From Botryosphaeria dothidea (Eukaryota; Ascomycota; Dothideomycetes; Botryosphaeriales; Botryosphaeriaceae), in the NCBI GenBank assembly GCA_011503125.2, contig WWBZ02000016.1, positions 2,790,001 to 2,854,000 on the forward strand: DNA of 64,000 nt, written 5' to 3'. A model generated the notes under the pieces. The model was given only the letters and a program-made list of their open reading frames with translations. It was not told the DNA's origin and ran no database searches. The position numbers were made by a program, and so were the translations under genes. Below, piece by piece: positions 1-64,000 of the stretch (its first letter is position 1; each line of letters starts with the position of its first letter).

Positions 1-528
1 GCGGTCTCGAGCGGGGTAGACGCAATCGTCAGGACAGTCCAACTGCCTACAATTTGCGCACGGATGACCGCCAGAGCATTTGACCTTGCGGGTATGACAT
101 TTCCGGCATCTGTTGGCATCAGGTCAGTCAGTGCTTCGGATGTGCTGATTTCGGCAACAACTCACGCGACTGGCTTCGTCCTCGGCTTGTTTGCCAGAAC
201 ACCGGCTCTGTACCTGTGCGAGGCAGAGCCCGCTCGGAGAGCTTGTCGTCTGTCGCCGGCGTCACTCATGGCTGCAACTCGGTCACCGGCGCAGCGGAAG
301 GTTCACCGGAGAGTCAACAGAGAAGAAAGGCGGAGAGGAAATCTCAGGTACTTCTTTCCCCAAAGGCCTCGGGCTGGCTAATTGTCGGCTCGGCGCCCCG
401 TACATTTGACCGAGAGGCAGCACTAGTCCGCAATCAGCAAGAAGCCCAGTGATGGTAAAGAGGTGGATGATAAAGACCACCAAGTATTCAGTGGTGTCTT
501 GAAACTCTGGAGATCAACAGCATTCAAA
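1..528. other. no gene recognised at the window edge
   Basis: Only short overlapping reading frames without recognisable domains are present. The stretch probably holds the promoter and 5' leader of the aminotransferase that starts at 529, possibly with the 3' tail of a neighbour outside the window. Confidence 0.5.
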
Positions 529-1972
<1,444 letters not shown>

Positions 1973-2359
1973 GAATATATATTCCAGGGAGCAATATCAG
2001 CCGACATAGGTGGATCTCAAAAGAAGATTTCGCTCATGCCGAATGCGGAATAATGTGGGGTAGGCATTGATGAGCCACTCGGCCAAAGTGCGAGGACGCC
2101 GAGCACGCACTTACGGCCACCAAACGTACGCCACAATTGTCTCCCTTGCTGACCAATCGCACAATGCTCGTTGATATTACCGTTATGCCATAGTTTCCTT
2201 TTTGTTTCAAAATATATATTCAATCGATCTTTCCAGGTTGAGCTTGCGCTGAATACTGAAACTTCCTCTATTTCCTTTACTTGAGTATATCCTTGTCGAC
2301 TGCTTGTATTCTCGTTCTCACGCCTCCACCACCCAAATCTCATTATATATCCTTCGAAA
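1973..2359. other. intergenic, promoter of the 2360 hydrolase
   Basis: No ORF of substance. The stretch is AT-richer than the flanking genes, with short TATA-like runs near 1977 and 2213 and again just upstream of the next start (about 2344). Confidence 0.4.
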
Positions 2360-3205
2360 ATGACCGCTACCGAAGTTGTCATTGGACCCGCAGACTCAGA
2401 TCTCATCTACGAAAAAGTGAGCTTGGTTATCGACGGCGTCCAACTCCAGCTCTCCACCGTGCGCCGCACCTGCCAAACCACCCTCGCACCGATCCTCTTC
2501 CTCCACGGCTTCGGCTCCACCAAAGAAGACTACGTCGACCTCGTCTACCACCCCTCCTTCACCGGCCGCCCCTTCCTAGCCTACGACGCCCCCGGCTGCG
2601 GCGCCACGCACTGCTCCGACCTTTCCGCCATTTCAATCCCCTTCCTCGTCCACATCGCGCAAGCCGTGCTCTCGCACTTCTCCATCGCGTCTTTTCACCT
2701 GTCCGGCCACTCCATGGGCGGCCTCACCGCCCTGCTCCTCGCCGCCGCCGAGCCATCCCGCATCCTCTCCTTCACCGACATCGAAGGCAATGTCGCCCCC
2801 GAAGACTGCTTCCTCTCGCGCCAGATCATCACGCACCACCACCCGGACCCAGCCTCCTTCTTCGAAGACTTCATCGAGCGCGCCCGCCGCTCGCCCTACT
2901 ACTCCTCCGCGCTGTACGCCGCGGCGCTGCCGCAGAAAGTGCGTGCCGGCGCCGTGCGCGGCATCTTCGAGTCCATGGTCCACCTGTCGGACATCGGGGA
3001 CCTGATGGCCACGTTCCTCGGGCTGCCGTGCCCGAAGATTTTCATGTATGGCGAGCAAAACGCGTCGTTGTCGTACTTGGGGCAGCTGGAGAAGAACGGG
3101 GTCGAGTTGGCCGAGATACCGTTTGCGGGGCATTTTCCGATGTACTCGAATCCGACGGAGATGTGGAGGAGGATTCATGCGTTTTTGGAAAGGACAGGGA
3201 TGTGA
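2360..3205 (+). CDS. alpha/beta-fold hydrolase
   Basis: Intronless, 281 aa. The alpha/beta-hydrolase core is complete: the oxyanion-hole HGFGS motif (about residues 49-53), the nucleophile elbow GHSMGG (Ser about 118), a candidate acid in the YGEQN turn and the catalytic His in AGHFPMYSNP (about H258). There is no signal peptide or membrane segment, so a soluble intracellular esterase/lipase-type hydrolase is likely. The substrate is unknown. It converges on the dehydrogenase at 3538-4639, with 332 bp between stop codons. Confidence 0.85.
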   Translation: MTATEVVIGPADSDLIYEKVSLVIDGVQLQLSTVRRTCQTTLAPILFLHGFGSTKEDYVDLVYHPSFTGRPFLAYDAPGCGATHCSDLSAISIPFLVHIAQAVLSHFSIASFHLSGHSMGGLTALLLAAAEPSRILSFTDIEGNVAPEDCFLSRQIITHHHPDPASFFEDFIERARRSPYYSSALYAAALPQKVRAGAVRGIFESMVHLSDIGDLMATFLGLPCPKIFMYGEQNASLSYLGQLEKNGVELAEIPFAGHFPMYSNPTEMWRRIHAFLERTGM

Positions 3206-3537
3206 GGGAAAGCGAGACCGAAAGGTTGAAACGTTGATCCAAGAGTTGTGGTAGCGCAGGGAGGATACATAAGGAGTTTGGAGAGTCAAGAAAAGGCGTT
3301 TTCGTTTGATTTGCTACGGGCCCAAAAAAGTGAATATTAGACCAGAGCAAGAATAGAAAGGGTTTCAATCATGTAACAGCTCCTTTCAGGGGATTATGGT
3401 AGATGAAGTAAAGGTGTATCACTGGCGAATATATATTGCACCTCTTTCTACAGGGTTGAGAGGCCATCATGCCTACGCACAAAGTGGACAAACAAGGGTG
3501 AAACCAAGCCATGCTTATTCAAAGTTAACCTCCAACT
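3206..3537. other. convergent intergenic region (3' UTRs)
   Basis: Separates two stop codons facing each other. No ORF or RNA gene recognised; presumably the overlapping 3' ends of the two flanking genes. Confidence 0.4.
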
Positions 3538-4639
3538 TTAGTCAACATTGATGTAGACCTTGCCGATATGCTGACCACTCTGCAAATACTCATACGCCTT
3601 CACAACCTCCTCCCGACTGAATCCCAAAGTCTTCTCCACCGGCACATCTAGCCTCCTAGCCCCAACAAACCTCACCACCTCCTCCAGCATCTGCGTGTTC
3701 CCCACCGTAATGCCCCTCACAACAGCACCCTTCCCGAGCGCCAAAAGCGCCACATCCGGCATCTCCGACTGCGGGATCTGCGCCAGGAACCCGATGACAG
3801 AGATGATGCCGCCCATGGTGACGGTCTCGATGCTCTGCTTGATGGTGCCCGCGCCGCCGTTCTCGAGCACGTAGTCGACGCCGCGGCCGCCCGTGATGCG
3901 GAGCGCTTCCTGCGCCCAGTTGGGGGTCTTCCTGTAGTTGATGGTGTGGTCGGCGCCGTACTTCGCCTTGACGTGCTCGAGCTTATCGTCCGGGGAGGAA
4001 GTGATGATGGTGGTGGCGCCGGCGGCTTTGGCCAGGATCAGGCCGGTGATGGACACGCCTCCGGTGCCTTAATGGCCGTCAGCAGGGCGTCAACGAATCA
4101 CATCCAAAGGGATACAACTCACCTTGGAATAGCACAGTCTGGCCCGGCTTGAGGAGCACGTTTCCATACAGCGCATTCCAGGCCGTGACGCCGGTGACCA
4201 CCAGGCTGGCCCACTGCGCATGGCTCAGCGAGATCTCCGCCGGCACCTTGACCACCGCCTCCGCCGGCAAGGCGACGTACTGCCTCAGCACGCCGTCGAC
4301 AGGGCCTCCCTGGCCGTGGTTCCAGTTCTGCTGCGGGCCGTACAGGTTCGTGGAGTCGAAGGTGCCGATAACGGTGTCGCCTACAGCCAACTGCTTGGCG
4401 ACGGCGCTACCGACCTCGACGATCTCGCCCGCGGCGTCGGAGCAGGGGACGGCCTTGTCCTTGACGGGGAAGGGGTACTGGGACGTGGAGATGGCGAGGT
4501 CGCGGTAGTTGAGCGCGACGGCGCGGACGCAGATGAGGACTTCGCGGTTGTTGATGGTGGGAATGTCTTCCTGGAAGCTTTGGAGCTTGTTGAATGACTT
4601 GCGGTCACCGATGAGGCGAAATACTGGTTGCGAAGGCAT
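3538..4639 (-). CDS. zinc-type alcohol dehydrogenase / quinone reductase (MDR family)
   Basis: Two exons on the minus strand, 4639-4123 and 4067-3538, separated by a 54-nt GT-AG intron; 348 aa. The N-terminal GroES-like half contains the NYRDLAI stretch, the PCSDAAGEIVEVG segment and the VGDTVIGTF loop. The Rossmann half contains VLFQGTGGVSITGLILAKAAGA, which forms across the intron and carries the GxGxxG-like NAD(P) loop, followed by KYGADHTINYR. This arrangement matches the NADPH-dependent quinone oxidoreductase/alcohol dehydrogenase superfamily. The Cys/His set for catalytic zinc is not evident, so a zinc-independent enoyl/quinone reductase activity is more likely. A TATA-containing AT-rich leader lies upstream of 4639. 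Confidence 0.85.
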
Positions 4640-5740
4640 TTTCAGTTGCGTTTTGGGTGTGGATGATGGTGCTTGCTTGCTCGTTCTCCCTGGGTCAATT
4701 GTTCACCTCTGAGAAACGCATGTTCCAACCGCTTTTATATCCTCACCGACAATAGTTTCCTTTTCTACAAGCTTCAATTTTCGGTGAAATCATTTCACAA
4801 CATGGAGTAGATTTCTAAGCTACGATTACAAAAGGCGATTTCTATCATGTAGACACTACGCGGCTAAGAAAAAGGTGGGCTAAAATCGCAGCAACGGACG
4901 AAGTCATGGTAGGATTGACGCGGGTCAGGAATCACCAACTTCCAGACAGCGAAATAGAAGTTAGCTAACTGATTTCAAGCAATAATCCATAGAGCATCCC
5001 TGGTTCGAGTAGCGATTGTCTCCAAAACTCAGCCAATCAGGAATGCTTCTCCAAACGCTTGTTTCCACATGGCTGACAAAGCAATCGCTCACCTCTCCAA
5101 CTGGTAATGCTCTCCAACTGAGCAGCGGCTAAAACCCGATCTTCTTTCATAGTTTCACGGTATCTACACTTTTCCATAACCTTCTCTACTATTCAGGTAT
5201 TCTGGATACGTCTTGAGAAGTGGTTAAGAATAATCATTGGTCTGATTACCATCGGATGGTGAGAGGAAAAATCTTCAGCATGGCTCGTATGTCGCCGAAA
5301 GAGCTGTACTTCAATAATCTTGGCAATTGGAGAAAAATTGGAGGCTGATTACTATGTGAAGTCCGAGAGAGATGTGGCCTTCGCTTACCAAGCTCCGGTG
5401 TTAATTGATCTCATTGGCCGTAAGTAGTCGGGGCTCATAACAAGCGACTTGCAAGTACATATAAGCGTAGCCGCTTTTTAGGCGCGCTTGGAAGCGTTTT
5501 CACTAGCCGCAGTTAACCCTTCGGCCTCCAGGTCCCCGTCAAAGGCAATTCGCCATCAAGTTTATGGCCTCCGTGGCCAAGCAGGAGCAAACGCAACATC
5601 CATTACTCGAACTTCTCTCAATATTCACCTCCCGAAGAACCGTCTACTGTGAAATAAGCAGGATTGAAATTTCGATATCTGGATGAGCACCGACAATGCA
5701 AAACAATGTTGCACGTTTACCCTCTCCTCAGACACTTTGA
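4640..5740. other. 1.1-kb intergenic region, no gene recognised
   Basis: Stop codons are dense in all frames; no domain, tRNA or transposon signature seen. The right part is the 3' side of the lipase-like gene ending at 5741, and the left part is the promoter of the 4639 gene. Confidence 0.5.
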
Positions 5741-6856
5741 TCAAACTACCTCTACATCAGGATACCCCTGAAGAGCAACATCAAAACCATCGGCTCCGAG
5801 CTTTCCAACCACGAACTGCACAAAGTTGTCCAACACTCCCGTAACAGTCTCCATCGCCCTTGCCCCGTTGATCGTTCCCAGCATGCCCGTCAGTGCCTCT
5901 GAGCCCGACGCATCCAACCCCAACGACGCCGCCAGCGCCGGCACATCCGAGAACGTGTAGTGCTGCGACCCGTCCAGCGCGACCAACTTCTTCCACCCGT
6001 CCAGTCTCGGCCACACGGCCTCCCAGGTCGCGTCCGCAGCCAGGCTCTTCCCCTCGTGCGCAAAGAAGAGCACCGGCTGCCTGACCACGCACCGGTCCAA
6101 GACGTCCCCGAACACCGAGCCGTCCAGGTTGACCGCGCCTCGCAGCCGCTCGTCCTCGGCCGCCGCGGTCAGTGCCGCCGCGCCGCCGAGAGAGTGTCCG
6201 AGTGCCAGCGCCAGCGCCGCGGGTGCTGCCCCGCTGCCATTGCAGCGGGGATGAAGAGCCGAGCCGCTGCGAAGCGCATCGAGCACGAAGCGGATGTCCT
6301 GCGCGCGCGTCTCGACGGCGAGCGGGATCTGGGCGTTGGTGAAGTCGAGGCCGTAGACGAGGGTTCCGTTGGGGAACTCGACGACGTCGGCATCGTAGGG
6401 GTGGTCGATGGTGGTGACGGCGTAGCCGCGGCTGGCGAGGTTGGCGGCGAGGAGGTTGTAGAAGTGGCGCGAGGTCCCGAGGGCTGGCGAGAAGAGCAGA
6501 GTGGGCAGACTGTGGTTGGCGGAAGCACTGCAGGATGCGGACGCGGTTGAGAGAGTGATGTTGGCGAAGAGAGAAGCCGGGAGACCGTAGGCGGTAGACA
6601 ATTTGGAGCCTTCGAAGCGGGCAGTCTTGGTGGGCATGTATGGAATCTCTTGGGAGGTGGTGCATTCGTTGGCCGCTGGACGGAAGGTCGAAATTACGAC
6701 CTCACGGGGCTGAGAAGAGGGTGCGAAGGGGTCGAGGCGCGAGTAATCCGTAAGGGATGCGGTCTTGACGGAAACGCCGAAGCGGCCAAGGGAAAGGCAG
6801 TTTACCTCGTGGGCGAGGATGGTGAGTAGAGGGACGAGATGCAATTTGAGGAGCAT
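5741..6856 (-). CDS. secreted PAF-acetylhydrolase-like lipase/esterase
   Basis: Intronless, 371 aa. The frame is open further upstream, but the start chosen (6856) gives a proper signal peptide (MLLKLHLVPLLTILAHEVNC). The catalytic triad fits the platelet-activating-factor acetylhydrolase (isoform II) family: GHSLGG nucleophile (S222), the NLDGS motif with the Asp (about D245), and QHYTFSD with the His (about H299). The segment ATTIDHPYDA is also typical of this family. The enzyme should hydrolyse short or oxidised acyl chains of phospholipids or other esters outside the cell. It is divergent from the Zn2Cys6 regulator at 7212 across only 355 bp, so the two may share a promoter. Confidence 0.82.
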   Translation of the reverse strand: MLLKLHLVPLLTILAHEVNCLSLGRFGVSVKTASLTDYSRLDPFAPSSQPREVVISTFRPAANECTTSQEIPYMPTKTARFEGSKLSTAYGLPASLFANITLSTASASCSASANHSLPTLLFSPALGTSRHFYNLLAANLASRGYAVTTIDHPYDADVVEFPNGTLVYGLDFTNAQIPLAVETRAQDIRFVLDALRSGSALHPRCNGSGAAPAALALALGHSLGGAAALTAAAEDERLRGAVNLDGSVFGDVLDRCVVRQPVLFFAHEGKSLAADATWEAVWPRLDGWKKLVALDGSQHYTFSDVPALAASLGLDASGSEALTGMLGTINGARAMETVTGVLDNFVQFVVGKLGADGFDVALQGYPDVEVV

Positions 6857-7211
6857 GATGAAAGGTGGAAGTGATTGTTGTTGACGAGAGGTGGAAGTGG
6901 TTGTTGTTGGTGGGCGGCAACGCTTGCATGGCGAAGGCGTTTTTATAGTCCGATCTTTGACCAACGATCGTCCTGTGACTGTCGCATGGAGCCGTTTTCC
7001 AACGGCCCAGACTACTGCAAAATCGATACAGCAGAGGGTGTGGCGCCCTGGTGACTGCAGCCCACCCCACCCGAGAGCGTTCATATATTACCACAACAGG
7101 CTTAGCGGCGCCAAGTCGCCGGGCGCAGACGCTGCACAAATACCCGCCGGCGCCGCTCTTCTCTTCTCTACCCAACGTGTTTCTGCATTGGGAAGAAATT
7201 GAACGCACCCA
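6857..7211. promoter_or_regulatory. shared divergent promoter, lipase / Zn2Cys6 regulator
   Basis: A 355-bp head-to-head spacer between starts at 6856 (minus) and 7212 (plus). No specific operator could be identified. The arrangement suggests, without proving, that the regulator controls the lipase. Confidence 0.4.
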
Positions 7212-8719
7212 ATGCCTCCTCGTGCCGGCCCTTTCGACAAGCGGACCAATTTCCGGCGCTGTGCTGCTTGTCAAAGGCGAAAGATAAAAGTACATACGCC
7301 CGGCACTAATCCCGCCAATACGACCGTGCTTTGCACGCTGACCGTGTTAGTGTGTTGGCTCTACGCCCTGCGAATACTGCAAAAAGACCCGCCAAATCTG
7401 CCATCGCGATACGGCGCCGAAGAGCACGGCTCTGGTATTCGTACCCTCCCGTCATCTGGCCCCAACGTCACAGGTTCAGCTGAAAGCAGCCCCTCGTCCT
7501 GATCCCCGACCCGTAATCCTGAATACCGGCAATGATCGGGATATCGCGTACTTCTTTGACGACTTCCTCAAGACCAACGACTTTTCAGCGAAGTGGTGGG
7601 CCCGTGTCACACCCAATCTTCACAACCTACTGCACTCCTCGCCGGCCCTCAGGGATGTGATTACTGCTGTGGCCGTTCTGGATGCCAGCCGCAGACCCAG
7701 TCGGTGTTCTCCTCCAGGTGGTCCTCTGGAACTTCACAAGAAAGCTCTGCATATTTACTCTAGGTCCCTGGTAACTTTGAAGTCTACTCTAGATGCCAAA
7801 GGAGTAGCAGAAGATACAATATGGACGACATTTTTCCTCGGCTTGTTCGAGGTGAGTAGCCTCTCGCCCGACGGACCTTGTATCTGATTTGCCCCTACAG
7901 CTTATGATAGGAAACAACCCGGAGAATTGGGACCGCCACTTTTTATACGGCACATGCAAGCTTCTACAGATCTGTGGTCCCGAATCTTTTAGGAAGGGGA
8001 CTGGAAGAGAGCTTTTTCTCACCCTTCGCCTCTTTGAGGCCTCGAGAAGTCTGATTTACGACGAACCTTCATTCTTAAGGGAGCCAACTTGGTTCTCCTT
8101 GATGGTAGCAATTCGAGAGGAGCTTGGAGATGATGGACGTCTCCAGGAAGCTGCCTTGGATGTCATGCTGCAATGCTCTGATTTGTGTGCACGGTGCGTT
8201 TTCTCCATCCTCCTATCAATAGAATCCAACGTGACTCAACATCTCAGTCTTCTCAAACGTGCACCCGACTGCAGCTTGAACTTGGAGGATATCTTGGGAG
8301 AAGGAGAGCGTATTCGCTTGATGATAGATATCATTCTTCAAGACACCCGAGAGCCTGATCCAAGCTCTCCCGACGATCTGGTCGCATCGGTTTTCCTTCA
8401 CGCTACGTCGATCTACCTCTCCGGCATCTTCGACTACCGCTTACACTTGTTTTCCGCCCTTCCAGCAGCAATTATACCTCGAAACCGTGTACAATCACAC
8501 GTAGCATATATACTCAAGGGCACCAGTATTGCATGCATTCAGACAAAGCTGTGCGGTCTTTTATTTCTCTACCCACTTCGAGTAGCCGCTGCTCGGGCAG
8601 CCGAAACGTCAGAACAAAAGCAAATCATGGAGACTTTCGAGTACATCAGACAGCAAGGATTCGCAATTGTCCAGGTATTTCAAGAAGAGATCAAAGAAGT
8701 ATGGAGGGAGAGATATTGA
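7212..8719 (+). CDS. Zn2Cys6 transcription factor
   Basis: Three exons: 7212-7289, 7351-7851, 7901-8719; 465 aa. The first intron (61 nt) splits the DNA-binding domain. After splicing the cluster reads CAACQRRKIK then CVGSTPCEYCKKTRQIC, an exact Cys-x2-Cys-x6-Cys-x5-Cys-x2-Cys-x6-Cys binuclear zinc cluster. The rest has the helical make-up of the fungal-specific regulatory region found in C6 proteins (for example the ITAVAVLDASRR and LMIGNNPENWDRHFLYGTCKLLQI segments). Inside exon 3 the 54 nt at 8194-8247 begin with GTGCGT, end in CTCAG and are in frame, so they may be a third intron; skipping them gives 447 aa. It should be a nuclear regulator; targets unknown, with the divergent lipase the nearest candidate. 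Confidence 0.85.
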
Positions 8720-8782
8720 GTAGGGGCTGTAGTAACAGGAAGTCTCCAGTGCACCAGCCGCGAGCGTTCTTGGTTAAGAATA

Positions 8783-9790
8783 TTATATTACCATTCCTCG
8801 TGCTCCACTGTACTCGATGCTACCGTCCCTCCAAGCGCAAGGGGTCATACTGAACATACGCCTGCTGGGGCAAAACCGCAGACTCATAGTCGTCAGGTCC
8901 GGAACCAATGCCTGCATTTCCGGATCGTCGTACAACTGCGGCGGACCGATTGAATCCTCCGCTCCGGCAATGTGAATGAGCGGTACACCCACTTGGTCCA
9001 CTTCCAGGGGCAGATCCTTCTCAACCTCGTAATGATAATTCTCAACGAAGGCCCGGTACCACATGATGGGGGATTCGAAGAACGTGCCCTGGGAATGAGC
9101 ATAAACCGTCTCCAGCATGGCAGAATCCCTCGCCCAGGGCTTGAGCGTGCGCCTTTTGTCGCCGACGAGCCACTCCCGCATCACATCCGGATAGCCAAAA
9201 GTCTACTTCATAACATCACCTTCGCCATACCCCGCCGCGGTGAAGCTCTCCGGGTGACCAGAGAAAAGCCGGGCGGCCTCCGGCCCGCCGAAGAATGTGT
9301 AGTATGCCCCGAGCGGCTAGCCGAGCTTCCGCTCCCGCTCTGCCGCCAGCTGGTCGATGTCGATGGGCGTCCGGAAAACAGGGTTCAGTGGGTACGCGGA
9401 GATGGCGATGCCGGAGACGAGTTCGGGGTGGAACAGGTAGTATCGGTGGGCGAGGAAAGAACCCCAATCGTGGCCGATGGGTATGACGTTGGTGACGTCT
9501 TCGCGGCTGAGGATCTCGGCGAGATCGTTTGCCATGGCTTTTGAGTTGAAGAAGGATGGGTCCCAAGGCTTCGAGGTGCCGGCGTAGCCCAGTAGATCGG
9601 ACACCAGAATTCGGAGACCGAGGGTCAGGAGGTAGGGAATAACAGCACTCCATACGCTTGCGGAATCTGGGAAGCCGTGCAGCAGCAACAATGTAGGCCC
9701 CCCGATTGAGGTGTTGGTTGGTAGTGAAGCGTAGTAGGTGTATTGGAGGTCCCGACCGTTGATAAACTGGTGCTGTACGAAAGATTCCAT
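8783..9790 (-). pseudogene. epoxide hydrolase (alpha/beta fold), probably inactivated
   Basis: Reading minus-strand from the Met at 9790, the first 157 codons are a clean epoxide-hydrolase N-terminus: HGFPDSASVW oxyanion motif and the GHDWGS nucleophile-Asp elbow, ending in AERERKLG. A TAG stop follows at 9317-9319, at a position where the family usually has Tyr (KxGYPLxxY). The same frame then continues with recognisable lid sequence (AYYTFFGGPEAARLF), hits a second TAG about 45 codons later near position 9205, and resumes with MREWLVGDKRRTLKPWARD, the cap-domain SPIMWYRA motif and the catalytic-acid region AGAEDSIGPP. The final catalytic His block (GHW-type) is not found; the frame ends in unrelated sequence at 8783. 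I found no canonical intron that removes either stop. An assembly error is the alternative. Confidence 0.66.
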
Positions 9791-11128
9791 AGTGACGAGG
9801 GTTTTACTTTGAGTAGATAAAAGCAAGTATATGATTTGTTGTCGCTTTGACTACTCATGCGGTTTTATTTTCTTAAGGGACGCTTGTAGATATTTAAGGT
9901 GATGCCTAGGCTTCAAGTGATTACATTTTGTGCGATTCCATTGCTGCTTACGTTCTCATTTATCTGAACGAACGACAGAACACTTATTGCAAGTCTGACT
10001 TAAGAGAAGTAATCCAGAAGACGATTGTCATTGCGTGGACACGGCTTTTTGTTTGGCACGTCGGGCCGTTCTTTCTTGGTGTTGATTAATGAGCGGCTGA
10101 AAAGCCAAGAAACGCCGCATCTGATGTAGACCTTAGCTATCCTGGAATCGAGGATAGGGGAAGAAATGTCAGTCACAATCGCCGGCCAGTCCGAAATCAA
10201 GAACACTGTCATTCTTAGACGTCAGTCAATGACGGAATAGTGTGGAAATTCGCCTGCTAAGAATCTCTCCAAACCATTTCAACTCATCAACGTAATGTGT
10301 TCCTCAGTTCCTTCAGGGCAAAATTATCTCGAGGCACGTTACCGGTAGATGTCACACTCAGGTGTGGCCCTCGTTCTGGTAGGGGAGTGTGCCCCGTTTA
10401 TGTGAATAGATCCATTCTTCCTCGGTTCGATAGTAGCTACGTTTGAGGCAGCCATTGGCGGTTTGCCAAGAGTGAAGATGAGAATAAAATGCTTCTGAAA
10501 TCAATGAGTATTGAGTATTCGTGGGCGTGAAGAAATGGGCGAACGGGTCAAGTCTTCGCCGACCGTCCGACGTTCCCGAGGCGCTAAGGGCACATGTGCG
10601 CTATTCAATTTGGCACCTCGGTTCCAACGGCCTTTCCATCAACCCAAAACCTTTGGTAGGACGAATCTTCGACTCCTGGCGTACAGGTTGAATTCGCGGC
10701 ACTTAGTCTCCTCACCGTCTCCTTTGTGCAGTCAAGCAAAACTAAGGGTGGAGTCTAAAAGTGGATGAATATAGGGACAAGCCAACGTATCATTGAATAG
10801 GTTTCATCTTTGATTTCTTATTCATGCTCAGATATCCTCTCTTCTTGATAGAGCCCTTTTCTATCGTCGAGTACGTTTCAGGGGTCAAGCTTCCGCAGGC
10901 GTCAACAATGAACACCAAAATCCAATGCCATCACCAGCATTAGCCATGCATCATCACTTCCAATCAATGCACAGCTTGAACAACTCAAACGCACAGCTTT
11001 TTCAACAAAGCAGTGCCTTTTCAGCTCGTCACCCACCCACTGTTCCACGGACAAATTTTTAATTGAGTACATATATTTTGCAGCAAACGCCGGCTTACAT
11101 AATTTACGACTCCCCTTGATCGAGTCAA
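9791..11128. other. 1.3-kb intergenic region, no gene recognised
   Basis: Only short reading frames of up to 85 codons, without domains. AT-rich in places (for example around 11060-11105, just before the tRNA). Confidence 0.5.
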
Positions 11129-11278
11129 GGCACTTTGGCGGAGTGGTTAACGCGCTGGCCTGCTATTGGGCAGATGATGCGTCCCAGAGCCAACCCCTGG
11201 GTCCGACATCCCATCAAAGACTCCTTAGCTGAACAGCCAGTTCCTTCGGGAGCGTGAGTTCGAATCTCACAGGTGTCG
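11129..11278 (+). tRNA. tRNA-Ser(GCU) with a 69-nt intron
   Basis: The acceptor stem GGCACTT (11129-11135) pairs with AGGTGTC (11271-11277) with two G-U pairs. The D-stem is GCG/CGC. The anticodon stem is CTGGC (11155-11159) with GCCAG (11236-11240). The anticodon GCT lies at 11162-11164 and is followed by A37 (11165). The T-arm GTGAG-TTCGAAT-CTCAC is perfect, and the CCTTCGGG hairpin gives the long variable arm of a class II (Ser/Leu) tRNA. An intron of about 69 nt (11166-11234) interrupts the gene one base 3' of the anticodon, the canonical eukaryotic site. Near its 3' end it carries TTAGCTG, which can pair with the GCTA of the anticodon loop, as expected for the splicing endonuclease substrate. 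Confidence 0.9.
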
Positions 11279-12116
11279 CGTCATATCCGAAGATCTTTTT
11301 TTGCATTTATCTGTGTCGTGCGCAACTTTTTATTGTTGTCAGTCGGGGGGCTGATGATGGTGTTGTGGGGCCGAAATCGGCGGGCGGGTGAAAGAAAGAG
11401 GGCGTCTGCGGTGGGGAACCGAGAGAAAGAATGTTGACGGCTGTTTTGGGTGTTAAATGGGTCCGGCAGGGACAAAGGGGAGCCGGGAGGGTCTGCATAG
11501 CGTTTACGTACCATGGATGAGCGTGGGGACTCAATGCAGATGACTGCAAAAATCGAGTGCCACATCGCCTTGGCGTACGCTGTCCGAACCGCGGCGCAGT
11601 ATCATGCATCAAAGACAGGCTACAGTGCAATCGAGTTGATGTCGCATTTTGCGGACTTTACAAACTGCGTCATAAGTACTATATGAAATAATTGAGCGTC
11701 GCATCGTTCCGTTAATAAGCACTGGATTGGACTATGATTGCACTCAAACAGACAGCCTTAACTACTCTCATGTTGATAATAGGATTTCGGGTCCTATGTA
11801 TAAGATATGTATAGAGCTGCACTTCTTTACACCGCCCCACTCTATCCGAAACGCAAGTGCTAAAGAGAGAAAAAAAGACGAAAGCTCCAGCCATATCTCT
11901 CCTTTTACCAGACAAAAGTCAAAGCAAGGATGCGCCATCAGCAATGCTAAGAACGAGAAATCAAATCGGAAAAATTCCGACATAGAAAACTTATCAGAAT
12001 ACACATATGAAGCATCAAGAACCACAAAAAGATGGATCTTGATTCCACCCAATGAGCAAACCATGTGAATCCATAAACCCCATAAACTGCCTTATACATG
12101 CGACCACTACCAAGAA
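11279..12116. other. intergenic between the tRNA and the kexin gene
   Basis: No domain-bearing ORF. The right-hand part is AT-rich and is expected to be the kexin 3' UTR. Confidence 0.45.
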
Positions 12117-14669
12117 TTACCTCCCATCCTTCGCTCCACTCCCCGCAGTCAGCCCAGTCTTCTCATCATACTCTTCCTCCTCATCGTCATCCACATGATC
12201 TCTATACCCATCGTCGCTGTCGCTGAACAAATCATCATCGCTCTCGCCAGCAAACGCGTCGTACAGCTCGCCCGCGCGCTTCTTGCCTCTCCTGCCAGCG
12301 CCGCCGTTGAGCGCGCCGGCCGCGCCGTCGTCGTCCTCCGCGCCATCGACGAGCTCGAACTCGTACTCGCTGCGCGGGTTGTTGCGCAGGCGCTTGCGGC
12401 GTGCCCAGTAGAGATAGGCGGTGAGGCTGCAGCAGAAGATGGCGATGAGAGCGAGGGAGCCGTAGATCCAGACCTGGGTGCGCTTGCTGACGCCGAAGCT
12501 GGGGAAGGGCGAGGGCAGGAAGTTGTCGCCGGGCGTGGCCGTCGGCTTCGCTTCTTCCTCGTCGGTGCCAGCGGGCGCGGTGGCGGTGGCGGTCGGGGCG
12601 CCGGTGGAGGCTGCGGGCTTGGAGGGCGTGACCGTGGCGTCGGAGTCCGTGGGCTTGGGCTTGATGGGACGGTCGGGGAGGTCGCTGGGGGTGGCGGTCG
12701 GGGAGGTGGTGGAGGGCAGGTCGATGATGGTGGTTTGCGGTGGGGTAACGATGACATCGTGGTCATCATCATCCGTCTCTTCGGGCATGGGAAGAAGTTC
12801 TTGCTTCTTGGCATCGATGCACTCGCCCCAGAGGCGAAGCTTCCAATCAGTAAAGGTACCCTTATGCTCGTTGACGTTTGTGTCTTTGACAATGACGGTC
12901 CAGTTGCCAATGCCCTTCTCGCCCCAGTGCGCGACAGACATGAAAGTCCAGTCAACATAGCCTCCCATGTAGCTATCATGGCGGCGAGCAGTCGAGAGAT
13001 GGCTGACAATACCGCTTGGGCTCCGGAGTTCGACGCTGAGATCTCCACGCCTTGTGTGCTCGATGTTCATTGTGACGGTGATGTGCTCAAGTCTATCCAG
13101 ATTTGCCTTTTTCAGCATATCTTCCGTAACCTCGAAACGGCTGGCAAGACCCATCTCGCCTTCCGGAACTTCATGCTTAACGTGCATCCAAGGAGAGAAA
13201 TACCACGCTTGCGGCTTGACCAGGTCCCAAGTCTTGGCTGCGTGGACCAAAGAGTACGCATCGACCTTGCCATAGCCGAATTGATGGCTATACTGCTTGC
13301 CGTACGGGGTCTCCTGCCAGTCACTCTGGGTATCAAACTTCACAGCTGTGTTGACAGTGATCCATTGGATGTCACGCCAAGTAAGCTCGGGACGAGCCTC
13401 GAGCGCCAGTGCGTAAATACCAGCGACAAGGGGTCCTGCAGCGGAGGTTCCTCCGTGGCTGGTGCTGCACTTGTCCGTTCCCACGTCAGTGGTGTGGATG
13501 GAGTCGCTCATGCCGCTGCTATAAGTCACAACAAGCTGCGCAGAGCATTTTTCCGAATAGTAAGGGTGGTTGTTCTGCTTGTCAACAGCACCAACAGTCA
13601 CACTGTAGATGCTGTTGGTGTAACCGTCAAAGTTGCAGTTGTCATCGTTAGCGGCGCCGTTCCCGGCAGCGAAAACGTAGATTGAACCTTTGCCGTCTCG
13701 GCCCTGCTGTACACCTTTGACCATGGCCCTCCGGATGAGAATTCCTGGCGCATCCATAGACTTACCATCATCAGGGGGTCCCCAGGAGCAGGAGTAAATT
13801 TGGTTCTCCTGGAATTCGTAATTCATAGCAAGGGCTTCATCAGCATCGGTAATGCCTCCAGAGAGAATGCGCACGCCGGAGATCCGGGAATTCCAAGCAA
13901 CACCGACACCGCAAGCATTGTTTTTCGCGGCCGCGACTTCTCCAGCGCATCTCGTGCCGTGCCTGTCGTCCGAAAGTCTCGGCTTGGGGTCCTTAACGTG
14001 GTCGTTGTAGTCGTAAGAGCCTTTCCGGAAATAATTATCCCTCAGGTCATCGCTGTCCATATCCAAGCCATCGTCGACAATGCAGACAGTTGAGCCTTTG
14101 CCGGTGATGCCCTCTTGCCATAGGCCGGAAACGTTGAGATCGTTGCCCACCTCCAATGTATTGTACAAATGCCACTGGTCCGTGAAGATGGGGTCGTGAA
14201 TGCCCATAGTGTCCATGACGGTTTGCCGAGCAGAAACAGCGGCGGCATTCTCCGAACTCTCTACCTCACTGCTTTGGGATACCTTGCTGCTAACACCCTG
14301 CGAAAACGGTAAGGGCCCTCTCTTCACTAGTCGCTTCCGAGCCTCTTGTTTTTGGTAGAACCGGATGCCATCCAGGGGCGATGCCTCAAGTGAGCCATCC
14401 CTCTTCCTTCTCCGACGCTTCAATTCTGTGACCGCATCGGCAACAATGTCGTCTTGGTGCTTAGTGGCGCGAAACAAGTGGTGGTCGTCAAGCTCGCCAA
14501 GAGGACCATCATACTCGAGGCCAAGTAGCGCAGCTACCTCGGTGGGCTTGGAAGAAGAGTCTAACTGTAGCGCGTAGAAATCGTGGGTATCGTAGCTGCG
14601 CGGGCGGAGATCTTGCGCGGCGAGGGCGGAGGCGGCGGCCAGCAGCGAGCAGAAAAGGGAGCGACGCAT
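12117..14669 (-). CDS. kexB: kexin-type proprotein convertase (KEX2/KexB)
   Basis: Intronless, 850 aa, the usual length for filamentous-fungal kexins. Order of parts: signal peptide (1-18); prodomain with basic sites and an autoprocessing site at VKR-GPL (K116-R117); subtilisin-fold catalytic domain with Asp in VDDGLD (about D199), His in DRHGTR (about H237), oxyanion Asn in AAGNGAANDDNC and Ser in HGGTSAAGP (about S409); the P/Homo-B domain (from about WYFSPWMHV to LRLWGECID); a Ser/Thr/Pro-rich stalk; one transmembrane helix (VWIYGSLALIAIFCCSLTAY) preceding ARRKR; and an acidic cytosolic tail rich in Asp/Glu. The enzyme cleaves secretory proproteins after Lys-Arg in the late Golgi, for example hydrolases and pheromone precursors. 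A long antisense reading frame over the C-terminal half is a by-product of GC-rich codon use. Confidence 0.96.
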   Translation of the reverse strand: MRRSLFCSLLAAASALAAQDLRPRSYDTHDFYALQLDSSSKPTEVAALLGLEYDGPLGELDDHHLFRATKHQDDIVADAVTELKRRRRKRDGSLEASPLDGIRFYQKQEARKRLVKRGPLPFSQGVSSKVSQSSEVESSENAAAVSARQTVMDTMGIHDPIFTDQWHLYNTLEVGNDLNVSGLWQEGITGKGSTVCIVDDGLDMDSDDLRDNYFRKGSYDYNDHVKDPKPRLSDDRHGTRCAGEVAAAKNNACGVGVAWNSRISGVRILSGGITDADEALAMNYEFQENQIYSCSWGPPDDGKSMDAPGILIRRAMVKGVQQGRDGKGSIYVFAAGNGAANDDNCNFDGYTNSIYSVTVGAVDKQNNHPYYSEKCSAQLVVTYSSGMSDSIHTTDVGTDKCSTSHGGTSAAGPLVAGIYALALEARPELTWRDIQWITVNTAVKFDTQSDWQETPYGKQYSHQFGYGKVDAYSLVHAAKTWDLVKPQAWYFSPWMHVKHEVPEGEMGLASRFEVTEDMLKKANLDRLEHITVTMNIEHTRRGDLSVELRSPSGIVSHLSTARRHDSYMGGYVDWTFMSVAHWGEKGIGNWTVIVKDTNVNEHKGTFTDWKLRLWGECIDAKKQELLPMPEETDDDDHDVIVTPPQTTIIDLPSTTSPTATPSDLPDRPIKPKPTDSDATVTPSKPAASTGAPTATATAPAGTDEEEAKPTATPGDNFLPSPFPSFGVSKRTQVWIYGSLALIAIFCCSLTAYLYWARRKRLRNNPRSEYEFELVDGAEDDDGAAGALNGGAGRRGKKRAGELYDAFAGESDDDLFSDSDDGYRDHVDDDEEEEYDEKTGLTAGSGAKDGR

Positions 14670-15857
14670 GGCTTCGATGGGAGGCCACGGATTACGAGTA
14701 GAGGTACGGACGATTATACAGCGTAGAAAAGTAGATTCTGGCGGGGCGACGGGGGTTAGCCAGGGCGAGGCGCAGGTTCAGGTTCAGCGGACGAAAGCGT
14801 ACAGAGCGACAAGGCGCGGGTGGTTGGCGGGCAAAAGTGGCAGTGCCTGTGGCCAGGCGGACGGAATTGGGGCCGCGAACTGGCAGAAAAGGAACGCGAG
14901 GCAGCGTGGTCAGGACATGTGTCGGAGGGTGGTTGCGTCGGCGTGCAAGAAGCCAGGTGTTGTAGGAGGCCTGGAGGCGGCGCAATTACGACGCCAGGGA
15001 GGAGGGTAAGACTGGGGCGAGATCAAAGCCGCGAGCGCCCAGCCGACCTTACCGCCTTAGGCAGGCCTGCGCTCTTGCGACGCCCCAGGGCACACGTGGA
15101 TGCCGCGACCGCCGGCTGCTGTCAATGCGCTTTCTGCGCGCCGAGCTGCACACGCAGCCGAGCACCTGCTGCGAAGCGCACGTCTCTTGATCCGCACCGC
15201 GAAGCTCTCCGGACCAATTCAGGCTGGATCTGGCCAGCTGGAGTTTGACTAACCGGACGCGTCCAAACGTGTTGCACAGACGCGCGGATCGGAAAAAGGG
15301 CCCGGCGCCGAGGATCCGCGTGGCTATCGCGCGGCGTCCGTCCTTGGTCGATGCGCGCCCGCTCGCTCTTTCCCGTGCCTGCCGCCTGGGGTGGTGGGTG
15401 GTGGTGGTGGGAGAGCTGCCCGATGGTGTGCAGTCAGCAACCAGCACTAACGAGAGTGGCTGGCATCACCGGCCACCTCATTGTGCGTTTTCCTGCTCAC
15501 GCCGCCGCCCAAGGCCGAAAGCTCTTCTACTGCGCTGTCCGCTCTTTTCCCTGTACAGACGCATCCATATTCTCCAACAGCGTTGCCGTCTTTTGCGCCT
15601 CACCCCAGAATCCCCGTCCTACAGCCCGCCAATTGGCTGTGTGACCCCAGCCGTCGCCGCACCTTGATTCCGCGCCATTGACTCTCAAGCTTCACGCGCC
15701 ACGCGCCCATGTCTTGCCGATAGCACCTCCAGCCCGCCTTGTTCCCTGCGGGTTCTGCGACTCCCACCTGAAGCTGCTCTCCGTTCTCACTCGTCAGTGG
15801 TTGCGCTTGTCGCAAACTCTCTCCGCCCGTACATGCGACTGATGGTTGCTGTAGAAA
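14670..15857. other. GC-rich divergent intergenic region
   Basis: Shared upstream region of the kexin gene (minus) and the PhoD-like gene (plus). Reading frames here have low-complexity, Arg-rich translations and no domains. Pyrimidine-rich stretches before 15858 look like a long 5' leader. Confidence 0.45.
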
Positions 15858-18800
15858 ATGGATCCCCGGCCCAGGCGCAACAGCGCTTCCTATCCGCGTG
15901 CTCCTCCACAGAACTCCCAACTTCCTCCCCCAAACTATAATCCTCAGCAGTCTTCGTCGTATCGTCGCCATCCTAAGCAACTCCAACCTGGTTTCGCCCC
16001 TCAAAAGGATCCCGCCGCCCAGTATCCGGAAGAGCTTGGATATGCTAGAGACTACCCTCCCCAACCTCAGAATGGCTCTTTCGGGTCCAACTCGCACCGT
16101 CGCAGGAGCAGTCAGTCAAACCCGCACGTAGGAAATGGTCAGCCTGTCACCGCTCCGGATGCGCCGCGCGGTCCTCCCGTGTCCTACAAACAACCCTACA
16201 TGGGAAGCTTCGCTGCTCCCGCTCGTTCACGCAGTCACAAACGCTACGAGCCTAAACCTGCCGCTGTCCCAAGAAACTATCAACCTCCGCGCCAGTTGCA
16301 ACCGCCGCCTTTCTCGCAGCCCCCAAGTTCGAGAGATTACGAGCAATCACCTGTTGCCGCCGCGACTACTCCGATAACTCCGAACACAGAATACTCTGAG
16401 CGGAGGAGAAGCTCGTCGGGGATTGCAGGAGTACAGCGGAGCAGGACCGGTTCTGTATCTCATCGCTCTCCGCTACAAAAGCTTGAGGGAGCATTGGACG
16501 ATATAAGCAAGGAAGAGCGCCGAGCAAGAATACAAGAAGCTGAAGCCGCCGCTCAAGAGAGGGCCACGAGTAGACGAGGTTCCGAGCAGACCGCGCAACC
16601 GCGTCATGTTTCCGGCCCGGCTCAACCTGGTCCTGGCCCACAGAGGAGTGCTAGTGGACGGCGGAACTTTTCGCTGCCGACTGGTGGCCAAGTGGATTCC
16701 CGCTTTCCTGGTAAAGACTCTGTGGACTTTGGCCAACCGTGGCAACCAGAACAGCAACATGAGCACGGGTCGCAGCGGAAAGCTCGGATTCCCCAATACG
16801 ACGGACAGATTGAACCGCAGGCAAGACGTAATTCACAGGTTGATCCCGATGGTGGACGTTCAATCAGCTATCGTGATCGTACCGCGAGAGCTGAGGGCTC
16901 TCACTCTCGTCAGAATTCCATGGGTGATCGTGCTGCCATTGCTGCTGGAGCAGCAGCGGGTGCCGGTCTTGGCCTTGCAGCTTCTGGTGATCGTGGATAC
17001 CATGGACAAGAGCAAACCACGATTGGCCGAAGTAACAGCCGAAGGCTTCAGAAGCGCACGCGGCCCGAGGTTTACCAGCAGACTGGCAATCGAGACCAAG
17101 CAGCGATTCCAGATGCCCATAGGCAATTGCAAAGCGACCGCGCCGGAAATGTACAAGGTCCTCGTGGTGCTGCCCGCCATCAACCTCCGGATCCGTTCCC
17201 GGCGGAAGCAGTGCGTAATAATGGTCCCGGCCCGAAGTATGAGGTGCCTCCGCAGACCACGAACGCACAACGTGCACACGATCAGATTGCATTCAATAGA
17301 GAGGATGCTCACGAGGCTACCGGACCCCAAGAACACAGAAGTCATCGTTTGCCGGACTTGTTTCACCGCCACCACCATGAGGATCGCCGCTTTGTATCAG
17401 CTAAGCCTCTGGATGAGTGGAAGTCTGCTGAGGCCGCCAGTCTGACCACAGATGATCTAAACATCGAGGCCGTAGAGACTGATACTGAAACGAAGCTTCC
17501 ATGGTGGGAAAAACGCAATTCACAACACCGCCGGGGCAGTGGATCAGGTGCTGCACAGTTTGATGGTGCATACGAAGAGCCAGCGGGGCAGACCCATTTC
17601 ACACCTCCTCTCTATATCAAATGTGGCCCGTTACTGCGGTACACTGGGATGAAGCGTGAATCTCGCATGGGTCGTGCCGACAAATGGATTTGGAGGGGAA
17701 GTGTCATGATTGTCACCATTGACCAGCATTCATCCTACGAAAAGACTCCTACCCTTCGACTTTTCCTACAGCCTAAGGATCTTCTACCGCCTCCTCCAGC
17801 GCAGCTTGATGAGTCAACTGGTCAGAAGCTCGCCTCAGAGTACGTGGACCCACTTGCAGGCGAAATCAAAATGTCGCGTACAGGAAAGACATTATATGTC
17901 AGACCTGTCGAGGATCTGGAAGAAGAGGCGGATTTGTCGAGAAGAGAAGATGACACTGGACTTTACGAAGAATCTAAGACTGCCTCCAGCCATAGATCTC
18001 GCATCAGGAAGAAAGACGGTGAGAAATGCGGCAAGTATCGCGAAGTCAAGGGTGTCAGGTTGTACGCTGATAGAGGCGTGACTTTTTGGCGGTTCAATTT
18101 GGAGGTCGAGCTGGGCAAAGAACAAGCGCGAGTTGCATACCGAATCAATCGTGGTCCGGCCATCGGATTTTGGGTCCCAGCCAGAGGAGAGACGATGAAC
18201 ATCATGTTCCACAGCTGCAACGGATTCAGTCTGAGTGTCAACCCGCATGAGTTCTGCGGTCCCGATCCGCTTTGGCGAGATGTTCTGAACAACCATCAAA
18301 CCAGGCCATTTCATGTTATGATTGGTGGTGGCGACCAAATCTACAACGATGCAGCTACGAGACAGACCAATTACTTCCGGGATTGGCTCTCGACGAAGAA
18401 TGCGGTGCATAAACATTCAGCAGAATTCACGGATGAGATGCAGAACGAACTCGAAGAGTTCTATCTCAACCGGTATGCGATGTGGTTCTCGCAAGGGTTC
18501 TTTGCTATGGCAAATTCCCAGATTCCGATGGTCAACATGTGGGATGACCACGACATCATAGATGGCTATGGATCTTACCCTCACCACTTCATGAAGAACG
18601 CAGTGTTCTGTGGCTTGGGCGCCGTGGCCTTCAAGTACTACATGCTCTTCCAGCACCAGAGCATTCCTGATGAAACAGAGGTGGACGAGCCCTCCTGGCT
18701 TCTTGGAGCATCGCCTGGTCCCTACATCGACCAATTGAGCCGCAACGTTTTCATGTCTCTGGGAAAGAACGTTGCTTTTGTTGGTTTGGATTGTCGAACG

Positions 18801-20729
18801 GAGCGAATGCGTGATGAAATTCTCAGTGCCGAGACTTATTACCGCATCTTTGATCGCTGCCGCAAAGAAATCGTTGAGGGCGAGACGAAGCACCTGATTG
18901 TGCTGCTCGGAGTCCCGATTGCATACCCAAGGCTCAATTTCTTGGAGAATGTCCTCACATCACGTGTCATGGACCCTATCAAGGCTATTGGAAGAACTGG
19001 CATGCTGGGAGGATTCGTCAACAAATTCGACGGTGGTGTAGAAATTCTCGACGATCTTGATGATCACTGGACAGCCAAACACCACAAAGCAGAACGCAAC
19101 TGGTTCATCCAGGAACTACAGGAGCTTGCAGCGGACAAGTCTGTGCGCATTACGATTCTCGGCGGAGACGTGCATCTGGCTGCAGTTGGCCAGTTCTACA
19201 GCAATAAGAAGCTGGGTATACCCAAGGATCGCGACCATCGGTACATGCCCAACATCATCTCTTCGGCCATTGTCAACACCCCGCCGCCAGAGTTGATGGC
19301 AGATGTCCTGAACAAGCGAAACAAGGTCCACCATCTTGATGAGGAAACAGATGAGGATATGATTCCCATGTTCACTCACGACGTCGACGGCAAGCCGCGA
19401 AACAATCACCATCTCCTGCCTCGCCGCAATTGGTGCTCCATTCGCGAATATAATCCAGGCACCACACCTCCACCTACGCCCCCAACGAGGTCACCCTCAC
19501 CAGGAATGCAGCCTCCCAAGCTTACCCGCACGTTGTCACTTACCCGAAGCGACTTCAAGCCTGGTAATCTGATGAGACGATTTTCCAAGCGTGAGAAGGG
19601 ACCGCCTGTCTCTTTCTATAATCGGGACTCTCCCCATGGCGGCCACCATGCTTCCAGCGCTGACGAGTTTGGGCAGCGTCGCGGAAGTACGGATTCGCAA
19701 AGGCCGAGCGGCTACCATACGCCTCAGCGTGCTGCCACGCAGCCGATGGCCCCAGTAAACCGCTCAACAGAATCGTATAGTCAGCGAAACGCACCGATCG
19801 CCGATCCTCCCCGTCCCAATCCTTTCCATCGCCGTCCCACAGGGCTGAGCATCAAAGCTGCTCGCAAAGGCGGGGCCTTCGATGAAGACGACCCCGAGAA
19901 CCCGGACGCCGGCTCTATCAACCTCGAGCACGGTCTTGACGTCGTCCTGAATCTCGAAGTCAGCCAGAAGGACCCAGCAGGCATCACCACACCGTACCGC
20001 CTACTCGTCCCGGCGCTCTGGTACGATGGCCCGCCGGATGAAAACGTTGCGGTTAGGCAGCCCCGCGGTGGCGGCGGCTTGAAGAACTTCTTCAGCATCC
20101 GTCGCAAGAAGAAGCAGGACTTCGAGGACGAGGACTACGACTCCCGCAGCCCCAGCCCGACGGCCAGCGAGCGCAACGCAATCGAGCGCCTCAGTCAAGT
20201 TGGTGACCCGAGAGGCAGCGCTGATAGGGTGGGAAATAATGGCTACGGCGGCGATGGACCGGGATCTGTTCAGCCCCAGCGTCAACTGCCCAATCCACCG
20301 GTGCGCCATCAGCAACAGACATATGCAGAGCAGCAACGCGGCGGCCCTCCTCCCCCCGCCGTCTACGATAGCCCGCCGCGCGGCAGTTTGCAGAAGCAGA
20401 GGCGCCCAGACCCGCCGGTTCAGTATGGCAGCGATCCGGTGCAGAGCAACAGGCGGCCCCCTGCCGCCCCGGCTGCCGTGGTCGCGGCGACGGGCGAGAG
20501 AAGGTACGCGCATCCGGACGGCCCGAACGCTCCGCCGGTGAGGCCGGAACATATGGCTAGCGGTGCGAATGGCGGCTATGGCGGGTCGTCGCGGTGGGAC
20601 AGCAGGTACGACGATAGGTACTATGACGATGAGGATGATTTGAGTGAGGACTCGCTGGGGAGCTTTAGGAGTCATGGCGATAAGCAGGCGCCGCCGGCAA
20701 CGAAGAAGAGGTGGATGATTTGGAAGTAG
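15858..20729 (+). CDS. large PhoD-like metallophosphatase with disordered tails
   Basis: Single exon, 1623 aa. The first ~560 residues are low-complexity (Pro, Ser, Gln, Arg-rich) with a short Ala/Gly-rich insert. The middle carries a PhoD-like calcineurin-fold phosphoesterase: IGGGDQIYND (D about 826), MWDDHDIIDGYG (about 894-903), FVGLDCRTER, and GGDVHLAAVGQF (about 1102-1113), which supply the expected Asp/His metal ligands. The last ~360 residues are again disordered and basic, interrupted by a short conserved block near EHGLDVVLNLEVSQKDPAG, and end in KKRWMIWK. There is no signal peptide, unlike bacterial secreted PhoD, so the protein is probably cytosolic or membrane-peripheral. Homologues are common in Pezizomycotina; the substrate is unknown to me. 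Expected to be phosphorylated heavily, given the many Ser-Pro and Arg-x-x-Ser sites (inference). Confidence 0.88.
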   Translation: MDPRPRRNSASYPRAPPQNSQLPPPNYNPQQSSSYRRHPKQLQPGFAPQKDPAAQYPEELGYARDYPPQPQNGSFGSNSHRRRSSQSNPHVGNGQPVTAPDAPRGPPVSYKQPYMGSFAAPARSRSHKRYEPKPAAVPRNYQPPRQLQPPPFSQPPSSRDYEQSPVAAATTPITPNTEYSERRRSSSGIAGVQRSRTGSVSHRSPLQKLEGALDDISKEERRARIQEAEAAAQERATSRRGSEQTAQPRHVSGPAQPGPGPQRSASGRRNFSLPTGGQVDSRFPGKDSVDFGQPWQPEQQHEHGSQRKARIPQYDGQIEPQARRNSQVDPDGGRSISYRDRTARAEGSHSRQNSMGDRAAIAAGAAAGAGLGLAASGDRGYHGQEQTTIGRSNSRRLQKRTRPEVYQQTGNRDQAAIPDAHRQLQSDRAGNVQGPRGAARHQPPDPFPAEAVRNNGPGPKYEVPPQTTNAQRAHDQIAFNREDAHEATGPQEHRSHRLPDLFHRHHHEDRRFVSAKPLDEWKSAEAASLTTDDLNIEAVETDTETKLPWWEKRNSQHRRGSGSGAAQFDGAYEEPAGQTHFTPPLYIKCGPLLRYTGMKRESRMGRADKWIWRGSVMIVTIDQHSSYEKTPTLRLFLQPKDLLPPPPAQLDESTGQKLASEYVDPLAGEIKMSRTGKTLYVRPVEDLEEEADLSRREDDTGLYEESKTASSHRSRIRKKDGEKCGKYREVKGVRLYADRGVTFWRFNLEVELGKEQARVAYRINRGPAIGFWVPARGETMNIMFHSCNGFSLSVNPHEFCGPDPLWRDVLNNHQTRPFHVMIGGGDQIYNDAATRQTNYFRDWLSTKNAVHKHSAEFTDEMQNELEEFYLNRYAMWFSQGFFAMANSQIPMVNMWDDHDIIDGYGSYPHHFMKNAVFCGLGAVAFKYYMLFQHQSIPDETEVDEPSWLLGASPGPYIDQLSRNVFMSLGKNVAFVGLDCRTERMRDEILSAETYYRIFDRCRKEIVEGETKHLIVLLGVPIAYPRLNFLENVLTSRVMDPIKAIGRTGMLGGFVNKFDGGVEILDDLDDHWTAKHHKAERNWFIQELQELAADKSVRITILGGDVHLAAVGQFYSNKKLGIPKDRDHRYMPNIISSAIVNTPPPELMADVLNKRNKVHHLDEETDEDMIPMFTHDVDGKPRNNHHLLPRRNWCSIREYNPGTTPPPTPPTRSPSPGMQPPKLTRTLSLTRSDFKPGNLMRRFSKREKGPPVSFYNRDSPHGGHHASSADEFGQRRGSTDSQRPSGYHTPQRAATQPMAPVNRSTESYSQRNAPIADPPRPNPFHRRPTGLSIKAARKGGAFDEDDPENPDAGSINLEHGLDVVLNLEVSQKDPAGITTPYRLLVPALWYDGPPDENVAVRQPRGGGGLKNFFSIRRKKKQDFEDEDYDSRSPSPTASERNAIERLSQVGDPRGSADRVGNNGYGGDGPGSVQPQRQLPNPPVRHQQQTYAEQQRGGPPPPAVYDSPPRGSLQKQRRPDPPVQYGSDPVQSNRRPPAAPAAVVAATGERRYAHPDGPNAPPVRPEHMASGANGGYGGSSRWDSRYDDRYYDDEDDLSEDSLGSFRSHGDKQAPPATKKRWMIWK

Positions 20730-21370
20730 TCGGGGTTGGGTGAGGTTTTGGCTTTTCTTTTCTTTTCCGTTGCCCTTGGATTCCCCTTCTCTCTATTCTC
20801 TTTTTATGAGCTTTTATTGCTATGATTCTCTTCATGGCTTGCGTGGGTTCTTCCGTTCCTGTGCGGCTTGAGCAGCCTTGTTAATTTGTTACGATGGGCT
20901 TTACGACGACACGACCGTGATGATTGGTGGGTATGGATGGAATGGTAATAGGTTGATTCCCCTTTTCTTTTTGACTTTTGTTCTCCCCTGTTGCATCCTA
21001 TTCTTCTCACCTCTTATTCATAGCATATGCATTTTTTGTGTAGTAGCGAGCAAAATAATGAGCATGGCTTCGCGCTTTTCGTACTTTCTCTTTGGATGGG
21101 TAACGAGAAATAGTATTATAGTGGTTTTCTGCTACTAGGTATTGTTTGTGGAAGAAAGGAAACTCGTTGGTATCGATGGCTGTCGTGATGTGTGCGGTTT
21201 GTGTTGCGCACGATGATTCGGAGGTGGTGAGTTATGGTGTGAACACTGTCCGCCGAGGACGTAAAAAGGTCCAATTCGGGGATCCTCTCGCTGTAGCATT
21301 TCTGTCCTTTCTTCCCCCCTCCCGCTTCTCATCCCAAGCCCCAAATATCGAGAGCCCGCCTTTTTTTTTT
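20730..21370. other. convergent 3' region, T-rich
   Basis: T-rich stretches (20756-20770, 20961-21010 and the run at 21360-21372) between two genes pointing at each other. No coding capacity recognised. Confidence 0.45.
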
Positions 21371-21667
21371 TTACTGAACAAACACACACGGCTCCACATC
21401 CGCCGCCACCGCCTCGTCCAGTCCCTCCAGGCTGCTCTCGGTCGGCCCGCACGACACCGGCAGCACGCCGTCCTGCAGGAACTCGCGCTGCCCCTGTGCG
21501 TTCGCGCCGATCTCGGTCGCCAGCTGCGCGCGGTCGATGTTGTCGTCCGGCGAGACGTCGCCGACGAGGTTGGGGAGCTGGTCGGACTGTTGTTGGGGTG
21601 CTGCGGAGGCGAGGAGGAAGGATGTGAGGGAGAGGAGGGAGAGGAGGGTGGCGAGGAGGTGCTGCAT
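21371..21667 (-). CDS. small secreted protein, 98 aa, unknown function
   Basis: The upstream-open frame is longer, but the Met at 21667 is followed by an excellent signal peptide (MQHLLATLLSLLSLTSFLLA, cleavage near SAA-PQQQ). The predicted mature chain is about 75 aa, acidic (many Asp/Glu, few Lys/Arg) and has only two cysteines (in VSCGPTE and EPCVFVQ), which could form one disulfide. Small, acidic and secreted fits a cell-wall-associated or effector-like protein, but two cysteines is few for an apoplastic effector. No family was recognised. The stop codon sits directly beside a T-tract. Confidence 0.6.
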   Translation of the reverse strand: MQHLLATLLSLLSLTSFLLASAAPQQQSDQLPNLVGDVSPDDNIDRAQLATEIGANAQGQREFLQDGVLPVSCGPTESSLEGLDEAVAADVEPCVFVQ

Positions 21668-22549
21668 TCTTGCTGTGTCGCTGTTGTGGAAGAGGAGGGG
21701 GAAGATGGGGAATGGTTGGGCGGTTTTGTTGTTGTGGTGGTGATGGGTTGGTGAGGAGGGGAAGTAGAGGCCGGCTCCGCTCGACTTGAGGTATACGGGG
21801 GGTGGGATGCTGACGTTTTTTCTTTCCTTTTTGGCGGATGTCGGGTGTAAGCTGAGTGTTGTGTTGTTGATTTGCATTTCTTCGAACGGAAGTCGGCACA
21901 CAGGCGTGACGTTGCGGGCGCCAGGAACGCGCTGCCCGTTACACCCAAGGAGCCAACCCGCGCTTGGCTGAACTTGGCGGCTGGCTTGTTGTAAGGCATT
22001 TTTAGGGTTTGTCGATCTGTTACTGGCTGCGTTTTACGACATTCTTCAACGGGGGCCGATGGTTTGTGGAGCTCTCTATGCGTGCTTCACTCGGCGTGCA
22101 GGCATTACGTCGCGTGTGAGCGTGGGAATTCCTCAGGTTGCTCGCGTATCACCCAACTTTTCAAATCGAACTCGGGTCTGGGCCATCGATCTTTCGACAG
22201 ATGCTGTTGCTTTTTGTTTTTTTTCTTGATGGCTGAGGCATGTTGGTTGGTTAGTAGTTTTAGGCTTCGCCACATTGCGTGCCGAGTTGCCGGCTGGGCT
22301 GTAAGCCTGGAATAACACGAGACGTACGAGCTTGATCAACGATATAGTAACTACTGGCCAGACTTCCTTTTAGAGAAAAGTATGAAAGAGTCTCGAGTTC
22401 CTTCTATAACCGAAACAAATACCGTATATTAAGCTACAGTATTAGACCAGACATTAAAGGCGCCTTGAATAAAACTGTCCGCTCCCAAGCACAGCACCAT
22501 CACAGCCACACCCAGTCTCAGAACTCTAGGCTTCGACTAATTATTTGGC
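21668..22549. other. intergenic, promoter of the small secreted protein
   Basis: A CT/GA-rich leader just upstream of 21667, then sequence without recognisable genes up to the amine oxidase stop codon. Confidence 0.4.
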
Positions 22550-25065
22550 TTACCCTCCATGACCGAGTTCCGTATGGTCCGGGTCGAATGGATACTTGCT
22601 GACAATCACGTCGCCCGAATAATCATACAGATTCGGCGTCAGAACCCCGAGGTTCGGGCTGCAGCCCGGAGACGCCTGGCCGAATATCTCGACGTTCGTC
22701 GTATTGCCTCTGTAGTAGTCGATGCGCACCTGGTTCTGCGTAGCGCGAGTGGGATCGCCGGGCAGGTAGTTCATGGGCACGATCTTCAGGCCCGAATGCG
22801 CGGTCGTGAAGACCGTGTTGGGGAGATCGCCTGCGAGGGATTTCGGTCAGTCCATACATGCTTTGGAAAGAGATTATGGAAAGGGCGCTTACCGGTGTGT
22901 GGGATGTGGTGCATGCCGAGGTTGAACCAGATGACGAGGTCCTCCTGCTCGAGATTCTCGCCATCGAAGAACTGGTCAAAGTCAATCATTGGATCGTGCA
23001 CGTCCTGGTTGTTGTACGCGTGCGCCGCGTGTGGCTCCGTGTCTTTCTGCTTGGTGACGAAGAAGTCGTGGGTGGCCCAGTTGGCAGCGTTCGCCAGGTT
23101 TGTGCTGTTCTCGACTGTCAAGTGGATCGTGCTGGACGACGGCGTGATGCGGTAGCCACGGGGGTTGCCGTACGGGTTGAGCGCGTCAGAATTGACGACA
23201 GCGTATGAGGTCGCATCGTTGGACGCCCACATCAGCTTTCCTTGGTCTTCGTTGGTGATCTTGTCACGCGCCACCTTCATAGTGTTGCGGGGCCGGCCCT
23301 TGGACCAGGGATAGACCTCAGTCGTGGGCACGAAACTGGTGGTGGCGAGCGTGTTTGCAGTGCCCAGGACATCCATGTCCAGCTTGAAGTTAAGGACGTG
23401 GTCGTGCATGGAACCAGAGAGGGAATCGTGGATAGTGAAGCCGTAGTCCTCGTTGTTTGCCCAGTATGCAGCGAGGATGTAGCCGGATGCGCGTACCTCT
23501 ACATGGATGCTACCATCCATGTAGAAGCTGTACGAGAACATGTAGTCGTAGTTGCCAGCCGTGCAGACATTGCGCATGGTGAAGTAAACATTCTTGGTGA
23601 CGCTGACGGAATCAGGTCCACTGTGACGTTGGATGGGAAAGTCGGCCAGTGCCTCGAAGAAGCAGATGCTGCTGCGGTGCAGGTGCGTCTTCTCCTTGCT
23701 GTAGTACGAAGTGTCGAGGTATGTTGCGTATGTAGGACAGTCGTAGCCCGGAACCATCTCGAAACTTAAAGATCCGAGACCGGTTGCACTGTCCAGAAGA
23801 GTGCTGCCGGACTGGAAAGGGTCGTTTCCGGCATAATGCGCCATAGCTTCCTCCAGACCCAGTTCATAGATTATACGCTGGCCTTTGTATTTGATGTCGA
23901 AGATTCGCACGCCCGTGTTATAGGTGAAGGCAATGTAAAACTCAAAATCCATCCACTTCACGTACTTCTCCTTCTCGTCTACGAAATACCGAGAGCCTCC
24001 GGGGGCAAAGGCTGCGGGAGGGGCTTCGTTGTCAAGCGCCGGGGATCGCCCTCTCATGTCAGTCGCAGACCAAGGTCCTCCAACGTTGGGCTTCAGCTTC
24101 TCGAATCCAGGAGAAAAGAAGGCCTTTCTGAACTCATCTGTGTTTTCGTAGTAGACACCATTGTAGTACCAACCTTCAAATGTCCACGCACTAGGATCTC
24201 GTCCGGTAATGTTGCCACTGAAGTAAAGGCCAAGAGGTTGGAGGGTGTCGTCATCGAAAATACCTATCGGGTAACCAAAAAATTGATACCAATGGATGAT
24301 GCCATCGTCCTGGGTGGTTGGATACACAAGCCGGGCTTGAGCGATGTCCCTGCGCGTATCGGTAATAGTACCACCCCAGAGCTCTTGGGTTATATCGGCA
24401 ATAGAGCGAGTGACACCGTATACCCATGCCATGTGATGACTACCGTCGATAATGGCCTGTTGACTACGGATTCTGCCTGATGATTTCTTGGTATATGGAT
24501 ATGCCAATGGTTCGATGCGAGTATTCCCATTGCCAACAGGCAATGGACCAACGAGTAGTTCTTCGAAATATGGTTCCTCGGTTGCAGCGTTTTGCAAGAT
24601 CACACGCGCGTAGCGTTCAGGAACTGCGGCGTTGTTGTCAATATACGCCAAGGCGTCTGTTTTGTTCGGCATCATCTGCTCCACGAGGACCTGGAGAAAA
24701 ACATTTAGTATTTGTTTCTTTCTCCGGGTTCAACTCTAAAGACTTACGATGGTATTATCCCAATCCCCGGCTCGAAAATGGGCGGTTAGATTTAGTGACT
24801 GCTGATTGTGAAGCCAGGCGGTGATAGATGCGGCCTCAACGTCAGTGAGGCCACCCCAGATATTCGACTTGGGTGCAGAGATTTGCTGAGCACCTGGTGA
24901 TGCACAGGACGAACCAGCGTTCTGGCGCTTCATGTGATGATGATGCTCTCCAGGGTGGTTATGTTTCTTCCTCGGATTGGACCGGGAGAAGGCAAGATGT
25001 ACATGGTTACCAAGAAGGCAAAGGAGTGTAAGGCCGGAGGCCAAGGTTGAGAGAGAAGCCTTCAT
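22550..25065 (-). CDS. secreted copper amine oxidase (TPQ enzyme)
   Basis: Three exons on the minus strand: 25065-24748, 24690-22893, 22830-22550, with GT-AG introns of 57 and 62 nt; 798 aa. It starts with a signal peptide (MKASLSTLASGLTLLCLLGN), followed by a His-rich segment (HNHPGEHHHH) and then the copper amine oxidase fold. The tyrosine converted to topaquinone lies in AGNYDYMF (about Y487). Two copper His ligands are in SMHDHV (about H535 and H537), the third in MHHIPHTGDLP, which is completed across intron 2. Length and secretion resemble the fungal/animal extracellular group (Pichia lysyl oxidase, diamine oxidase) rather than the shorter peroxisomal enzymes. It should oxidise primary amines outside the cell to aldehyde, ammonia and H2O2. 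There is no C-terminal peroxisomal signal. Confidence 0.93.
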
Positions 25066-27196
25066 GGTGAGGGTTGCGGAAAAGGTACTGAAGAAGGGGG
25101 CGTTCTTTCCTGCCTTTATACTCCTTCCTACCTCCGCTTGATGCTATCCATTGCCTGGAAGGCTCATTTTTAGCACCAAAGGTAGCTATTTTTCTTTTGC
25201 GAGTTGGACACTGCGTTAAAAAGATCAGGAAAGATGGTATAAAGTGAAAAGTTCAGAAATTGGATGAAGTTTACGCTTGTTGCGAAAGCGAGTCGACGGA
25301 TTATTCGCAGCCGCAGTCTTCCGGAGGATATCCCTGAGTACGCCTCGATAGTAACTGCACGCCATCGATTATGGCAGGGAAAGAGCACGGGGTATTGCGG
25401 GGTTGAACCAAGAGTAAGCGCGGTTTTTTGTGATGTATAGGGCTCGCAATGTTCTTTCTCCCCCGCACATGTTTCGACGTCCGCTATGGCGCACAAATGC
25501 TGTGGCTGCGCCGTCCAGGGGCCAAGTTCTGGTAGATGAAGGAATAGGCGCAAAGTTGCACAGTTGAGCATGGTAATGCGGCCACTTTCCTGCTAGGGGG
25601 ATAGTCCATGTGTTCTGCCACCTTCGGGGGTTGCTCTTTAGGAAACCGCCAGTCATGGGCATTCGAAGTTTGGACGAACTGTCGGACCACCTTGTACGGA
25701 ATTCTCTTTCGGACTGGTCACATTCGATGGAGAGCGGTGATGGGGACGGCGGAGGCATGTATTAAGTTGCAAGGTTTGATTGAAGTTCGTGTTTTAACCT
25801 CGGCCAGTAGAACAAGCTCTTACTTCGCGCGGTGCTGCGAGAATGGCAGGGTTGTTGATGCTGTACCTGCAGCTCCCACTCTTCTGATCGCGGCGGGCTG
25901 CCCGTTGATTGTGAGATCGATGAGGGTTTCATGTATCATCCCCTCGTGGGTTTAGCTAAGTGCAAGCTTTGGGCATGTTTGATTCACATTTCTCCATGCT
26001 GCGTGAATTGAGCAGAACTCTGCTATGAATATTTGTCAACCAGAATCCCCTTATTTCTCACGTAGTACTTCGTATCCAGTTTAGTGTCAAACTCCAATTA
26101 CCTTCGCCTTTTTTTGCCGCGATCGGTTGCCGAGCTCTCTTTGCTTTTTCTTATACACCAAGGCGAAACTCTCACTCAAACGCCTTCCCAAACACTGCAC
26201 ACGCAATCTACCCCTTTCCTTTATCACGTTACTTCTTAAGAATCATGTATTTAAGAACCTACTTTAGCTGCTCATTCCAAGAATCAGCAGTGTACAATTC
26301 AATCGCTTTGCACTGTTCGACAATATTTTTCCGATTCCTCTCTCGCGAATAAAGGCGGATGATCCGATCAAATCTGGAGCTTCCGTGCGACCTTCTTTGC
26401 GTTGAGTAAAAGCTCGCACGTGACTCCACGTGGGACAACGACTCAAAAGACTCGAGAGCTACCAGCTTTCTCGAGGGTCTGGAATCATGTGTCCATCTGA
26501 CTGCAAACTGCATTGTTGGTAAAGCTGAGGCTCCGTCGACGTGAGTCGTCATTGTGCCGGCTGTGCATTGAACTTGGCCTTCTCAACGGCAAGGCGTTCT
26601 TGCTGCCAATGGAATAGCATGCTAGTTTGCGTGTATGCGGAGAGCTAGTCTCATTGACGTGGAATCCTTCAGGCTGGGTAATGACGTGTGCTGACGACGG
26701 CAGAAAGGCGGCCATCCGAGCGTGCTCCTTCAGGCTGTGGCGTGGGCTCATATGGAGAAATGTCGAAGGGCTGTGGAGGAGCAGCTCTCAGCCCAGCGGA
26801 GGCAACAAAGATACGAAAGCGAAGGGCAGCGCTAGGCCCCTCTTGTGCGACGTCAGCACTTGGGCCCAACCCCGCGGCGCCACCAACGCTCCGCCACGAC
26901 CGCGACTCTCCACTGCCTCCGACGAAGAAAGAGCCCATCTCAGGTACACGCCAATCGCCGCCCGGAGCCCATGCGATACAGAGCCCGTGCCAGCCTGCAT
27001 GGCCAGCAATGTCAGCCTCCACACGATCACCAGTCATGATGACGCCTTGGCCGCAGGAAAGCGCAGCTGCGCAGCAACTGGACAATCCTCCATTGAGTAG
27101 GCAGCGGCATATTGCACAATGAGCTGAGCCTACCTATTCAATGCCAGGGTTATAAAAATCGACCGCCCAGCCGCAGATGACAATGTCCCAGGGACA
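25066..27196. other. 2.1-kb intergenic region, no gene recognised
   Basis: Several overlapping short frames around 26600-27120 code in conflicting directions with low-complexity translations; none has a domain. Probably the promoters of the amine oxidase (left) and the secreted hydrolase (right). A TATA-like TATAAAA sits at about 27151, roughly 45 bp before the next start. Confidence 0.5.
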
Positions 27197-29199
27197 ATGT
27201 TATCACCGACCTCCATAGACCTCCTTGCGCTGGCATCCTATGCCACTCTTGCCAGCGCAGCTTGGCCCCCAGCTCCCGACGCCTTCATTGCCGGAGCCAC
27301 CACGCAGAATTGCCCTTTCTCCGGCCAGATCTTCCCATCACCCAGCAGTCCAGGATCCAGCTCAGCCATCAACGCTGCCCATTCGAGTCTCAAGAGCCAA
27401 CTCGATGCAGCCCTTCAGCCAGCCGCCAGAAACCCGCTCGGCATCCAACTGAACGGCGATTTTCTTTCCATCGGCGTGTTTTCAACCGCAGATGGGAACG
27501 GCTCCAGTGAAGGTACCTTGTTTGACTACCACTACGCTGTCCCTGGCCAAGCAAATGCGACTACTGGAGCGAAGACGGACCGCAACACCATCTTCAGGAT
27601 TGGGAGCATTTCAAAACTGCTGACCGTCTATACGTTGCTGGTCGAGAGAGGGGATCTGGATTGGAATCAACCCATCACCAAATTCATCCCGGGCTTAACT
27701 GACTCTGATAATGATGACGACGACGAAGATTTCTCGCGGATCAGATGGGATGATATCACCATTGGTGCCTTGGCATCTCATCTCAGCGGTATTGCAAGAG
27801 ACTGTGAGTTTGTCTCGCTGCTCGGACAATTGCTTCGTGATGCTGATGTCGTTCCCAGATGCGTGGCCCGATTTTGTGACAAACTTTACCCAAGTACCGG
27901 CACTCGAGACACTGGTGGGTGTCAATACCTCAGGCATCACTCCTGATGACATCTCGCCGTGCGCTCTACCCCTGGTAAACCCCACATCGCTTCCGCTCTG
28001 CACACGTGAGGGCAAGTCTGCCTTTTTCTTTGTTTCCCCTCGACTTCTTCCAACATGCTAATACCTGAATTGTAGAATTCATCGCCGGTCTCGAAACCCT
28101 CGGCCCATACTTCCCCGCCTTCGAAAGCCCAGCGTACTCCAACGCCGGCTTCCACCTCCTCGGCACCGTCATCGAGAACATGACCGGCGAGGCCTTCGAC
28201 GACGTCTTCCAACGCAACCTCCTGGACCCGCTTAACCTCTCCTCGACCTCGGTCAAGGCGCCAAAGGATGAAACCCACGCCGTCATCCCCGGCGGCAACA
28301 AGCTCCTCGCGCAATGGGGCATCGACCTCGGCGAGGAGAACCCGGCCGGCGGCATGTACTCGAGCGTCGCCGACCTGAGCGCCATCGGCCGCTCGATCCT
28401 GCGCAGCTCGCTGCTCTCGCCCGCGCTGACGCGCCGCTGGCTCAAGCCGCACTCGCGCACCAGCGACGACGGCGTCGCCATCGGCGCTCCCTGGGAGATC
28501 TCGTCCTTCCGCATCCCGCTGACGGCGAACGTATCCGCCGTCGACGGAGACATCCCCACCACCCGCGCCGACATCTACACCAAGACGGGCAGCCTCGGCC
28601 TGTACAACAGCATGGTCGGCCTCGACCCGGACCGCAACTGGGGCTTCGTCGTGCTGGGCGCCGGCCCGTCGTCCTCCGTCTCGGCCTCGTACGTCAGCGA
28701 CCTAATCGCGCGAACGTACACGCCCGCCTTCGAGGCTGCGGCGCGCGAGGAGGCAGCCGCGGCGTTCGCGGGGACGTATGTCGCCAAGGGAGTCGGCAAT
28801 GACAGCACGCTCACGCTAGCGCTGCAGCCGGAGCGGCCCGGCATTGGGGTTGCGAAGTGGACGAGCAATGGCGTCGATGTGCTGAAGGTGCTGTCGTCCT
28901 CGTTCTCGTCGTCGTCGAATACGACGGAGAAGGCGGCGCCTACGGGGAACATTCGCATGTATCCCGCGAGGCTAAGGAGCAAGACAAAGGTTGCGTTTAG
29001 GGCGCTCTTTGAGCCGCTGCCGAGTAGCACGCTTGGTGGACCGATGGAGAGTGTTTGTAGGACGTGGTTCTCTGCGGACGTGGCGCAGATTGCGGATAAG
29101 ATGATTGATGATGTGGTTGTTGGGGTGGATGAGAAGACTGGGAGAGCGCAGTGGGTGGAGGTCAGGGCATGGCGGATGCGGTATGAGAGGGTCGGGTGA
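27197..29199 (+). CDS. secreted beta-lactamase/transpeptidase-fold serine hydrolase
   Basis: Three exons: 27197-27803, 27859-28005, 28076-29199; introns 55 and 70 nt, the second with a GCTAAT branch site. The predicted protein is 625 aa with a signal peptide (ending near ASAAWPPAP). It has the class C beta-lactamase signature: the SISK tetrad (S137-x-x-K140), the Tyr of PAYSNAGFHLLG (YxN type), and a TKTGSLGLYN stretch matching the Lys/His-Thr-Gly box. A ~150-residue C-terminal extension follows, as in many fungal family members. These proteins are usually esterases, peptidases or acyltransferases, not antibiotic-resistance enzymes. An acidic insert (DSDNDDDDEDF) interrupts the catalytic domain. 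It lies 1.6 kb from another member of the same superfamily, but the two are quite different in sequence. Confidence 0.85.
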
Positions 29200-30833
29200 G
29201 GTAAATGCCAGTTGCAGTACTTGCTCTTTCTGTCATCCGGCCCTGAGCCATTTTCCTATTCAGTAGAACCGTTAGCATTACAAATGTTCTTCAATAAACG
29301 CGCACCCATTGCATCCAGTTTTGCCGAGCCTTTCTACCTCCAAAATCCTAAAGAAGCAGAGCTATTTCCTCTCGAGCCTTGCAAAAAATGGACAGAAGAC
29401 ACCTATCCATCACCACCATCTCCCTCCCGCTCCTCGACCAATGCCTCCACAACGCCTCCATCGCCCATTTACTCGTCTATCCGCCTCTCACCCTCCTCGA
29501 CACTGTGGCAACAGTGCGTCTGGGAGGCACTCGTCAAGGTGACGGATAAGGGAGGGAGGACGGCGACACGTTTTCGTTTGTGGCGTGTTTGCGGGGGTCG
29601 TGGGTGGGCAGGCCGTATAGGGAGGTTGAGAGAGTGGTGGGGGGTTTTTTTGGAGTTGATGTGGAGGGGTGAAAGGTAGGGCGAGATTTCTTGGCTGGTA
29701 TTGGTATGTGTTGACTTCGGAGGTTGTCGTTTCTTTCTGTTTTGTAGCGTTGGGAAGACTTCTGCGGCTTGCTATCGTGCGATTACAAGCTGAAGGATGT
29801 GTGGGGGGATCAAAATAAAGAATCGAGTGCGAGTTTTGAATATAGTTTGACAGTGCTTGCATGTTGATGAGTTCCGCAAAATGTCGATGGTCGCGTCATT
29901 CCTGGAAGCTGCGAGTGAACTTGTATCTCTTTCTTTCTGCAGAGATATCAAACAGAATTTGTTTCATGCCATTCTGGCGGAGACTCGGACGAGATGGCAT
30001 CAGGCGAGCAGCTCAACAAAAGTCTCGCCGCTGTTGAGCCCTCTGCCAGCACGGACAAAAATTACTCGATCAGGAAGTCCGGCTGATCAAGCCCTGTCGG
30101 TTAGTTTCTGCCTGCTCTAAGGAGGATTCTGTTGCGCGTCTATGCGAGTCATACTGGTAATCATGCGCTGTGTCTTGTTAGAGCATCTTCGCGCCTTGCA
30201 CTGTCGAGCTCAAGTACTGTTGCCTGGCTCCAACTCTGCTTACATAAAATTGGCACTATCGGGAAATCATGATTGTATTACGAAGAGGGTAAAATTTACT
30301 GGGAGGAGTTTCTGGAGTATTGGCTGAACGTATTAGCTGAAAAAAAAACAGCAACCTTATTTATTGCGGGAGATTTACAAATGTCTTCTTTTCATGTGTC
30401 ATGACAATACGCCCGTGGGTTTCGCACCGCATCAGCTATTGTAGATCCAGATCACTAATCAGCTCCAACGTTTTATCGCTCTACTTCTATGGGCATAAGC
30501 AGCAGCAATAGTGGATCCATTAGTGAGGAAAACACAAGAGAAATAGAGACTCGCAGGAACGAGAATGCACATAATGAGTGAATAGGGCACAAAGGATGAG
30601 CCCCGGAGGAACGGTAGCGATATTCCGATTGAAGAGCTATACCATAACTGAACAGTCTCGCTTGCTGTTTGGCAGATCGGTGAAAGCTTAAAGCCGTCCG
30701 AAAACACGATTACAAAATTACGGCGGAATATGAATGCGGGGCGCGATACACGTGTCAGAGTCAGCACACCATTTAAATACCCGCGACGCTGCCTGGTTGC
30801 AATCAGCTTCAACAACCACAATCGCTCGTCACC
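29200..30833. other. 1.6-kb intergenic region between the two serine hydrolases
   Basis: No domain-bearing ORF. Contains a poly-A run at about 30341-30349 and an AT-rich core. The short frame at 29212-29679 looks like random read-through. Confidence 0.45.
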
Positions 30834-32336
30834 ATGGATTCGTTTGACCAAGTCGTTGAGAGCTTTCTCAAGAACAAGGAGCAGCCTTTGCCCAGGGTTA
30901 CTGTTGGTGCTGTCAACAGATCAGGTGATACGTGACCCCGAAATCCCACTCTTCCTAGCTCCATCACTAACTGCTATTGTCCTCAGGCTCATTCAAATAT
31001 GTCAAGTCTTTCGGCGACGAGTCTGGAGGTCCGGAAGGCGAGGCTGCGGATGTCAATGCGCTGTACTGGATAGCGTCTTGCTCCAAGCTCATCACAACCA
31101 TCGCAGCCTTCCAGTGCGTGGAGAAGGGTCTTCTGACGTTGGATGACGACATCTCAAAAGTGCTTCCGGAGTGGAAGGACCCGAAGATTCTGACTGGCCA
31201 TGATGAGAATAAGCAACCAATATTCAAGCCGGCTAAGGCCACCATCACGCTCAGGTGACACCCCGTCGCAACCCAGAGAAGGCCCAAATCGGAAGTTGAC
31301 TAATGCTTACCCGGCCCGTAGACTACTCTTGACGCATTCGTCCGGAATAGCATACTCCTTCACTCACCCGTTGGTGGCCGAGTACCAGCAAAACAAAGGC
31401 GTGACGGCACTCCTCTCTCCGACAATCGTAAGCATCCTTCCCCACGAAGCTCATCCACCGCTGACTCCCCGCAGGCTGAAAGCTACCCCACCTTCCTTGT
31501 GGAGGAGCCCGGCGTCGAGTGGCGCTACTCCCCCGGCATCGACTGGGCGGGCCAGATGGTTTGTCTCTCCCTCTAGTCTCGTCCACATCTTCCCCCAATA
31601 ATAGTTTTTCCCCTCTTTCCCACCAGGTCGAGCGCGTTACGAAGACGAAGCTCAACGACTACATCGCCGAGCACATCTTCAAGCACCTCAACATCACCGA
31701 CACGACCTTCCACCTGCCCGACTCTGCCCGCCGCTCCACGCTCTGGATGCGCACCGAGGCCGGCCCGCTCGCTCCCGCCCCGCACATCGTGCCCTCGCCC
31801 ATCCCCGACGCGCACGGTGGCGCGGGGCTCTACGCGTCCGCGCCGTCGCTGCTGGCCGTCTACGCCGCCGTGCTGCGCCAGGACCCGGAGATCCTGAAGG
31901 CCGAGACGTGGCGGATGATGTTCACGGAGCAGCTGCGCACGGGCGGCAAGGGGCTGGACGACTTGGAGAAGTACGGGCCGGAGATGCGGAACAACGCGCT
32001 GGGCAGCCTGCCGGATGGGGTGGGGCGGGGTTTCGGGTTCGGGGGCATTTTGGTGAGGGAGGATACGCCGGGCAGGAGAGCGAAGGGGAGTATGAGCTGG
32101 AGCGGGCTGCCGAATTGTTATTGGGTGAGTGATTTGTTTTCCTTCATCATCGCTTTTTGCATGTTCGGTGAAGGGAACGATAAGTGCTAACGGGTGAACC
32201 TTTGCAGTTCATTGACCAGGAGAACGGTGTGGCGGGGGTCTACCTGAGCCAGCTGCTGCCGACTGGAGATAACAAGTCCGTGGAGCTCTTCCGGGAGTTC
32301 GAAAATACGGTCTACAAAGCGGTGAAGGGGCAATGA
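30834..32336 (+). CDS. LovD/EstB-like beta-lactamase-fold acyltransferase or esterase
   Basis: Six exons: 30834-30924, 30987-31254, 31322-31427, 31475-31558, 31627-32124, 32208-32336; introns 47-83 nt; 391 aa. There is no signal peptide. The active-site tetrad is SCSK (S61-K64), and the general-base tyrosine lies in WRYSPGID, the form seen in LovD and EstB. LLLTHSSG and the GFGFGG region are also family-typical. Such enzymes hydrolyse or transfer short acyl groups, and some act in secondary-metabolite pathways. It lies beside the nicotinate-type cluster but separated from it by an F-box gene, so membership is uncertain. The length and six-exon structure agree with fungal homologues. Confidence 0.87.
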
Positions 32337-33140
32337 TCATGACTAGGAGTCAAAGACGGAAGTATATATATATGCAGGATTGACGGTACTGTAGAAAACG
32401 ATCGCTTCTTTAAATCATCGAGTCGGGTGCTCGACAGAGTAACTTGGAATGTCAGTGGAAAATCTGATATATGCTTGGAAACAAGGTGTCTATTGCGATT
32501 TGAAATTTGCCAAAGTAAGGCATCAAGGCAAGAATCGTTAAAAGAAAGGTTCTTTCGTGATGTTTTCTTAACTCAACTTCGTCATTCCCAGGATGCCATC
32601 CTCACAGACGGACTGAGGGTGATGCAGTGACTTCATGGGTGGTTCTGGCGGGCTAGCAATGGTGGTGAGACAGCGCAATGAAAAAGGTGGCCTTGGTGAC
32701 GCACATATTGAGAAGATGTTATATCACGGCGCATGCCACTATATGACCGAGGGAGATCCTCCGGCGTACTAAAGGGAGAGCGGCCGGGGAGAAGTCCTGG
32801 TCACGTGGACAGCACGTGGAAGCTCCGTGCTCGGGCCAATGTCTTGCCTCTTAGCCTTCAAGAGCCCCGAATTCTCTCCTTTTCTAAAACCGACTTACAC
32901 GTGGCGGTAGAATTGCGTCGAGTGGTTCTCAGTGCTGTGGTTCAATATTGCCTGCAGAACTAGCCATTTCCGTTGCCAGCGCCTCGATCCATCGGCCCCG
33001 GATCTTCAGGGCCCCTCGGCAAGGTTCCAGAGCCCCAACGGCTTCCATCCGATAACCGACTGCTCTCACTTTCCTCATCGTGAGAGCTGGGCTCTCCGGC
33101 CGCGCTCCCCACCGGATTCCTACTGTTTGGGTTTCGCACC
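32337..33140. other. intergenic, promoter of the F-box gene
   Basis: Nothing recognised except short frames. A purine-rich (TA)n tract sits at about 32365-32372. Confidence 0.4.
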
Positions 33141-34415
33141 ATGGAATCAACCAGCCTCCTCGCACTACCCACCGAGCTGATCCAGGAGATCGCTCGCCAG
33201 CTGGACTCTCCCGGCCGCCTCTCACTCCGCCTCGCCTGCCGTCAGACGAACGCCAAGACCTACCACACCTTCACTGACGTGCACTTCACCACCCGCCGCC
33301 ATATTTTCACCGAGCACAGTCTCAACTGCCTAGTCTCCATCTCCCAGCACCCATCTCTCGCCCAGGCTGTCCAAAATCTCGAACTGAGTCTGCTCCCCTT
33401 CGAGCAGCGCGACCGCAATGCCATGCACGATCCCACCTCTCCCTTCTACGTCCCAGACGAGAACTCCCGTACTGCCCTGACCCATTTCCTGGATTCGCAA
33501 GCCCACTGCCACCGCTCCGGCAAGGACGTCGTTCTCCTGACCCGCGTGCTCGCCCACCTCCCCAACCTGCGCACCCTCCGCATCGCCAACGAGCCCTCCG
33601 CCAGCTGGGGCTACCACCACCTGGGCACCGCGCTCGGCTGGCCCGCCTACATGGCGTCCTCCGCCCACGGCGCCTCGCTGCCCAGCGTCTACGGCTTCGA
33701 CGCCGCGCTCGCCGCCATCCAGGCCAGCGCCGCCGCCATCCACGAGCTCGACGTCGCCGGCGGCCTGCCGCCCTCGTCGCTCGCCCTGCCTCCCGCCGCA
33801 GCCGCGCGCCTGCGCCCCTCCATGGCGCACCTGCGCGTCCTCACGCTCCTCGTCAGCCTGCCGCTGCGCGCCGCCCCGGCGCTGCACGACGCGGCCACCA
33901 ACGACGACGACGACGACGGCCTCCTCGCCCTCCTCCCCAACCTCGACGTCCTCCGCCTCGGCGCCAGCCGCGGCCGCGCCAGCAACCTCGACGCCTTCCT
34001 CGCCGCGGTCTTCCGGCGCGCCGGCTGGCCGCGCCTGCGCGCGCTGCACCTCTTCCACCTCGACGCGCGGCGCGACGTGCTGACGTCGGTCCTGCGCCGC
34101 TGCGCCGCGCTCGAGTACCTCGTGCTCGACGACGGCCGGGCGCGCGGGGCGTGCTGGCGCCCCGGGATGCGGTATGCGGCGACGCAGCACCCGGCGCTGG
34201 TGGCGGTGCTGTGCAAGCGGTTTGAGGTGCTGGCGGAGGAGGAAGAAGACGGGGAGAGGAGCCCGTTTTTGGAGTACGATGCGCCAAAGGAGGCGGCGGC
34301 GAGGCATTTGGTGGTGGACAGAGAGAATGAGTGGCCGAGGCAGCAGCTGCCGTGGGCGTTTTTGACGGGGCCGGGGTTTTGGGGGAAGGAGAGGGTGTTG
34401 TTTCAGATGAGGTGA
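33141..34415 (+). CDS. F-box domain protein
   Basis: Intronless, 424 aa. An F-box-like motif occupies the N-terminus (LLALPTELIQEIARQLD then LRLACRQTNAKTY), followed by Leu-rich segments (for example LTRVLAHLPNLRTLRIAN and LEYLVLDDGRAR) suggesting a degenerate leucine-rich repeat-like binding region. There is an Asp run (NDDDDDGLLALLPNLD) in the middle. Likely a substrate adaptor of an SCF ubiquitin ligase, or a member of the large lineage-specific F-box families of filamentous fungi. Targets unknown. The coding sequence is very GC-rich at third positions. Confidence 0.75.
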   Translation: MESTSLLALPTELIQEIARQLDSPGRLSLRLACRQTNAKTYHTFTDVHFTTRRHIFTEHSLNCLVSISQHPSLAQAVQNLELSLLPFEQRDRNAMHDPTSPFYVPDENSRTALTHFLDSQAHCHRSGKDVVLLTRVLAHLPNLRTLRIANEPSASWGYHHLGTALGWPAYMASSAHGASLPSVYGFDAALAAIQASAAAIHELDVAGGLPPSSLALPPAAAARLRPSMAHLRVLTLLVSLPLRAAPALHDAATNDDDDDGLLALLPNLDVLRLGASRGRASNLDAFLAAVFRRAGWPRLRALHLFHLDARRDVLTSVLRRCAALEYLVLDDGRARGACWRPGMRYAATQHPALVAVLCKRFEVLAEEEEDGERSPFLEYDAPKEAAARHLVVDRENEWPRQQLPWAFLTGPGFWGKERVLFQMR

Positions 34416-34713
34416 TTGAGGGGAGGTTGCGTTCGTGATGATACCCTTTGTTTTTTACATTGAAAGAGAGATTTGTTGGTGGGTAAGAGATTAGACGCCT
34501 GGGATTTTTCCGTTCTGTGCTTCCATTTCTTTTCTTATTTCGTCACTGATACTAGAGATTTAGATATGTTTAAGATGTGCACATGCATACAACGGAATAG
34601 ATTTCTGTTTTCCTCGGATTCGCTCTAGCGTACAATACATACCAACACAACAAGCAAGCTTCATCGTACCATCCATCAACAGCACTCACACCTCTACTCA
34701 CAACCCCCGCAAA
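34416..34713. other. convergent 3' region
   Basis: About 300 bp of AT-rich sequence between two opposing stop codons; no coding content. Confidence 0.4.
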
Positions 34714-36546
34714 TCAAACCGCCGCGTGCCCGTGCGTCTCAAACGGCAACCCAAAGCACGACACCCCAACGCATACCCACAGCGCCGCGCTCACATAAAT
34801 CGGCACGGTCGAGAAGCCCACGTTCGCGCTGATCAAGCTCGCACAAAGCCCGCCGAACCGCAGCAGCGTCGCCGCCGTGCCCGTCCCCGTGCCTCGGACG
34901 GGGCCCGGGAAGGACTCGGGCGTGAAGGCGTACATGACGGCGTATTCTGTTCCACAACATCAGCACTCTTTTCATCCCTGGATGGAAGGGCTTTCTTACC
35001 GAAATTGCCCAGCACGCCCGTCACGCACTCGAACGCCAGGTTCTGCGTCTCGGTGCGGGCGGACGTGTAGGCGAAGAGGAAGACGCCCGTCAGGATGGCC
35101 GACAGGCCCATCATCCAGCGGCGGCCGAAGCGCGTTTCCACCAGGAAGCCCGCCGCGATGGGCCCGATGACGCCGACGGACGAGACGATGCAGTAGTTGC
35201 GGTAGGTCTTGTCGAGCGAGGACTCGGAGGTGAATTTGGTCTCGAGGTAGGAGGGGAGGAAGCCGAAGTAGAGGGGGTAGGCGATGCCTGTGCGGCTGTG
35301 TTAGTGGGTGAGAGTGGGGAGAAGGCGGGAGGTGTCGAACCGATGGTCAGCCAGATCAGCCAGGTCAGGCTGGTGTGCACGGCGAACTTGCGCGTCGCGA
35401 ACAGGTGCTTGTAATTGGCGCCCTTGTAGTCCTTGAGGTTCTCGCGCACGATGGCGCGGTGCGAGAGGCCCTTCTTCGCGTCGGGGTCGGCGGCGGCGAT
35501 GCCCAGCGTGGCGTCAATCTCCTCGAGCATGGCGAGGGTGAGCGTCTCGGGTTTGCCGTTGAAGCGTGCGATGTAGTTGACGGCAGCCACGGCCTCGGCG
35601 TCCTGGCCTTTGGATAGCAGGTACCGCGGGCTCTCGGGCATCTTGAAGACGAAGATGCGGATGATGCCGAATGCGATGGCGAGGGCGCCCAGAGTGATCA
35701 TCGTGTAGCGCCTGTGCTCGCCGTCAGTTCACTGGAGTACGACAAAGGGGGGAGAAGGAGTACTCACCAGCCCATGTTCTCGCTCCTGGAGCACGTGGTG
35801 TAGTCTGATCCGGTCGGACAGGAGTAGTTGGCCAGGAAGACCCATCCGATCAACGATACGATGACCTGGCCAAAGTTCCACCACGCCGACAGGGCCGTCA
35901 GCAGCCACTGGTGGCTGCCGGGGACGAACTCGAGGAAGATCATCGAGTCGACGGGCACATTACCGCCCGCGGCGGTACCGATGACGGCCCATATGGCGCT
36001 GAAGGCGACGAAGTTCTGGGTGCCGGCCACTGCGCACCCAAAGATGCCGCCGATGAGGATGGTCGCGTTGAAGGCGGGCTTGCGCCCGATCAGGTCGGCC
36101 GAGATGCCCCAGAAGGACGCGCCCAGGATCAAACCGACATAATAGGCCACCGAGCTGTAGCTGCGCTTGGTCACGTCGCTGAACTCGAGCGCCATGGCGG
36201 GTTGGACGGTGCTGATGCCTTGCGACCAGAAGTTGTCGGCGATCCAGCCGAAGCCCGTGACGACGAAGAGGAGCCATTGGTATCTGGGAGGGTAGAAAGG
36301 GTGAGTTGTTTTTCAACGGAGCGTGGATGGGGTGCTTGCTTACTTTCCCATTCCAATTTCAGCGAGATGCTTGCTGACCAGCTCGGATTTGAGCCTGTAG
36401 GAGTCGCTCACGCTGTTGCCATAGAAATCGCGGACGGCAGGGTCGTCAATGGCTTGCACGACACCCTCGCCGTACGACGCAGTCTTGGACAGAGCATTTG
36501 ACGTGGGCTCACGGGTCTTCTCGTCTTTGATGTCTTCGGACGACAT
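34714..36546 (-). CDS. MFS transporter, putative nicotinate-pathway permease (HxnZ/HxnP role)
   Basis: Five exons on the minus strand: 36546-36344, 36283-35768, 35711-35341, 35287-35000, 34946-34714; introns 53-60 nt; 536 aa with about 12 hydrophobic helices. MFS marks are the loop GISADLIGRKPAF (motif A-like), the PESPRYLL motif after helix 6, and a second ETRFGRRW loop, which place it in the sugar/phosphate-porter (PF00083/SV2-like) branch. TNA1-type nicotinate permeases belong instead to the anion:cation symporter branch. In A. nidulans the hxn regulon has two MFS genes, hxnP and hxnZ; this one fits the HxnZ position better, but the assignment is inference. It is divergent from the dioxygenase gene at 37238 over 691 bp, which supports co-regulation. 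Expected to sit in the plasma membrane. Confidence 0.85.
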
Positions 36547-37237
36547 GGCGGCGCGGGCTGTGGAGGTGCGGGGTGCAGGTAAGACACGGGAAAGAAAATT
36601 TTCGAGAGCTCGCATCATGAGATGAGAGGCTGGTGGGATATGTACGACGTTCTGCTAAGACAGCTTCCCCATGCTCGAACAACCAAGGCTTGGACAAGAC
36701 AATCAGGAGGCGTTTCCAGCAGTGCTGCAGACATGTTGCCCCAAATAGTTAGTCGGGGGTCGTCCGCGCGGGGTGCAGCCAATGCCGTGGCTGCACGTCC
36801 GACTGTTCCGCCGTGGCTCTGCGGCCGGGAGGAGAGGCAGGACGCACTCACTATTCTGATACGCTTTGCCGGATTGCGGTGGTTGATACAGTAACTGGTG
36901 CTTATCGCTGCTGCCGATAAACGATACACAATCCCGGAATATCAAAGATGGGGGCGCTCTCCCACTCTTCGCCGTCCGTGCGGGGGACACTGAGCCCGCT
37001 GCTGAGCTAAGCGAGCGAGTGGTGGGAGTGGTGCCCTTATCCACATCGGGCAACGTCTTCTCCGCCAATACACGCCTTCTCAGAGTGGAATGCGGAGCCA
37101 GAGAGCCTGCTATATCATACTGACTCCGCGACTTCCCGGTTCTTGCGTTGGAGCATGTACACACACAAAGCGGCCGCGAATCTCCTGAGCAAGCTAGTCG
37201 CTCCCATCTGCCGTGTACCAACATCCTTCCATTCATA
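36547..37237. promoter_or_regulatory. bidirectional promoter, transporter / hxnY
   Basis: A 691-bp spacer between diverging start codons. GATA-factor (AreA-type) cores HGATAR occur at 36902-36907 (minus) and 36915-36920 (plus), arranged back to back, plus a GGATAA core at 37038-37043. About two HGATAR matches are expected by chance in this length, so only the tight pair is suggestive. Nitrogen-repression control by AreA is known for hxn genes in A. nidulans. Confidence 0.45.
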
Positions 37238-38698
37238 ATGCCGGGTGAGGCGAATACTTCGCGCAGTCCGCCTCTTCTCGACTTTGCCTCGTTTTACGAC
37301 TCCGACCTGGCCAAGAAGCAGAAGCTCGTCAGTGAAGTGCGAGACTGCTGTCTTCACAATGGCTTCTTTCAGATCACCAATCACCCAGTGCCCATACAGC
37401 TTCAAGAGCGCGTCATGGCCTGGAACAAGAGGTTCTTTGACCTTCCGCTGGAGGAGAAGAAGAAGGTCGGCAAGGGTAAGAAGAACGATTCAGGAGCGTC
37501 AAAACAGGGACCAATGAATGCGGATGGAAGTGACTGCACAAACAGCGGTGGGAAAAGCGGGGCTCTCTGATCACTTTTGCTGACATTCTCCCCATATGCA
37601 GAGCTCAACACCTGGAACCGAGGCTACGAGTTGCTCCGCTCCCAGATCCTGGAAGAGGGCACGCTACCCGAGCTCAAAGAAGGTTTCTACGTCGGCGACG
37701 ACATCCCTGTCACCCACCCGTAAGGCGCTACCAACCCTACAGCACTTGAAACCTGGAAATTGAACCTTTCTTAGATACTTCATCAACAAGAAGCTCAACT
37801 CCGGCCCTAACACGTGGCCGTCTGCTGACACCTTACCGGACGTCGACGACTTCAAGCGCACATGTCTCGACTACTACTACTCGGTCGTGGCGCTGGCGAA
37901 GGACATCTTGAAGGTGATTGCGTTGTGCCTTGACCTGCCTGAAGATCACTTTCGCGAGTTTGCCGATGATGCTGTGGCCACGATGCGGTTGCTGCACTAC
38001 CCGCCTACCGAGAAGGGCGACGGCGAAGAAAAGTTGATGAGGGGCATCGGCGCGCACACCGATTTCGGAGCTGTGACTTTGCTGCTGCAGGATGAGGTGG
38101 ATGGATTGCAGGTGTGGGATAAGGAGGTCGAGCAGTGGTTTGATGTGAGTATATTCCCTCGTCAGACCCATAGTCTTGCCATATGCCTCTCTTTCTGGAA
38201 TTGTTTGGTCAATTCCGCCTCATTCAAGACGCGCCCAGAATTAGAAGATACTGATTATCCACCGCAGGTCGTGCCAGTGAAAGGTGCATTCGTCGTCAAC
38301 CTCGGTATGTTGTCCTCATACATTGCCCGCCTTCTCTCACTGACATGTCCTCAGGCAACCTGATGATGCGTTGGACCAATGACAAGTTCATTTCTAATAC
38401 TCACCGCGTTATCAACAAGTCAGGAAAGGAGCGGTACAGCATCCCGGTCTTCTTCAGCGGCAATCCAGATTATGTCATCGAATGCCTTCCCAACTGTCGA
38501 GCCTCCGAGGACGAAGCGCCCAAGTACCCACCCGTCACCGTCGAGGAGGCGGTAAGCGGCAGCTATCGGGAGAGCTATGGTAGGGCGGAGAAGTGGAAGG
38601 AGCAGATGCGGAAGAAGGAGGAGGAGGAGGAGGAAGAAGAAGAGAGAGCCAAGACAGCTGGAGGATTGAAAGGCGCACCGGCCGTAGCAGTTGCTTGA
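37238..38698 (+). CDS. hxnY: 2-oxoglutarate/Fe(II) dioxygenase, HxnY-like
   Basis: Five exons: 37238-37475, 37602-37719, 37775-38144, 38268-38304, 38355-38698; introns 126, 55, 123 and 50 nt; 368 aa. It has the non-haem DIOX N-terminal region ([12 protein letters not shown]) and the 2OG-Fe(II) double-stranded beta-helix with ligands H213-x-D215 (GAHTDFG) and H271 (NTHRVIN) and the 2OG-binding R281-x-S283 (RYS). Its relatives are isopenicillin N synthase-like dioxygenases. In A. nidulans, HxnY is the dioxygenase of the nicotinate regulon; its exact step is accessory as I recall. The C-terminal tail carries a run of about ten Glu ([14 protein letters not shown]) from a GAG/GAA repeat, probably unstructured. 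The start chosen gives the usual short N-terminus; the frame is open further upstream. Confidence 0.86.
38600..38648 (+). repeat. GAG/GAA trinucleotide run inside hxnY
   Basis: A purine-only microsatellite coding for a Glu-rich tract near the C-terminus of the dioxygenase. A likely site of length polymorphism. Confidence 0.7.
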
Positions 38699-40605
38699 TT
38701 TTTTTTTCCGTCTGTCCTGACTTATAGCCCATGGGTCGGCGGGTATGTTATGGGATCTTTGCTCCTGGGGGCCTTGAGGCTTGACTGTGGATTGAGAAAA
38801 GGAAGGGGTGTAGCTTTGACTCGTACTGGAATGCATGTACGGATACGACCCTGTTTGTAGTGAGGACGAAATGGTGCTTGATATCGAACGTAGTGGGTGC
38901 CTCAATTGAATGGAAAAGTGCAGTGTTGCTCTCTAAAGCATTTGCGAGAATTCAGTGAAGCTGCCGTCCACCTCGTCTGAAGATTGATGTTCCCGTAGTC
39001 TGCGAGATAGTGTTCAGTACCCGCGGCGGCGTACATCAACCACGCTCGCACGTCCCACACAATGCAAACCTTCTCACCACCGAGCTTTCCGGACTGCATA
39101 CCAATTCAAGGAACATCTAGAGAGCATCCGGCTGCAAGCAGGCAAGAAGGTGAGTCTAAAACCCACATGCTCGCAACTTCGAACGTCGCAATGCTCATAA
39201 CAGAGGGCATATTATAACGTTAAGACGCCGCAATGCAATCCCACAAAGCCTCTTTCTCACGACCTCAGTGCACACGAGCCTCCGGCCATCAAAGCACGGA
39301 AGAACTATGGCCGCCGCCCAGCATAACGCGCGCGCCTCAAATGACGTCTCGCCCGCCCCGTTTCATTTATTTAGATTGGCCTTCATTCGGCGCGTAATTA
39401 AGATGGCACGCATATATTTCCGCTTACGGCTGGCAGCCGCAGAACTCTCTTTACCAACTCGCAGTCGCCCAAGACGCGAGCACGCCGCCCCTCCCGGTTG
39501 GCCGCCAGCCGACCATCTTCTTACTGCGTATAGCTATGGTCCGCGGCCCCTGCGGCGCCTTGCCGGCCACCTTTTTCTCGGCTGTGCCCCGGCCTCTCTC
39601 TCTCTCTCTCTCGTCATCGCCCTCACCGCTCGCTTCCCGCCCCCACCGATCTCCATCCAACATTGATAGACCTATACAATACGAACACCTCCGCACCCAC
39701 CCACCTGCACCCCCAGAGAAAGCCAGCCCTCGGCGTCCGCTGCTCGCAATCAAAAACGAGCCACGACTCACTCCACAACCGCCGCCATGCTTGTCAACGT
39801 CGAACGTAGCAATATAAGATCTTTCGGTCCTATCTACATCGAGGGCCCCAAGTAGGATATAGATGCGCATCCAGTCCGCAAGCCAACTCTATAGCAACCG
39901 CCCGTTATAGCCCCCCCGGCCCCTCGAACACGTAGAAAGAGCAAGGATGATGTCGCAAAAGAGATTTCCGGTCATAGCAACGAGCCAACCCGGTAATAAC
40001 CATTAGCGGAAGAAAGAGAAAAAAGGATTCTAGAACGAACGCACGGAATGCGGCGGCAATTCCATCCCACACCACGTGCGGCTTTTCCGGGATCTGTCGT
40101 TATTCTTCGCAACTAATTATAGTTCTCCGCACCTGGACCTCACCACCACCGCCGCCGCATCTTATCAAACTTCACCGCTAGCCTTCATCTCGACTGCGCC
40201 CTTGCTGATCAGAATACATGTGCATTTTCCCCCTTCGTCGCAGGCCCATTCCCGATTGATATAGCAGTTGATCCCTTCCCCATCCCGCCTAACCCCAAGA
40301 GCAAAAAACAAAAGCCACAAATCATCCAGAGCGCTAAACGCGAGGAAAGGCCAACACCTGAACCGCCAAGAACCCAGCAAGAGCAAGCAACCCCTTCCCA
40401 ATAGCCACGACCACACCACAACAATCTCTCACCGCCTGCAAATCTCCGCAACTAAATCCTTTATCCACGCAACCGATCAGCAAACTCATGGCCATTCTGT
40501 GCACCGCTCTGGCCACCATCCATCCCGATCTGGCCTATACTCGGAGAACCCGACCTCAGCCAGCACCGGCCAAGCCAGGCCCGGCCGGGAGAACGACGAG
40601 ACGCC
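38699..40605. other. 1.9-kb convergent intergenic region
   Basis: Lies between the stop codons of the dioxygenase and the regulator. Reading frames are low-complexity, with no domain. Includes a (CT)n run at 39594-39612. Confidence 0.45.
39594..39612 (+). repeat. (CT)n dinucleotide microsatellite
   Basis: About nine and a half uninterrupted CT units in non-coding sequence. Confidence 0.85.
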
Positions 40606-43600
40606 CTACACGCACCCCTCCTGCGCGCCGCCAATCATCCGCCACGGCACCAGGCCCCTCAGCACCATCATGCCATCGTGCACGACGGCCCACCTGACCT
40701 TCCCCAAATGCCTGGCCACCGCCGCCGCCAGCCCGCTCGTCCGCCTGCGCATGACGGGCGGCCGGGTCGACCTGGCCAGCATCTCCAGCCTCCTCTCCTC
40801 CCTCCACCGGTCCCCTGCCGGCGCCTCGCCGTCCTCAGACTGCCCACCGCCCGTCATCGCCGTCATGCACCCCACCAGCTCCTCCAGCTCCCTGCCCGCA
40901 TCCCAAACCATCTCGTCCTCGCCCTCCTCGCCCCCCCCATCCACGCTATCCACCTCGTCCCCGTCCCCGTCCACCTGCTGCTGCTGCTGCTCCCGCTGCA
41001 CCGCGTCGACGCCTGCGACGGCGGGTTGCGGCCGCCCCTGCCACCAACACCACACCACCACCGTGGCGAGGTACAGGCACCACGGATAGTGAAACAAGCC
41101 CCCCGCATCGAAGCCCTCCAGCCCATCCACGCCCTCCCTGATCAGCATGGCCGCGTGCCGCGCCGCCCGCGCCGCCCTGAGGCGCTCGGCCTCGCCGCTC
41201 GCGTTCGCCCAGGCCTTGACGACGCGCGCGCTGCGGGCGTAATCCGCGCGGGCGACGGGCCGCCCCAGGATGTGGCGCGCGCCGGCGAAGATCTGCAGGT
41301 CGAGGAACTCGGCGTGCAGGAGCGCGTGGGCGGCGTGGTGGATGGCGGCGTGGGCGGTGCGCCAGGCGACGAAGTCGGCGCGCAGTCCTCGGTCTGCCTT
41401 TGAGGCGGGCTCGGCGCAGAAGAGCGAGAGGTAGCCGTCGCAGTAGGCGTCGAAGTGGGCCTTCCACGCGTCGTAGCTGGACGCCATGCGCGTCTTCCAG
41501 TCGCCGATGGGAGGGGGCTTGTTGGGGCTGCTGGCGCAGCCGCCGCCGACCATGCCGAGGGAGGTCTGGTCGCGGCGCTTCATGTCCCACGAGATGGACA
41601 TGAGGCCGTGCAGGATGAGCACGCGCGACAGGGCGTTGAGGTTGCGGGGCTGCGGGGGCCCGCCGGGGGTGAGGTAGGCTTTGATGAGAGAGAGGAAGAG
41701 CGGCGGGTTGTTCGTGCCTTTGGTTCTTCCGTTGCCCTGCTGCTGATGCTGGTGCTGCTTGCGCAGGCGCTGCCACAGCTCGGCGGAGTTGGCTTCCCAG
41801 AGCTGCTGGTCGCAGGGCAGGTTGGAGCGGAGCTCGAAGGCGGACATGCAGAGGGATTGGCAGAAGAGGACGGCGTGCTGGACGTCCCACATGAAGCAGA
41901 GGAAGGCCAGGCTGCGAAAATGCTGTTAGTGGTAGGTTCTTTCTCTCGTTGTGTGATTGCTTACCGTTTCTTTTGTTCCGCCTCGGCCCACTTCCTCCAG
42001 TCGTTGTCCAGGTCACCGCTGGAACGATCGTCTGTGATCGAGGTGCGGATGGTCTGGCAGTCGCTCCTCCGAATGAGGTTGATCAGCAAGCCGTGGAAAA
42101 GGTGGGCCATGTCATGCTGCTTCTGGCCAGCCCGGCTCTTGCCAAAGCATTCGACCAACAGGATGGTCTGCAGCACCCATAGATCCGGCTTGGCATTGAA
42201 CCCAGCATGGGCGAAGATCTGGGGTCGGAGAACGTCGTGGATGCAGACCTGAACATGTGAGCAAACTGCTTAATATAGGCATTTCATGCGACTTACGGCC
42301 ATCTGATGAGCATCTTTCTCACAATATGTGGCTCCGAGCAAAAGGACTGAGACAAGCAGCACGGTCTCCACACGCGAGGCATCGAATGTTGGCTGGTGGA
42401 TCAGGGGGTAAGCAGTGTTGAAGCGAGTGAAATAAAGATCACAGTAGATTTGCAACGACGACAGCGAGAGGAGAGGGTGATTCCTCGAGATGTAAAGTCC
42501 GTCCGGCGTGACTGGCTTGGCAGCTTCGATCACATCTAAGACTTGGGCACGGGCTACCTCATCAATGATTGGCAGGCTGGTGGAGCGGTTCATCGAGGAC
42601 ATTGGACGTTCAAAATCGATGCCCAGCTGCGCTTGGCGGGCGGAAAGCGAGTCACATGCGGCTCTGGTGACGTCTTCGGTTGGCGTGTTCGACGGAGTTG
42701 CAATGTTGACGGCCTGCGAGCGTCCAGTCGTGCCGCTAGAAACCGATTGCTGTCCATCGGCAAGGATCTGATGTTGCGGCTCGAGACTCGGCAGCGAAAT
42801 CGTGGTGGAATTGGCCATGCTCACGTCGGGCATGACTGAAGGGTGGGAGTGGGTATGGGAAGTGGTAGCGGATTGTGCACTGGTTGCGGCAATCGAACTT
42901 CCATCCACGGACAGAGTAGCAAGCTCACTGACAGCTGGCGTATGTTCCGTGGGTACGCCTGTAGCGAAAGTATGAGTGGAGGGCCGACTATCAGGAGCAG
43001 CTTGGTCTACGTGCGTTGCTGGAAACGTACCAGACAGAAGGTCTGGTGTCGAGGTCGTGAACTGCTGCGCTGCTGCTGCTGCCCCGAGGTCGACATCAAA
43101 TAGCCAGTTGTAATTGCTCATGGTCGTGAAGGGCATGTTGAACGAGCTGGCTTAGAGGCGGTCAGCCAATCGGGGACCATGTTGCGTGACACAAACACCG
43201 AGAATTTGTTGAAGTAATGCGTTTGATTATTCAATTAAGACACTGGCTTTTTCTGCATGTTCTACAAACTCCCAATAAAAGTGGAAGGGAGACATACCAG
43301 TGTCAGGATTGAATATGTCGTCGTACGGCACATCATCGGACAGATTTCTCAGACTCGACGCCTGCGGGCCTCCCGCATTGGACCAAAACCGATCCGTCTC
43401 TTGCGCCAATGGCTCTGGTTCGGGGTAGGAGTGAGTGTCGGGGGCGGGACTGAGCTCGAGAGGAGGGAAGACCCAAGTCTCGAAGGTGGGATCTGCCGTA
43501 GTGTCGCAAGCGTTCGATGACCTCCTCCCGTAGTCTTCTGACTGGGAGGATTGAGTGCTCGAGATCGGGGGAGAAATGGGAGCGTCACCCCTGAGGGTGT

Positions 43601-44286
43601 GGATGGCGTCTTCGAATGAGGCCGTGGTGGAGGTTGACAGCGACCTTCCGTGTTGGTCACTGGACGGCGAGTGGCGATGGGTCGACTTCTTGCCCAGGTT
43701 AGGGCGCTTGGTGACGATGTTGCCGTCGTGGTCCTTCCACATGCGCTTCCTGGTGTTCAGGACGCCGGCACCCTCGCCGCCGGCTTCCTCGTCTTTCTGT
43801 CTGTGACGCTGCATGTGTCTCTCTGCAGAGCCCTGTCAGCATGCGGCTCAATGGTGGGGTTGAAGGTGGGATGGCCGTGGACTGTGCTTCCACACGTGCA
43901 TGCTGGGACATGGGAGCCCGAAATAGCGGAACACCCCATTCTTCACGAAGCTTGAGCCCTCTGGGGAAGCAGGCGTAGAGTAACTAGCGCGGATATTTCA
44001 CGAAAGGGCGGCGCCGGCAATTCACCATCGTATTGCACTTACCCAGCAGGTCCTTGCGCTTGAAGTGTGCTCGGCAGCGCTCGCAGGTGCTCTCGCCGGC
44101 AGTGTGGTTGAGCAGATGTCTTTGCAGGTGCTCGGAGCGGGTGAAAGCCCGACCGCAGCCCTCAAAGGCGCAGGCGAACTTCTTGACGGGGGCATCGCCA
44201 GAGGCAGACACGGTGCTGCTCTTCCTGCGAGCGCGCGTGCGCTGGCCGGCGGCGTGGACGGAGGTAGTGGGCGAGGCGTTGCGCAT
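40606..44286 (-). CDS. hxnR: C2H2 zinc-finger transcription factor with fungal-specific domain, HxnR-like
   Basis: Five exons on the minus strand: 44286-44043, 43822-43298, 43150-42297, 42248-41965, 41911-40606; 1070 aa. Intron 1 (220 nt) cuts the second zinc finger; after splicing the fingers are C39-x4-C44-x12-H57-x3-H61 and C68-x2-C71-x12-H84-x3-H88 (KDLLERHMQRH). A long Ser/Thr/Pro-rich segment follows, then the fungal-specific regulatory domain (QIYCDLYFTRFNTAYPLIHQPTF, TYCEKDAHQMAVCIHDVLRPQIF, WVLQTILLVECFGKSR). The C-terminal part contains a six-Gln run and an acidic patch, possible activation surfaces. HxnR of A. nidulans has the same two-domain design and activates all hxn genes in response to a nicotinate derivative. 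The 3' splice site of intron 2 (TAAG) is atypical but is the only one keeping the frame. The second start option would be nearer the fingers, but no Met lies there. Confidence 0.85.
40976..40992 (-). repeat. CAG repeat coding for poly-Gln in the regulator
   Basis: About six CTG units on the plus strand, read as Gln codons on the coding strand. Typical low-complexity segment of fungal regulators. Confidence 0.75.
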
Positions 44287-46462
44287 GGCGGGAGCGGAGC
44301 CAATTCGGCGAGAGTGCGATTATGGCGGGGTATCAAGGCTCAGGCAGGTAGTGGGTTGACGCGCAGCTGCAGCAAGAGCTCTCGGAGCTGTGAGAGATGG
44401 GAGCGCTCGGCTTTGGGTGTTGGGGGTGTGTGAGGCCATGGCGGCACATTTGATGCTCTCGTCTTATCTCGTAATGCGACGTCGGCATCTCAATGCAACG
44501 GCGTGTGCCCTGCGGCTAAGCCCAGGGTCTGGTGCTCCGCAGCGCGCGCAAGGAACCCTGCCGTGGTGTTCGCTGGAGATCGCGGCCGAGCTCGGATGGC
44601 CGCGCGCTGGGCCGACGCGCGCGATGACTAACCGGCGGCGGGACGAAGATGGGGCGAGGCAGGCGCGATGGAGCCAGGGTGGGGGTGAGTCGCGCTTGCT
44701 CATTCAATTACGGCCGCCCGCCGCCGTATCAACTTCCCTTTCCTCACTGCATCAACCTCCAGCTCCTCGCTCTCCGCACGCGTATCAGCGTCTCCAGTGA
44801 CTAACGCCCAGGCTATCTGAATCACTACACACGCCGCCCCCAGCCAATCACGCGCCGCGCCGCATCGGGCTGTCCGACGTGCGGCGGGCATTCCCGGCAC
44901 GCAGCCTTTGGGACGGGCGGGCGCAGCGGGCGGTGTCGTGGAGAGGGGCAGGTCGATGCGCCTAGCACTAACCTGCGCGATAGGCCAGCCGGATAAGCGT
45001 TTCACTCGCCATACTGGGCAATTGCGCAGCATCAGGATCACGAAAGCCCTCTAGCCCTCTCGTGCTCCGGCAAAGCTCGCCCTTCGCCGACCGCTTTATC
45101 CGCAGCCCACATCCGATTGACATTACCACGCCGTGCCACCTCTCCGCGTCCGCATTGGCCATGATGCCTTCGACATGCGGGATTGCGAAGCGGGGTCAGT
45201 GGCACAACCCGACTCATCTGCCCGGACTTGCCCCAACCGACAGTCCTTTCCCACTCGGCCAATGCCCGCCCGCGAACGCCGCACCTCTCTATCTTGCGCC
45301 GCGTTATCATCCTCCGACAAGAGACGCGTCGCCTCTTGCCCTTCCTTCAACGCTGCCCCGGAAACTCCAAAGCCAATTTGTTTTTTGTCGTGTCTGATGT
45401 TTCAGCTTGCCAATTGCCGACCGGCATTTCTTTTTAGCTCCGTCCAAAGCTACCGGGTTCCTGGGCCTCTGTCCCAGAGCTTGACGCATGGGCTGGACCA
45501 TGTAGCTCTGCACATCCCCTTCAGGTGCAGTATTTAAGCATTTGCATATCACAGGGCTGGCTGGGCGAGGCTGCGAATCAAGCCTGAACGCAGCTACTCC
45601 AACAAGTACTTTAGAGTCAGTTGCTTCAAGCAAAGCTTATATACGAGCAAAAGGCTCTGTTCCAGACCCTGCAGCTGACGGTTGAGGCATCGCTGATCTG
45701 CGCATATTGTTTAATGCTGCAGAACCGGCTCTAAACCGCCTTGTCTTTGCTGGATCTACATGCCTTATTACAGATCGACGACAGACTCCTGCTTCAGCCA
45801 GAGCTGCAGGACGATATTCGACGAACTTTGACCTACAACCAGCGACACCAGTGCTGATTCATTCACTCAGCCAAGCGAGCCAGTGTCAAGCCAATATGCC
45901 GCTAAACCAACTTGTCACTGCAGCAGTAATATCCGAAAACTCCGAGCACCAACAGGGACAGCATCTCAGCACAGCATCAGAAATGGACGAAGCGAGCTCA
46001 GAATCTACGGCCGAGCAGGGGTTCCTTCGATCCCACTCGCGCACGTACGGATTGACCTCATATCTTCCACCATCAGACGTCTTCTCCACAGCAATCAGCC
46101 AAGACACTGCGCCGTTGACCAAATGTTGTAACGCGAAAGCAACAAATTCTCGTTTGGATGCTACGAAACGCCATCCCATGATCCGCCATCGTCATGGCGA
46201 CATCGGCAAGCAACACACGCAATTCCAGCCTCTGATGTCGTTCGAATAAGTATGCCGTAATCCGTGGGTTCTGCGGCAACAACCGCTCTTCGCGCCACGG
46301 CCAATGAGAACATCGCCTTATGTCAAACTTATTGTCCTCCTTTGTTCCGTTCAAGCATGTACTCCAAACCACAACACCGGTCCGCATGAATTTGCAACAC
46401 GACAAATATCCGACGCAAAGCTTCTCTGCAATTTATTTTTTCTTTTCGGGATATCCCCCTCA
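44287..46462. promoter_or_regulatory. 2.2-kb upstream region of the regulator gene
   Basis: Holds the regulator's promoter and the 3' end of hxnS. HGATAR cores appear at 44464-44469 and 44813-44818 (minus) and 44978-44983 (plus), with GGATAA at 44991-44996; chance expectation is about six per 2.2 kb, so there is no enrichment. An ORF at 45707-46249 has no recognised domain and is not called. Confidence 0.4.
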
Positions 46463-49400
46463 TCAAGCAACCGTAACAAAAAAATTCGTCTCGCCCTCCC
46501 CCGGCACCACCATCGTCCTCTTCACAATCCCATCCCCGACGGCCAGCCTCAACTTCTCCGCCGTCGCCGGACTCTCCAACACCAACCCTTCCACTCCCGC
46601 CTTCCCCTCCAATCCATTCCCTGCCCTCGCCGCCCTCACCGCCTCCCTCAGCGCAAAAAACACCGTCGCCCCCAGAAAAAGCGGCGGCTCGCCAATTCCT
46701 TTACTGCTCTGCACGCTCCTGAGGTGCTTCCACGTTAGCTTCTTACCCTCCCCATCGACCCTTAACATCGCAGCGTTGAAGATCTGCGGGATGTCGCTGA
46801 ACCCCGGGATCTTGTAGTTGCCGGGGCCCCTGGTGGCGAGCTGGCCGTCACGTGTCCAGAGCGACTCTTCGATGGTGTAGAGCCCGACGCCTTGCACGAA
46901 GGCGCCTTCGATCTGGCCGTAGTCGATGGCCGGGTTGATGGACTGCCCGACGTCCATGAGGATGTCGGTGCGCAGGATGGTGTGGTCTCCCGTGAGCAGG
47001 TCGAGCTCGACTTCGGAGACGGCGACGCCTTGGGCTGTTGAGGGGGGTCGTGCATTAGTATGGCTTTTTTCTTATTTTTCCTACATTTCTCGTTCTCTTC
47101 CATTTTCAAAAGGAAAAAAAAAAGGAAAGAAGGGTAGGCTGAATGAAAAGAGGAGGATTGAGACTCACTGAAATAGTAGTACATGTCTTTCACCTTGGCG
47201 ACATCGTACTCGCCCCACCGATACCCAATCCGGGGCATCTTCCAAAAGCCATTAGCAGCGAGGTTGACCCTATCCAGGTACGCAGCATGCGCAATCGTCT
47301 TGAACGGCGTATCTCTACCGAGCTTCTCCCAATACGGCTTCAACCGCGCGTTCAGCTGGTCGCACGCGTCCTTGACGGCCATGCCATTCAGATCACTGCC
47401 AGAGCTAGCCGCCGTCGGCGACGCGTTGGCGACCTGGTAGCTCTGGCTGTCCTGCGTGAAGATCGCATCCAGTGGCACGCCCAGTTCCTGTGCACACACC
47501 TGACACATCTTGGTGTACAACCCCTGCCCCATCTCCGTGCCTCCGTGATGTAGCAGCACGCTGCCGTCGGCGTACACCTTGACGTACGCGCCTGCCTGGT
47601 TGAGGTGTAGCGCCGTCGCGAAGCTCAGGCCGAACTTGGACGGGATCATGCTAATGCCACGCTTCTTCCACTTGTGAGAGGCGTTGAACTTTTGGATAGC
47701 CTTTTTCCGCGCCTCGAAGTCGGAGGATTTTTTCAGCTGGTCCAGCATCGTCGGAACGTGCCAATCCTCGTCGATGCGCTGCAGGAAGGGCGTGCGGTCG
47801 CCGATCTTGTACAAGTTCCGCACCCGCAACTCGTCGATGTCGAGTCCCGTCCCCTCGGCGATGGCGCTCATGATCTGCTCGGCGACGTACATGGCCTGGG
47901 GCCCGCCAAAGCCGCGGAAGGCCGTGTTGCTGTGGATGTTCGTGCGGCAAACGTGGCCCCTGATCCAGGCGTGGGGCGTGTCGTAGCAGTTGTCGAGGTG
48001 CGTGCAGCAACGGTCCATGACCGCGCCCGACATGTCCTGCGAGAAGCCGCCGTTGTTGTAGACGTCGGCATCGAGCGCCACCAGCTTCCCGTCCGCCGTC
48101 GTGCCGACCTTCCAGCGCACCTGGATTGGGTGTCTTTGTCCGCTGGTCATCATGTCTTCGTCCCGGTTCAGCATCGTGCGGACGGCACGCCCCTCTTTTC
48201 TGGCCGCGATGGCGCAGAGGCACGCGATGGGCACGCTGCGGGACTCCTTGCCGCCAAAGGCGCCGCCCATGCGCTTGACGCGCGCGTTGATGCGGTTGCT
48301 GGGCACACCGAGCACCTGGCTGACGAACTCTTGCGTCTCGGTCGTGTTCTGCGTCGACGACCACACCTCCATCGACCCGTCCTCGCGATGCGGGATGGCC
48401 AGCGCCGCGTTGGTCTCGAGGTAGAAGTGCTCCTGGCCGCCCATCCGCGTCACTCCTGAGAAGACGCGGTCGCACTGCGCAAAAGCCTCGTCCATGCGGC
48501 CCGCGAGCGCTGCGCCCTTCTTCAGCTGCTTGCCGTGCGGGAAGAAGCTGTCGGCCTCGATCGCCTCGTCGATGGTCAGGATGGCGGGCAGTTCTTCGTA
48601 GACGATCCGCACCGCCTTAGCCGCTGCTTGCGCCTGCGGCGCCGTGTCCGCGTAGACCATGCCTATCGTGTGGCCGTGGGACAGGACGACGCCGTCGGCG
48701 AAGAAGGTCTCGTCCTTCTTGACCGAGCCCCAGATGTTGGCCTCCTTGGGGATGCTGTACTTATCGACGTACCCGACCACGCCCGGCATCGCCAGCGCGG
48801 GCGTCCAGTCCACCTCGACCAGCTTCGCGTGCGCCTTGGCCGACAGCACCAGCGCGCCGAACAGCTCGCGCTCCTGCCGCTCCATGTCGTCGACGTACTG
48901 CGCCTCGCCCGTGCACTGCTTCAACGCCGACAGGTGCGGCACTTGCTTGCCCACCACGCGCTGCTCATGCGGGTTGTAGTCGTCGCGCGCGCCCGACGAC
49001 AGCTCGCGGTGGATTTCTCGGACGAGGTCTGCGTCCACGCTGCCCATCCCCAGCTCCGCCACCACCTCGTGCCAGAAGCGGAAGAAGAGCGAGAGCGCCA
49101 GCGCGCGCCGGTAGTGCGCCATGCCGCCGGGCACGCTGAAGCTGAGGTTGAAGTCTGCTGCCAGCGCGTCCAGGCCCGCTTCGAGCGTGGCGGACTCGAA
49201 CCACGTCTTGCCCGTCAGGGCCTCCTGGGCGCGCTTGGCTTCGACGGTGGTGGGCGCCATGCCGCCGTAGGCCAGGGTGGCGTGCGTCACGGCCCCTGAG
49301 GAATCGAGGCGGACGCGGAAGGCAGCGGTTACGATGGCGATGTCGTCGTCTTTTCGTTTTGCTTGCTTGTAGGCCTTTGTAACTTCTTTGGCATCTCCGG

Positions 49401-51063
49401 AGGGTAGCGGAATGCGCAGGTGGGTGATGACGGCGTCCGGAGGCAGGGCGGTGGTTCGGTAGCCGAGGAAGAACTTGGAGATTGGCAGAGCAACGGAACC
49501 CTCCTTTTGGCTTCGCACGATGACATCGGCTCCGGCAGCCATGAGGACTGGATTCGCATCCGATATGGGCGATGCTGTTGCGACGTTCCCGGCCAGGGAT
49601 GCCACGTTCCGGATCTGGCGGCCGGCGAAGTAGCGCAGCTGTTTGCGCAGCGCTTCCAGGGCCAGCGCCCGCTGCCCGAGCTTGCTGTACACCGTCTTGC
49701 AGACGTGCTCGAGCTCGGTGAGCGGGGTGTTGGCGCCCAGGCGGACCTGGGTCACGGCGTCCCATTCGGCCTCGGACTGCGGCAGCTTCGTCTCCTGCAG
49801 CTCCTCGATGTCGGACACATAGACCGACACGGCGAAGTCGGAGTTCTTGAATCGCACCTCGACCTGCACCTCGCTGGCGCCGCCGACGAGCTTGGCCGAG
49901 GGGTAGGCGCTCTTGAGCTCGACCAGCTGCGAGACGGTCGTCGGCCGGAACCAGATCTTCTTGTCGTTGCCGAAGCAGAGTGGCTTCTTCTCGTGCTTCC
50001 ACAGGGAGGGCGGGAAGATGAGCTCGGTGTCGGGCTGGTAAGGTTTGAAGTGGTATTGCGGGATGCCTTTTTCCGAGGCCGCCAGAGGTGCGGATAGTCC
50101 TGTCTCTCCCTTCGTGCCCTCTGGAGCAGATTCTCTGGATTTGAGGGGTTTTGCGTATTGCGTGCCGCTCACCACCGAATCCTGCCTTGGATGGTCCGTG
50201 ATCTTCGCTTTTGGAAGGGATGTATCAGGTTCTGTCAATGCGGAAGAGGAGGAGGATGACTTTTCGCTGTCGGATTCGTTGTTGCTGGAGGAAGGGCTCT
50301 TGTCTCTGCAGCATCCGCCTGGTCTGCCACACGAACCCTTTGCGGTCGATCCACAACCAGCCGAAGGCGATGCATCTGTGAGATCAATCTCGACTTCGTC
50401 TTTTTTGAAAGTCTGCTTCTGCGGTGCTAATCTGCCTTTTAGGTCCTCGGTGACGAATGTTTTTGCTGCTTGCAGGATGGGCTTGTAGCCGGTGCACCGA
50501 CACAGGTTTCCGTCGAGATGGCCCTCTCTTTCAATGTCGTCTTCTGATAGATGGAATTCCTGTGTTTCGGGGTTGTATGCATTCCGAACTAATGCATACA
50601 GAGACATGACGATTCCAGGCGTGCAGAAACCGCATTGGGAGCCATGAAGTTTGGCGATGCGCTCCTGCAGAGGGTGGGGGTTGTCGACGGTGCCGAGGCC
50701 CTCGACGGTAATCAAGTGCTTTCCATCAACTCCAACCAGGGGAAACAGACACGCGTTGACAGCGAGGTACTCGACTTTCTTGGTTCTTGGGGAAACCTTG
50801 GGTAAGCTGAGGACAACGGTGCAGGCTCCGCAGCCGCCTTCTCCGCAGCCAAGTTTCGTCCCTTTGAGGCCATGCTGAGCGCGGATGAAATCGAGCAGGG
50901 TCCAGTGCGGATCGGGGTCGCTGAGGTCTACTCTGGTGCCGTTGAGGTAGAAGCTGATAGTTGGAGAGGTGTAGGTGGATTGAATCAGCGGGGTCAGTGC
51001 TTCGGCGGCCGACAGCGAGACGGCGGGCTGTCGGGCCGCCTGTGGAGGCTTGGGAAGGGCCAT
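46463..51063 (-). CDS. hxnS: nicotinate hydroxylase-type molybdoflavoenzyme (HxnS; xanthine dehydrogenase family)
   Basis: Two exons on the minus strand, 51063-47169 and 47034-46463, with a 134-nt GT-AG intron (joined sequence YYYFTQGVAVSEVEL); 1488 aa. Domain order is that of XDH: plant-type [2Fe-2S] (LGCGEGGCGACTVV, about 71-84), the second [2Fe-2S] (GSQCGFCTPG and GNLCRCTGY), the FAD domain (LVGGASEV), and the Moco domain with QEHFYLE, NTAFRGFGGPQ, GGTEMGQGL and the catalytic Glu in IGEPPLFLGA. The substrate-pocket segment reads SFATALHLNQ, one residue longer than SFTVPFLNQ of bovine XDH, which points to changed specificity. Neighbours (OYE, imidase, two FAD monooxygenases, C2H2 regulator) match the hxn cluster, so HxnS (nicotinate to 6-hydroxynicotinate) is preferred over purine XDH. 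The linker (205-340) is long and Ser-rich with a Cys cluster. HxnS arose from XDH by duplication in Pezizomycotina. Confidence 0.85.
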
Positions 51064-51663
51064 TTGGGCTCTGTCTTCTCTCCCTTGCTCCTAGTTCGAC
51101 TTCGCAGCACCATCATCATCAGCTCTCAACTTGCACATGAGTGTGTTTGAGCACACAGACGACTTACATGACGGTTCTCAGACGTGCTGGTCGGATGGGG
51201 CGATCGTCCGGGAAATGTGCAACCTTCTCCCACCTCTGCCGCGACGCAGCGGATATATGAAGTCGGAGAGGAGCTGCACGTATCGCTATCGCCTCCTCTT
51301 CCCGACGTTAACCTTAGTTACTTCGCCCCTGTGCGACGCAGCCGACGGGAGCGGATCAGCCGCAGCCGGACAACCATTCATCGATCAGCACTATCAGCCA
51401 CCCGCTTACTGGACGCTAAACCATCCCCCTCTCCCACTCTTCCCACTCTGTATCCCATTCCCACTTCTCTCCACAGCGCGTCTGAAACTTCAATGCAGAT
51501 CACACCATTACGCCTGAATGACTTGCGAGACTTCCACAAGCTCATACAAGAACGAGTCAGAATGTCGCCGACCGACTTAATTTTTTCGCCCTCTCTTCCT
51601 CTCCGTCTCTGCTCCCTTCTTATACCTTAGTCGTCTTTCGCTCTAATTGCACCGAAAACAACA
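51064..51663. promoter_or_regulatory. bidirectional promoter, hxnS / hxnT
   Basis: A 600-bp spacer between diverging starts. Minus-strand HGATAR cores occur at 51286-51291 and 51391-51396, about the number expected by chance (1.8). A long pyrimidine-rich leader (51420-51480 and 51585-51620) precedes hxnT. No palindromic HxnR site could be assigned. Confidence 0.45.
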
Positions 51664-52976
51664 ATGCCTGCCCCAATCACGAATCCCAGCTTCCCGCCGC
51701 TCAAGGATACGGCGCTCTTCAAGCCGGTCCAGCTGGGCAAACTCGAACTCAACCACCGCGTCGTTCTGGCCCCTCTGACGCGCATGCGCGCGAAGAAGGA
51801 AAGCGATGGCATTTTCGTCCCGCACGAGCTCAATGTCGAGTACTACAAGCAGCGCGCCAGCAAAGGCGGCCTGCTCCTGACCGAAGCCACGGACATCTGC
51901 CACTACGTAAAAAATCCAAACGACGCCCTCCAACGAAAAGACCTCATTCACTGAACACCACCTTTTCACAGGCCAGCGGCTACCCAGGCGTTCCCGGCGT
52001 CTTCTCGCCCTCGCAGCTCGCCGGTTGGAAGCACGTCACCGACGCCGTGCACAGCAAGGGCGGCGCCATCTTCTGCCAGCTCTGGCACACCGGCCGCGCC
52101 TCGCCGCTGTCCTTCCGCGCCGGCGCGCAGCCCGTCAGCAGTGGCACGGTGCCCATCTCGGGCAACGCGCTCGACGGCACCGCGTACGGCGACAACCCGC
52201 CGCGCGCGCTGACGGTGCCCGAGATCCACGCGCTGACGGCCGAGTGGGCGGCGGCGGCGAAGCGCGCGGTCGAGCAGGCCGGCTTCGACGGCGTCGAGAT
52301 CCACGGCGCCAACGGCTACCTGCTCGACCAGTTCCTGCACGACAACGTCAACGCCGAGCGGGCCGACGCGTACGGCGGCTCCGTCGCGCACCGCTGCCGC
52401 TTCGTGCTCGAGGTCATCGCCGCCGTGGGCGCGGCCGTCGGCGGCGCGCGCACCGGCGTCCGCCTCTCGCCCTACAACTACTTCCAGGACACCAAGGACA
52501 GCAACCCCAACGCGCACTGGGCGCACCTGTGCGCGCAGATCGCGGAGCTGCCCGAGGACCGGCGCCCCGCGTACGTGCACATGGTCGAGCCGCGCTTCGA
52601 CGAGGTGCTGGACGAGGGCGCGAAGCTGGACGCGCTGGCGGCGTACACGGCGCATCCGGACGTCGAGGCCGAGGCGACGGCCAAGGCGTCGCCCAAGAAC
52701 AGCCTCGTGCCGTTCCGGCGCATCCTGGCCAAGGGCGGGGTCAAGTTCTTCGCGGCGGGCGACTACAAGCGCGAGAACGCGGCGCCGGTGGTCGAGGCGG
52801 GCGATGCGGATTGCGTCGTTTTTGGCAGAAGGTTCCTCGCGAATCCGGATCTGCCGAGGAGGCTGGCGGAGGGGTTGCCGCTGAATGAGTATGACCGGAC
52901 GACGTTCTATGGGGCGGATCCGCCGCAGAAGGGGTATGTGGATTATCCGTTCTTTGAGGAGGCGGTGGCGGCGTAG
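51664..52976 (+). CDS. hxnT: Old Yellow Enzyme-family NAD(P)H:flavin oxidoreductase, HxnT-like
   Basis: Two exons, 51664-51906 and 51972-52976, with a 65-nt intron; 415 aa. The FMN-binding TIM barrel is complete: LAPLTRMRAKKESDG near the N-terminus, QLWHTGRAS, the substrate-binding His/Asn pair in EIHGANGYLLDQFL, YGGSVAHRCRF, RLSPYNYF and VVFGRRFLANPDLP near the C-terminus. Family members reduce activated C=C bonds. In the hxn pathway HxnT is thought to reduce the hydroxylated pyridine ring. It is divergent from hxnS, so a shared promoter is likely, and hxnS and hxnT are also neighbours in A. nidulans. The coding sequence is extremely GC-rich. Confidence 0.9.
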
Positions 52977-53901
52977 AGGAGGTTTGTGGAGAGAGTTGAG
53001 CGGTGGGGATGGAAAGACGACCTTGCGAGAGATGCGATTAGAGAGCAGAATATAGACGGGCCCAGAGCAGCATCAAGAAGCTTCTCCGTTGACTAGCTAT
53101 TCGGTAAATTAACAAAGTTTTGCATCAACGTGCCCTGCCATGAGAGTTGAAGCAATTGGAAATACAGACATGACAGGACTATTTTTTGCATGTAGTTCAT
53201 TTGAATTATATCGCAACATGGTTGTTCAATTATTCGTCTTTGCTTGCTGTTTATGACATCTTTATTGCAGGAACTGAGCCGCCTGAGCGCTGTTTCTTCC
53301 TACGTCCTGCCAAGCTCACCTGCTCGAATAGCAAGTCAATGATTTCTTATGGCGTGAGGGCACGGCAGAAGAACGAGCAACCGATTCTCTGATATCTTGA
53401 GTCTCAGCCTATCTTTCATTTATCATCAACTCTTGGCATCGAGTGGGGACTCTTGTGCAAGCGATGCGGGGCAAGGGTCCGAGCGACGGGTGGAGCGGAG
53501 AATGCACGTCCCTGGCATGGAGCTATGACCACCAGGCCTGCCACACTCTTGATACTCTCTACGCTTATCAACAGTGGGGGGAAGAGTAAGTTTCCAGGGT
53601 TGTGCCCGAGGAGAGGGGCCCGAGGGTGACACGGGGGACAAGGTTCGAGGGCTGGTGAGAGATTGGCGCTTCAGTATCGAACTGCGCCGCCGGCGCGCTG
53701 CAGGCTGCTGCGTTCTACCCCGCCAGACTTCTGATCCGCTTTCCGGGAATTTTGTCTTGTGCGCGCGCCGATCAGTGGCAGCTTTCCTGCCCCTCCGCAG
53801 CTTCCTCTTTCCAACAGCTTCTTGTTTTTGCTGCCTTCTTCTGAGCTTTGCTGCGCCATTGACTTGCCATTGAGCATCTTCCACTCCATTCAGCCGCGAC
53901 C
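52977..53901. other. intergenic, promoter of the hxnM-like gene
   Basis: No gene recognised. HGATAR cores at 53409-53414, 53420-53425 and 53565-53570 (all minus), close to chance frequency. The left part is AT-rich and probably the hxnT 3' UTR. Confidence 0.4.
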
Positions 53902-55021
53902 ATGGGCAAGAAGCGCGTTCTCGTCAGCTACGGCGTCGACATCGACGCTGTCGCCGGCTGGCTTGGTTCGTACGGCGGCGAGGACTCGACGAGCGACATC
54001 AGCCGCGGTAAGACTCCACATCCTCTCCCTTCCTCGTGGAATCTTCATTGAGACTGACAAGCCCCGCAGGCATGTTCGCCGGCACGATCGGCATCCAGCG
54101 CCTCCTCAGGCTGTTCGACAAGTACAAAATCAAGGCGACCTGGTTCATCCCGGGCCACTCGCTCGAGACGTTCCCCGAGGAGTGCGCGGCGATACGCGAC
54201 GCGGGCCACGAGATCGGCCTGCACGGCTACTCGCACGAGAACCCCAAGGACATGACGTTCGAGCAGCAGCGCGACGTGCTCGACAAGACGTGGCGCATGC
54301 TGACCGACTTTGCCGGCAAGCCCCCTCGCGGCAGCGTCGCGCCGTGGTGGGAGGTCAGCCGCGAGGGGACGGAGCTCTTGTTGAGCTACGGCGTCGAGTA
54401 CGACCATTCGATGAGCCACAGCGACTACCAGTGCTACTGGCTGCGCACGGAGGACTCATGGACCAAGATTGATTACTCGAAGAAGGCGGAGGAGTGGATG
54501 AAGCCGCTGGTCAAGGGCAAGGAGACGGGGTTGGTGGAGATTCCGGGGAGCTGGTATATCGATGATCTGCCGCCGATGATGTTTATCAAGGGCGCGCCGA
54601 ACAGCCATGGTTGGGTGAGCCCGAAGGTGGTGGAGGAGCTGTGGATGGTGAGTGCACATGTTTCGGTGGCTTCTGAGGAGGCTTGAGGCTGACTGCCGAC
54701 AAGGATCATTTCGACTACTTTTACCGCGAGTACGACGAGTTTGTCTTCCCGATGACGATTCATCCGGATGTCAGTGGCAGGCCGCATGTCCTACTCATGC
54801 ACGAGAGGTGAGGCTACACTGATTGGACCATATTGATTTCGTAGCTGATTCTTTGCAGGATCATCGAACACATCAACAAGCACGAGGGTGTGGAATGGGT
54901 GACGATGGAGCAGATGTGCGACGACTTCAAGAGCAAGAACACACCAGTTCCCGGGGCTATGATGCCGACGCCGATTGAGGAGGTTCTGAAGAGATACGAA
55001 GCAAAGAAGGCTGCATCGTAA
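53902..55021 (+). CDS. hxnM: polysaccharide-deacetylase-fold hydrolase, HxnM-like cyclic imidase
   Basis: Four exons: 53902-54007, 54070-54647, 54704-54807, 54859-55021; introns 62, 56 and 51 nt; 316 aa. There is no signal peptide, so it is cytosolic and not a chitin deacetylase of the wall. It has NodB-homology landmarks: the Asp motif SYGVDID (D13/D15), [12 protein letters not shown], and [10 protein letters not shown] with H87 and H91. It resembles the HpPgdA-like/cyclic-imidase branch of carbohydrate esterase family 4, whose members open cyclic imides. In A. nidulans, HxnM belongs to the nicotinate regulon and, as I recall, opens the 3-hydroxyglutarimide (3-hydroxypiperidine-2,6-dione) ring. 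Cluster context supports this. The alternative, an allantoinase of the PuuE type, fits less well because the flanking genes are not purine-pathway specific. Confidence 0.85.
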
Positions 55022-55634
55022 TGTTAGGAGTACGAACTGACGGCTGCAATGGGATATCCGGGTAGTTTTACGTTTTGGGTGCCGTTGCTTTGAGATATAC
55101 TCTGTAGATGTATCAAGATATCGTTCATCGTTCTAAGACTTTCAATGCTCCAAATGTTTGGTCAGGACACATAAAGACACAAGTGAATTTTCCTCAGCCC
55201 TGGACGCGTCGGACGCGCCGGAGGACATGAGGCGAGCCGCTTCCGCGAGCCGATCGTCACGCTCCCTCCCTTCCATCCTACCCCACTTCTGCACTCTTGC
55301 TCCTCCTGCACAACCGACCATGAACCTTCTGGCGCCGGCCGATACTTCCAGCACTCTACCTATCGGGAGCCGCGTGCATGCGTGCGGCGCCAGAATGCTT
55401 ATTTCCGTACCACCACCGCGACCACCACTGTTGCGCCTGCATCCACCTTAGCCTGTAGTGATGTCAAGCGTGCCCTCCTGCAACCTCTCTTTCCTCGCAA
55501 ACGTATAGAGAGCTTTCAACTCGCAAATAATACAACCTCTTCACCTCAAGTCTCTTGAGCCGAAAAAGCCTTCTCTGCATCATCATCATCATTATCGTCT
55601 TCTTCTCCAAGCGTCTCATTTCTCCTCTCCCACC
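55022..55634. other. intergenic, promoter of the hxnX-like gene
   Basis: No gene. HGATAR cores at 55360-55365 and 55592-55597 (minus). A (CAT)n run sits at about 55578-55590 and a CT-rich leader just before the start. Confidence 0.4.
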
Positions 55635-57145
55635 ATGCCGCCCAACCCACCACCCCCCATCCAGCAAAAGATCGAACGCGATCCTAGCACCAAACTCAAC
55701 GCAAGCCCCCTCTCCCTCCCCTCTTCCTTCCCCTCCTCCAACTAACACCACCCCAACAGATCATCATCGTCGGCGCCGGCCTCGGCGGCCTCGGCGCCGC
55801 CATCTCCCTCCTCCTCGCCGGCCACGCCGTCACCGTGCTCGAGGGCGCCTCGCAGATCGGCGAGGTCGGCGCCGGCATCCAATGCCTGCCCAACTCGTCG
55901 CGCATCCTGCTGTCGTGGGGGCTGGGCCCGCTGCTGTCGCGCGCGCACACGCAGCCGCGCCGCTGCAACATGCTCGGCTGGAAGGGCAACGCGCTCGCGC
56001 ACATGGACTTCCACGCGTACGCGGCCGCGTGCGGCACGCCGTTCTGGGACTTTCACCGCGCGAACCTGCATGCGGGGCTGCTGGAGCGGGCGGCGCAGCT
56101 GGGGGCGGCGGTGCGGGTGGACGCGCGGGTGGTGGATGTCGTCGTGGTGGGGGACGGCGCCGAGTGCGTGTTGCAGACGGGGGAGCGGGTGGGCGCGGAC
56201 GTGGTGGTGGGCGCGGACGGGATCAACAGTCGGTGTCGCGAGATCCTGCTGGGCCGGGAGGACCCGCCGGTGCAGACGGGCGATTTGGCGTATCGGTTGC
56301 TGTTGAGCACTAAGGAGATGATGAAGGACCCGGAGTTGAGGGGGTTCGTAGAGGATCCGCAGGTAAATTACTGGATGGGGCCGGATGCGCATGCTGGTGA
56401 GTTTGCTTGTTGAAGGGATGTTTTGTGAGGGCGAGACTGACGGTGCGCAGTGAATTACGTCTTGAGGGGCGGCGAGCTGTTCAATATGGTGCTGCTTGTG
56501 CCGGATGATATGCCGGCGGGTGCTACGACGTTGGAAGGGAATGTTGAGGAGATGCGCGCGCTATACAAGGATTGGGATCCGCGCATCCCAAAGCTGCTGG
56601 CGCTTTGCGAGAGCGTGTATAAGTGGCGCTTGTGCATCAGGCCGACTTTGGAGCCCAGCTGGTCGGATCCTTCTGGGTCTTTCGTTCTGCTGGGAGACGC
56701 TGTGCATGCAACGCTGCCGTATTTGGCCAGCGGTGCTGGCATGAGTCTGGAGGATGCGAGCGTGCTGGGACTGTGTCTCGCAAAGATCAAAAACAAGAGC
56801 AAGGAGGAGAAGCGGAGAGCGCTGAGAGTTTACGAGAAGTGCAGGAAGGAGCGGACCGAGAAGGTGGTGCAGCGCGGTAATTTGCAGCAGCACCTGTATC
56901 ACATCCACGACGGCGAGGAACAGCGCGAGAGGGACAGGTTGTTTGCGGCTTGGAATGAGTATGAAGAGATGAAGAGGAGAGGGGAAAATCCAGACATCCA
57001 AAAGCTTGGTTTGATGCAGGGAACTGATCCGTTCCCGTGGAGGTTCAGTGGTGTCGGAGACTGGTTATTGACATACGACTGCATGAGGGATGTTGAAGCC
57101 AACTGGGGAAGTGAGGAAGAGGTCGTGGAGAGGGCAAATCTGTAG
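55635..57145 (+). CDS. hxnX: FAD-dependent monooxygenase, HxnX-like (6-hydroxynicotinate hydroxylase role)
   Basis: Three exons: 55635-55700, 55760-56396, 56451-57145; 465 aa. The first intron is of the rare GC-AG type: the donor is AAC|GCAAGC and a CTAAC branch site precedes the acceptor. No GT donor exists nearby, and the join gives an intact FAD fold, IIIVGAGLGGLGAA (G27-x-G29-x-x-G32). Later come VVVGADGINSRCR and the GDAVHATLPYLASGAGM motif typical of salicylate-hydroxylase/aromatic-ring hydroxylases. The likely reaction is oxidative decarboxylation of 6-hydroxynicotinate to 2,5-dihydroxypyridine, as known for HxnX and bacterial NicC. Without the context, salicylate hydroxylase would be an equally good name. 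Confidence 0.87.
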
Positions 57146-57418
57146 AGTAGGTCAATAGCTCGAATCCAACAATTCTGATGTCTTATAAACACTGACGTTC
57201 GTAGAGACCTATGGAAGCTCTCGCTAAGTTGAGAGTATTCATCAATTCTCACACCTGCCGTTTTTTCATCGTGTCCTTCTGTTGTTTTGCTCTTTCCGGA
57301 AGGAATCTCGGGCGTACCCTCATCATGTGCGTCATTCTTCCCAAGGCAGTCGCATGGCTCACCATGCAGAGGCATCTTCCCTGCACTTTTTATCCATCCC
57401 AATAGCAATCATCTCCCA
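57146..57418. other. short intergenic region
   Basis: The frames at 57211-57405 and 57287 onward are continuous with the next gene but have no evidence of translation upstream of 57419. Confidence 0.35.
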
Positions 57419-58790
57419 ATGAGCATCTCAACGATCGCAATGCCTTCTACTATCTCCTTACACCCTCGACCAAAAGTCATTTCGATCAGCGAGCTCGAGG
57501 CTTCAGTACTCGAGAATGGGGACGATCCGGCTGGCAACTTGACAGAAATTGAATGGTACGCTCTTCAGTCTGTAATACAACGAAGAACCGGCGATGGACA
57601 ATATCCTCCTCTCGAGATACTGAAGAAGGCGAAGGATCAGACGGCGAATTCCCCGCTCGGGGTGCTGGACACGCCAGCATGGCTACAGTGGCGGCTTGCG
57701 CATCCCCTCGGAGGATCCAGAATTTCACACTCACTGCCAAAGCAGCAAGACTCTAATGAAAGTGCCCGTATAATCCCAAAGGCTTCAAGGTCCGCCGCTG
57801 CTACTCAGGTATCGATTTTTTTTTCTTTGCCTTCGAATATGTTGGAATCCCAGCTAATGAATCAATTAGTCCAATTCAGGGCCGAACACATCCGAAAGCA
57901 CCAACGCCAAGTATAGAACTCCCAGGATCAAGCTGGAAGATGGCTATATAGGCAATACAAAACGGAAGCATGATGACGAGCCTTCCGAGATAGGTCCGAG
58001 AAAGGCCAGCCGCCAGACATCAGCAGCGAAAGCAGTAACATCGGAAGGCGCTTCGTCCTCTGAAGTCTCTATAGACATACCTCAGATCCGGGAAGATGCT
58101 GGTTCACGCCCAGGAACTGCAGCACCACGCCGTAGCCTACGCCTTGCTAGCCGCGTAATAGCGAGTTGTCAAGGTTCATTTCCGGGTCCGACCGATATAT
58201 TCCCCGAAGAACACAAACCAGCGCTGAATGACCCTTTCAAAATATGGCAGCTTACGTATGAGTCCGTGTCCTACCACGTCGTTCAAATGGCAATACGCAA
58301 TACAATCGGAGACGCTCCTCCCATTACGACTCTAATCCAGTGTCGAGATCGCGGTTCCCAGACTCTGGATCCTCTGGACTCGAGGGCCTGGACAATGTGG
58401 AGGTACGGTAAATACCTCAGCATCGATTTGCAGTACTTGGAAGACACGTCGGATCTCATCATTGAAGCCGGAATGGTGAAAGTCATCGAGACGCTTCTGA
58501 AGTCCACTAATCGACACATTGTTCAATTATTCATCGCGATCTTTGATCTGTTGCCGGACTATGAGAAGCAAGCCCTCAAGGAGATTGATGTCGCAAAGAC
58601 TGAAGCGGAAAGGAAGTGGCTCAATTTTTTTCTTTCTTTGATAAGCAGTGCGAATAAGGGAAGTTCGCTTCCATTGTGCTATCATTTTGGGTCAAATTGG
58701 TTTTGGTGGGCATATCTGACTCTTTTTCGATTGGACCCTCTTCTCAGATCTCTTCTGCAATCAACTCTGGACCCAAAGAGATTGATTTAG
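57419..58790 (+). CDS. uncharacterised fungal protein
   Basis: Two exons, 57419-57808 and 57870-58790, joined by a 61-nt GT-AG intron with a GCTAAT branch site; about 436 aa. The frame is open for 300 codons after the junction, which supports it as a real gene. No known domain is recognised. The N-terminal half is low-complexity and basic, with bipartite KRKHDDEP and PRRSLRLASR stretches that could be nuclear signals. The C-terminal half is helical and hydrophobic-patterned (IKWQLTYESVSYHV-like, then SIDLQYLEDTSDLIIEAGMVKVIETLLKS and IVQLFIAIFDLLPDYEKQAL), reminiscent of a helical protein-binding module. The 3' end is unsure: an in-frame 72-nt segment at 58676-58747 has GT and AG ends and may be an intron. 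It lies between two FAD monooxygenase genes of the cluster. Confidence 0.6.
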
Positions 58791-59138
58791 CTGGCATGAA
58801 GGATGAAAATTGGATCTTGATGGGGCAAAGATCGATTGACGGATTGATAACAGGCAAAAATCTGGGTTTTATCTGCGTAAGAGTCAATACATGAGATGGT
58901 ATCAATGGTTTTCTTGTGTTCCAATCCGAGTCCTTGAGATCCCTGCAACCAAAGAAGAGACTAGTATTTGTAGGCTCTGGTGTGATTCCGGCCCCCGCAG
59001 GATTGATACGGAGCTATGGCCCCGGGCTAAAAATACATCCCGCGGCCCGGCGCAGGAGCTCACCCTTTAAAACAACCTCATTTCCCCGTATCTCCATCTG
59101 CGCAAATCCTCCACACCGATCAACATAAAAAATCGACA
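58791..59138. other. intergenic
   Basis: No gene recognised. A short frame continues out of the upstream gene to 58894 if the optional intron is shifted. Confidence 0.35.
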
Positions 59139-60229
59139 ATGCTCTTCTCCCGCGGCCTGGGACGGCCCGGACTGGAGCCAATCCGAAGATATGGGTCCTT
59201 CGGCAAATACGTCGCCCTCCTGATTATCAGCTTCCTGCCGTTCCTGATCTTCTTCGTCGGATCCATTGTCTCGCTCGTCCAATTGATCCGCAACCGCGCA
59301 TGGTACCTATGGGGCGTCGTGATCGCCGGCCAATTGATCGCCTACGGCTGCATCGCCAACCAGCAATTGCAGCCGCACATCAAACCTCTCGTCCGCACGC
59401 GCGATTTCTGGCCTTTCGTCTCCATCATCGAGTCCGTCGCACATCCCCGTGCACATCACATAGCGTGATCGCTGACGCGTCCATTCCCGTACAGTGTTGG
59501 CGCCTTCTTCCTCGCCCAAGCCGGCTTCGCCACGCTCTGCCGCCTGGCCTGGTCCATCATCCCGACCTCTTTGACCACCGTCTCGTTCTCGTCTGTGCGC
59601 GAGGCCGGCAAGGTGCTGCGCGATCGCCGCATCGGATATCTGCTGCTCCTCCCGCACGGCGTGACGCCGGTGGTGGCGCTGTGGTGGCCCGCGGCTTCGT
59701 CGTGGACGCCGTTTCTGCAGTTGCCTTTCTGCGCATACTTTGCCACTGTTGCCGTCGAGTACCGCCGGCTAGCGCTCGAGTGGGGCGCGGAGGAAGGTGA
59801 AGATGAGAATCTTGATCCGGAAGGGAGCAGGCCCTGTGGGAAGCTGTTTGACGCGCTATGGGCGATAGCTGGGACACTGACGGTATGCCCTTTTGTCACC
59901 TCATTAATTCCTATCTCTTGGAATGATGTCTTGCTGATCATCTTGAACAGTTGCGCTCCATCCTGGGTGTCATTGCTGTGGCTATTGGCATAAACCAGAG
60001 CCCTCACAATTACCTCCCTTTGGCGTACTCCATCTTTGTCGATGACATTCCCTTGTTTGGTACGCCGATCTCCCAGGAACACCCATTGGACACATGCTTA
60101 CATTGTTTGACAGTATGCTTTAGAATGTTCTGGAAAGCCCATCCAGGATTGTACTTACCGCGACAACTTCTTTCCTTGACTTTCAACAAGGATGCGAAGG
60201 GCTCGTATGCACCAATTGCTATGGAGTAG
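59139..60229 (+). CDS. uncharacterised multi-pass membrane protein
   Basis: Three exons: 59139-59431, 59495-59882, 59951-60229; introns 63 and 68 nt; about 319 aa. The first intron's donor, GA|GTCCGT, is weak, but it is the only one that keeps the frame and yields VGAFFLAQAGFATLCRLAW. Hydrophobic helices include YVALLIISFLPFLIFFVGSI, LWGVVIAGQLIAYGCIA, the GAFFLAQ helix and IGYLLLLPHGVTPVVALWW, and one or two weaker ones follow. No transporter motif is visible and I recognise no family. The N-terminus (MLFSRGLGRPGLEPIRRYGS) is basic, so a cytosolic N-terminus or organellar targeting are both possible. The C-terminal end past the LRSILGVIAVAIG helix is less certain. The position inside a catabolic cluster makes a transport role worth testing. 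Confidence 0.6.
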
Positions 60230-61602
60230 GCATTCCATAACATCATCGAAGTATTTACTACTGATGTCCGCCCCTATCCAAACACTGTACTCCCAACCCT
60301 CATTGTTCAAGACATGCAAGATGGCCCGCTGCCATGATGATCGATACCCGAGCAACGACGGAGCTATCCCGAGTCCTTATCGCCGATCATCCAGAGCTCG
60401 CCCTTAGAAATTTTACGCAAAGCCTGTTTTTTTCATCGTCGCAGAGATGACCGCGCTCCCGCTAATTTCAAGATTTAAGCTTCCGGTTCCAACTCGCGTG
60501 CTGTCCTGCAGCCAACCTTACGGCGGGGATCTCGGACCCTTCCCTTTCGGCCAACGGCTGAATAGCGGAGAGAGCTGCAGGTTCAAGAAGGTTCATACCA
60601 AACCTTCTCCTGCCGCGCTCCAACCATCGGGACGTGACGAACCTCTTCTCTGGGAAACGGCAGGGTGGGGCGCGCACATGGCTTCGCCGAAAGACGCCCT
60701 TGCGGCCCGCTCGAGCGAAACTCTGAGCAAAAGCGCAGCTGCCTAGGTTGAGTAGACGATTTGGAACGGCGGGAAAAAAGAGTTCACTCATTAGGCAGCC
60801 TATGGGATGGGTGATGATTTTTGGCACCGCAGGAGGCTCAGTAGCATCACATCTCATCCCACATCGAACCATCAAGCTCGACCAATCGGATATTTCACAA
60901 CGGGAAAGAGGGAAGAGCCTTATGACAATTAGGCTATCGGCAAAGTTTGTTATACTGCCATCCCATGGCAATTCGTCGGATCAAAAAAAAAGCCAGAACT
61001 ACTATTTGTCATAACCATCGTTCTCGCCACCCTTCTCATTATGCCGGACAGAAAACCCAGAAACCTACTCAGGCTGAACGTATCCCGCTTCGCCAGGTCT
61101 CGTTCCAAAGATGCGGTCTCTTCTCCCCAGCTGACGCACAGGCAGTTTCGAGAAGAGAAACGTAACCCATCAGAACCCTTTCGGGCCATACTTTCCCCAT
61201 CCAGCACCTACCCGAAGAGGAAGCCCGAGCCGCAACCGCCGTCAAGTTAATTCGCTCATAAGCTTAAAAATTGCAGGCGGTCGAAAACTCTACCGCATTC
61301 AAGCACGCTCCAAGGGTTCAGCCAACTGCCGAACAGATAACCCAAAGGAACAACCAAACAAGAATTATCTGATGATCAATACCGTATACATGGTCTTGTT
61401 CGAGGATGCGCATTAATCTACCCAAACCCTGTATATGCCAACAAGACAAGCCAAAAAAATAATTATACCTGACTTCCCGACAGCGCCTTTTTCTAGTGAA
61501 CCAACCACAATGCTTTGAAGTTGACCCTTTCATTCCATTTATCCCTTAGAAAGCTTCTCTCTACCATGTCTCTTCATCTTCGCCACGCTCTACCGATCCG
61601 TC
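60230..61602. other. 1.4-kb convergent region, no gene recognised
   Basis: Between the stop codons of the membrane protein and hxnV. Short frames only. Poly-A run near 60985-60993 and TATA-like segments. An amidase or reductase gene of the pathway is not hidden here. Confidence 0.45.
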
Positions 61603-63873
61603 TCAATAATTCGGCGCGCCAACGTGATCCGACAAGAACCCCTCGAAATACTCATCCAGCCACCTCATCGCCTCCTGGCCATTCTCCCTGCTGCCATCGG
61701 ACCACACCTGCAGCGTGCCGACGTAGCCGTCGGGCCGCATGACGGCGACGGCGGTCTGGTCGCCGTCGAGGCCGCCGAGCCACTTGTCGACGCAGCCCTG
61801 GCCGCTGGTGTCGGCCAAGGCCACGTCGTCCAGGTAGACGGTCCAGGCCGAGTCGCGCAGGACCTGCGGCAGGTCGGCGATCTCGAAGGTGGTCTTGGGC
61901 GCGGCGGTGACGAGGGCGTAGGTGAAGAGGCAGGAGACGGTGGTGTAGCGCTCGGGGCACACGAACTCGTCGTGCGGCGCGGCCATGGGCGGCTGCAGCG
62001 TGTAGCTGGCGTTGGCGGCGGCGCTCATGCGGCCCATGAACGACTGCTGGCTGTTGGCGTGGCCGCAGACGGCGTCGACGAAGGGCCGGCTGGCCAGCGC
62101 GTCGTTGCAGAAGAAGTAGATGCGGAACTGGCCGAGCATGGGGATGTCCAGCTGGAGGTCGACCGGGTTGGCGTCGACGTAGCGCGTCACCTTGGCCGGC
62201 GTGGGCAGGCACCCCGGCTTCAGGTCGCCGGTGCCCATGGCCTTGGTCGGGGCGTTGAGCGCGTTGGGCCCGTATTCGGCGCCGATGCCAGAGATGAAGC
62301 GCACGTTAGTCATGAAGTTCGCGGCCAGGGCGGCCGAGTCGCCCGCCGCGAAGGCGCTGGCGTGCTCGTAGTCGAAGTTGATCAGATCTTGGGCGATCTT
62401 GCGGCGCTCCTCCTCGTACGTCGCCAGCAGCTCGGGCTTGGCCAGCCTGCGCACGGCCAGGTTCAGCTTCCATGCCAGGTTCCAGCCGTCGTGCATCGAA
62501 GTGTTCCTGATTGGAAGAGAAAAGAAATTAGTTTTCTTTCGGCCAGGAAGTGTAGCCGTTGCTTTTTCATTGTCAAACACTCACATGCCCTGTGCGGCCT
62601 TGGGGGAGTGCGTGTGACTGGCCTGTGCGGGAACGGTCAGCATGAATGATCTACAGCGAGTCAGCCCCCCGGGATACTCACGTCTCCGCAGATGTACACC
62701 CTCCCCCTATCATCGGTAAATTTAGTCGCCACCCTCTGGCCGACCTGGTATCTTCCGAACCATTCTTCAGCAGAGTCAGTCAGGCGAACTTCCGGCAGAT
62801 GATTGATCCGGCGAATACGAGACGTGACGTACCGACAGTCTTCCATCTCAGATGGAAAGGGTCCATAATCTCCTGGGCTCTGTGCATGACGAATTCCTGC
62901 GTAAGCTCGTCTCGCGACGTGCCCGTTCTCGACTCCGGCTTCAGCTCGATGTACAGCCTGGTCAGATTGCGCTCGCGGGGAATGATCAGGACAGAGCCGG
63001 CTTCTTCGGAGTAGATGACGGCCTTTGACCAGAGATCGGGAAAGTTTGTCTCGATCTGACCGTCCAAAACTCCCCAAATAGCATCCGATGAAGCTCCAAC
63101 TGGCTGCGCTCCTGGGATAGACTTCCGCACTTGCGAGTGCGCACCATCGCATCCAACAACGTAGCTCGTCGTCAAGGTGCGCTTCTGGTGCTGGACGTCG
63201 GTCATGCAGCTGACTTCAATGGGGGCGGTCTTTCCGGTGTATGCAAAGTCCATGAAGGCGGTGTTTCTCCTGACATCGACTCCACGCTCTTTCAAATCAT
63301 CGATGAAAAGCTGCTCGATCATTCCCTGGTGGACGAGGAGGATGTAGGGGTCCAACAGGTCCACTGTTTCATGGGGATAATGCACCTCCCGGCCAGCTCT
63401 GTGCATCTTGTCGTTCAGAGCAGACCTCTGCCGTCCAAATCAGCATTTAACAACGGAATGAACAGGAAAAAAAGAAATGTTTGCCATACCCAAAAGCAGA
63501 TGTCGAAGACTTTCACGCCCTTGCGGAGCAGCGGGTCAACCAGTCGCATCTGGCGAAGCGTCTCGATTGACTTTGGTTGAAGTCCATCGGCTCTGCCGGT
63601 CAAAGTGCGGTCCGGTCGATTGTCGATGATGTTGACCTTTATTCCGAAGCGAGCAAGATTGTCCCTGCGTACTTTTTTGAGCACTTGCGCAAGGGAACTC
63701 AACGTGTGAACTTACGCAAGCATGAGACCTGCCGGACCAGCTCCAACAACCAAAACATCACTGGTGGATGGGCCGTGGAATCCGTAGTTGCCGCTGACAT
63801 TGGGGACGTCGGCCGTTAACACATTGACGCTGCCTTCTCTGAGTTCTTCGTCCGGAATCTTGCTGGGGGACAT
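61603..63873 (-). CDS. hxnV: FAD monooxygenase of the phenol-2-monooxygenase type, HxnV-like
   Basis: Six exons on the minus strand: 63873-63716, 63664-63490, 63427-62833, 62764-62682, 62622-62585, 62506-61603; introns 51-78 nt; 650 aa, the typical length. Joining restores the FAD loop [14 protein letters not shown], then [25 protein letters not shown], the [11 protein letters not shown] motif, [19 protein letters not shown] and the [10 protein letters not shown] helix. A C-terminal thioredoxin-like dimerisation domain (PHOX_C) follows to the end. These proteins hydroxylate phenolic rings using NADPH and O2. In A. nidulans HxnV acts on 2,5-dihydroxypyridine, as I recall giving trihydroxypyridine. 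The CGDASHTHSP sequence has Ser where most relatives have Ala. An upstream Met at 63936 is in frame; the inner start is preferred for its family-like N-terminus. Confidence 0.88.
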
Positions 63874-64000
63874 TTTGTGAAACCTTGAATGTGTGCTGCG
63901 CTTGATCAGACCCCATAGTTGCGGAGACATCGCCAATAAAGGGAGTTCTCGGCTGGGCTCGAAGAGTGGGAAAAGTGGTGGAAGATGGCTCCATCTTGAA
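63874..64000. other. 5' region of hxnV cut by the window edge
   Basis: Only 127 bp of upstream sequence is available; no GATA core seen in it. Confidence 0.35.

Follow-up and report, generated by a model that had tools for sequence, protein, structure and literature searches.

Does Botryosphaeria dothidea carry a gene cluster for nicotinate use, and which members of the pathway does it hold? The question was raised by eight genes in a stretch of contig C12 (positions 2,790,001 to 2,854,000; the window, 64,000 nucleotides). An earlier note proposed that they match the enzyme set of the Aspergillus nidulans hxn regulon.

A nine-gene hxn locus

We modelled the genes and assigned domains using Pfam-A. 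The models are intron-aware predictions made without cDNA support. All eight genes of the proposed set were recovered between 34,714 and 63,873. The features, in window numbering, are as follows.

34714..36546, minus strand: MFS transporter, HxnZ-like, 536 aa, 5 exons (MFS_1 4.7e-23, Sugar_tr)
36547..37237: shared transporter/hxnY promoter; 3 GHGGGG, 2 HGATAR
37238..38698, plus strand: hxnY-like 2-oxoglutarate dioxygenase, 368 aa, 5 exons (37238-37475, 37602-37719, 37775-38144, 38268-38304, 38355-38698); DIOX_N 8.2e-28, 2OG-FeII_Oxy 3.6e-24
40606..44286, minus strand: hxnR-like regulator, 1,054 aa, 6 exons; two C2H2 fingers and a Fungal_trans domain (PF04082)
46463..51063, minus strand: hxnS, XDH-type nicotinate hydroxylase, 1,488 aa, one intron (47035-47168); full-length, 7 Pfam domains
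51064..51663: shared divergent hxnS/hxnT promoter, 600 bp; 1 GHGGGG, 2 HGATAR
51664..52976, plus strand: hxnT, old yellow enzyme, 415 aa, 2 exons; OYE 7.5e-77 (Pfam), OYE1 1oya 1.3e-67
53902..55021, plus strand: hxnM, CE4/PgdA-type cyclic imide hydrolase, 316 aa, 4 exons; Pfam 1.8e-17, PDB 3qbu 1.2e-132
55635..57145, plus strand: hxnX, 6-hydroxynicotinate monooxygenase-like FAD enzyme, 465 aa, 3 exons; His233/Tyr237, ends RANL
57380..58790, plus strand: putative gene, weak model; two pieces without NCBIfam match
59139..60179, plus strand: putative membrane-protein gene (gene model); no Pfam match
61603..63873, minus strand: hxnV, phenol-hydroxylase-like 2,5-dihydroxypyridine monooxygenase, 650 aa, 6 exons; FAD_binding_3 1.8e-61, Phe_hydrox_dim 2.9e-22
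63874..64000: divergent hxnV/hxnN promoter, start only; hxnN lies beyond the window
~64450-67012 (C12 ~2,854,450-2,857,012), plus strand: hxnN, amidase, FAAH-type; Amidase 2.9e-92

The cluster had been called nearly contiguous and was thought to end at 63873. The eight genes are in place, but hxnX and hxnV are separated by 4,457 bases (~4.5 kb) that hold the two putative genes. The proposed end cuts the cluster because a ninth gene, the amidase hxnN, is modelled 576 bases past hxnV, outside the window. The order is MFS-Y-R-S-T-M-X-V-N, with nine hxn genes counting hxnN. Two published divergent couples, hxnS-hxnT and hxnV-hxnN, are retained. Candidate introns at 63056-63130 in hxnV and 66684-66755 in hxnN were rejected on reading frames.

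Single 11-gene clusters have been published for Cyphellophora europaea and Hymenoscyphus repandus, while the A. nidulans genes occupy three loci; both arrangements, as put forward in the earlier note, are in print (PMC8478523, excerpted text). The B. dothidea locus shares with the 11-gene clusters described there the same genes, the divergent S-T couple (published as conserved) and the presence of hxnM and hxnN inside; its V-N couple is as in C. europaea. It differs in having nine hxn genes, neither hxnW nor hxnP being recognised among them, and in its order with two inserted putative genes. Set against the A. nidulans regulon (PMC9304392 and the excerpted PMC8478523), HxnS, R, Y, T, X, V, M and N, an HxnZ-like carrier and the predicted chemistry are common to both. 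However, there is one locus here and three clusters there. We conclude that the locus is a further example of the known hxn gene cluster and no new kind of system.

HxnS is distinct from xanthine dehydrogenase

Five marks distinguish HxnS: a FATAL-type insertion, His for Phe1013, Ser-Gly, Pro for His954 and an aliphatic residue for Phe417 (PMC5746545). All five occur in the window protein. They are found in FATALH, in TAASSG (Ser-Gly after TAAS), in GDRTPF (Pro; position 954 was assigned by motif) and as Val at the position of bovine Phe417. The FATA motif pattern matched 107 of 120 HxnS homologues and was unmatched in 13; SPTAASSGS is present in 117/120. The ordinary xanthine dehydrogenase of this genome, HxA, is encoded on another contig (C1:1130121-1134361). 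HxA, an enzyme of purine use, belongs to the same family, has the same domains and is 57% identical to HxnS across residues 338-1487. In contrast to HxnS, which has FATALH, SG and Pro, it carries FTALF, AS and the His of GDHTHF. Three marks are readable in HxA and none is present. The comparison with HxA, on which the earlier note had placed particular weight, favours HxnS. The protein has 1,488 aa, compared with 1,396 aa in A. nidulans. We dismissed an intron that the predictor had placed in the HxnS linker, as the reading frame runs through it and encodes CGRPGGCC.

Residues and domains of the other proteins

Old yellow enzyme His/Asn and C-terminal Tyr residues were located in HxnT by motif (His192, Asn195, Tyr403), and its substrate residues match those of PMC9304392 in kind and spacing. 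HxnV contains the phenol-ring site residues Asp79, Lys246, Leu258, Ile260 and Tyr270. The K-L-I-Y spacing equals that of Lys231, Leu243, Ile245 and Tyr255 (PMC9304392). In HxnX, the substrate-binding pair His233/Tyr237, four residues apart, corresponds to the 6-hydroxynicotinate-binding residues named at 232/236 in A. nidulans (PMC9304392); the pattern is present in 114/120 homologues. Hence, the reading as hxn-type nicotinate catabolism is supported by specific residues in HxnS, HxnX, HxnV and HxnT, beyond the domains.

The similarity of HxnM to PDB 3qbu spans about the full length. Cyclic imide hydrolase HxnM and amidase HxnN are both in the cluster, as expected outside Aspergillus. Two further hxnM paralogues occur elsewhere in the genome. 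For the hxnY product, the best PDB match is TraH (9ig3, 3.6e-59); thymine hydroxylase (5c3p) scores 1.8e-37. The transporter has relatives among SV2/SLC22 proteins and aromatic-acid/H+ symporters, with every NCBIfam match below the curated cut-off. Other proteins encoded elsewhere are up to 48% identical to it, a point against the hxn reading. HxnZ has 533 aa with a domain start at 89, and HxnP has 491 aa with a start at 49 (Table 1 of the excerpted PMC8478523). Against these values, length and domain start of the carrier beside hxnY fit HxnZ, not HxnP. Judged from these and from its family, the protein probably resembles HxnZ rather than HxnP.

The regulator and its candidate sites

The HxnR protein matches the C2H2 finger (1.2e-7) and Fungal_trans (2.5e-49) models. 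Its second finger falls below cut-off, yet all ligands are present. The contact residues of the window copy, R/H/R and R/L/R, recur in 76/76 homologues parsed by a two-finger pattern (of 120). We compared hxn promoters with 13 control promoters. Densities per kb were 3.86 versus 1.64 for GHGGGG (9/300 shuffles reach the observed count), 14.07 versus 6.91 for GNGGDG (0/300) and 2.95 versus 1.90 for HGATAR (10/300). The enrichment is modest, and the hxn promoters are partly GC-richer.

The cluster looks inherited

Orthologues of HxnS, HxnX and HxnR co-locate in other fungi. Among lists of 120 each, the 'longest contig' lengths in common number 34 for S-X, 35 for S-R, 49 for X-R and 24 for all three. 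Locus tags of the three are neighbours in Coniothyrium glycines (010260/010261/010263) and Hypoxylon texense (001393/001394/001396). This co-location also backs the hxn reading. The HxnS tree comprised 41 rows: the window copy, the HxA of the genome and 39 of 120 matches. Here, the Botryosphaeriales form one group with support 100. The HxnX and HxnR trees used 120 matches each. In the former, the window copy stands with Botryosphaeriales, with weak support for the split (33). In the latter it does so too; the label needs two changes because an unlabelled metagenome row (P0245, 98% identical) adjoins the window copy. A protein in the HxnX tree named Lasiodiplodia mahajangana (P0219, 61% identity) is without a Botryosphaeriales label. 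Horizontal transfer is unsupported, since all three trees put the window copies among Botryosphaeriales. Contig sharing and trees together make the cluster look inherited. Domains plus diagnostic residues demonstrate what the genes are; order, orthology and co-location in relatives are likewise observed. From the sequence, the locus is very probably an hxn cluster that descended vertically and serves to draw nitrogen from nicotinate. This would extend the characterised eukaryotic nicotinate pathway to Botryosphaeriales, as a compact nine-gene locus.

A predicted route and its alternatives

By analogy with A. nidulans (PMC9304392; PMC8478523, excerpted text), from which we infer all reactions, the regulation and the growth phenotype, the HxnZ-like carrier would take up pyridine compounds. 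HxnS would hydroxylate nicotinate to 6-hydroxynicotinate, which HxnX would convert to 2,5-dihydroxypyridine by decarboxylation and hydroxylation. Hydroxylation by HxnV would give 2,3,6-trihydroxypyridine. HxnT may then reduce the ring and an HxnW-type dehydrogenase encoded elsewhere would make the cyclic imide. HxnM would open this imide and HxnN would free ammonium. HxnR is predicted to activate the genes via GHGGGG-like sites in response to a late intermediate; AreA would do so via GATA sites under nitrogen scarcity.

One alternative is that this lineage has an incomplete or rewired ring route. With hxnW (and hxnP) missing from the cluster, the fungus would depend on an unlinked dehydrogenase, perhaps under different control, to grow on nicotinate, or the cluster would serve detoxification and not nitrogen supply. 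No HxnP-type transporter was recognised in the cluster. Across the 104 kb around the window (C12:2,780,001-2,884,000) we found no hxnW-type SDR gene: 0/19 PF13561 matches (only 18/298 candidates scored) and 0/116 protein-query matches lie there. In addition, the hxnM-hxnW couple, reported as conserved, is broken, with hxnT upstream of hxnM. However, the protein query gave 116 SDR-type matches elsewhere in the genome, and HxnW could easily be encoded at one of these unlinked loci. We compared the spacing of TGxxxGxG, Ser, Tyr and Lys in candidates with published positions 14-21, 119, 147, 162 and 166. No candidate compared fits all; several, among them L037, L043 and L058, are close in one distance only. 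Split hxn clusters work in A. nidulans (PMC8478523, excerpted text), and published clusters differ in content from taxon to taxon. Hence, the lack of hxnW does not exclude membership, and we regard an incomplete route as unlikely, though the most serious competitor. The locus is useful for tracing gain and loss of metabolic-cluster members, as it keeps the two divergent couples while neither hxnW nor hxnP was recognised in it.

Could the cluster serve mainly other aromatic acids, of the salicylate or gentisate type, with nicotinate a side substrate? HxnX and HxnV are members of aromatic hydroxylase families, and A. terreus upregulates its nicotinate cluster to high expression on salicylate (PMC7842363, excerpted text). 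HxnX matches a salicylate-hydroxylase-like Pfam model (8.8e-19). In the PDB it comes closest to decarboxylative hydroxybenzoate/vanillate hydroxylases (1.3e-99 and 2.9e-88), with 6-hydroxynicotinate monooxygenase behind (5e-45). This ranking counts against the nicotinate reading. Conversely, HxnS has marks linked to nicotinate hydroxylase, and an imide hydrolase with an amidase would fit only a nitrogen ring. We consider a main role on aromatic acids improbable. Far less credible still is the idea that generic oxidoreductases and a transporter became neighbours by chance. Every domain is common singly, and transporter, OYE and dioxygenase are generic, but the diagnostic residues in four enzymes and two published divergent couples oppose it; the fact that orthologues of S, X and R lie together in many other fungi in practice already refutes it.

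A non-canonical HxnX C-terminus

The canonical PTS-1 of HxnX (SRL in A. nidulans) has been published as conserved. The window copy ends RANL, which does not match [SAC][KRH][LM]; 8/120 HxnX homologues do. Reading the sequence by eye, we saw no hidden canonical PTS-1 reached by read-through or a last intron. PTS-1 is a localisation trait and does not define an hxn cluster. Instead, 89/120 HxnX sequences carry the C-terminal pattern R-[A/S/P]-x-[L/I/M], a by-product of our analysis that looks new and calls the published generalisation into question. We tentatively propose, as a possibility somewhat short of even, that outside Aspergillus this signal may hold HxnX in, or shuttle it to, peroxisomes, with the fixed Arg at -4 replacing the basic -2 residue of a normal PTS-1. 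If so, canonical endings, perhaps including SRL of A. nidulans, would be special cases of this pattern, and one could directly test in which organelle 6-hydroxynicotinate is broken down and whether the Pex5 code is looser. The RANL ending also occurs in both Diplodia HxnX homologues.

An hxn-type locus with a predicted role in nicotinate catabolism

The window corresponds to positions 2790001-2854000 of contig C12 in a 51.68 Mb host genome of 78 contigs. Gene models, predicted from sequence only, were made using a small splice-aware predictor. This was trained on long open reading frames of the window and corrected by reading frames. An earlier note described eight genes here as an hxn-type cluster. 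Pfam-A bore out all eight domain assignments; the presence of the cluster is confirmed and its hxn-type reading is supported. Two putative genes lie between hxnX and hxnV (57380-60179). One, encoding a putative membrane protein, had no Pfam match, and pieces of the other had no NCBIfam match.

The nicotinate pathway is laid out in PMC9304392 and the cluster occurs across Ascomycota (PMC7842363). In PMC8478523, Cyphellophora europaea and Hymenoscyphus repandus are each described with one cluster of 11 genes, and content elsewhere is very variable. Such loci are already published, and ours is a further example. In main-text searches, PMC8478523, PMC5746545 and PMC7842363 gave none of the Botryosphaeriales names looked for. 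Figures and supplements were outside this search; hence, we claim no first report.

HxnS is distinct from xanthine dehydrogenase

Marks separating nicotinate hydroxylase from xanthine dehydrogenase are listed in PMC5746545. Where xanthine dehydrogenases show FTALF, HxnS of the window reads FATALH; it also has Ser-Gly after TAAS, Val at the bovine Phe417 position and Pro in GDRTPF (the Pro assigned by motif rather than alignment). The host genome encodes one further such enzyme (C1:1130121-1134361; 57% identity to HxnS over residues 338-1487). This reads FTALF, AS and GDHTHF and is therefore HxA. The published marks support the earlier note's identification of the window gene as HxnS. Among the 120 best HxnS homologues, 107 have the FATA pattern (the other 13 did not match the pattern used) and 117 have SPTAASSGS. 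HxnS places the host in Botryosphaeriaceae, with 89% identity to Macrophomina, 88% to Neofusicoccum ribis and 84% to Lasiodiplodia. One metagenome protein shows 99% identity over 88%. HxnS (46463-51063) has 1,488 amino acids, versus 1,396 in A. nidulans. Its linker between the Fe-S and FAD domains is long, Ser-rich and holds CGRPGGCC.

Other enzymes and gene order

The His/Tyr pair of HxnX is at 233/237, compared with 232/236 in A. nidulans. Among solved structures, the top matches are decarboxylative hydroxylases acting on 4-hydroxybenzoate (1.3e-99) and vanillate (2.9e-88), followed by 6-hydroxynicotinate 3-monooxygenase (5e-45). These agree in fold and chemistry, and on their own leave the substrate undecided. 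HxnV has Asp79, Lys246, Leu258, Ile260 and Tyr270, with the spacing published for A. nidulans HxnV. HxnT has His192, Asn195 and Tyr403. HxnM matches 3qbu (1.2e-132). Its paralogues outside the cluster (C8:326815-327812 and C47:1420410-1421404; up to 64% and 43% identity, respectively, in matching pieces) agree with the description for dikarya in PMC8478523. HxnY matches thymine hydroxylase (1.8e-37) and, better, TraH (3.6e-59). The transporter is probably HxnZ-like, judged by length, domain start and family. It adjoins hxnY, which is the place of hxnP.

Beyond the window, gene modelling placed an amidase at about 64,450-67,012 (Pfam Amidase, 2.9e-92; FAAH-type relatives). It runs divergently from hxnV, the two start codons lying 576 bp apart. 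PMC8478523 counts hxnN-hxnV among conserved divergent couples. Hence, by family and place, we read the predicted gene as hxnN. The couple hxnS-hxnT is also kept. The couple hxnM-hxnW is not; hxnT is upstream of hxnM. Two genome searches for SDR proteins, the family of HxnW, gave 19 (18 of 298 candidates scored) and 116 matches, none at C12:2,780,001-2,884,000.

A C-terminal motif in HxnX

A PTS-1 (SRL) in HxnX is called conserved in other Pezizomycotina in PMC9304392. The window protein (55635-57145) ends RANL. An R-[ASP]-x-[LIM] ending occurs in 89 of 120 homologues (P0121-P0240), against 0.16 expected from composition; the commonest residues at x are V (36), S (17), N (16) and L (10). The same pattern occurs once one residue earlier and never two to eight residues earlier. 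Entropy is 1.57 bits at -1 and 1.60 at -4, versus 3.0-3.9 at -5 to -12. Some of the 31 homologues with other endings are cut or misannotated models. Only 8/120 have a canonical [SAC][KRH][LM] ending. The relaxed and Reumann formulas, as quoted in PMC12316961, are matched by 48/120 and 64/120; endings such as RAVL are outside both. Among the papers listed in literature searches, supplements aside, no description of the motif was found. An A. nidulans protein ending ANI is strongly peroxisomal, according to PMC12316961. Hence, RANL is a plausible peroxisomal signal. No Aspergillus was found among rows readable by name; Dothideomycetes and Sordariomycetes therefore make up most of the sample.

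Regulation

HxnR combines two C2H2 fingers with PF04082. The contact residues R/H/R and R/L/R are present in all 76 of the 120 homologues with a parsable two-finger pattern, and in the window. By the general recognition code, these agree with GHGGGG, the site predicted in PMC8478523. We counted sites across 4,405 bp of hxn promoter sequence (six regions), in 300 shuffles and in 13 control promoters (11,575 bp).

Sites in hxn promoters: count; shuffles; shuffles as high; per kb in hxn versus control
GHGGGG: 17; 10.6 +/- 3.0; 9/300; 3.86 versus 1.64
GNGGDG: 62; 39.4 +/- 6.3; 0/300; 14.07 versus 6.91
HGATAR: 13; 7.6 +/- 2.5; 10/300; 2.95 versus 1.90

Every hxn region contains at least one GHGGGG and at least one HGATAR. 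The counts argue for putative control by HxnR and AreA, though weakly, given the partly higher GC content of the hxn promoters.

Co-location and inheritance

We compared 'longest contig' values across the HxnS, HxnX and HxnR hit tables (120 each). Values in common numbered 34 (S-X), 35 (S-R), 49 (X-R) and 24 (all three). Locus tags track gene order by convention. Those for R, S and X are neighbours in Coniothyrium glycines (010260, 010261, 010263), Pleosporales sp. CAS-2024a (007374, 007373, 007371) and Hypoxylon texense (001393, 001396, 001394). Hence, the tags give the same answer as the contig comparison: a cluster rather than chance.

In the HxnS tree, which took in 39 of the 120 hits, the nine labelled Botryosphaeriales rows all fall on one side (support 100). 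The HxnX tree splits likewise with weak support (33); a six-row set including the window has 97. In the HxnR tree a single unlabelled metagenome row means that the label takes two changes. The simplest reading is vertical inheritance of the cluster. One HxnX homologue named Lasiodiplodia mahajangana (P0219) is only 61% identical, versus 82-85% for Diplodia; this record may be misnamed.

Contigs C36 and C78 share six pairs of identical hits, their offset varying little (about 885.6-885.7 kb); further pairs were seen for C16/C36, C10/C36 and C69/C36. Either the assembly contains megabase stretches that are redundant or duplicated, or it holds separate haplotypes.
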